A stretch of DNA of 64,000 nucleotides, taken from Xiphias gladius (lineage: Eukaryota > Chordata > Actinopteri > Istiophoriformes > Xiphiidae). The notes below the pieces were generated by a model. The model was given only the letters and a program-made list of their open reading frames with translations. It did no database searches and was not told the DNA's origin. Shown here one piece after another: positions 1 through 64,000 of this stretch. The stretch covers positions 12,884,001 to 12,948,000 of the forward strand of contig NC_053413.1 in NCBI RefSeq assembly GCF_016859285.1, read 5' to 3'. Numbering within the stretch: the first letter of the stretch is position 1; the number at the start of each line of letters is the position of its first letter. Position numbers and translations under genes: made by a program.

Positions 1-953
1 TATGAATAGCAGAACGAAAACCAGAGAAAGGTTCCATTTCAGTCACAAGCCTCCTCTTTTACCTCCTAACGGTGCTTTTTGGCATCAAACTGCTGTCATG
101 AAAGTACTGCAGACAGGAGAGTTGGATCAGTTAAATTCTTAAGGCCACTTTCTGTTTGGTCGGTTGTACACCACAGTATGTTAAAAAAAAAAAAAAAAAA
201 AAGAGGTCAAAGTGCTCAAATGGAACCTGGCTAAACACGCGTATTCAAGCTCCTCTGTAGGAGTTCTCATACGAGCATGTGCAATAATAACATTGTTTCT
301 TGAATGATCATGCTGCACCGGGTTATTATTTCTTTGCCTAACACTGGATTATTAGTCACACTCATAATAATGTTAGGACACGATCAGAGTAATGATTGTA
401 CTTTTTTTTCTGGAGTGTTGATGCATGACAGAGATTGGTAAATGGTAAAACATCTAAGCTATGGAACAGGGAATTGCCAATACTTGCCAAAGTTTGAACT
501 TTGAACTCTTTACTTCACTTTGACTTGCCTTATCCATGTGAATGACACACTGTCTAATCAGACTGTAGGGATACCGAAGTGTCTTTTATCAGAGGGGATC
601 TAGAACCGTGGAGACGGTAACCGTTAGACAGCTGGTTTATTTTATTTCAAAATATGCGACAAAAATGAGCTCCTTTTTTGGACCAAAACTCAACAGTGGA
701 TTTTCTCACAAGGTCATATGCTATAGTCTTTATGTTATTTCTCTCGGTTCAGGCCGTTTTAGCATTCCCATGGTAATGGCAATATAGGTTATCAAGTTCT
801 TATAGATGACACAAACTTTGGCAGGATACTGGTGGGATCATTGTTCTATAATTCACTCACTTATAACAGTTCATCTCTACATTTAGTTTGATGTGTTTTC
901 CTAATGTATATTTGCCATTTTATGCTGTAAATAACCTGCTTTTTCCGTATGAA

Positions 954-993
<40 letters not shown>

Positions 994-2570
994 TGTGTGT
1001 GGTTGTGTGTGTGTGTGCATGTGTGTGCCTGAGTGTATGTGAAAAAGCATCCAACATTTGCTTTTTGCAAAGTTGATTATCTGGGTAGCTGTGCAATAGC
1101 TTTATATATTTTATTTTGATGTTAAACATCATTGTATTTCAAGTATGTTTGCTACATTCACTTCCTGCAATGTATGATTTATATGCAGTGTATGTTAGAG
1201 GATTATGTCACTTTGAATCAATTAGTCTCATAGATGTGTCTGATAAGAAACCATTAAAAATGCCTTCAAGATATGTAAGACACTGATCACAAAATCATCC
1301 ATCTATAACAAAGCTCTGATTAATGTTCGCTTGCCTTTAAATTTAGCTTGAGAGCTTCTTCGATCTGCTCTCAGTGGTAGAAATGGCCTTGAACTAGTGC
1401 TTGTCTACCTGGGATCTGCCAAATTAGGTTTTATCTGTCTAGAGTCTTAGGAAAAAGATGAAAGTTGCCAAGTATTTCAATAGTGGTAAAAAGTTTGATA
1501 TTTCCTTTTGAATTTAAAGAAATTAAAGGGAAAAGCTTTGAAGAATTGTCTAGTTTAGAAAAAAAAGCCAATGACTAGAAAGATTGTGAAACACTGGATT
1601 CACAAAGCACCTTGTTAGAGCGTAAACAAAGCCTTATTGCTATTTGTAATTAAAAAGGGAATTAAATTGCAGTTTGAAACAATGTATTTTTGGTCCTGAG
1701 TTGCGTATGTATATACTGCTATTTGATTGGTGCAGCTTTTATGTGATTGGAAAGCAGCTTTGTTTCTGAGTTTGTGTATAATGAACTAGGAAGCCGATAC
1801 AGGACTCATATGGATCCTGTCTCTGATGACAGTTAACAGTGTGTTGCGTTGGCATAAGTATTATCAATGAAAGATTTTTGGGAGAGAATGAATTAAACAC
1901 TTAAAAACTTGTGTGGTTTATTTTTGTTGAATGCAGTGTTTTGGTTCTAATTTAATGTTTCTTTTATATTTGGATCCCCATTAGCTTCCTTTTTTCCTTT
2001 TGCTAGTAGATAGAAGTTTACACCTGAGTTCATTAAAGAGTAATTTAATACAAGGCTGTTGCACCTCTGGCCACACCCATGAGTGATGTCACAATGTACT
2101 GACACACCCTGGGGTACACTTTTACATCACTGTAACAAGGTGAGAAGTTAAAGCACTGGAGTAAAGCAGAACAAGCAACTACTTTACTCTTTTACTCTTA
2201 GCCTTTGAAAACATTTTTTTAACTGATTAACAGAAATAAAAACTTGTGTATTAAGAACAGACAAAAGTGTGTCTTCTACTGAGAATTCAAAATAGTAGCT
2301 ACTTGCAACAGTAGGTTGCAAGTTCAGGAGAAAGTTTTGTAATTCCAACTATAAAACAGTATTGCTGAAGTGTAATACTTGCTTCAAGACAAGGGTGTAA
2401 AAAAAACAAAACAACAAAAGTCAAACAAAACATACAATCATTCCCCTTAAACTAAGCTTAACAAATTTAAAACTTCTAATATGCACCCAAAAGAGTATGT
2501 CTTTAATCCAGAGTATTAGCTTCTTACACTAGGAAGAAGACAAAAAGACAGGAGTTTGGACCAGCATGTC
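1..2570. other. Intergenic or untranslated sequence left of prkab2
   Basis: No exon with a recognisable protein product was found on either strand. The stretch is AT-rich, with a GT microsatellite near 957-1041 and several AATAAA-like hexamers on the plus strand (for example near 2233). It could be the 3' UTR of a plus-strand gene whose coding part lies left of the window, or plain intergenic DNA. I cannot tell which. Confidence 0.5.
957..1041. repeat. GT/CA microsatellite, imperfect
   Basis: A run of GT dinucleotides with a few GA, GC and GGTT interruptions. It creates spurious His-Thr rich reading frames on the minus strand, which were discarded. Confidence 0.95.
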
Positions 2571-2575
2571 CTCTC

Positions 2576-4535
<1,960 letters not shown>

Positions 4536-6828
4536 TTAGATAGGCTTGTAAAGCAGAGAAGTGACATATTTCTTCTTGTATCTGTGAGTCGCACTTAACA
4601 CCATCACTCCATCCTACACAGGGAGAAAAATACACAGGCAAGCTGCCATTAGTGGGATCCATACCAACAGAGAAAATAAACAGAGTGAGAAGAGTGACAA
4701 GTATTTCAACTCTTTCCAGCAGACCTACCTTTATTGAGAGAGCGTAGAGATGATTTAACATGACGTGGTTGGGTTCAGGCAGTAGGGCAGGGTCACACTG
4801 ACAAGACAGAGTAAGAGGAAAAGTAACAAATAACATAAAAAAAATGGTAAGCAATGATAAAGAAAATACAGTATTAAATCAGAGGTATAAATAGGGAAAT
4901 GTGGCAATGGGAAAGGTATAGACACTGACAGATATATTGGTGTCTTTGTTGAGTATGACTTGAAGGAGGTGAGGAGGGAGTATCGGTGGGGCTTTGAAAT
5001 GCTCCTCGGGTCTGAAGATGTACTGCTCCTGTCCATATGGACCTGGAGGGGAGCTGGATAGATCTGTGAACACACAAGAGAAACAACCACACTAGTAAAG
5101 TTTCGACATTTCCTAAAATTTTCCATTGCTAAAAGCCTTTGCTACTTTTCTGTCACTGTAAATGAGTTGATATCTGCTGGTAAGTGTACAAAAACAACAA
5201 ATGTTCACAGGGATGATAAGGAGAACGGATCTGCAAGTATCCGGCCCAATCAGCAATGGTTTTGAAGAGATTCTGCCCAGTCCCTGAGACTATTCAAATT
5301 ATTTTTTCATACATTTCCAAACCATCCAGGTCTGTTTGTGTGACCTGTATTGGAACATAATAACACTATTCCAGGAAGTACTGATGTGAATTGGTGAAAT
5401 TTCATTAGCTAAATAAGAACCCGTATTAACAGTGTGTATGCAGGCTGACCTGATGTGTCTGAGCACTCCAGAGAGTCAACCTGCAGCGCATCAAACACCT
5501 CAAAGTCAGACTTCTTCACCTGGATCAGGTTGTTGATGGTGCCAAGCTGGCTGGTTACCACTGGCTGCAAAAGAGAAATGTTCCCAGAAGTCACGATCGA
5601 GCATAGCATAATTATTATTTACAACACTATGCACGCATTTCGCTGGGTATTAGAGAGACTTAAAACGCAGTTATTAGTAAGGGCTGAAGATTTTAAAAAG
5701 GCTTACAGCAGTGTTTGTATGGTTTTTCTGGGTTTTTGAAGGCCCAATAACATGACAATAGCAACATTAACAATATCAGTCACCACTGGTGAGTTTTGGA
5801 ATGGATGAGATTATCCTGTCAATTTTGTGTTGATTTCTTTTATACTGTCTAGATCCCCTTAGAGGCTCCTATCCTTTCACGTTTATACCTTCATAAATCT
5901 CTGCAACACGCCAAAATTCAGTGTCTGGAACTTAAATTTTCCAAATCAAAACGCTGAGCAAAAAACTTGTACAGTATAAAAATGTTTTTTTCTAGATTTC
6001 AGTCTAAGTGGTGAAAGAAAGAACTTAATGAATGGAAACACTAGTAACATGAAAATGACAAGAAGAGAATGATGTTATACCTCAGAAGAATCATAGACCC
6101 ATTGCCCATCTACAAAAAACTTGTACTGGTGCTCTCCTTCAGGCAGGTCCAGGATCGCTACGAAGTCATTATGGCTTTGGAGAGAGGAAGAAAAAGAGTA
6201 TTAGTGCAATACTGGGCTTTCCTCTCTGTTAAAACAAATGGAATTTGTGGTTACAGCTTGGATGTAGTACAACTGGGGTAAATGTCATTGCCATCCAAAT
6301 AAGGATAAAAGTGAGAATGTACTGATATCTACAGCAAAATCAACCCCGTTTACCTCTTATTTAGTGGTATCTTCGTGCTCCAGTTATTAAAGGAACCAGC
6401 TATGTAGACCTCCTTCCCTCCACCCGCCCATCGGATCACAGTGGGTCGAGCCTGAGGGCCCGTCTTCACCAGGTCATCCATATCTGGGGTGAATTCTTTC
6501 TCTCCTAATGCCTAAAAGCAATTCATTGCAAATCTTAACTGCAAGCTGTTTTTGGAAAAAATAAAATAAAATCCAACCTCACATGTGGCATTGAGATCAG
6601 CAAGTTGTTCTTGCAGAACAAACCAGGTTCTGCACAGTAATCTGTATTTCAATATTTTTCCAGTAGTACCTTGGACTCAGGCCCATGGGTGTTGAAGATG
6701 TTGGGGTCATCTGTGCTGTCCACCATCTTGCTGCTGGGTTCTTGGTCTTTGTGACTGCCGCTGCTGTCTGAACGGTGGGCTTTGGATCCATGGCGATCTC
6801 CCGACACCCTGTCACTTGTGTTGCCCAT
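4536..6828 (-). CDS. prkab2: AMP-activated protein kinase, beta-2 regulatory subunit
   Basis: Non-catalytic scaffold of AMPK, linking the alpha kinase and gamma nucleotide sensor and binding glycogen. Coding exons in transcript order: 6828-6670, 6511-6354, 6174-6081, 5564-5450, 5063-4930, 4797-4729, 4613-4536 (807 nt, 268 aa; human beta-2 is 272). The start MGNTS carries the N-myristoylation glycine of the family. Residues about 75-150 form the glycogen-binding CBM48 module (GSFNNWS with Trp97; Ser106 in NKSHNDF matches the known Ser108 site; LPEGEHQYKFFVDGQW). Residues about 180-268 form the alpha/gamma-binding domain (LSSSPPGPYGQE, PPHLLQVILNKDT, final YKPI). It is called beta-2 rather than beta-1 because of SDRVSG, SHNDFV, GTINNLI and KKSDFEVFDAL. 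A non-coding 5' exon probably lies near 7885. All splice sites are GT-AG and phases agree. Confidence 0.97.
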
Positions 6829-7884
6829 AATGCCTCACTATTTTCAGTGCTACTGGAAAGAAAAGACAAACTGTAAACTAATGGATTCTAACTTACCATT
6901 CAGAAACGAGGGAGCAGATTAAAAATTCAAAACAGACTGTAAACTAGAATCACTAATGAACAACATAATGTGTTAACTTCATGTCTTTGTTTATAACTTC
7001 TGTAAAGCTGATAAGGAGTTTGTCCACAAATGGTGGACAAAGTCACTGATGACTTTTTTTTTTTTTTAAATCTTAATATGGCGGAAAAAGCCCCAAGATG
7101 CCTGTTCTGCCGTTTCCTTATATGTTTACTTTTTCATTGTACGACCTATGGTACCAATACAAAGTATTGAGATACTATTGACCAATGATTGCCAATACGT
7201 TATTAATATTAAGATCAATCACAGTGAACGACAATCATAGCACTACCCCCACTATGAACCCCGTATGAATTATGATAACAATGTATTGACAAACCATGAC
7301 AGGCACAAACTGGGGCTGGCATCAGGCTATCATGATATCTAAACACAAATGTGACTTGAAATTGAACATTTAATCTGACAACCGACACCATACATCTAGG
7401 AATGGGTAATGGTTTCCAGATAAATCATCTGCGAGCATGATGATCAACAGAAAGGCTAAAATGCTTAACGACAAGCTAGACAGAGACGAGTTAGAAACTG
7501 TGGCTGTCCGGTAACTGTGAACCTGGACTTGGCAGAACAGATCAGACCACAACAACCGCTTAACGCAAATACAATCATCCTGTCAGACTTACACAGTGCC
7601 AGCAACAGGTTTTAGCTTCACAAGCTAACCGCACATAAACAAATTCATACACCGTAGTTAAGAGCGTACATCTTGCTAGCTGTAAACTACCACAGTCTCC
7701 CCGCTGTCTTTTCAGCTGTGCCCACTGAAAATTACTTCGGCAGAATATTTTTAGCTGCTGCTGACAGTTAGCTGGCTAGCTGGCTAGCCGTTTGTCTAAT
7801 GAACAAGGTCGGAATCGATTGAGATAACGCGACGAAAACTAACCGTCTGCTCCACGGAACAACGACAGAAGCGTATAAACTTAC

Positions 7885-7995
7885 CGCTAACAGCTGCTGT
7901 TATTCCGTAATTCCCGGAGGGCCCACCTCTTTATAATAACTGCAGCGCCGTTGTGCTTCAACTACGGTGTGCGGCTAGGACAAAAAGAGTTCGAC
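7885..7995 (-). promoter_or_regulatory. prkab2: Likely non-coding first exon and promoter of prkab2
   Basis: The exon carrying the ATG begins with an acceptor at 6853-6854 and has 24 nt before the ATG, so the 5' UTR must be spliced. A good minus-strand donor (CG|GTAAGTTT) lies with exon end at 7885, followed upstream by a more GC-rich stretch with a TTATAA-like sequence near 7932. The first-exon limit on the right is a guess. Confidence 0.4.
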
Positions 7996-10524
7996 ACCTC
8001 GGCAGGGAGAAGGACTGCTAGGTATGTCTGTGAGGAAACGCAAAATTCGTCAGCCGGGGAAACTGAGGGTCGTTCACAGTTTTCATACAGATGCAATACA
8101 AAAAACAGTGAGATCACATAACCTTTACTCAGGGGAATATATAAAATTCGACAGGTACTATAACAGTGACTTTAAAGCAGCAGGGGTGTTGCTGACTTTG
8201 GCAGCATTATGTGATGCCCGGCTGGGTGGAGTGATATGTTGATTATCACTTGTATCTAAACTTCTTTTTATAAACTCATTTTTATTATTATTCTTATTGT
8301 TCTTCTTCTTATAATTAATGATAATAATATGGATAATACTAATAAAAATGTTCTTGGTGGTGTCTATAATCTATGTTAAATTGTTGGTTTGGTAGAGTGG
8401 ATGTTTGTCTACCTTGGCCTGGGTAAACACTGAGTTCAACTCTGCAGGTATTGCTTCGAGTGCCTGTCTAGACATCAGTAGACCGACCTTACTATCCTCA
8501 CAGTGTTGTCATTCTCCTCTTGGAAGATAGTGTCTTATCAAGGCATAGATTTTCTTCTGAGAAACTCTTTATGAGCCTAGTCAGTGAGAGTGGCAACCTA
8601 CTCTGCTACGGATTTATGTCTGTTACCTCTATAGTGTGTACTGCTAAATCAGATTTATATGGTATTTGCTCTGCAGAATTAGTTTCCTGATTCAACTACA
8701 ATATTAGGTTGACTGAAACAATTAATTTTTCTTAATCCCACTTTTGGGGAAAGCCCCATTTATTATGTTCTGAAAGAATCATTCGTTAATGAAATCAAAT
8801 GTAATTTATCAATTAAGATTGATATGACCAAAAACACCAAATTACAAATACAAAGCTGGTGGGATATTCTCAGTCTTATTTCTCCTGGTGAGTCTTCACT
8901 CTGTCTGCTTTCTCACAACAGTTTCTCTATAATATATTGCTGCCCATATTTTTATTAGGCCTGCTGGTATACATTTTGTTGAGCTACATAGTAGGATACA
9001 AATGATTGAGTCTAATACCCCAATAATAATATTACTGAGGGCCAATAACTTGAAAGGTCTAAAATACTATTGTGATCCTGTTTACTTATATTCTGTTGAC
9101 ACACACCAATACCATTAAAATTGTCCCACCAATGTTGTCTTTATTAACCACTAGGTGGAGCTGTTAACACATCTCAATAATCTTCAAACCAGTGATCTCC
9201 AGTCGAAGGGGCAGAACTTGAACCATCGCTCTCAAGCAAGCCTTCCACCAAAGACCATGTCAAGCCTCTATGTGAAGTTTTTACACGTTCAGGTTAACGA
9301 CTATTAAATCATGAGACTTAGTTTTTGCCTCTTAAAATTCACATTAACGTAACTTTTAATATAAAGACAAACAGACGATTGTCATCTCACATGGTAATTG
9401 AAAACTTCACACCACCTGGCTGTGTGACAGAACAAGTCACAAAATGCTAAATGTAACAGGGTCCTATTGTGGTTGTGTATGTGGGTGTTTAGAGGTGGGG
9501 GGTCTTGATGTGTTGAAATGAGGAGTGACACAAGACAGAACCATGCTCCTTGCAAGCTTTTCAGTCCAATGATCAATTATTAGTTTTCTTAAAACTTTCA
9601 CCATGTTATGTAATAGTAACAATCGTTAAAACCTATAATCATACAAATAAAAATATATATATATGCACACTACAAACACAGAATATACCTACAAATATAA
9701 ACAAAAAAAAAGCATCTGTTGATGTCAGAAAGTTTACATCGAGTGGCTGTAAGGCACATTTAAATGATTATGAGATAACAGAATGTGGAATTAGTGATAT
9801 GCACATTGCCCAAGATGTGTGTGTCTTCACACACACAGTATTCCAGTGTTAACTATTGATTTTTCAGGGCCAGTCATTTCTAGTTGACATCTGCTGATAG
9901 GAGCAGTGTTTGTCTGGAGCTGGTGTCACTCCAGGGCAGGTGTTTACAACTTAGAAAAGTGTTAACTTAGCCCTAAACGGTGTGGACTTAAACATTTAAA
10001 TTGACACATTGTAATTTTTTCTCACTCTGAGTTAAAATAAGACATTAACTCTGCTGTGTATCCCCATGTAGTGTAGCTCCACCTTTCTCTAAAGAAAATG
10101 TTTTCTTTGGTAGCAAAGAGCACAGCAGTATGTTCCACTGAGCTACCAATGTGGCTGATCACAGCTTTAAAAGAATAACAGTAGGATAAATTAAAGAACT
10201 GTTGTGTGTTATAATTTTTACGTTTTATGCACAGTACTGTGTTCGTGTCAAGTATTTTTTTGGAGAGTGTATACATTTGGGGAGTATGTTATGTGTAACA
10301 GCAGGATGAAAGTCAAAGCATGCTCAAAACATATGATTAATGCTCTAGCTACCGACAGACTACCCTTATGGTGATACATGCAGTTTTCCATCCGCTGAAC
10401 TCCTCTGCAAGATGGTGGAAGTCATGCTCTGTATGTTTGATGTCCATCTGTCTTCTTTGAGTTATTTCAGACATTTTCAAGTCTGACAAATACAGTAAAT
10501 GTTCTTTTTTATTTGCTTGCACTA
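7996..10524. other. Intergenic region between prkab2 and slc25a24 (includes slc25a24 3' UTR)
   Basis: No coding exon was recognised. A minus-strand AATAAA (plus TTTATT at 10508-10513) lies only 12 nt after the slc25a24 stop, so a further downstream signal is more likely used. Two weak tRNA-like patches, described in the findings, lie at 8386-8450 and 9190-9262. A 72-codon plus-strand frame at 8024 has no family resemblance and was not called. Confidence 0.5.
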
Positions 10525-23207
<12,683 letters not shown>

Positions 23208-24147
23208 GCTTTTGGAAGTATGTGCCGGTCACAAAGGGTGCCATATTAAACTGATGCGGGGGATGCAAGACTGAATAGTAGAGGTACCATAAGGACTTGC
23301 TCCCGCCTCACTCCAGGAGATTTCATTTTTCTTATGCAATCCCTCTGCATCTGACCTACAGCTTCTGTTGACCAGGAGAGCCCTCTGGTGTTCACGAAGT
23401 GGAGTTGAAGGCCACATTATTGGAACATTATAATGACTGAAATAACTGGTGTACTGACATATTTCTCTTGGTCTTCTTATAGGAGGGAGTAGTACTGTAA
23501 TTCCTCTGTTCACCACTGTCTGTCAGGGAGCTTGTAAGGGATTTTTTCCCTGTTATTTAAAAAAAACACATTAAAGCATCCTACATGTTTTTACTTTGGT
23601 ATAATTTGGATTTTTGTTTCACTATTATAGTCTTAGTTTTAGTATTTTATTTGTTTAAAAAAAAAAGTGGGTTGTGATTGAGTTACTGCAGCTGGCAACA
23701 AGTGCAAAAGTGTTTCTCTTAAACCAGACTGGATAGAACATGTATAAGAGATGATGTCACAAATTTGAACCGGTGTTGTCCTCTTAAAAACAGAGAAACT
23801 GCTAATTAGATTCTGTGAGCAGGACATTATCTAAGAGGAGTATGACAGATAGCAACTAGTCTTGTACTCTCTCTTTGATAATTGATAATAGGATAAGTGG
23901 TTTGAGGGGGGCAGTGTCCACCCCTTCAGTCTCATATCTAGTGTAATAGAAAAATAACAATGTGGAATTAACGTACAGTGGTCGCAGCACCATTGTGTGT
24001 CATTAGCCCAAACCCTTTACAGATAAACACCTCTGCTCACCTGGTTCTGAGGGAGGACAACTGCATTTAAAATACCATGAAGTTTGTACGTTTGCTTCCT
24101 TAGTATGATACCTTGTGTGTGTGTTTGTGTGTGTGTTTGTGTGCGTG

Positions 24148-24180
<33 letters not shown>

Positions 24181-24410
24181 TTTGTCTGTAAAGTCAAAAG
24201 TAATTAAATCATTTGTACAACAGTTTTTGTAAATGTTGCCAAACACTTAAGAAGTCATACCTGCAGTATGTAAGCTATGGTCCTTGTAATGAAAGTCAGC
24301 TGTGTAAAGCCCATTATGTTTTTAAGATATCTGTATATTATTTTTAAGAAGTTGAATGTTGATGTTTTATTTAAGGCCAAATCTGTAAATAAAAAAAAAA
24401 CGTGTACTCT
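23208..24410 (+). other. fam102b: Probable 3' UTR of fam102b
   Basis: Runs from the TAG stop to an AATAAA at 24388-24393. An earlier ATTAAA at 23570-23575 could give a shorter form. It contains the GT microsatellite at 24114-24181. Extent is inferred from the hexamers only. Confidence 0.5.
24114..24181. repeat. GT microsatellite
   Basis: Imperfect GT run with a few GTTT and GCGT interruptions, probably transcribed in the fam102b 3' UTR. Confidence 0.95.
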
Positions 24411-25189
24411 GGATATAGATAACTACCAACCTTTTTTTTTTTATACTGCATCTCACTAGTCCCTCTGGAAATGGGGTATGGATGATAATTTAATCCAGTA
24501 ATACAATTAAAGTGGAAAAAAAGAAATATTTAAATAAAAGAAAGAAGGGCAAATAAACTATTATTATATTTTCTATTCTAGATAATCAGACCTTATTCAT
24601 GTTTAAAAAAAGGAAGTTGAAACAAATTTGAAATTGGCAAGAGAAGTTTAAACAATAGAGGCACACCGAAATGACCGTAAAAAGTTCGACAAAATTATTT
24701 ACGGTTTAGACAAGACACATTTCACAATAAAGGTCTACTGAGTATATTTATATGAAAAAAAAAGTGAAGATGTTTTTAAATGAACCATAATATAGATAGA
24801 TAATAATTACACATTATATGTACAGAATCCGTAGATTTTTTTTATTTTTTATTTTTTTGCGCAGTCAAATACAATTCAAACCGTTTGGGGATTGCTTATA
24901 TGCTTTTATTTTCAAAACGAAACGTTCATCGTGCTGACGGTTCTACGGTTACAGCAGCAGCCATCCGTTCACACTGCACCACCAACGGTACAGTTCCGGT
25001 TCCACCTCGCAACAGGACTTAAGCTATAACGACGGCGGGAAGTTGTTATCACCAATTTAACCACAAATCAACAACAGCTTAACGGGCGAAATTGTTAAGG
25101 ATCGACAATTCACTATCGAATATTGATGGCTCTGTAAACGGAAATACGCCAACTGTAAACCAAGTTTAGCGGCGTGGGATTCAGCTAAC
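24411..25189 (+). promoter_or_regulatory. prpf38b: Intergenic region and promoter/5' UTR of prpf38b
   Basis: About 0.8 kb between the likely fam102b poly(A) site and the prpf38b ATG. The left half is AT-rich with poly-A/T tracts. From about 24920 the sequence becomes richer in CG dinucleotides, as expected for a housekeeping splicing-factor promoter. No coding exon was seen. Exact transcription start unknown. Confidence 0.45.
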
Positions 25190-28100
25190 ATGGCTAACGT
25201 CGGAAACCAGTTACCAACACAGGCCGTTAGCAAGTCTGCACCAGGAAAACATGGAAATGTACTGCCCCTATGGGGCAACGAAAAGACTATGAACCTCAAC
25301 CCAATGATTCTTACCAATGTTCTGTCCTCGCCGTATTTCAAAGTTCAACTTTACGAACTAAAGACCTACCATGAAGTTGTGGACGAAATCTATTTCAAGG
25401 TAACATTAGCGAATGCTAACCCGCATGCTAGTTAGATAAACCACACACCAGGGAAAAAAGCGTTACTGTGGTAGCAGTGTGCCGCAGTCGTCAAATAAAA
25501 AGGGGAAACTGATACCAGACAGCTCTAGTTTTATCCCACTTAACTTTACGACTCAGATGTTGTCTTATTTCATGAAATTGCGCACAAATGATTACTTTCT
25601 ATTTATTTCTTGTTGGTAACTTGAAAGTGAGCTAGCTTGCGAGTGTTGGCTGCCATTATAAAGTCAATAGTTTACCGTTAACGTTACGTCTGGTTTACTC
25701 AGAATTGGTTAGTTTTGTATTTGTATTGTTTTGGTGTTATAGGTCAGAACTTAAAGAAGTATGACGGTAGTTCAGCATTCTTGTGGATACTAGGTAAGCT
25801 GTGTTATTAACTCCGATGGATGGGGAACTTCCACCATAGTCTCAGCATTTCACACGAAGCCTCTAATGTAAGTCATCAGGGAGAATCTTTATGATGTGCG
25901 GTGTGTTTAACGGAAGCTCAAATTAGGTCTCGCAGACAAGTGTGTGTGAGTGTGTGTGTGTGTGTGAGAGAGAGAGTGAACTAGTTTAATACAGTTCTCT
26001 ATGTGCCTACAGGTGACTCATGTTGAGCCTTGGGAAAAGGGAAGCAGAAAGACCGCAGGCCAGACTGGAATGTGCGGAGGGGTAAGTGAGAAGTACGTGC
26101 TTTTTATACTCCCCGTCTTTTAGCCCCTGTATATAGCCCATGTGTATATATACCTTTACAGTCTGGGTGATACCTTAGATAATTCGGTTTGAAATCACTT
26201 TATATAATTTACAAGTAGGGCAAATTTACGTTATTCAATATTTCTTAGATTGTTGTCAGAGGGTCAGCCATTAACAAGTAGGTTAACTATGAATGATGTG
26301 CAGTGATGGTGCTCTACAAATATGTCTTCACCCTTGTTAGGTGCGAGGAGTTGGGACTGGTGGTATTGTGTCTACTGCTTTCTGTCTTCTATACAAGCTG
26401 TTTACTCTCAAGTTGACTCGCAAACAGCTGATGGGTCTGATCACTCACACAGACTCTCCATACATCAGAGCACTTGGCTTCATGTATATAAGGTATGATT
26501 TTAGGTATGATATGTGGACGTCACTTTTAGAATTGCAAATATTTAGTGTAGTAATAGATATTTTGCATGTTTTGCTTGAAACATTTTGATTGCTGAAAGA
26601 TGATTTATTCTTAAAGCAACATTTTCAGTGCAAACTTAATTTTAAGGCAAGACAACTATAAATTGAGAAAAGTACCAAATAAGTGAGTTAATACGGTATA
26701 TAATAATATATATTGTGATTACTTATATGCTGCATTTGTTTAGTATGTTAAAGACAAATTTAATTGTAATGTTTAAGTTTAATCTCCGATACTGCACCCA
26801 GAGCATGAAAAGTTTTACTTAAATCATTCCCCATATTAGCCTCTCATGAGTGAAAATCAGTGAATGAAATGTCACTGGAACAGGTCCATAAAAACGTAAT
26901 TGAAAGCTGTGCGACATCAAAACATGATTAGGTGACGCACATGCTCACATTGTGCTCTCTTTTTTTTAAACTGTCTCAGATACACTCAGCCCCCAACAGA
27001 TTTGATCGAATGGTACGACGGCTTCCTGGATGATGAGGAGGTATGTCACCCCGGGTAATAATTTGATGTTTCTTTCTCTCAATTAAATACAGTCACATGA
27101 CACAGGTTAAAAGTTGTGCCCCTCCCCACCCCCCTTGTGATGCTCATAGCTGATTTTTCACCTTTGCCTTCATTTGGCTTAATTGTCCCCAGTTTTTGTC
27201 CTTTAAACCTGAGTAGCTAGGTTACTTGCTCACTGCTCTGCTGCTGATATTTATCAGGGTAAGTACCATATATAATGCTGAGTCAATCTTTTAGTCCAAT
27301 GTGATATCAAGGCATGCTCTGTTTTTGACAAGATTTTATCAGGACTTGTTGCACAAAACTAAATTTGGGATATATGGCAATTGGAGAATTCATACAGATA
27401 CACGCACAAACATACAAATTATATAACACATGTCACTTTTTGCATAAATCAATTGTTTTCTATCTATATTTAATTGAAATATAATTTGATCCCAGGCTGT
27501 GCAACCAGGCCTCCTTTGATGTTCTGTTGCATTATATTTGAATTAATCATATGAAATCCTACCCAACTGGTTAATTCCCCTGTTTTTTTCTTTAGATGCC
27601 CATTGTGCAGCAGGTGAATTGGATATTGTATCTCAGCACTGTTGGTTTGCGTGTGTGAGTGCAAAGCGGCTGTTCTCTACCATATAAAGTTGATAACTAT
27701 TCAACTGGTGTGCACTTACCTACCTGCTCCAATCTGTGCTTACACTGTGGGCATTTTTTATTCTCCTTAAGAGTTCATTGTGTTGTTAGGAGACTGATGA
27801 AGGAAGCCAAGGCTTCTCTGTCTTTGTCCCTTCAGCTCAATGGGGATTTGTCTCAATGTTCTGTGCTCCCTTCCCTTCATTTATAGTTTGTAAAGAGTAG
27901 ATGCAACCACTTTTTGAAGGTGCTTTTTAAAACAGATCATCTGAAGGAAAGGGACGAGGATCTTACGATACACAAATATATTAACTTTTGCTTTATTATC
28001 AAAGCTCACTTTGTAAATACAGACTCCAGGAACTGCCAGAAAGCTTAGATGAGGCAAACTGTTTGTGATATTTAAAGTACTGTTTCCTCTTGTAAGAATT

Positions 28101-29536
28101 AGCAGAAGTAAAGCCAGGCACATTTGATTGATATGAGAGATTAAGCTAGATGAACAGAGGTGAAGGTTCAGTACTTGGTCATCACAAATTACTTTTTGAT
28201 TTGAGGCAATATTGAAAAAGCAATCAGATTTACCTACTTCCTCCCTGTGTGCTAATTGAGTTTTTCTTTGGCTCTTTCCCACCGTTTGGTTCTAGGAGCT
28301 TGACGTGAAGGCTGGAGGTGGCTGTGTAATGACGATCGGAGAGATGCTGCGCTCCTTCTTGACCAAACTGGAGTGGTTCTCCACTCTTTTCCCCCGTATC
28401 CCAGTGCCTATGCAGAAGATTATTGACCAGCAGATAAAGGCGAGGCCTCGTAAGATTGTTCAGAAGGAGACGCAGGAGGACGAAGCCACGTTCACAGAGT
28501 CAGGGAGGCAAGGGGAACGACGCCGCTCCAGGTAAAGTACACAATTCATTTTCTTTTCTGAGACAATCTTACCTGGCCCCATCAATTTCTTTTCTGTAAG
28601 TGGTTAGAAATTAAAAGTTCAGTTCATTTTTTCCCTTTTTATCTTATCTTTTACTCTAAGCAGTTTAAAAGTATATTTGCAATACATATGTAAAACTTTT
28701 AAACTGTTGCACTGTCAGGAGACAAATTGTCAAATGTTATTATTGACTTCAAGCCCATACACACCCTTGGTGCAAGTGCACAGGTTTTGTCAGTTATTTT
28801 ACCTGATTAGACCTTTTCTAAGAACTAGAAAGTTTAATTGTTTGAAGCTAATGGTACCTTTCTTCCCAGGACACCCAGACGTACACCGAGCCCCCGACGG
28901 TCGCCCAAAAGGTCAAGGAGCAGGAGCCACCACCGTGAGAGAGACCGCCATGGCCCCAGCTTCGACCGAGAGCTGGAGAGGGAGCGTGACCGGCAAAGGA
29001 AGGAGAGGGAGGGCAGGGACCGGGATAGGGACAGAGGAGACCGGGGGGACAGGGAGAGACGGCGGTCCCGCAGCACAGACAGGAACCAAGATCGACGAGA
29101 ACGTAGAAGAAGTCGCAGTGGTAGCCGGGACCGAAGAGGCGAACGCAGAGACAAAGAAAGAGATGGCGGGGATGACAGGAGCAGGAGGAAGGACAGGGAT
29201 CATCATAAAGATAGAGGCACTGAAAGGGAGAAGTCCAGGGATAAGAAGAGCAGGGGAGAGACTGATGACAGGAGGCATAAAGAAGACAGGGAGAGGCACA
29301 GAGAAGAGAGGAAGGCCAAAAGGTCAAGCCGGAGTCGAAGCAGGGAGAGGAGGCACAAAAGTGGTGAGGAGAAGAGCAGGAAAAGGGAGTGCAGTCATAG
29401 CAGAGACAGGGAGAGAGACGGAGAACAGCGTTCTTACAAACGTAGTCGTAGCAAAGAGAGGAGTCATCATCAGCGTGAGTCCAGCAATGACCATAGTAAA
29501 CATAGTGAACGCAGAAGGAGTCAGAGCACTGAGTAA
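25190..29536 (+). CDS. prpf38b: Pre-mRNA-splicing factor 38B
   Basis: Nuclear protein of the PRP38 family, linked to spliceosome activation. Coding exons: 25190-25399, 26013-26081, 26341-26492, 26980-27040, 28296-28531, 28870-29536 (1,395 nt, 464 aa). The PRP38 domain covers about residues 28-200: NEKTMNLNPMILTNVLSS, YFKVQLYELKTYHEVVDEI, THVEPWEKGSRK, CGGVRGVGTGGIVSTAFC, THTDSPYIRALGFMYIRY, WYDGFLDDEEELDVKAGGG, TIGEMLRSFL, WFSTLFPRIPVP. From about residue 240 to the end the single last exon encodes an Arg/Ser, Arg/Asp and Arg/Glu rich tail, ending RRSQSTE. The family is usually longer at the N-terminus in mammals (human 546 aa). The ATG chosen here is the only one in frame in the first exon and sits in a CpG-rich 5' region. 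The purine-rich last exon opens long false frames in other phases. Confidence 0.96.
25941..25977. repeat. Short GT/GA microsatellite in prpf38b intron 1
   Basis: GT run passing into a GA run, immediately before the acceptor of prpf38b exon 2. Confidence 0.85.
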
Positions 29537-29993
29537 TTATCGCCTAGCAGCAATATTACTTCTTCTACTCCCTGTGTTTTTCTTCCTTTTTTCTACCCAG
29601 TTGTCTGGTCTGTCAATTGTGCTAAAGAGTCGGATGTTAGCACTTTGGACATCTGGAATTGTCGTCTTTGGCCAATGTAATGTCGCTTTACGTTTTATGT
29701 TTTTCTGCCTTTTTCACTCCCCATTAGACCATTGTTAGTCTTCACTTGAAATTTGGAAAGTGGCAAAAATGGCATTTTAGTTTTCTATGGTTCATTATTT
29801 TGCCCCTGGACGATATTGGTTTGTATATAATGTTTTGGAGGCTGTCTACACATGATAAGTGGTCGGAATTGCATTCACTGCTGGGTTGGGTGCAGTCTGT
29901 GCCGAAAGTTCAGCTCAACAATGTTGTCATATAATTTATAAAGAATAACTGTTATGTTCAGGCTATACAAAAGCCAATACACACCTTTTTTTT

Positions 29994-30029
<36 letters not shown>

Positions 30030-30450
30030 TGACATACTACATTGCACATGTGTGAAATTTCCTCATACTTATTTCTTCATACTATTTTTCCACTGTATGT
30101 TGATTTAAAGATGTACAAAAGCCAATTAACATGTAATGAAAACGTCCAAAGTGAACGATTAAAGTTCAAATTTGAGCTTAGCGTCAATGCCGCACAACAG
30201 TGGCTCAAGCCAGCGCACAGTAATTCTGTCAATGATTGTGTGTAGACAGCCTGGGAATGTTTTAATCCTCTAAAGGGCAGTATGCAAAGGGTAATTTTTA
30301 CCACACACACCTGAGCCCTGCTTGTGCTGTGATTGGGTTATTGCTCTGTTGCATTTTGTTTTCTATTAAAACACTTTTACGAAAAACATGTATTGTCTGT
30401 GTTTTAAAGGAAAAGGGCATTCAAATGTCAATAAAGCACAGATTACTGTA
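29537..30450 (+). other. prpf38b: Probable 3' UTR of prpf38b
   Basis: Runs from the stop codon to an AATAAA at 30430-30435, with an ATTAAA near 30364 as alternative. It includes a poly(T) tract at about 29986-30026. It ends tail to tail with fndc7. Confidence 0.55.
29986..30026. repeat. Poly(T) tract
   Basis: About 40 nt of T with a single C interruption. Length in the assembly may be unreliable. Confidence 0.9.
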
Positions 30451-30504
30451 GAAACTGGAGTATATCATAGTGATGAAATATAAAGAAATACAAAGTCTGA
30501 ACAC

Positions 30505-31136
30505 AAACATTGATTTGGTAGTTTTATTAGACTGCAGTCTAAAAATAATTTCCATGTGAAATATACATTTAGAAATGGCAAAAAGTAAATACTCTGGACA
30601 TGTTAAACACTTCCTGATATATTACCTTTAAGCTGACCAAAATATAATTTACAAAAGTGAATAAAATATAAAAAGCAGGAGGAACAAAGCCCTAGATATA
30701 AAATATATAACCTCAACCAACAGCAGACAAAACATGTACCTTTATAAAGGGTCTTTGACACAAGTATAGAATAGTGGAACTTAAAATTTTTAGGGCATGG
30801 GTTTTTATTGGGAAGATGTACCTATTATATCACTCATGGGTGTTGTTAAACAGGTGCATGCACTGTATTTTTGACAGTGGCTAGACTTATTGCAGCAGCC
30901 CCAATATCAACTTTTCATTAAATGACCAACGTGCACTAAAAATAACTGCAGTTTACAGTAAACCAGCAAAAATGTAAACGTCAGAGCAACCTGCGCTCCC
31001 ATGTTCCACCACATCTGAAGTTATAATGAATTATAAGTAAATATCAAAAGCGCTGCCACTTTGATAGAAAGACCATCACATTTGATTGGGAGATGTTCAC
31101 AGACCTCTTGCTTAGTCTACAGGAGTGCTTTCCTGT
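30505..31136 (-). other. fndc7: Probable 3' UTR of fndc7
   Basis: From the TAA stop (31137-31139) down to a minus-strand AATAAA (plus TTTATT at 30523-30528). No coding content. The presumed cleavage site lies only some tens of bases from that of prpf38b. Confidence 0.5.
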
Positions 31137-34100
31137 TTACTGTTGAAGCCCTTCTCCTGTTTGCACACACACAGGCTCAGACTCTGGTCCACTATTGGCC
31201 GAGTTGCTGGCCGACACAGAGAAACAGTAGGTGGAGTTGGGGCTCAGATCAGTGAGAATTATACTTTCCCCATACACTGTTAGTTCCTGAGGTTTACTGG
31301 ATCTGTCCTGCTTCCTGATCCCCAGGCTGTAATGGGAAGCAGCATCCACTTGAGACCACTCAACAAAGAAAACTGTTGACATTGCTTGTGTGACGTCTAG
31401 AATGGGAGCTGAGAGACCTCCTGTTGGGGAAAAACAAGCCAAAGGTGTTAGGTCCCGGCTGATTTATGGCTTGTTTTTCCTGTAAATGAGGAATGAGTTG
31501 AAGTTGCATGAAAGTCTAGTAATACATTTAGAAAGCATCCCTCCCATTTAGCTTTAAAATAGTAGCCAATCAAAGGCATTGATAATTTGGAGTAAAAAAA
31601 AAAATCTTGCTGGCCTAACGCCATCAGCCCCCCAAAAATCGGTGCAACATTTAGAAAAAAATACTTAATTACTTCTAAAAAAACAGCCACATGTTGGTCT
31701 TACAAATACAAACTCACCATGCTGCATTTCACGGAGATCTCTCCTCCTGCGTCCTTGTTGAACCACTAAAAAGAGAAAAGGCTTACATTACTTAGTTTGT
31801 TTTAAAAAATACAGTACAATGCGTCTTTTGACACACGCATCAGCTCCTACCATTCGTGACACTTTTAGCTTCACTCTCTCCAGCTGCGTTGCTGGCTGTG
31901 ATCACCAGGTTACCGGACGTGATGTTGGCCAGAGAGCAGGACAGCCCCATCATGCTGCATAGCTGAGCCTTTGGCGTAACACTGTTGTCATAAACAGTGT
32001 ACGCGGTGGCAAACGCTGAAGCGTTCCACGAAACTGTGGCAAAGGAGCTGTTACCACTGTACACCGCTCCTGATGGTGGACAAGGCGCTGGGAGAAGAGA
32101 AATCACAGTTAGTTGAAACACCTGAAAACTTGGTTATAAAAGTTATGCTTCTCCCTATAACCATAAATACTGCCATGGCTATATGAGCAACAACGGCCTT
32201 TTTCACCGCAGACATTCTGACTTGTCATAGCAGGAACAGGACATTAACCATACTTCTGTTTTATTCCAGTGTCCCTGTGAACCATGACAGTGAATCTAAT
32301 CCATGAGTGTTCCTAATTTCTGCTACTTCATATATCTACTTCACTACATTTCGATGGAAAGTATTGCACATTTTACTCCACTACATTTATTTGACAGCTA
32401 TAGTTACGTAAGTTAAACTGCAGCACAAGTTTATAATGGTTTATGGATTAAACCATTATTATTAACATTAGTTACACCTGTGTATGACAAGTGAAAATGT
32501 CAGCCATGAGAAAGTCAGGTAACTGTGGCTCTGTGGAAACCCTCACTCACTTTTTTATTAAGAAATCCTTTGTTTTAATACAGACTCTTACCCACACTCC
32601 ACTCTAATTGTTGAAATGTAAAAGGTAAAAAACACGTTTAAACAGTAGATCAAGCGTTAAGTGTAGTCTACCTGTCGTTCCACTGAGAGGCACGGATGGG
32701 TCGCTGGTACCAGCACCGTTCCTGCTCCGCACTGTAGCAGAGTAGGAAGAACTGCAGGGGAGAGGAATCTCAAAGTACGTCCTGTTTGTCCAATAGGAAG
32801 ACAGGTCGAACAGGGCCTGGCTGTCTCCCAGCAGACTTCCTGTTAATGCCACCATGTACTCAGTGTCTCTGCAGGAGATCTGTGTCCACCTGAAGCGCAT
32901 CACCTGGATCTCCATCTGCATTGGCAGCAGCTGCACCTCGACAGCACCTGGGGGACAGGGAGCTAAGGGAGAGAGAGCGGGATTTAATGATAAACTCCAT
33001 CCGAGCGCAAACATTACACTTATTGAGTCTTTGTGAAGTGACGTGCAGCTTTTATACCTGCTCCCCTCTGCACTGGGTCACTGAAGGAGCTGTTGCAGGT
33101 GCCATCCGAGGCCTGGACAGAGAAATTGTAAAGTGTTCCACAAACAAGACCCTCTATGGTACAGTTGGGATTTGTGCTGTGACAGTACAGCATGTCTCCA
33201 TTCCCAGACTGGGCACAGCCATAGTAGTCTACAGCGTTATCTTTGGGAGCCCATGACAGCAATGCAGACCGATTGTTACAGTGGAACGTAACTGAGAGTC
33301 CATCTGGCTGGCAAGGACCTGGATAGAAAAATATGAAATTCTTACTTTGCTGAAACTGGTATTATTTAATCATAATAGGTTTCTTGAATGTATGTTATTA
33401 TTCTTTGAGTCTTTTGTATATATAAAGACAAATACCTGTAGTCAGTGTCGCATTTCGACTGGCCTTGCTGGAGCAGTTCTCATGGCTAGCATATACAAAT
33501 ACTGTATACTGCTGGTCACAGTGGAGCGCTGATACACTGCAGTTACTGGAGGTGCTGTTGCAAGTGTGCACGTGTCCATCCACGCCCACAGCAACAACAT
33601 GGTAGGTTTCAGCAACAGGAGAGGGAGTCCAGGACACCAGTGCACTGTGGTCCTCACAGGAGCTGCTAACCATCACCTTCCTTGGTGGACAGGGCTCTTG
33701 GAAGAGGAAATAAATCCGTATTAGTTGGCTTGAAATAGGGTTTTCTCATGAAACCACAATAATTTTTAATTATTAATATAAACTGGGGGATTTAGTAAGA
33801 TAAGGTAACAAGAAAAAAGAAAGTTATACTATACAAATTTTTGTTTTACTTTGGCCTTTTTTCTGAATATATCTTTTTTAAAATGAAATGTGTGATGGTT
33901 TTGCCTCCTCTACACTCACTCTCTCCCTACCCTAACGATTATTCATTTGAAACAATGTGTTCATTTTTGAGCTGCTCACAGCTCAAACATGCAAGTAGCT
34001 GCTGCTTGTATGATGAAAACTTGAACATGTAATATGTATTTGTGGAATTGTCTTTTGATCATTGTGGTAATGTTTTATTTAATGCCTGACAGAAAAAAAA

Positions 34101-37100
34101 ACAATGTACCCATGCTAACTCTGTAGGGCGGACTTCTCATGCTGCTGCATTGGTCTGATGAAGCCGCTACAATGATGGTATAGTAGAGGTCACATCGCGC
34201 TCCATGCAGGTAGCAGCTGGTTCCCGTGTTATTGCAAGATAGGTAGGTGTGATCGCTAGCCTCTGCTGTGGCAGTGTATACAGTGTTTCCCTCGCTGCCC
34301 TCCATCAGTTCCCACACGACGAGGATGGAGGAATTATGGCACTGAGGGGAGGCGGTGATACCAGAGAGGGAGCAAGGCGCTGGGGGAGGAGGCAGATTTC
34401 ATTAACTGTAACAATGTAGCATGAATTAATATTTAGAATGACAAAAAATGGCACATTTCTCTCACTAAGACTGAAATTTGTTACCTGTCTGCAAGTCGAT
34501 GGTGGCGCTCGGCTGACTCTCACACTGGCTGTTTTTAGCAGTAACACTGAAATTGTAGAGTACACCACAGGCCAGGTCTTCCACCTCACATGTGATGTTA
34601 TTAGAAGTGGTACAGTTGGCTGTATAGTCCTCTCCACCTACAGCTGACACCGTGTAGCTGTCTGCAACTGGAGCAGCGTCCCATGATATCCACGCAGAAT
34701 TGGTCACACAGTCGAGGGTGCCCCTGACTCCCTGAGGCCGGCAGGGCGCTAAAGAGCAGATAGAAAAGTTAAATCGGTGAGTGGATGGATGCATTTATGC
34801 CAGGATGGATGGCTTTTAAGGTTTTCATACCTGACAGGGTGCTGTGGGTCTGACTGTGCTGGCTGCGGCAGTTCCCTCTGACTGAGGTGACCCGAACGGC
34901 GAATGTTTTTCCACAGGTCACGTTGCTGATGGAACATGCTGTGTTCGTGGTGTTACAGGATTCACTGAGTCCTCCATTTTCTGCATTTACTGAAACCAGA
35001 AATTGGTCAGCTTCTCTGATGGCATCCCAAGAAATATCCATGTCGTCTGAGGAACAGCTGTACTGGACACTCACGTTATGGGGCGGGCAGGGGGCTGGGA
35101 ATAAGAAGATAAACTGATCAGTCAGCTACGAATTTTAAGTTGAAAATGTTTGGTACGCACAGCGCAAAAGCATAAAACTGTAACTGTGTATTAGAGTGTT
35201 TGCTGGTGTTGCATTTCTCACCTGAATTTAATATCAGAGCCTGGCTGGGGATACTAGAGCAGTTGTCATCCATAGCCGCTACCTGCACGGCGTAGCGACT
35301 GCCACACATGAGGTTGTCAAGGCTACAGCTAAGGTCAGAGGTCTGGCAGCTGATGTTGCTATGACTAGAGCGGGCTGTCACTAGGTACTGCACAGCCCCA
35401 CGACTGGCAGACCAGGACACGGTAGCAGTGTTGTTGGCACAGTCCATCACCACTGAGACATTAGTGGGAACACACGGCACTGCAGATAAAGGGTAGACAC
35501 CGTGAGAAGAGCACGTAAAAACCTGCAGTTGATTTCAGTTCAGCAATAATTAATGTATCCATGTGTATATGAGTGATACAATTTAGGCCATCCTTCAGCG
35601 TAGTAAAGGAATAGTTCACAAAAGAAAGACTACCAAACTTCAAACCTTGCCATCTGTCTTAGCTATTAAAGGCAATGTCAGTTTAGCTCTTACAAAACTA
35701 ATGCTGACATATATTGAAAAGATATAATACATTACATTACATTTATGGTAGTTATACTTATTTAGTTTAACACATACCATTGTCATTATTTTTTCCAAAT
35801 ATAATGACCATAAATCACAATCAGATATATACTGACTATAATAAATGTATGGAAAACATATGGTAATGATTTATACCCTCAAACTGTTTGGCTACAAAAC
35901 ACCTTGATAATGCCACGTAACCTGGTTGGAGACATTTTGTTTGATTTGAATAGATATTTCAATGCCTTTTGTGGCTCTGAAAAGTTGTCAAATGTTAAGG
36001 GGTTTAACTGGATTTCTATTCAGTGTGCTCCAACAAATTTTAACAGACAAAATTCATTTGAAAAATATGAATAGGAATGGAAAACAAGAGAAAAGAAAAT
36101 ATATCAATTAGCTCTTGATTACCATGAGTTTGAATAGTAACAAATGTGACATTTAGAAACTGCCCACGTTTTAGTCAAGTTATGATACGAGTACTTGAAA
36201 CTAAATGTATTAATAATAAATTAATTATATAATTAATTCATTCATTCATTCATAATAAAAAAACTGCATGTGTGCCATTTAATACTCACCGGACTGCAGA
36301 CTGATGGTTTGACTGGAGATGGTGCTACACTGTTGGTTGGAAGCTGTGACTGACACAGAGAAGTTGTACCCACAGGTCAGGCCTGGGAAGCTGGTTTTTG
36401 TAGAGTCGGACATGGACATTTCTGAGATGCCAGTGTCAGTCTGCATGGTGACTGTGTAGTAGTCTGACCCATTACTGGCTTGCCATGTGACCATGACGAT
36501 GCCAGAGAGACAGTCCTGCATGGTAGAGGCTCCTGTAGGTGGACACGGCCCTGGAGAAAAGACATGCAAGTTAATTTTAGACCTGTTTCATCAGCTTCAA
36601 GTAAACTAAACTCACATCCAACGCTTTGACACGCATATATAAAGGGCGTTTAACCTACATGTCTGTACGGAAGCCGGCGCACTGGAACTGCCAGGACAGT
36701 GCTGGCTGTAAGGTGCCACCGTGAGGCTGTAGTTTTGTCCACAGGTAAAGTCGGAGAAGTGGGCTGCGGTGACATTAGTGGTGAGACCAGTTGTTTTGTC
36801 TCCTGCCGCAGCTGATACCAGGTACATCTCTGACCTGTTACTTGCGTCCCAGCTCAGAGAAACAACTTTCATATTGCAGTCCACAGAGGCAACCAGATTC
36901 TGGGCCACGCAGGGATCTGGAGGAAAGAAAGATAATGGATATGTTATTACAGAGATATTCAACCATATCTAGTTTTTAGTACACCAGCTGATTTCAAGGA
37001 TTCTGTACATTTATTATTTATTTGGTAATATTTAAATTCATGGGTCTGTAAATTCACAATAATTTCATAGGAAACTTTATTGTACATATATGTTGAATTA

Positions 37101-37903
37101 TGTTTGCTTATAGACAAATGTAGACAATTAAACACAGTCTCTATTTTCCCTATACTTAGTACCAAATTGCAAAGTGCTTTCTAGGAGATGTCTTAGAAAT
37201 TATCAGAAAAATGACAAACACATTAAATAAATCATTGACATTTATGTAAACAGCACTTTTCTGAACAAACATTGCATAACATACCCATATGGATGACTGA
37301 GCTGTTGCTGGGCAGACTGGTGCAGCTGTCATCCTTTGCTCTCACTTCAACAGTGTAGTCCTCCCCACAGTGCAGGTCATTCCAGGTGCAGGCGGTGGTG
37401 TTGGTGAGACACTGGTGGGTGTGTCCATCAAGGCCAGTCGCGACGACAACATATGTTTCGGCACCATCGCTGGGACCCCAGACGACAGAGCCCATGTTAT
37501 TTTCACACTGCACATAGGTCGTCACATCTCGGGGGATACATGGGGCTGCGGAGAGAGGAGGGGTGTAAACAGACACACGTGCAGTGACAAACAACACTCA
37601 ATTTAATGTAAGTGTGTGTTGAGGTGTAAAATGCAAAAACCGTACAAGTTTTGAAGAAGGCAGGGCTGCTGGGGATACTGTCACACTCGCTGCCTCGTCC
37701 TTGCACAGTGACATTATAGTCCTGTCCACACGGCAGAGTGGCCAACAGAAGGGTCTGGGTTGTGTTGTAGATCTCCACGTAACCGAGGCTCCCTGTGGCT
37801 GTAACTAAGTAATTCACAACACCGCTTGCTCGATGCCAAGAGATCTGGACCTCCCCACTCTGACAGAGCGCCTGAGCAGACAGAATCACAGGCTGGCAAG
37901 GCT
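31137..37903 (-). other. fndc7: fndc7 block 4: FN3 domains 31-42, linker and last FN3 domain
   Basis: Exons: d31 37903-37646, d32 37545-37285, d33 36916-36659, d34 36550-36290, d35 35479-35222, d36 35094-34831, d37 34748-34485, d38 34379-34110, d39 33696-33436, d40 33318-33058, d41 32962-32672 (97 codons, longest), d42 32087-31851 (79 codons, shortest), linker 31765-31718, last exon 31420-31137. Domains 41-43 diverge: d41 has extra residues and few cysteines, d42 has GNLVITASNAAGESEA, and the last domain has TYCFSVSASNSANSGPES, typical of ordinary FN3. Confidence 0.86.
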
Positions 37904-40900
37904 CTGAGAGGAACAGGAGGAAGTGAAAGGAGAGAAAAACAGACGGAGAAGTACTAAGACCCTTGAGTGAAAGCAGGAAACTACATGAAATGAAACAAAT
38001 AGTTTAGTGACTTAGTTCAGTGACTTGGTTTAATGTTAGTTTAAACTGATCGATTAGTAGATCAACAAAACGTTAATCAGTTAACTATTTAGATAATCAA
38101 TTCATTGTAAGTGAGCGATTTTCCAAACAAAGTTCTAGCTTCTCAAATGTGAGGATTTCATTCCTTTCCTTGTTTTACATTACAGTACACTAGATATTTT
38201 GGGGGATTTGGACTGTTGGTCAATCAAAATGACAACAAAAGTTGTTTGAAGACATCATTTGTGTTTTTGTTTTGTTTTGTTTTTTGGTGCTTTATGGACC
38301 AAACGATTATCTTTCATTCGACAATAATCACCAGATTAATCAATAATAAAAATAATAATAAGTTTAAGTAAGTAAATAAGTTTTAGCCTTGAATACTATT
38401 ATGTAAAATTACTTTACTACAAGTAAAATTCATTCAAAAAATGAAAAATATAATATTATCAACAATATGAACTGAAGATATCAAAAGTAAATCTCAAATA
38501 TACCAAGTAACTATAGCTGTCAAAATAAATGTGGATTAGAATTTACAACATTTGCCTCTGAACTGAAGTAAAATAGAAGCATAAAATGGAAAAACGTAGC
38601 TTAAGAAGTATCTCAAAACTGTACTTAAGTACAGTACTTGAGTAAGTGCTTGTGTGAAGTGTTTACACCACTGAATAAGGCATAGACCAGACATTACCTG
38701 TTTTGATGGACACAGTACTACTGCGCAGGCTGCAGCAGCCTTGGCTGTGAGCTGTGACAGTAAAGTTGTACGTCTCTCCACAGGCCAGACTGGGGAACTG
38801 ACAGGTAGAGCCTGTGGAGTTACAGTGCTTCACCTCCCCTCCTGATGCCTTGATGGCAGTTGCTATGTACAGGTCAACATCAGACCTGTCCTCCCAGGAC
38901 AGGACTGCAATGTGGGAGCCACACTGCAGGTCAACGGCTACACGCCGAGGAGGACAAGGACCTGAAGAGAGTTGTGGAAGGATAAGGGTCAAATCCTGAA
39001 CAGTTACAATCAGAACTAACGATTGCTACTAATGAGGACTAACTGTAAACCATCAACCCACGTGTGGTGAGGTTGGCGTGCACCGGTGCTATGAGGCTGC
39101 ACTGTTTGTTGCTGGTGGTGAGGCTGAGGTTGTAGGTTTCCCCGCAAGTTAAACTTGTCACATTACATCTGTTCTGCTGAGTTGTACACAAAGCCTGAAG
39201 ACTTCCACTGACAATGGCTAGCAGGGAAAAGTTTGCTGTGCCGTAAGTGGTATTCCAGGACACAACGGCGTCACCATCAGAGTTACAGTTGACTTCTACC
39301 TCTACGTCTCTGGGCAGGCATGGAGCTGAGGACACAGCACGAGTAAGCGTATGAATATACACAAAATACATCCAAAATGGATGGAAAATTACATCCAGTA
39401 TGTACTGATTATGTGATTACCTGATGTAAGAGACACCACTGTGCTGTCGGAGCTGTTGTATGGCTGTCCCAGCGCCTTGACCCAGACGCTGTAAACTGTG
39501 CCACACGTCAGTCCTGAGACACTACATTGGGTGTCTGTGGCAACACAGGAAGTGGAGTGGCCATTTTGGTTGTCAAAGTAGGCAACATAACCCAGAGCGA
39601 GGTCACTCTGCTCCCAGGAAACCGTTGAGGTAAGCTGTTCACACTCCATATTGGCCTGGACGTTGGTGGGCGGACAGGGTTCTGAATGAAGGGATAGCAC
39701 GCATATTAAAGCGCGAAGGAAAGGCATACAGAGCCATACCTGTAGATACTGAAAGGTTCCAGCCATTTCATATTTCTCCCCAATCAGGTGACACACCTGT
39801 CTTGAGGCGGTAGCGTTCAGAGGTCACAGTGTTGTTGCAGGCCAGGTTTCGTGCCATCACAATGAAATTGTAGATCTGACTACACTGCAGGCCACTCAAG
39901 AAGCAGCTGTTGTTGGTAGTGTTGCAGGTGACCGTCAAACCCTGGTCAGTCACGGCCTCAACGGTGTATGAGCTGGCACCACTTGCCGCACCCCACGTCA
40001 CCTGGGCAGTGCTTATGTTGTAGTGGATGGAGAGATTCGTGGGAACACAGGGCTCTGGAGAGAGAAAGAGTTAATGCTGAGGTAGTTACATTCAGTCTGA
40101 TGAAAATTAAATGTGAAGAATGATAAAAGTGATCTGGAAACCAGTATACTCTTGGCTGTCTACTGGTTGTAAAACGGTTGGTCTCCCACGAACACAACAG
40201 CTGACATGCTACAAACACGCACGCAGGTGAACATGTTGTACCTGTGGTGAGGTATCCTGCCATTTGAGCGGTTCTGTTGCAGGTCTCTCCCACAGCTGTC
40301 ACAATGACACTGTATTCCTCTCCACACTGCAGAGAGCTCAGCTGACAGTTGGTGTGGTTGGTGGTGCAGCTGGTTGTGTTGCCTGATGAAGCTGTAAGCT
40401 CAGTCACATAGAACACAGCTCCAACGCTGGGCTGCCAGGATGTGGTAGCAGAGTGAGCCTCACAGTCCATTATGGCTTCGATGCTGCTCGGCAGGCAAGG
40501 CCCTGTGGAATTAGCAAGAATATGACTTAACATTTATAGCAAAATCATATCTAACAATTTAAGGTGAAGCGAATCCACTTACTAATCATTCAGAGCTTTC
40601 AACTGCTTTCCTTACCAACGCTACGGCATATACATTAGCACAGAGGTTGATCAGAATAATGCCCTCAGTAGAATTAACACAAAATGAATGTTAGAAAATT
40701 AAACTTGCTGCAGCTGCCAAAACATCCTTCAAAGATGCTGCTGGTTGCTGGATTGCTGTACTGGTGTCTGCACATATTAGCAGATGTGTATAATAGGTGT
40801 AAATCTATATACAGTATGTACTAAGTATGTCTTTACCTGTGGTAAGCGACACCGCTGTGCTATCAGAGCTGTTGTACTGCCATCCCAGCGCCTTGACCCA

Positions 40901-43900
40901 GACACTATACACCATGCCACACGTCAGTCCAGAGACACTACATTGGGTATCCGTGCCAGTACAGGAAGTATAGTGGCCGTTTTGGTTGTCAAAGTAGGCA
41001 ACATAACCCACAGCGAGGTCACTCTGCTCCCAGGAAACTGTCGCAATAAGTTGTTCACAGGCCATATTGGCCTGGACGTTGGAGGGCGGACAAGGTTCTG
41101 AATGAAGGGAAAACACACATGTAAATATGGGGAAGAGACATTGCCATTGCTATACAGAACCATATCTGTACACACATCCCTTCCTGATCAGGTAACTAAC
41201 CAGTCATGAGGTGATGGGTTTCAGAGGTCAAACTGTCACATGCCAGGTTGTGTGCAGTCACAGTCATATTGTAGATCTGACTACACTGCAGGCCATTCAG
41301 AAAGCAGGTGGTCTTTGTGGTGTTACAGGTGACTGCGGAGCCCTGGTCAGTCACAGCCTCGACAGAGTAGGAGCTGGCACCACTTGCTGCAACCCACGTC
41401 ACCAGGCTGGTGCTCACATTGTAGTGGACAGAGAGATTTGTGGGAGCACAGGGCTCTGGCAAGAGGAAAAATTATGTAGTTTTCATTTTGTTTAAGTAAT
41501 ATGACTATTAATAGCCCAAAGTTTTGAGTTATACTCACCTGTAGTGAGCCTGGCAGGGGCACTGGCAGGTCCAGGACAGCCAGTGTGCATTGCCTCCACA
41601 ACAACAGAGTACTCCTGTCCACAGACCAGGCTGTTTAGGTTACAGGATGTCCCCATCTCACTGCAGGAGGAGCTGTGTCCATTGGTGGAGGTTGCCTGGA
41701 TGCTGTAGGCTGTAGCTGTGGCTGCAGCTGCGCTACTCCAGCTGACCAGAGCTTTATGTGTGGTACAGTTCAGTTTAGCTGAAACATTGGTGGGAGGACA
41801 TGGGGCTAGAAAAAGAGACAGGTGCAGTTGAGAAGAGGAGACCATTAAAATGAGAGACACTGCTTTCTTGCTGAGAATTAAATAAGAAGATCAATTCCAC
41901 TCTCACGTTTACCACTCTCTAAATATGATGCTACACCCAGCAGCTGGTTATCTAAGCTTAGCATAAACACTGGAAACATAGGGAATTGGCTAGCTCGGTT
42001 CTGTCCAAAAGACAAAAAAAATGCACCTTCTAGCAATGTCTCATTTCGATTTTGTTACCTTTGGACAGAGCCACGGTAGCTGCTTCCCCTTGTGTTAAAC
42101 TAAGCGAACCGGCTGCAAGTTGTAGCTTCATATCTGGCTCACAGACAGAGAGATATCAATCTTCTTGTTTTAGCAAATAAGTGTATTAGTGTATATTCCT
42201 TTAAGAAATCGTTTTAAAGTAAACCTATTCAAGGTACCAGTGATCTTCTCGATAGGGGTGCTTATTTCGCTCCTGCACACATTAGTGTGTCCCATCACAG
42301 TGAAAGTGTAGAGCTGACCACAGCTCAGGTCCAGGAAGGAGCAGCTGCTCTCAGTGGAGTCACAGGTCGCGTTAACACCTGAAGCAGACGTGGCTTTAAC
42401 AGTGTAGTTCTGTGTTGTGCTGCCCTGGTTCCACTTTACTGTCATGACGTTGCTGCTACAGTTCTGGTCAGCAGTGGTGTTCTCAGGTCTACAGGGAGCT
42501 GGAGGTGGTTGAAAAAAGAGAACATTTTCTATTAGAATCATATTATATATTCTTCAGGAACATCATTTTGTTTTACATTGATTTTACATATAAGTTACGA
42601 ACATGAAAGAGCTGCACTCACCAGACTGAACCTTGTAGTCAGAGCCAGCGATGATACTGCAGTGAATGGACGAAGAGGTGACGGCCACCTCATAGACTTT
42701 GCCACACTGCAGGTCACGGATGGAGCAGGAGTTGGAGGTTGAGTTACAGGAGGCTCTGTGTTCATCAGTGCTGATGGCCCAGGCGGTGTAGTTGTCTGTG
42801 CCCGTGGTCTGTGTCCAACTCACATGCATAACATTAGTGTTACACTCGACGTCTGCTACGACATCTTCGGGGAGACAGGGAGCTATGGGAGAGAGTTTGA
42901 TCACAGATGAGCACATGTGCTACCAGTATAGGAACATAGAGGAATCTGAGGTGTCATAAATTAGTGAATAAACTGTTCACAAATCATAACCATTTGGTAA
43001 CAAAATATGCATAGGTTTCCCCAGGATTTGGTTACTGCCGTCCTCTAACCTTGATCTATAAGGGCCCATTTGGGAATAATCTTACACCACTGGTAATTAC
43101 GCAAATCTGCATATTAAAAGATGTTTTGCCTACTGTCTATATGCATGTGTGCCTGTGTGTGTGGATGTAAGCTTGTCCTCATTTCTCACCAGAGTCAAAA
43201 TGAATTTCAGCATGTCTAGTGCTGTTGCAGCTTTCTGTGGAAGCCACCAGTGTAGCGGAGTATGAGCGGCCACAGTCAAGTTTTACGGTGCAGGAGTTGT
43301 CATTGGAGGAACAGGATGCTACCTGTCCATGCTCTCCTGTCACCTCGACAGTGTAGAAACCTGCTCCAGTGCTCTCAGCCCAGGAGAAACTCCCCTTGTT
43401 TGTCCCACAGTCCACACGAGCAGAGAAGTTTCTGGGCTGACAAGGGGCTGAAAGAGGAGGAAAACTGACACTTAAATTTAGGTTACGCTAACTTTTTTTT
43501 TTTACTCTGCTGCAGCTGTTGCCATAGAAACACATTCTACCTGTGCTTATTTCTATTGGTGGACTGTGGCTGCTGCGGCAGTTTCCATCCTGTGCTGCGA
43601 TGTGGAAAGCATATCTCTGTCCACACAGCAGGTTTGTCAAAGTGTGTGAAGTGTTAGAGGTTGTGTGCACTGAAGGGGGGAGTGTGCCACCTCTCCTTTC
43701 AAATTGTAAAGTGTAGGTGGCCGCGGACACTGCACTCTGGTCCCATGTGAGGGTCAGTGTATTGGTATCACAGCTGACCTGGCCCGTCAAGTTAGTAGGA
43801 GGACACAAAGCTGGGATGATACAAAGGAAAGTTGATGTGAATAAACCAACCTGAAGAGAGAAACACTATATCAAAGAATCCAAATTCAGTGCAGTTTCCT

Positions 43901-46900
43901 CTCACCTGTTCTCAGAACCACGGCTGAACTCGACTCACTCCAGCAGCCCCTGTCCACAGTAACTGCAGTGACAGAGTAGGTTTGCCCACAATGGAGGTCG
44001 GTGAAATTGCATGAATTGGAATAGTTTGAGCTGCAAGTTTGGGTGTGTCCATCATCTGCAGTTGCTGTCGCTATGTACATCTCTGCCCCTGTTACTGGAG
44101 ACCATGAGACAGCGCTGTCCTCACAAGACGGCGACACAGTGACATTACTGGGAGCACAAAGACCTGGAGAAAAGGGTAGAAAAAAAGGATTTCATGTTGT
44201 AATTTTTTTCTGAACAGAAATGTAACAATTTGAGTGGATATTTAGTCTTTCTGCACCTGCTCTAAAGCCATAAACTGCACTTGGGTTTCCTGTGCATGTC
44301 TTAGAGTACGATGTGACTGTGATGCCATAGGTTTCACCGCAGTGGATGTCAGGTACTTGGCAGCTGGTGGCGTTGGTGTGGCAGTGGTGTGTGTGTCCAT
44401 CCTGGCCTGTCACTGTCGCATTGTATCCTACAACACTGGGGCTTCCTACCCACTTCACCAGAGCTGAGTGATTGAAACACACCAGATTGGCGCTCACATC
44501 CTGCGGGGCACACGGGACTGAGGTGGGAAAATGGAAAAAAAAAAAAAAAAAGATGGGTGACAACACAAGAAGCATCAACTGACATTTTGTGAGGTACAGC
44601 AGGAGTTCAACATTTTGAGAATAGCTATTTTTTTTTTTCTTGCCAAGAGTTAAATGAGAAAATTCCTACTATTGTGTTTGTGCTAAATATGAAGTTGGAG
44701 CCAGCAGCCAGTTAGCTTGTCTTAGCATAAAGAGAAGAAGCAAGGGGAAACAGCTCTCCAGGTAACAAAAGCTCGAAAGCTCAGAAATTAACATAACAAT
44801 TAAAAAACATCATATCTGGTTTCTTTAACACTAACAAAACTTTAAGTGTACAAAACCTCAAGTTGTGGTTTTTCGGGGGTTATGTGCTGGACTATTTAGC
44901 AGGGAGCAACCAGTTACACTTCAATTTTTGAACGGATTAAACAAAAGACACACGACGTGCTAACTGTCAAGTTTCGTAGTTGCCGGTAGGTGGTTTTGTT
45001 TCCAGTCTTTATACTAAAGTAAGCGGCTGCTGGCAGTAGCTGCATTTTTACTGGCAGTGAGTCGTGTCAGTCTAACTCTTCATACAAAACAATTGTATAT
45101 TCCAAAATATCAATCACCCACATTAAAACCATCTTTTTTCCTGCACCTCTGTAACAGTCAGTTGGATCGGTTTTTTACGGGTTTGAGCTTCTTTATTAGC
45201 AGTATATCGGTGGAAGATTTACCTGTTTCGAGGGATTCACTGACACTTGGGATGCTGTTGCACAGCGCCCCTTGAGCCTGGACTGTTATATTAAATTCCA
45301 AGCCACAGGGAAGATTTTGGAACAAACAACTGGTATCGGTAGTCTTGCAGCTATCCTGATACCCTTCTCCTGCTAACTGAGCCAGGAAGCCGAGGCTTCC
45401 CACAGGGTCAGTCCAGCTGAACACTGCTGTATTGGTGCCACAGGTGTACTGCTTAGATATGACAGCTGGAGAACATGGGGCTGAAAAGAAAACAGGAGAT
45501 ACAACATAAAGATGAGTGTTTACCTGGTGGAAGAGGCAAGAGGTGATTCCTTTTTCAATGTTCTCTCACATCCATGCAAACACTCACCTGTAGTAATGTT
45601 GGTACTGGATCCAGGTGCACTGTCACACTGGCTTCCTCGTGCAATGATTGTGGCTGTGTAGGTTTCACTGCACAGGAGATCTGTTAGGCTACACGTAGCA
45701 GTAGCTGAGCTGCACGAAACCTTGTGCCCACTTGTAGCTGTCGCGTTAACTATGTAACCCATCGCATCAGCCATTGGCTCCCAAGACAGAGACGAAGAAT
45801 TGGTACCACAGATCTGGATGCTGTTCTGGATAGAGGGAGAGCAAGGAGCTGAGAGGGAAATAGAAAGGGAGAAGGATCAGTAGTGTTTAAGGTAAATGTT
45901 TTAGTTCTTTCTCTTTGTACTTTTAAGTTAAGCTGAAGTCTGTCCAGCTTTCTTATCTTCTACCTGTCATAATGACTGCTCTGGCGCTTCCAGTGCTGTT
46001 ACAATTGGCATCCTCAGCCACTACAGTCAGGTTGTAAACTTTTCCGCACTGAAGCTGGTTCAGCTGACAGGAAGCTGTATTGCTCCTACAGGAAGTATAA
46101 TTGTCAGAGCTGCCCTCTCGAGCAACTACAGTGTAGGCCACGGCCCCGGCGGCTGCAACCCAGGACACGGTGGCCGTGTCTGAGCCACAGTGGAGACTGC
46201 TAGTCACATTAACGGGGTCACATGGTCCTGGCGGAAGAGGTAGAGAGGAGTTATACGTGTTGAGATATGTTCCAAGTCAAGAAAATCCTCTTGAGATACA
46301 TAAAATGTACAAAAATATGTCAACACAACCTGTTGTTATAAAAGTTTGACTAGGAGCGCTGGTGCAGTGGCTGTCCAAGGATGTTACTGCGATGTTGTAC
46401 TGACTGGCACACTGCAGGCCGGAGAAAGAGCATGTGAGGCTTGATGAGGAGCAGGTGTCAGAGAAGCCGCTGGGGCCCGTAACTGTTGCTGTGTAGGTGG
46501 TGGCACCAAGAGAGGCTTTCCAGGAGGCCAGAAGATAGTTTGTGCCACAGTGTGCCACTGCTGTTAAGCTCTGAGGGGCGCACGGTGCTGGAGGAAGGTT
46601 TCACAGTGAATGAATTAAATCAGAGTAGCAAAATATATTTAATGGATGTTATTATCCTCTCATCAACATCTTTATTACCTGTCTGAACAGTTTTTGGGGA
46701 GCTGTATGGTCCGCTGCAGCTGCCAGAGGAAGCTTTGACAGAGACATTATACAACTGTCCACACTGAAGACCACTCAGACTACAGATGGTACTGTTACTG
46801 TGACAGGTCACTGAACTGATGTTTCCAGCCAGTGGCACAGCAGTCACACTGTAGTTGAGGGGGTCAGGAGAAGCGATCCAGCCGACCATTAGCTCATTGG

Positions 46901-49900
46901 TGCCACATAACAGGTTTGTACTGATGTTCTGTGGAGCGCATGGTACTAACAGAGACATAAAATAATAAGTTTAAGTCAGAAAAAAACAGGCAAGTTTGTT
47001 TCCCTTTCATCTAAAGTGGGTGTAAACAAAATCCATGCATTTTCAATTAATTAAATCTTGTAGTGCTTCATGAAAAATAAACAGATGTCTCCTATTGAAA
47101 ACTGAAATTTCTTAAAGAAAAAGTTTGACATTTTGGGAAATACTTGTTTGCTTTCTTGCAAAGAGAATGTGTAATCCATACAATACCAAAGCATGAAAAG
47201 ATAAATGTGGTTTTATTGTTTCATTGGGAAGTTATATGAGGGAATATTTCTCAGCCAGGCACAGTGATTACCTGGAAATATAACTTCTTAATCAGTGAGG
47301 TTTAGAGGTGCTGGTGGGCGGATTTTTTATTCATTTCTTTTGTGGACAGAGCCTGGCCAGTTGTTTCCCGCTGCTTCCAGTCTCTATTCTAAGCTAAGAT
47401 AGCCATTTCCTGGCTAAAGTCTGCTAGCTTCATATTTACCATACAGACATTATAGCGACAGCCTTGATCGTCTCATCTAATCTATTGGATTTTCTCAGCA
47501 GGAAATCCAATAAGCATATTCCCCAAAATGTTGAACTGTTCCTTCACTGTTTTCTGTCATAGCTACTTAGAGTGTATATTTACTTATCATTCTGTATAGA
47601 CAGAATGATAAGTAACAAAAGCTTCTTGCATAACCACAAGATTCATCAATTTATGTTATGTTATGAGCTCTAACCACTGGCAGCTGTTGATCATCATTAT
47701 CTACTGTCTTTTGGCTAAAGGCATTAAGATTAGCTTTTTCAAATTAGGTCACGTGTCTTTTGCAACAGCTGATCATGAAAACAAGTACACTAAATTTACA
47801 AAAGAAAACTACCTGCTACCCAAAGTGCTCACACTAGCAGAGAGTAAAAAATTTAGCCAGTGTTACTTGTGATCAGCTCATATAAGGGATATTTTAAATA
47901 AACTTTTATCATTTATTTGAAGTTGTTTGGATGAAAATTTTGATGGGCTCTACCACATCTGATAAAGAATCAGTCACAGAAGTTGTGTGGTAGGTCTGAT
48001 CAAACGTGGCTTGACCTCTCTCTCAGTACCTTGGTCTTGTCTGAAGGGAGCACTGTAGTTGCTGACACAGGTGCCATCAGTGGCACTCACGTGAATCTCG
48101 TACGCCTGGCCACACACCAGGTTACTCAGTGTGCAGTTGGGGCTGGAGCTGTTGCAGGTGAGGATCTGTCCATTGCTGGTGGCTTTCACATCATAGCTCA
48201 TTGCATTGGCACTGGGGGCCCAGGACACTTGAGCAATGCCAGCGCTACAGATCAGCTGGCTGGACACATTAGACGGAGTACATGGCTCTGGAGAGGGAAT
48301 CAAATAAACACCAATCACTGTGAATTAGGTCTTTGTGAATGACGCTGTAATGACTATTTAAAACCTCCTAATTAAGCGACCCATTAATGACATAGATGGT
48401 GGTGGTCAGTGTTGTTACCTGTGTCCAGAGAGACGGTGTTGCTCAGGTGACCTGTACAGTTGTCATCAGCTCCTGAAACACCAATGATGTAAACCTCCCC
48501 ACACTGGAGCCCAGGGAGGCTGCAAGAAGTTTTGTTGGTTGAGCACTCTGACCTATGACCTTCACTGCTAATAGCGACAGCTGTATAGTATTTGGCACTG
48601 TCGCTGGCCACCCATGACACAGGTACGGGATCTGGGGAACATGTATGCACGGCTGCAACGTTGGTGGGAGGACATGGCACTGAAGGGAAATAAATGGGAA
48701 GGAGAAGTTTGAGGATGTGTTCAAGAAAGTCCCCCAGCTGCATCTATGTCCTTAGGAATGATAAATCTGCATTTCTCACATGTTTGCACTGTGACCTCTG
48801 TACTCGGAAGACTGAAGCACGTCCCAGTGACAGAGAAGACGATCACCCCGTAGGAGCTTCCACACAACAAACCTTCCATGGAGCACTGCGTCTCTGTAGA
48901 GTTACAGTACAGAGACTGACCCATTCCTCTGGAGATGACGGTGGTGTAGTTCTCTGCAGGAACAGAGATGTTCCAGGTGACCGTCAGCTCTCCAGTAACG
49001 CAGGCCACACTCGCCTTCACGTCCTCCGGGCCACATGGCACTGAAAGAAGAGGGGACAAAAATGAGCAGACATACGACATTCAAATTTTTGGTCATCGTT
49101 CTTCCAGGGAGAAACAGTTTATCCCTCTGAGTTTGCTACCTGAGTCCATGTTGATCGGTGTCGAGGTGGAGGGACAGTTTCCATCATTGTAGGTGACAGT
49201 TACACTGTATGTCTTTCCGCAGGGCAGAGAGGTGATTTTACAGTTGTTGACTGTGTTGCTGGTGCAGGTCAGTTGAGTTCCACTTTGATCCTCTATAGTT
49301 GCTGTGTAGAGGCCTTTGGTTTGATGGTTTTGCCACACTATCAGAGCATGGTTGGCATCACAATCTCTGAATGCCTCAATGTTGGTTGGAGGACACGGTG
49401 CTGGAGGAAAGGCAGAGGATATGGTTGGAGAGTGTGGACACATCAAATCTGACTTTGCCAAATTATCATATTTTGAAGGAAGTGAATGTTTGTAATGACT
49501 AGGGAGAGGAATGATCAGAGTTTTCAGTTGTTGCAAAGGTGCATTGTATTTTTCCCGATGACACAAACATGTGATCCAAGCTTCTGACCTACCTGTCATA
49601 AAGGTGACCTCCTCACTGGCAGTGCTGTTGCACTTGAGATTAGTGCCAATAACGCTGGCGGTGTAATTCTGTCCACATCTCAGTCCTTCGATCAAGCAGT
49701 TGGTGCCCATTGAATTGCATCTGTGTGTATTTCCATTGGCATCCTGAGCAACAGCAATGTAAAATATGGCACCAATTCTTGTCGTCCAGTTAACTCTTGC
49801 AGAGTCTTGGCTGCAGTCGGCTGATGCTGAGACATTGAATGGGGTGCAGGGAACTGGAGAGAGGGGGAAATTATGTGTCTAAGACCAATCTCTCATTAAA

Positions 49901-52900
49901 CAAGTCAGAGTAATAGAGCATCACTGATGAATGTTTCACATCTTAGGAACTATAAATAATATCATACAGTTGTCCTACAGAGCTCCCAGTACGTACCAGT
50001 CTGAGCCACTTCTCCCAGCACCTTGTTAGTGGAGCAGTTGTCATTGGAGGCGACGATCCACACACTGAGATGTTCGCCACATGGCACGCCAGTCACCGCA
50101 CAGCTGTTGGAGGATGTGGTGCAGTTGTAGGTTTCTCCAGTGTTTCCCTGTGCTTCTACAGTGTAGGAAAGAGCTCCAGCAGCAGAGTCCCAGGTCGTGA
50201 TCAGCATGTCAGAGTGACACTCGGCTGCCATCTTTACATTTGTTGGTAGACAAGGAGCTGCAGTGAAAAAATAGAGAAGAATCAGGCAGTGTGTGGCATG
50301 CTCCTATCTCTTATTTTTTCTTCCCACAAGTAGATATTGGATAGATGCCACATTTATTAAATAGAAATTTAAATAAAAACTGTTTTTCTTGAAACTACTT
50401 CAACTGCTCAGAGCTCATAATTATAGCAACTAACAACCATGTGTTGTTACATGCATGGTTACAAAACAGAAATTAGTAATTAGTCTAATAAATGGCCTCA
50501 TTATCACAATTTATTATATTTAATATACCACAGTGATCAAGTGATGTATGTTTTATCATTTCATGATCTTCATCATGAAGTCAAGTAAGTCAGAGATAAC
50601 ACACTTTATAAGTTTACAATACTATAATCTATTAAACAAAACCTGTATTGTAATTATTTTAAGTTATATTTCGACAATCAGGTCTGTTCCATGTTTAACA
50701 GTATTGAACTAACAAATGCAAGTTAAAGGATAAGGGTAGTGTTAGTGTCTATTTTTCTTATTGTCAACAAAAATGAAGACCAGAAGTGGCTCTTACATTT
50801 AACATTTCATTTCAAGAAAAGGCTCCGTAATTTAATGAGACACCTGGGCACTGTTTTTAGCAAGCTTTACTCAAAAAGGAGTAAATGATGATTTAGTTAA
50901 GGACTACTTTCAACAGCCAGTTAATACACACTTGTGCTCTGGTAAGGTACAGTATATGTGTGACTCATAATAAACTACAGTGCCCATGTTCATTATAATG
51001 AAGGAAAATGTCACCTAGTGTTGCTCATTGATGTTTTTTGATTGATTTTGATTTTTGATTGATATATCAGGCTTTGACTGACTACACAGACAATACTTGT
51101 TAATAAAATCAATTCATTGTTAGTTTTTATCTTTTCATGGGATTTGTTGACAATAAGAAAAATATACAGTACAATATCACCAACATTATGTTGTTACAAT
51201 TTCAGAAAAATCACACTAAATAGTGTGATTTAGCCCTTTATGTGATCAAAACAAATGAAGTCCTACTCACAGGTTCGGACAAAATCAGGCTGGCTGACTT
51301 CACTGTTGCAGTCAGAGCTGACGGCGTACACAGTGTACTTGTAGAACTGACCGCAGCCCGTGTTAGTGAAGTAACACGTGTTGTCCACCGTCCTGCACTC
51401 AGTCACTTTGCCAGTGTTGTCCACCGCTGTGGCCACATAGTAGAAGGTGTTGTTGGTGGGCTGCCAGCTAAAGACGATCACATTGCTGGCGCAATCGTGA
51501 AGGGTCTGAGGACGGGCTGGAGCACAGGGGACTGGAGATAACAGAAAGGAGACAGAGAATTAGACAGTGTTGCACAATAAGTGAGAAATTAAATGCAAAT
51601 GGGTGGCGTGGAAATCCTCCAAACTCTGGCTGAATGAGGAGAATAGAGAGATAAGGTTTTGCACTGGGAGAGGAGTGGAGCTTATATTAATGACTGAACT
51701 TTCTAAAACACTATATTAATTCAGGAGGTAGATGTTTACAGCAGATTTAACAATCTGTTTTTTTGAAAGGCCACAAATATCATCTAAGGAACCAGACTCC
51801 TTTTGTAATTTATCCCTTTTCAGCACTTCATTGGCATAAACAGGCATGTGTGCTAGGTGTGTGTGTCTGAGTGCGCTAGACACTAGATCTTTTCCCTTGG
51901 CGGACTGTATATGTGTGTGTCTCCTTCACCTTTTCACTTTCCAGACTAATACTATAGCTGACCTTTGGGATAACTCCCTGATTTCAAGTGACTGTAAAGA
52001 GCTTTACATTGACTGGTGTTGGATGGCAGGTCTTGGCGGCTATTGTGAGGGTGTGTTTCACCGCTCAGCATGAGAAAAGAGCATAGGACACCATGGGAGG
52101 AACCTAAACAGCTTCCCATAGGAGACACTTATGGGGAAGGTTAGTGATAAAGAGCTTATAGTATGTCCAGAAGTGTGAGTGTGTGTGATATTGAGTGATA
52201 CAATGAGAAGGTGTGTGCATGCATGTGGGAAACATATACAGACAGATGATGAGGCACAGACAATATAAGCCTTGAAAAAGGACCGACAGACAAATACAAG
52301 CCACTTTTGTAGTTTCCACGTCAGCAGGTGCTCCGCTCACCTGTCTCGAACAAAGTGGAGGTGGTGGAGGTGCTCTCGCAGTCGTCAGAGATGGCTGTGA
52401 CATGGACCCGGTACTTCTCACCACATTTGAGCATGGTGATCTCACAGCTTGTGGAGGCTGATGTACAGTTAAGGGACACGCCAGTGCCATCGACAGCAGT
52501 GGCCCTGTACAAGTTGGCCCCAAACACCAAATCCCAGGTCACTGTCACCATGCCGCTGGAGCAGCTGTAGTCCACAGAGATTGTCGTCACCGGGTTTATG
52601 GCTGAATAAAAAGTGTTCAGATAATGTAAACAGATGTTCAAAATATTTATTATATCAGCTTAACCCTAATGTTCTATGTGGGCTCCTGGAGTCCCCGGGC
52701 CCTCTTTAACAGCTCAAAAAGATGCATAACATTGTTTTACCAGCTTGATACTTCATGACTTTAACTAATTTTATGAGCTTGGGTTGATGACATGTTACGG
52801 AAGTCCACTACAGCTGGGTAAATACAATGGATTTTCATATTGTCTGTGTTTGTGATTGGTGTTGACAGTACTTTTTATGAGCAGTACCCACTTAGAGCAG

Positions 52901-55487
52901 GTTGTTCAAAAGAGGTCTAACAGTAGTTTGACCTCTCTGGAATCTGACCCCAAACGTTGTTACAAGGTAAGATAATGTACTGTAAATCTCTTTGTCCGTG
53001 AGTGACTTTTTGGCAAACAAAAGTAATATACAGTGTATTTGTTCATACATCATTATTTGGTGTAATAACAATACTTTATGGTAATTTCTGTATTTTGTCA
53101 CCTTCATCAAACGTTACCTCAGCAATACTTGATATTACTTGATTTTGTATTTATCAATACAATTTTTAAACATACAACAATGGGGGTCCGAGAGGACCAA
53201 CGATACAACAAAACACCAGGGTTAAAGTGAGAGTCTATCAATCAATTCTGTTGCTAAAATACTCACTGGAAGTAGTGTGTGTAACATTAGAGGCTTCCCC
53301 AGGCACCAAGAAGACGCTGACTGACGATACTCCCACTGTGTAGGTGGAGCAGGGCTCCAGATTACTGATATCCATGGATGTAGTTGAAGTGTTTCTGATG
53401 CCCGGGGCATTGCTGGGGTTGTCATTGTCACTCACGGTCACTTGATAAAGCAGGACTTTACTTACTGAGTTCCAAGTCACTCGGGCTGTGCTCTTTCCCG
53501 TCGGTACAAGGGCCACACCAGTTGGTGGCTGCACCACTTCCAAGAGAAAATACAGGTGTCACTCTAATGCGTTTAGAAATCACTACCTATGTTTTCATAT
53601 ATCTTGAGGTTTAAATGACTGCTCACACATAACTTGCAGCTCAGCAAGGTTCTAATTCTATATTACATAAATGACGCCCTCTGATTAAAATGAACTAAAC
53701 CAGCATCTTTTGTGCACTTACATGTCATGATTGTCCTTATATTACTCTGGGCACCATTTCCAGCTCTGTTGGAGGAGTAAACGTAACAGTTGTAAGTTGT
53801 AGAGGGAGTCAAGCCGTCCACTTGTCCACTCAGGGCTGTGAAGGACTGGTTGTATTTTCTTGCGGGAGAACTAAACAACTCCTCCACAAACAAGATGTAT
53901 CTGTCCGCCCCTATCACGCTGGACCACTCAAACTTTATAGACGTACTCGAAATAGCTTTGGAAAAGGTGATCTGAGATGTGGCGGGCACTGTGGGAATGT
54001 AAGAAAAGGAATTCAATATTACTCAACAAAGGGATTCTTCTGATTTATTTAAATTTTTATTTTTTTAAATTCTGTCTTTACCTGTCATCGTTATTTCGAT
54101 GTCTGTGCACACAACAGTATAAAATTCAAAGACCTTCAGTGTAACTTGATAGACATGTCCGGGTCTTAACCCCTGAATCACCCTATGTGTGCTGGGTGCT
54201 GACTGCATCACCACCACTGGGGCGATATTGGTAGAGTTCACAACTCTCAAGTCCAGTAGATAAACTGAAGCTCCAGTGTAGCTGCTCCAAACCACACTCA
54301 GTGTTGATGCTGAAGAGGATGTCACTGACACAATATCACATCCTGGAAAAAAACAAAAACAATGGGTGATTTGATATTTCTATACAGTAAAGAGAAGAGC
54401 AACAGATTTTCATAACACATTATAAAATACTCTGAAAATAAATATGCTGAAAGTATTAAAGCCTGCAGTGTAAGAAGACCAATGTTATCTTACTACTGAA
54501 TGATACGGACAAGCCAGAAGAATATTATCCATTTAAGTATTTTAATAAATTTTTAGATAAAACAGGTAAAAATAAGCTAATACTGAGCACTTTATGTTTG
54601 CCATTATAGGAGTGCTCTAAACTGAGGCACAAATATAACTCCGTAGACTAGCTTCAGTAACATCAAGAACTGATTGAGAGGAAAAAATCGGAGTAAAAGT
54701 GCTAAAGATGTTTCAGCACTAATAAACTAATTTAAGGGTTGCATTGATTGTTAGACAGTGATGTTGAGTATTTGAGAGGTGGTGACCCCCTTAAGGTTGA
54801 GACCTGTCCAGGAGCTATTATCATTTTCAACCAGTCATACTGTTAATTATTTAATATACCCAACTCTTCCAGTTACCAGCAGTGTTTTCGTATGATGAAC
54901 ACGTTGAAGGTGAACCACTCATAATCACTCATTTCCACACACTGGTTCATCAAGGACACTGCTCATGGATTTCACTGAAAAAACTTCCAGAATAATTAAC
55001 CACAATCAACTGATTTTACTTTACCTGCTTTATTTGCTCAGGTAATTCTTTTAATCTATCAATTTGGTTTAAATCCAAAATTTTACATTGGGGTACTTTC
55101 CCTTAGTGGATTTCAGTGAATTTTAATTTTGACTAAATTTTGTGGACAGTTTTTGTGCTAATATTTGAATTTGCTTGATGATTATTAATCCCACTTGCCT
55201 AATTAGTGATGGACAAAAAGATGTCTGTCAACTTTAGTTAGCTACAAACCACTAAACGTAATTTTCACATAAACTGTCAGTCAGAACACTCACCTGTAGC
55301 CAAAACATGTTGTATCTTTAAAAAAAAATTAAAAAGAAAGAAAACAGATAAAGTAAATTAATTAGGAACTATTACAAAATAATAACATCATGAAATGAAA
55401 ACAAAAAAGAAACTGAATAAAAATGTAAATTACCTGTATGACAGACAAAAGAATGGCGGATGAATAAAAGGTCCACATCTTATCCAT
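31137..55487 (-). CDS. fndc7: Giant fibronectin type III domain-containing protein 7 (43 FN3 domains)
   Basis: Secreted or extracellular FN3-repeat protein of unknown function. I join 46 coding exons into 11,403 nt (3,800 aa); exon coordinates are in the four block entries. Order: signal peptide exon (MDKMWTFYSSAILLSVIQ, start ATG 55487-55485), a 22-nt linker exon, 42 exons each encoding one FN3 domain (237-291 nt, most 258-264), a 48-nt linker, and a last exon with the 43rd FN3 domain ending QTGEGLQQ-stop. From the short linker exon onward every internal exon starts and ends in phase 1, so any domain exon can be gained or lost without a frameshift. Domains 4-40 mostly share PC.P....C......W, then C, C, (L/V).CG..Y and a C near the end. 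This six-cysteine pattern suggests disulphide bonding unlike classic FN3. NxT/S sites are abundant. No transmembrane segment or RGD motif was noticed. Identity as fndc7 rests on this domain type plus linkage to prpf38b, fam102b and slc25a24. As I recall, human FNDC7 is about 730 aa, so either the gene has expanded greatly or several transcripts share the array. No internal stop or terminal exon was seen that would split it. Confidence 0.85.
32335..32460. repeat. Relic of a hAT-type miniature element in an fndc7 intron
   Basis: CTACTTCACTACATTTCGATGG...TTTACTCCACTACATTTATTTGACAGCTATAGTTAC matches the internal part of a miniature element frequent in percomorph genomes. It lies in the d41-d42 intron. 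Ends are not preserved. Confidence 0.55.
38380..38674. repeat. hAT-type miniature element, right half, in the d30-d31 intron
   Basis: Contains CAAGTAACTATAGCTGTCA, TGAAGTAAAATAGAAGCATA and ACTGTACTTAAGTACAGTAC, and ends with ACACCACTG. This is the typical right end of the CAGTGGTG-ended element family. The left end is degraded or absent. Confidence 0.6.
39421..41805 (-). repeat. fndc7: Tandem duplication of three fndc7 exons (d23-d25 and d26-d28)
   Basis: Domain 24 matches 27 and domain 25 matches 28 far better than other pairs, with exon starts 1,401 and 1,416 nt apart. Intron sequence is shared too: TACAGAACCATATCTGTA (41154-41171) against TACAGAGCCATACCTGTA (39728-39745), followed in both by ATCAGGT. 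Domain 26 resembles domain 23 more weakly. The unit is therefore about 1.4 kb and three exons. Confidence 0.8.
41868..42205. repeat. Palindromic fold-back element, copy A (shortened)
   Basis: Lies in the d22-d23 intron. The left arm includes AGCTTAGCATAAACACTGGAAAC and GGTTCTGTCCAAAAG. The right arm includes the inverse, TTTGTTACCTTTGGACAGAGCC and GCTTCATATCTGGCTCACAG. The central part found in other copies is missing. Confidence 0.7.
44535..44551. repeat. Poly(A) tract
   Basis: Seventeen A residues in the d16-d17 intron, just upstream (in transcript sense) of the d17 acceptor, so it is a U-rich polypyrimidine tract in the pre-mRNA. Confidence 0.85.
44595..45062. repeat. Palindromic fold-back element, copy B
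   Basis: Lies in the d16-d17 intron. It starts GAGTTCAACATTTTGAGAATAG, carries CAGCAGCCAGTTAGCTTGTC and AGGGGAAACAGCTCTCCAGG, the central GTTGTGGTTTTTCGGGGG, and the inverse arm with GTTTCCAGTCTTTATACTAA. Arms are diverged. Confidence 0.7.
45223..52601 (-). other. fndc7: fndc7 block 2: FN3 domains 4-16
   Basis: One exon per domain, all phase 1-1: d4 52601-52341, d5 51531-51271, d6 50257-49997, d7 49853-49593, d8 49400-49140, d9 49040-48780, d10 48679-48419, d11 48287-48030, d12 46945-46679, d13 46587-46330, d14 46227-45964, d15 45848-45588, d16 45480-45223. Domains begin with forms of (A/V/E/G)PC.P and contain the L.CG.(.)Y/F motif. Domain 4 lacks the initial PC. Introns inside the block are mostly about 80-250 nt. 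The d4-d5, d5-d6 and d11-d12 introns are longer, and the last of these holds a palindromic element. Confidence 0.87.
47110..47555. repeat. Palindromic fold-back element, copy C
   Basis: Lies in the d11-d12 intron. It begins AAAGTTTGACATTTTGGGAA and ends CCCCAAAATGTTGAACTGTT, which are near inverse complements. Inner arms include GAGCCTGGCCAGTTGTTTCCC and AGTCTCTATTCTAAGCTAAG. Confidence 0.8.
52660..53225. mobile_element. piggyBac-like non-autonomous DNA transposon (558 bp, TTAA target sites)
   Basis: Inserted in the d3-d4 intron of fndc7. Flanked by TTAA at 52660-52663 and 53222-53225. The ends are CCCTAATGTTCTATGT on the left and, inverted from the right, CCCTGGTGTTTTGTTG. CCC termini next to TTAA are the hallmark of the piggyBac superfamily. 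Sub-terminal GGAGTCCCCGGGCCCTC and GGGGGTCCGAGAGGACC are also roughly inverse. No transposase frame exists inside, so it is a deletion derivative or miniature element. Confidence 0.8.
53267..55487 (-). other. fndc7: fndc7 block 1: signal peptide, linker and FN3 domains 1-3
   Basis: Exons: 55487-55434 (signal peptide, 18 codons, ends phase 0), 55315-55294 (IQHVLATG), then domain 1 54342-54082, domain 2 53988-53722, domain 3 53536-53267. These three domains lack the six-cysteine pattern of the rest and look like conventional FN3: domain 2 has IKFEWSSVIGADRY and GLTPSTTYNCYVYSSNRAG, domain 3 has ARVTWNSVSKVLLYQVTV and NLEPCSTYTVGVSSVS. They probably represent the ancestral N-terminal region, before the duplicated array. 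Confidence 0.85.
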
Positions 55488-56929
55488 TGTTAATGTGAGA
55501 TTTGCAGTAAGTTACATCCATACGTGGGTCCTGCACTCAGCAGCTCATCTGAAATCTCTACAGGCTGAGCGCTGTAGATCAACTTCATGGGAACCAATCA
55601 GGACGTCCTAAATGAGGACAGGTAGATGCCTGTGGGCTCCCCTGTCATCGTGAGAAGGAAACAAAGTATGTGGCCCATTATGTTCAAACTGCACTTCTTC
55701 CATGTTCCCGGAATATTTCATTTCTTTTACACATAACTTTGCAGTCTATGTCTGTACTAGACCATCTTAGTTTTGAAGGTAAAAATATAAGGTGTGACAC
55801 TGATTTTTGTCTAAATATCACTATCTAATTTTTCTTTTTTATAATTCTGCCTTTGTATAGAAAGAGGAATGACTTGCTCTAAGGTAACATGATCTCCTTT
55901 GTCCTATGACATACTGAGTGACTGCAAAGTGAAGTGACCCAAGTCTCCCGTCTACATCCTTCCCGGATTGATGGAATTTTTCCTGGATATGTCATTCGCA
56001 TCATTGTATAATGGCTGCCCTTTAGGCTTGTGTTGGTCAGCAAAAACAGCAATGTACAAAAATGTGTGCTGTTTTTGTCTGATCATTAATTATTTGGCCA
56101 TTAGTTTTGTATTGATTTGAAATTAGCTGTAAATTACTAGTATATTTCCAAGAAAGGCCTAAGCAATTAAGTAGTAAGTATGAGGGAAATGAAGAAAGAA
56201 GCGGGTGAAAAATAGTTCAGAACCAGAGGCCAATATCCATCAGAGTTTCCTAGAAAGACTAACAAAAATTCTTTATTAGAAAAATGATAGAAAAAGTGCC
56301 TGGTTAACTTTATTTTACAGATCTGTCTGTGGAAATTAGGTAAAAATATGCTGAGTTGGTGAAATTTAATAGCATGGCATGTGTTTATTTGTTGATCATC
56401 ATATCGGTTTGAAACATAAAACTAAGGAACTTCCAGTCCAACTGGAAACTACAGGTAATGCAGTTCCACCAATAGGCAGCATAAATGCTAATTTAATGAA
56501 TATTTACTGATTACCTGGCAAATCTATAATGTATGGTAGTTCAAAGTTATGAAGAATCCAAATTAAGATTTTTTTGTTATTTCTTGGAAATAAGTAGCAA
56601 TTATTATTCTGGTAATTTGGGAAATTATGAGGAAAGTTTTCAAGAAATTAGCTGGGAAATATGGGACCTGTAAAATAAAGTGTTACTGTTTTTTTCACAT
56701 TTCAAATTGCTGAATCTGAGGATTATGTGAAACAGAACATCAATTACAGTTAAAATCATTAGCATAAAGGAACATGGTCAACAACTTCATCTCAATCTTA
56801 ACTACTTTAACTAAACTTTAACTCAAATACTTTGCCATTGGAAATTTTATATAATAAACATTTTGTAAGATCTCAAGCCAAAAATGAAGTTGTGACCAAG
56901 CTGAAGCTGAAAACTGAAAGATAAGTAAA

Positions 56930-57089
56930 TAGGAGTATGATCAGTCTTGTGAAGGCTGTTTACACATATAAAGAATAATAGTGGTCCTGTGATTGATCCC
57001 TGGGGCACACCAGTAGAAACTGCGAGGGAGGTGGAAGTACCTTCAACTTGTTCACACTGTACTCTATTTGACAGATGGTTTTTAAACAT
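56930..57089 (-). mobile_element. Non-LTR retrotransposon reverse-transcriptase fragment
   Basis: The minus-strand translation has NHLSNRVQCEQVEGTSTS followed by STGVPQGSITGPLLFFICVN. This matches the conserved RT segment (LSNR.Q.V, then GVPQGS.LGPLLF..YIN) of fish LINEs of the Jockey/CR1/Rex group. Only about 50 residues remain, so it is a dead 5'-truncated or eroded copy. Confidence 0.8.
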
Positions 57090-58689
57090 GTTTCATATCA
57101 TGTCAAAAATATTGTTATAGTTTATTATCCATGTGTAATGAAGTAGTTTCAAATATATGTTATGTACAACATTTTTAGAATTGTTTTCATACTGCTTATT
57201 TTTGTGTTGAATAGACACATCCTTTGGCCTGTTACTTGGAGTACACAGCCATGTGAAGTGTTAAAGGATATTAAGCATAAGGTGTCTTTTTAAATATTTT
57301 ATTATTTCCCTATAATCCTGACTGTCAGTCTTTTGGGAAATGTAATATTGGATTAAGGGCCCATTGTGCTCAATGCCACAGAGCAATTAAAGTTTATCAT
57401 GTAAAACTGAATATTAATTTTGAAAAGCTGAAACATAAACCAATCCCAGTCGCTGTTAAGAAACTAACACATTTATAGACTAAAATGCAGGTTGTTCAAC
57501 TTTACTTTGCCTTTGATTTGTTATTTCTATCTCACTATAAAAAACTTTTTGAAAACCTGAGTCTAAATTCATTTTGTCATTTCATTCAAATTTTATTAGT
57601 TTATAGAGTTTGATTCCCTTATAAAGTCTGAATTAAAGATAGTTTACAAAGATACCCTTTTGTGAACCACGATTTGGAAACAACAAACCATAATGGACTC
57701 ATAACTTTATTACCATCTTAAATAAATGGCTACAGGGATTTCCTGTCCATAATATGAGCTGTATCTCAATTTTAAGCTCACTTTGTTCTGCTAATGGTGT
57801 TACATAAATGAATGTGATAGCTTGTTGCGTGTTGCCGTGTGTAACAAAAAGAACTGTTGACAATAGGTCCACACCTCTGCCTCCTCTCTGAGCCCTATCT
57901 GGCTACTTGTGTTTGTCTTTAATGTTATTCGTCCCTTTGTGAGCCTGCAGATCATCATGCTGAAATGTATCCTCCCAAGTGTCAAGTAGCTTGTGTTTGA
58001 CACATGCAGGAACCAAACGTTCTTGAATACGTGCACGTTTTGTGAATTCAGCCTAGTAATTGTTTCTCAAAGTCCACCTCTGGGATTTGTCCACCATCCT
58101 TGTTTGCATCAGAAGCAACGTGATCGGCCAAGTATGTTGACACATACGTATACATATAGTACAATGAATCTGGTTTTCAATAACTCTCAATTTCTACACA
58201 AAAAAAACACATGTACAGATAAACTGTAGATTATACTGTACAGTTTGCTGTATAGATAATCCAAAATTATATAGATTTTTGTGTTATGGTTTTTTTTTTT
58301 ACATCAGATTTTATTGTGCTAATACTTGAAAAAAATCTTCAGGAAAAGTTTATGCAAAGACCCTACCGTTTAGTAGGGTTAAAGAATGTGCAAAAGGGTA
58401 TAAATAAGACTGGGTAGAATCAAAATATTGCCTGATTCCTTCCAGTGAAGTTTAGGAGCTGTAATCCAGTGTGCAGAGATGCTTTAATCTGGTCCTAAAA
58501 TTAAGGTAAAGTTAAAGTATACAGCAAAACGTTGCAGTGGTTCATTAGTGGAAAAACAGACATGATAAACACCTAAATATCACGGCACAGTTTTATTGTA
58601 CTATTTTTGCACTGAAGAGTACAGAAAACAAAATGGGCCTCATAGGGTTACCTTTTAATCCATGCTAGTTGCATCGCTCTTAAAACTGC

Positions 58690-58985
58690 AGTGTTGGTCG
58701 GTCAGTCCACCCATTTGGACCAAAGTCAAATAACATGTATCAGATAGATTGACATGAAATTTTGTACAAACATTCATGGTACCCAGACAGTGTATCCTAT
58801 TGACTTTGGTGATCCCCTGACTTTTCCTTTAGCAGCCCCAAGAAGTTGACATTTACTGTTTTAATTGAAATGTCTCGACAGCTATTGGTTGGTTGGATTA
58901 CCATAAATTATGATACAGACACTGAAGAGTTGTTTTGCGCTGATTTTAATCGCTATATTCTAATAATTTAGCGATTACATCACTC
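58690..58985. repeat. Dispersed percomorph-type repeat
   Basis: GTTGGTCGGTCAGTCCACCC...TTGACATGAAATTTTGTACA...CATTCATGGTACCCAGA...TGACTTTGGTGATCCCCTGA...AAATGTCTCGACAGCTATTGG. I recognise this as a dispersed repeat very common in percomorph genomes. It shows an internal weak repetition: a second unit with TTGGATTACCATAAATTATGATACAGACA. Class not known to me. Confidence 0.65.
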
Positions 58986-59774
58986 ACCAATTTACATTTT
59001 TGTCACATCGGCCTCATAACTTTTGGGGGTACAAATGTTAGGGGTACAATTTGACAGAGTACTGCAGCACAGGTACTGCCCAGATTACAAGCTTTTCTAC
59101 TCCAATTATTGCAAATCTGCTTTACCTCGTTCTTCTGAGATTAAGCCTCACATAAAAAACCCCATTACTTAAAGAAGAAGGGCTGAAACTATTCAGTTCC
59201 TTTCTATGTATATGTATCCTATTGAGCCACTGAACTTCAGAGCCTAAGATTATGAATTAAAATTATTTAAGCAATCAAATCATTCATTGGTATTTTACAG
59301 GTTCCGATACTGAGCAGTAAGGCGTTTCTCTTCTGCTTTAGAGTGGCCCTCATTAGTCAATCAACCAAATGAACCACCAGGTTTGATCATCCACCCCTGA
59401 AATGTATAATACATGTGCAGTATGCTCAGGCACAGAAGGCTTACTTGGGTCAGTTTTACAACTTTTGAGGTCAGTGAAAGTCATCAGGTATTCCATAACA
59501 GGTTTGGTGTAAAATCTATTTTAGCAAATTTCTGTGATCGTTTTTTTTTTAATGGATTATTTTGGAGCACCAAATATAGCTCATATAGTCAAACCCAGAC
59601 ACCAGAAGATGACATCTCCACCTCATAAAAGAAGACCCACAGAAAATTATTGACAGCACACAGTATAGTAATGCAAAAAACAATGTGCTTTATTGTTGAT
59701 GTCTGTCAACTGGGAGAAAACAAATCCAATGATAGCAGAGGTAACATTGAATCTATCTTCAGCAATCTGATCAG

Positions 59775-59938
59775 ACGTATCATCCACAGGACTTGCCGTG
59801 CACGACTCCAGGCTAAAGAGATGGATTCCTCCTGCCCCACTTTTAACTGTGGCCTTCTTCTTGGTGGCCAACCTCCTTTACAACCCAGACACGACATACA
59901 GCAGCCGTATGGAGGTCTTCTACTTGGAGAAGTCCTAA
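59775..59938 (+). other. Orphan exon-like open frame with hydrophobic segment
   Basis: After a CAG acceptor at 59772-59774 a plus-strand frame of 54 codons reads through SSTGLAVHDSRLKRWIPPAP and a hydrophobic LLTVAFFLVANLLYN, then TYSSRMEVFYLEKS and a TAA stop at 59936-59938. A plus-strand AATAAA lies near 60171. This could be the last coding exon of an unrecognised plus-strand gene or a relic of one. No upstream partner exon was found, and the frame may be chance. Confidence 0.25.
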
Positions 59939-60282
59939 AATGTTATTTTAAATTCATTTTGTCTTTGAATGATTATTGCCATGATACTGTTATCTGGGGG
60001 TTCACTGTAAAGTTTCAGTTTCTGCTTCCTTTGCATTGTTACTAGATGTCATTACATGGTGAGGTTACATCAAGTCTCATTCTGAAAGGGAAACTGTAGG
60101 CAGAGCAGAAAAGAAAATAATGTGTGTTGTACTTCAGTAGCAATATGGAAAATATTTTTCAAATACATAGAATAAATGTGTACAGTTTTTTTTTTCCCCA
60201 AAAGCCCTCTGTCATGTTTTTTCTTGTTTTAATTTAATGTTTTAGCTATTGTTTTTCATATTTATTCAGCGTGAACAGTTTG

Positions 60283-63200
60283 TCAGACAGCTTTTCTTGC
60301 AAACAGCAGTAACAACAAAACAGAGACATTCCTAAACAAGAGTGATATTTCATCTGGGTACACTGGATCTTCACAGTTGCCACTAGTGTAAACACAATCC
60401 TCTATCCATGCTGGTGGTGGGGTGCTCACTGTAGGGCAAGAAACACAAGAAAGAGAGAAATAATCAACCTGGACTTGGTGGAAAAACCGGTTATTACCAA
60501 TATGCCATGAAAGCTTCAGTACGGATTCATTACACTCAGTTTGTCATGCTCCATCAGGGGCTATTTAATATCTATCATCTTACAACCTCTCATCACAGAC
60601 ACAGAAAGATGTCCATGCCACATTCCTGCAGCACATCTCCATCTTCATTTACCTGAGTCACGTTCCGCTCATTCTTGTTTCCATGTTTAATAGACAGAGG
60701 GGTATTCAAGACGTCCCAGAGGTAAAGACAGACAGAGATCAGCCTCACCTGTGCTGCTTGTCTATATACTGTCTCATTCATGCCTATTGTTATACCAGTG
60801 GACTTACAGGTAGAGTCAATTCATGGATGCTTGTGATGCTGTCACAAGATACCCTTCAAGCTGTGATGAACAATGGACTTGGTCTTGTGAAAGAAGCCTT
60901 CATCAATTTTTTTCATACAAGCTAACGCAAAAGAAAGTACATTGCTTGTCTCAGGTTGTTACATAACTCAGTTTTCATGTGGTCTGAAGCCAGTATGTTC
61001 TCATATGGAGCGAGTTGAATAACAAAAAAAAACTTACCGCATTTAGAACAAGCTTCGTCTTCCACGAGAGATCACTTCAGAAAGAACAAGATGAGGGTTG
61101 AGTGCAGCAACTGTTCTCAAACTGCTTGTAACTTAATTACACTTTACAGGAACAATTTAGCATTTAGGGAAATATGCTTAGTCCTTTTTTTTTTTTCTTT
61201 CTTTGTCAAGCGTTAGATGAAAAGATTGACCTCTAGTGGGGGAAACAGCTAGCCTGGCTCTGTCCAAAAGTAACAAAATCTGTCGGTGTAAAAACAACAT
61301 ATAGCCATTTTTTGAGGGATTATGTGCCCAACTTGGAAACCTCACAGTGATGACAAGATTTCAGAAAATTACTGCGCCAGCTGAAGAATGAGTCCGGCAC
61401 ATAACTTCCCATATAACCAAGTGTTGTTTTTACACTTCTGTTTTTGCACAGATTAAACAAACTAGTCATAAAAAGTTAATTAGTGAGCTTTAAAGGTGCT
61501 GGTAGCCAGATTTTGTTACCTTTGGATCGAGCCAGGCCAGCTGTTTCCCCCATGTTTACAGTCTTTATACTAAACTATGCTGACCGACTTCTGGCTGGAG
61601 CTTCATATTCACTGTGCAGACATGGTGGTATCAAAATTCCCATCTAACTTTTAGCCAGAAAGTGATCAAGCCAAAAAGTCGGATTATTCCTTTAACTACA
61701 GCAAAACAAAATGTGAAGTTTACAGTTTAGAGGATACTTACCCATACCAGCATTACTTCCTGGACAGGGAACTGAGAAAAGGACAAAATTGAACACAAAT
61801 CGTACACAAATCATAAGAACAGATTCAAATTCGTGTTATTAATCATTTCCGAGTCTACTTTACGACCCACCTGAGTATGTCCTGGGCTGACAGAAGTTGA
61901 CTTTGATCCCATCCTGTCCCACTGGTGCCGCCACTACTGTATAGACATCCCCACATGTTTCCTCCTGGATATCACAGTATGTGCTACCGGCAGCTGCGAT
62001 GCAGGTGTAGTTGGCTCCTGTCCCATACAGCTCTACTGTGTGATTGTGGATCTGAGGGCCCAAAGCGCGCCAGTACACCCTGAGAGAGTTGTTGGCCCGG
62101 CGATAGAGCTTGACGCCTGTTGGACAGCAGGGGCCTACAAAAAAGGGAACGGGTTTTGAGTAGTCAAAAAATGTGCTGGAGTTCCTGTTGTGTTTAAATT
62201 ACATAATAGATTTTGTATATCTACATTTTATCAATTCCATTGTCCCACCATGCACCCCAACCCTCACCAAACACCCTAAAATAGTCATCTTGCCTGTATA
62301 CATTTTTGTGCATCTGCATATATATGTGCATAAATATTGTTTCTTTTTAGTTTTTCTTTTTCGGCTCATTATCGGCCACCTATGACTGATGGTTACTTCA
62401 TTTTTTTGAATATTTATACGTGGTTGTCGTGGGCTGTAGTTAATGGCTATTGGTCACCTTTTGATTGACTGACTGACTTGACTAATCAAGTTTTTGTGGA
62501 TGTGCATATTTTTTCCCTCCACTGGATATATATTCCAAATATACATGCATGTATTTGTCCTCACTGGAAGAGAAGCCATGATATTTGCACGCTGACTTGT
62601 GTCCTGTGCCGCTGATAGCTTCCAGGTTGACGCTGTAGTTGGTGCTACAGGTGATGCATCCCATCAGGCAGTGGGTGTCCAGAGTGTGGCATTTAGCTAA
62701 TCCGCGGGAGGATGTCAGGGTGGTAATATAGGAGCGAGCTCCACCGCCAGGTGACCATGTCACATTGGTCATAGCCTGGGTAACCTGGGTCACATTCACA
62801 AACATGGGACAGCACGGACCTTGGGAAGAGGAATACAGAACGATAATCAATACTGGAGCGCATGTGTGTAAAGAGAATATTATAACCTGGCGCAAGTCGT
62901 TCTCAATGTTAAAAAAAAGGAAATTTCCACTACCTTCAATATGCCTTATCTTCTGCTCATTTTAGTCAAAAGCGAATGATAGTGTAGTATATAATGCAGT
63001 ATAGCATTATTACCAATGGGATCAGCATGTACCTCCCCTGTTTTTAGTTGGCACTTGCATGTTTTTATACATTTTGCTGGTGGATTACAGCTTGAATAGT
63101 AAAAAAAAAAAAGTCACATTCATATGCTTTAAACCCAATTTGACTTTATCACACAGCTCTCTTAACTTGTGGTTTTGAGCTATAGAAATAAAATTGATTT

Positions 63201-63955
63201 GACTTGACATCTAATCTTAGTGAAAACCAATCATACTGTCATACCTGTTTCCAAAGGTTTACTGTATCCAGGTAGACTGCGTCCTACAGCTGTGCTGGCC
63301 ACTGCTGTGACTTCATAGACTGAACCGCAGGGCAGCTGTGTGAGCTCACAGGAGCTGCTTCCTGTCTGGCAAGTGTGTGTGTTATAGCGTCCGATGGCAG
63401 TGATGGTATAATTTGTGTTGCCTGTGTTGGGGGTGGTGATGAGGACTCTGTACGTGGAGCTGTTAGTCTGTGTCATATTCAGGATCTCTGGAGAGCACGG
63501 AGCTGCAACAACACAGACAGGGAATGGGGGTTGTCATAAATGCAGAATGAGGAATTATTTTAAAGAACTAGTTTGACATTTTAGGAAATATAATTATAGA
63601 TAAATCAATAAAAAATAAATATAATAAAATTGCATCTATGATGTGAGATGTCACTCTACATCCAACCTCATGTGTTTTAAAATAACCCGGTTGATACCTG
63701 TCTCATGTGTGTGTGGCGTGCAGGTGCGGTTGCATCCTCGCAACTCGCTGCAAGGTGTGACTGTCACAGAATAAGCTGTGTTGCACCTCAGGTCTGACAG
63801 GGCGCACACTGGTGCTGTGTCGTTACAGTGGATGACGTCATTAGTCTGTTTCGCTGTTGTCTCGTACAGCTCGGCCCCTTTGACCGGTGACCACATGATC
63901 TCCAGGGTGTCTGTAGAAACCAGCTTTATGGTAACACCTTGTGGACAACAAGGAA
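60283..63955 (-). CDS. fndc7-like FN3-repeat protein, 3' part (runs off the right edge)
   Basis: Second minus-strand gene of the same type, 5' end outside the window. Exons in transcript order: 63955-63698, 63502-63245, 62819-62565, 62134-61871 (four FN3 domains of 85-88 codons), then short exons 61771-61742 and 61058-61038, and the last coding exon 60428-60283 (stop TGA). All internal boundaries are phase 1 with GT-AG sites. Three of the four domains open with a double cysteine (VPCCPQG, GPCCPMF, GPCCPTG), unlike the PC.P of its neighbour; the fourth opens APCSP. The tail encoded by the small exons reads PCPGSNAGM, DEACSKC, then STPPPAWIEDCVYTSGNCED and a hydrophobic C-terminus (SLLF, VSVLLLLF, ARKAV). 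The tail could be a GPI-attachment signal or simply divergent. Role unknown; probably extracellular. The small exons are less certain than the domain exons. Confidence 0.8.
61146..61697. repeat. Palindromic fold-back element, copy D (most complete)
   Basis: Lies in an intron of the second fndc7-like gene. The left arm at 61239-61281 (GGGGAAACAGCTAGCCTGGC...TAACAAAATCT) is inverse complementary to 61508-61551 (AGATTTTGTTACC...CAGCTGTTTCCCC). Ends are GGAACAATTTAGCATTTAGG and TCGGATTATTCCTTT. The central region contains GAAACCTCACAGTGATGACA. Confidence 0.8.
63560..63600. repeat. Fragment of the fold-back element end
   Basis: TAAAGAACTAGTTTGACATTTTAGGAAATATAATTATAG matches the terminal segment of copy C (AGTTTGACATTTTGGGAAATA). 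Only the end remains, in the intron between the two right-most FN3 exons. Confidence 0.55.
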
Positions 63956-64000
63956 CTGGGGGGATGGGGTGGGAGGAGAAATGTAAAAAATAGTTGAGAA

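Follow-up and report, generated by a model that had tools for sequence, protein, structure and literature searches.

The 64,000 nt of swordfish (Xiphias gladius) DNA analysed here, referred to as the window, contain a long run of FN3 exons, and the locus raises the question of whether these encode a single very long protein, how that protein relates to FNDC7, and whether its length is old or recent. The array gene lies on the minus strand (31137-55487) and has 46 exons, with a CDS of 11,403 nt that corresponds to 3,800 aa plus a stop and to 43 FN3 domains. Two leader exons are followed by 42 one-domain exons, a 48-nt exon and a terminal exon with D43 and TAA; GT starts 45/45 introns, AG ends 45/45, and the frame has no internal stop before the end of D43. 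This model agrees with the initial annotation in its main claims, namely a giant in-frame array, 42 single-domain exons plus a terminal one with intact GT-AG sites and no stop, and a summed CDS divisible by three. The phase 1-1 boundaries that it also described are present at every joint but the first, since the intron separating the leader exons is phase 0. Judged by eye and by hydrophobicity, leader exon 1 appears to encode a signal peptide. The protein has 107 N-glycosylation sequons and a pI of 4.8, and the RRRR of the short exon is its only R-x-[RK]-R. In the list below, C14 denotes the array in this window and C6 the contig of a copy on another chromosome, with domains D01-D43 and E01-E54, respectively; the C6 counterpart follows the equals sign, and (-) is the minus strand.

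55588..55622 (-) conserved 35-nt element holding CTGATTGGTTCCCA (reverse CCAAT box), ~100 nt upstream of ATG, 83% identity to C6
55434..55487 (-) leader exon 1, MDKMWTFYSSAILLSVIQ (putative signal peptide); C6 counterpart MSKMGLLGAIGFSLALVSLTQ
55294..55315 (-) leader exon 2; has C6 counterpart
54082..54342 (-) FN3 domain D01 = E01
53722..53988 (-) FN3 domain D02 = E02; lone Cys
53267..53536 (-) FN3 domain D03 = E03; orphan Cys, C-terminal pole
52341..52601 (-) FN3 domain D04 = E04; orphan Cys, N-terminal pole
51271..51531 (-) FN3 domain D05 = E05
49997..50257 (-) FN3 domain D06 = E06
49593..49853 (-) FN3 domain D07 = E07
49140..49400 (-) FN3 domain D08 = E08
48780..49040 (-) FN3 domain D09 = E09
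48419..48679 (-) FN3 domain D10 = E10; reference domain, first sequence of folded alignment
48030..48287 (-) FN3 domain D11 = E11 (weak)
46679..46945 (-) FN3 domain D12 = E12
46330..46587 (-) FN3 domain D13 = E13 (weak)
45964..46227 (-) FN3 domain D14 = E14
45588..45848 (-) FN3 domain D15 = E15
45223..45480 (-) FN3 domain D16 = E16 (weak)
44257..44517 (-) FN3 domain D17 = E17
43906..44163 (-) FN3 domain D18 = E18
43541..43810 (-) FN3 domain D19 = E19
43190..43447 (-) FN3 domain D20 = E20
42622..42882 (-) FN3 domain D21 = E21
42238..42498 (-) FN3 domain D22 = E22
41539..41805 (-) FN3 domain D23 = E23 (reciprocal best hit) or E24 (dynamic programming); start of variable spot 1
41201..41455 (-) FN3 domain D24; duplicate of D27; orphan Cys, C-terminal pole
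40837..41097 (-) FN3 domain D25; duplicate of D28; orphan Cys, N-terminal pole
40242..40502 (-) FN3 domain D26 = E32
39797..40054 (-) FN3 domain D27 = E33; orphan Cys, C-terminal pole
39421..39681 (-) FN3 domain D28 = E34; orphan Cys, N-terminal pole
39062..39325 (-) FN3 domain D29 = E35
38698..38961 (-) FN3 domain D30 = E36; extra Cys
37646..37903 (-) FN3 domain D31 = E37
37285..37545 (-) FN3 domain D32 = E38; best conserved D/E pair, 63%
36659..36916 (-) FN3 domain D33 = E39 (damaged on C6)
36290..36550 (-) FN3 domain D34 = E40
35222..35479 (-) FN3 domain D35 = E41; followed by variable spot 2
34831..35094 (-) FN3 domain D36 = E47 (weak)
34485..34748 (-) FN3 domain D37 = E48
34110..34379 (-) FN3 domain D38 = E49
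33436..33696 (-) FN3 domain D39 = E50
33058..33318 (-) FN3 domain D40 = E51; lone extra Cys, conserved
32672..32962 (-) FN3 domain D41 = E52; orphan Cys, C-terminal pole
31851..32087 (-) FN3 domain D42 = E53; orphan Cys, N-terminal pole
31718..31765 (-) short exon VVQQGRRRRDLREMQH with furin-type RRRR; C6 counterpart GPAGSRRRRDLRATQ
31137..31420 (-) terminal exon, FN3 domain D43 = E54, and TAA

An HMM search for FN3 domains through the six reading frames of the whole window, applied to stop-free stretches ≥25 aa, recovered the 43 array domains and four of a neighbouring gene, one exon each. Decayed or partial domain copies were absent from this search, which returned one extra row at -0.5 bits, and relic domain exons in the array introns were ruled out among stretches of that length. 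A chance origin of 43 intact, spliceable, consecutive domains in the same phase can plainly be dismissed by judgement. The Pfam fn3 family (PF00041) matched 39 of these 47 domains at E≤0.01, with eight outside that threshold, and some of the matches fall short of the curated cut-off, as does D10 with 23.9 bits against 25. The AF2 model of D10, the one domain modelled of the 43, is an FN3 fold with eight strand segments (pLDDT 94.7), and its best PDB structure matches were FN3-type domains of myomesin, neogenin and the EPO receptor, and FN3 designs (TMq ~0.7-0.8, E ~1e-4). Titin and fibronectin led the matches in a PDB profile search. Furin-processed extracellular polymers of the ZP type combine a ZP domain with a furin-type site preceding a C-terminal propeptide; the 47 domains matched seven Pfam families, none of them ZP, and none of 66 bacterial and five viral contig pattern matches to the terminal domain was confirmed as a relative.

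With a leader and then FN3 domains in tandem, each on a phase-1 exon of its own, the array has the plan of the FNDC7 family, although at 43 domains and 3,800 aa it exceeds the usual size of a member (700-800 aa, with about nine FN3 domains); buffalo FNDC7 is given as 811 aa and 13 exons in the excerpted text of its report (PMC8615036). Directly upstream on the same strand, and crossing the window edge, lies a gene of the usual FNDC7 size with nine FN3 domains, again one per phase-1 exon; domains 1 and 3 of this neighbour give the best scores with the array end domains D01 and D43. As read from its sequence and setting, the array is a tandem paralogue of the nine-domain gene and not FNDC7 grown long, and by size the neighbour is the better candidate for the orthologue of mammalian FNDC7. 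That both form one still larger gene, as their common strand and exon phase and the ~5.6 kb between the neighbour's stop exon and the array leader might suggest, is barely credible: this reading was rejected since the neighbour ends in a separate stop exon (61043-61074, ..VISRGRRSLF*), and the array starts with a leader of its own, preceded by the conserved element, both of which C6 has as well. Exons with EF-hand and mitochondrial-carrier matches (Pfam) also occur in the window. FAM102B, PRPF38B and SLC25A24 are what we take to be conserved neighbours of the FNDC7 locus, and some stretches are presumably FAM102B-like and RS-rich PRPF38B-like; Pfam searches on the ORFs tried in these stretches gave no match.

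On C6 the pair is repeated, a nine-domain gene and then a 54-domain array, and both arrays share a common design consisting of a two-exon leader, the array, an RRRRDLR exon and a terminal FN3 domain. The reciprocal best domain pairs between C14 and C6 are collinear in 31/31 cases, compared with at most 14 in order in 10,000 shuffles; as the dynamic programming alignment imposes collinearity, evidence on order was taken from reciprocal best hits only. In the three aligned blocks, 30/40 pairs are reciprocal best. Most of the array is thus older than the locus duplication and, given that the giant C6 copy keeps the domain order, its great length is, on this comparison, old and maintained. The C6 array has 11 more domains than C14, at two spots; E39, partner of D33, is damaged, and the donor site of E27 is GC.

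Between the two copies, dN/dS was 0.26 over the 36 of 43 aligned domain pairs with an alignment score of at least 1.0 (six weak pairs and one damaged pair were left out), with pN<pS in 36/36; one pair kept in this set is D23-E24, where the reciprocal best hit of D23 is E23. One local duplication (41474-40792 vs 40073-39376, 78.5% over 699 nt) was the sole recent one found, and its domains gave dN/dS values of 0.20 (D25/D28) and 0.33 (D24/D27). As judged from these ratios, the array is shown to be under purifying selection. The local duplication is real and the C6 surplus at two spots could likewise suggest a domain number inflated by misassembly or by recent copying of exons, but such a reading is very improbable and was rejected: the array domains have a median identity of 28% among themselves and their order agrees with that of C6, the window contains no Ns, and even the duplicated block has dS values of 0.42 and 0.52. 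The initial annotation had assigned the gene to the FNDC7 family and had preferred selection to recent growth, both of which stand. Its massive, in-frame exon multiplication is also upheld, as an old process with later changes in number only at the two spots, but not for FNDC7 itself, given the adjoining gene of ordinary size, duplicated on C6 too.

The cysteines provide information on how the domains may be held together. All six are present in 28/43 domains on C14 and 41/54 on C6, suggesting that such domains would carry three staples; C45 and C52 are missing together in 9/9 cases per locus, and never one alone. An orphan cysteine at the C-terminal pole is followed by an N-terminal-pole orphan in the next domain in 4/4 cases on C14 (p 4.5e-5; D03-D04, D24-D25, D27-D28 and D41-D42) and in 3/3 on C6 (p 4.3e-5), at corresponding, orthologous junctions, so that the two tests are not independent. 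Pole assignment was post hoc, from FN3 topology and the strand positions of one model; with C65 of D02 scored as C-terminal pole the C14 count becomes 4/5 (p 2.2e-4), and with one copy of the duplicated junction removed p is 4e-4 to 1.6e-3. D30 has an odd number of cysteines at its N-terminal pole, without a partner, and in the nine-domain neighbour U3-U4 breaks parity, one of the three junctions of U1-U4 in a hand count. Lone cysteines near both ends are kept in both copies (D02/E02, D40/E51). That orphans face each other across joints suggests, in terms of the fold model, inter-domain disulfides within one chain. Our literature search on interdomain disulfides in FN3 found no description.

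One long transcript is favoured by the complementary orphan cysteines and by the presence of just one leader and one conserved element upstream of it, and the array probably specifies one chain. The upstream element, at 88 nt on C6, contains a 14-mer that is the sole match at up to two mismatches in the window, and likewise in 110 kb of C6; because 0.64 occurrences are expected by chance at this threshold, its weight rests in the matched position. In controls, 2/200 random windows held the element itself, and 3/198 others reached at least 37 bits (the element scores 37.4), all on one 75-bit stretch elsewhere that is probably a dispersed repeat. It is quite unlikely that the array is instead a row of neighbouring genes, or a set of alternative transcripts, with separate starts and poly(A) sites; for this reading, the introns, of up to 1,084 nt, could fit compact promoters. 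The name of zebrafish fndc7rs4 implies siblings (rs1-3), and others may count several genes here. Introns >290 nt contain 26 copies of the motif A[AT]TAAA, close to the average of 21.8 in shuffled sequence. A leader scan with a lowered hydrophobicity threshold, real leaders as controls and shuffles at both loci gave intronic candidates slightly above the shuffles, 2 vs 0.76 on C14 and 6 vs 3.05 on C6, but no candidate recurred in the equivalent intron of the other locus (introns matched by hand via the domain alignment). Against separate genes also stand the one upstream element per locus, the C14 frame open through the end of D43 and, for their own joints only, the four orphan pairs. Masked introns of C14 and C6 share 14 matches, none between same-numbered introns, that resemble dispersed repeats. 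One intron match, at 41861 (D22/D23 vs E30/E31), falls within variable spot 1 on both sides.

For the array as one chain, we propose an explanation to which, taken whole, we give an even chance: an FNDC7 paralogue array encoding a secreted, stapled rod of an apical matrix. An FNDC7-like gene was probably copied and its cysteine-bearing FN3 exon then multiplied, and the product would be a single secreted chain with 43 FN3 domains (54 on C6, one of them damaged). Most domains would have three staples: C2-C74 would sit at the N-terminal pole and C13-C59 at the opposite one, with C45-C52 spanning a hairpin. At four junctions, of three kinds with one duplicated, an orphan cysteine would bond with that of the next domain, locking the joint. 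As FN3 domains are spaced at ~3.3 nm, the product would be a stiff rod of ~140-150 nm (43 x ~3.3 nm), should resist unfolding, and may bear up to 107 N-glycans; such a stapled rod is likely. Cleavage by furin at RRRR, a motif conserved at both loci, would free or expose the last domain and could time extracellular assembly. Support-type epithelial cells might lay the rod into an apical gel (lateral-line cupula, otolithic membrane or skin mucus), its length being selected as a determinant of mesh size or reach; since domain order is kept in two copies, length and order would be selected traits. The orphan pairs offer a concrete, testable case of an internal staple traded for a bond across a domain joint.

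The apical matrix of sensory organs is our tentative choice of site, held at somewhat less than even chances and by analogy with published expression. According to the excerpted reports, fndc7a and fndc7rs4 are expressed in zebrafish neuromast support cells (PMC6363392) and Fndc7 is the eighth most enriched gene in P1 mouse cochlear supporting cells (PMC5137903), signals that point to a cupula or similar gel but may belong to the nine-domain gene rather than to the array. Cupula composition is called poorly understood in the available text of PMC11765562, in which a support-cell mucin with repeated cysteine-rich domains affects cupula length; if array expression matched that of fndc7a or fndc7rs4, the array would be a strong candidate for the cupula's protein skeleton, about which little is known. 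It is improbable, a long shot among our proposals, that the array is the undescribed main structural protein of the lateral-line cupula or otolithic gel, a disulfide-locked rod of 40-50 FN3 domains polymerised via the lone D02/E02 and D40/E51 cysteines after furin removes the last domain, in which case domain number would tune gel mechanics. A sensory role may also be too narrow, since other excerpts place fndc7 among seven extracellular-matrix genes swept and differentially expressed in tongue sole gill and skin (PMC9592550), up-regulated in swordtail ventral caudal fin (PMC4338968) and in a pupfish jaw-development list (PMC5450241). One giant protein serving a skin or gill barrier, mucus or other extracellular matrix, and not a sensory gel, would suit the tongue sole and swordtail data, and the 107 sequons and pI of 4.8 fit mucus; we consider this unlikely, though not remote, as the most specific signals in the excerpted papers are those of neuromast and cochlear support cells, perhaps from the nine-domain gene.

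Excerpted literature on fndc7, fndc7rs/fndc7a/fndc7b and teleost '7-like' genes contained no description of a giant FNDC7 form, for which database gene models may well exist. Searches on FN3 exon duplication in teleosts (titin papers, by title) and on FN3 with cupula (one match, unrelated by title) found no array description. From the ordinary vertebrate FNDC7 the array differs in having 43 or 54 instead of about nine domains, in a six-cysteine pattern with C13, which the neighbour's domains 6-9 all lack, and in an FN3 domain after the RRRR exon, whereas the neighbour ends soon after RGRR. Zebrafish fndc7rs genes, compared here by name and expression only, share its family name. Titin, which is intracellular, fibronectin, tenascin-X and usherin resemble it as long tandem FN3 arrays, but their FN3 domains are not known to carry regular disulfide staples, and none of them is known to be made of one phase-1 exon per six-cysteine domain. 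With usherin and tenascin-X at ~35 FN3 domains each, fewer than here, the array, if one chain, would be among the longest extracellular FN3 arrays. A different fold, unrelated to FN3, is that of CysD domains. These, and not FN3, are the repeats of fish neuromast Mucin-5AC, which is like the array in being secreted, with repeated cysteine-rich domains of variable count (2-27 in the excerpted report), and, on the proposed reading of the array, as a support-cell gel product (PMC11765562).

The giant FNDC7-like gene, here called the array, consists of 46 minus-strand exons running from 55487 to 31137, with short introns (median 118 nt, maximum 1,084 nt) that carry 45 GT donors and 45 AG acceptors. 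The spliced product of 11,403 nt encodes 3,800 codons plus a stop and 43 FN3 domains (D01 to D43, N- to C-terminal), exactly the count of domains and residues in the initial annotation. Its claim of phase 1-1 boundaries held for all joints except the leader-internal intron, which is in phase 0. An HMM search in six frames, covering stop-free stretches of at least 25 aa, found no decayed domain copies.

Features of the window
10877-14364, minus strand: EF-hand and mitochondrial-carrier exons (Pfam), which we take to be SLC25A24-like
18555-22906, plus strand: presumably a FAM102B-like stretch
28838-29536, plus strand: RS-rich reading frame, assumed to be PRPF38B-like
Array leader, minus strand: two small exons encoding MDKMWTFYSSAILLSVIQ and IQHVLAT
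Array FN3 exons, minus strand: 42 exons with one domain each
Array short exon, minus strand: 48 nt encoding VVQQGRRRRDLREMQH
31137-31420, minus strand: last array exon, with the 43rd FN3 domain (D43) and TAA
61043-64000, on to window coordinate 68639 (C14:12952639), minus strand: nine-domain gene

Four further FN3 exons (61871-63955) belong to a separate gene on the same strand, which was completed from DNA past the window (C14:12944001-13004000, C14 being the contig of the window) and comprises nine FN3 exons followed by one of 30 nt and by the stop exon, whose product ends in VISRGRRSLF. Its size agrees with that of ordinary FNDC7, the buffalo protein being given as 811 aa from 13 exons (PMC8615036). 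Because this neighbour has ordinary FNDC7 size, the array is a tandem paralogue of an FNDC7-like gene and not, as had been proposed, FNDC7 itself grown long; by size and place, the neighbour would be the orthologue of mammalian FNDC7. D43, which lies past a furin-type site, scored best with neighbour domain 3 (29% identity), and D01 (54082-54342) with domain 1, a likeness that hints at how the paralogue originated.

The FN3 profile matched 39 of 47 domains (43 of the array, 4 of the neighbour) at E<=0.01, a PDB profile search likewise identified the array domains as FN3, and the one domain modelled, D10, was predicted to adopt the FN3 fold (pLDDT 94.7). As pairwise identity within the array averages 27% (top value 85%), most of its domains must be old. 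The sole recent event detected was the duplication relating D24-D25 to D27-D28, with dN/dS of 0.20 and 0.33 and dS of 0.42 and 0.52 for the duplicate pairs.

When D10 was searched against the entire 690.8-Mb genome, at least 79 matches were obtained among 100 scored candidates, and only C14 and a second contig, C6, appeared among the matches listed. The pairing of nine-domain gene and array recurs on C6 (5977147-6042831).

Features of the mirror locus
C6:5977147-5984928: nine-domain gene
C6:5992122-6042831: array of 54 domains (E01 to E54), with a two-exon leader, an GPAGSRRRRDLRATQ exon and, last, an FN3 exon carrying the stop
C6:5991504-5991538, and 55588-55622 of the window: 35-nt element conserved at both loci, containing a reverse CCAAT box and lying about 90-100 nt upstream of the leader in each case

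In this second array an intron interrupts E05, the donor site of E27 is GC, and E39 has no open frame reaching back to a usable acceptor, reflecting either damage or an assembly error. The nine domains of the two smaller genes correspond one to one and in order (9/9), and in 5 of 34 blastn hits 18555-22906 of the window matches C6 past its array, with the order likewise kept. Block duplication would account for the mirrored gene pair and these ordered matches, most simply the teleost genome duplication. Short non-coding stretches of the window (41861-42165, 44591-44755, 47340-47540 and 61422-61655) match several scattered places on C6 and are probably a dispersed repeat family.

Between the arrays, all 31 reciprocal best domain pairs were in order, compared with a mean of 8.6 and a maximum of 14 in 10,000 shuffles. 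Dynamic programming gave the blocks D01-D22/E01-E22, D26-D35/E32-E41 and D36-D43/E47-E54, in which 30 of 40 aligned pairs were reciprocal best and five were weak or included the damaged E39. Domain number changed at two spots only, D22 to D26 (3 vs 9) and D35 to D36 (0 vs 5). From these ordered pairs and blocks it follows that about 30 to 40 domains are older than the duplication. With 7 of the 43 aligned pairs dropped, the remaining 36 gave a pS of 0.69, a pN of 0.36 and a dN/dS of about 0.26, dS being near saturation.

The canonical cysteines occupy positions 2, 13, 45, 52, 59 and 74 (D10 numbering), and all six are present in 28/43 domains on C14 and 41/54 on C6. C45 and C52 are missing jointly in nine of nine cases in each array, never singly; among the nine on C14, five domains are cysteine-poor and four (D19, D31, D33, D34) lack only this pair. 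From FN3 topology and the modelled strands, cysteines 2 and 74 would belong to the N-terminal pole and cysteines 13 and 59 to the C-terminal one. Four C14 domains have an odd C-terminal pole (D03, D24, D27, D41), and the next domain (D04, D25, D28, D42) is odd at its N-terminal pole in 4/4 (p 4.5e-5); D30, the fifth domain with an odd N-terminal pole, lacks a partner. On C6 the junctions are E03-E04, E33-E34 and E52-E53 (3/3, p 4.3e-5, E39 left out). Alternative countings gave p 2.2e-4 to 1.6e-3, and among offsets from -6 to 6 none of the others yielded more than one match; since the poles were picked after the pattern was seen, these p values are guides only. A bond spanning the domain joint is the simplest reading, and it would also place the two domains of each such junction in one chain. 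The nine-domain gene may also use such bonds, one of three junctions, counted by hand, being a parity exception; its domains 6-9 all lack C13, and PCCP starts three of these four. Lone cysteines with no obvious partner, at D02 position 65 (53722-53988) and D40 position 34 (33058-33318), are kept at both loci (E02 and E51 on C6), close to the two ends of the chain.

Each locus has a single leader with the 35-nt element. Both copies of the element contain an identical 14-mer, the only one in the window and the only one in 110 kb of C6. Leader-like candidates were found in introns, two on C14 (shuffled mean 0.76) and six on C6 (shuffled mean 3.05), none of them at corresponding introns. Masked introns shared 14 matches, one inside the first variable spot on both sides and 0/14 between same-numbered introns. 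The single leader and element per locus and the lack of corresponding candidates favour one gene, short of proof, and the product is probably one chain.

From residue 26 onward the chain weighs about 398 kDa, with a pI of 4.8; the whole protein contains 223 cysteines, 107 N-glycosylation sequons, one furin-type motif and no RGD. Sequence, domain order, selection and the cysteine pattern are shown by the data; beyond them we infer a secreted, glycosylated matrix protein that would be cleaved at the furin-type motif and stiffened by disulfides. A rod stapled in this way is probable, and, at the bead spacing of FN3 chains, its 43 beads would span about 140-150 nm.

The FNDC7 family is already known, the giant form being apparently undescribed in the literature searched. 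A place in sensory apical matrix is a tentative suggestion. According to published reports, zebrafish neuromast support cells express fndc7a and fndc7rs4 (PMC6363392), Fndc7a is a neuromast marker (PMC11328412), and in cochlear supporting cells of the P1 mouse Fndc7 ranks eighth for enrichment (PMC5137903). A suggestive SNP common to FNDC7 and STXBP3 in a human noise-hearing study (P 4.7e-4; PMC4488244) is too weak to use. A sensory-organ role alone may be too narrow, since published fndc7 records also include gill and skin, fin, and a jaw-development list. The make-up of the cupula is described as poorly understood in PMC11765562, which also reports that a support-cell repeat-domain mucin affects cupula length.
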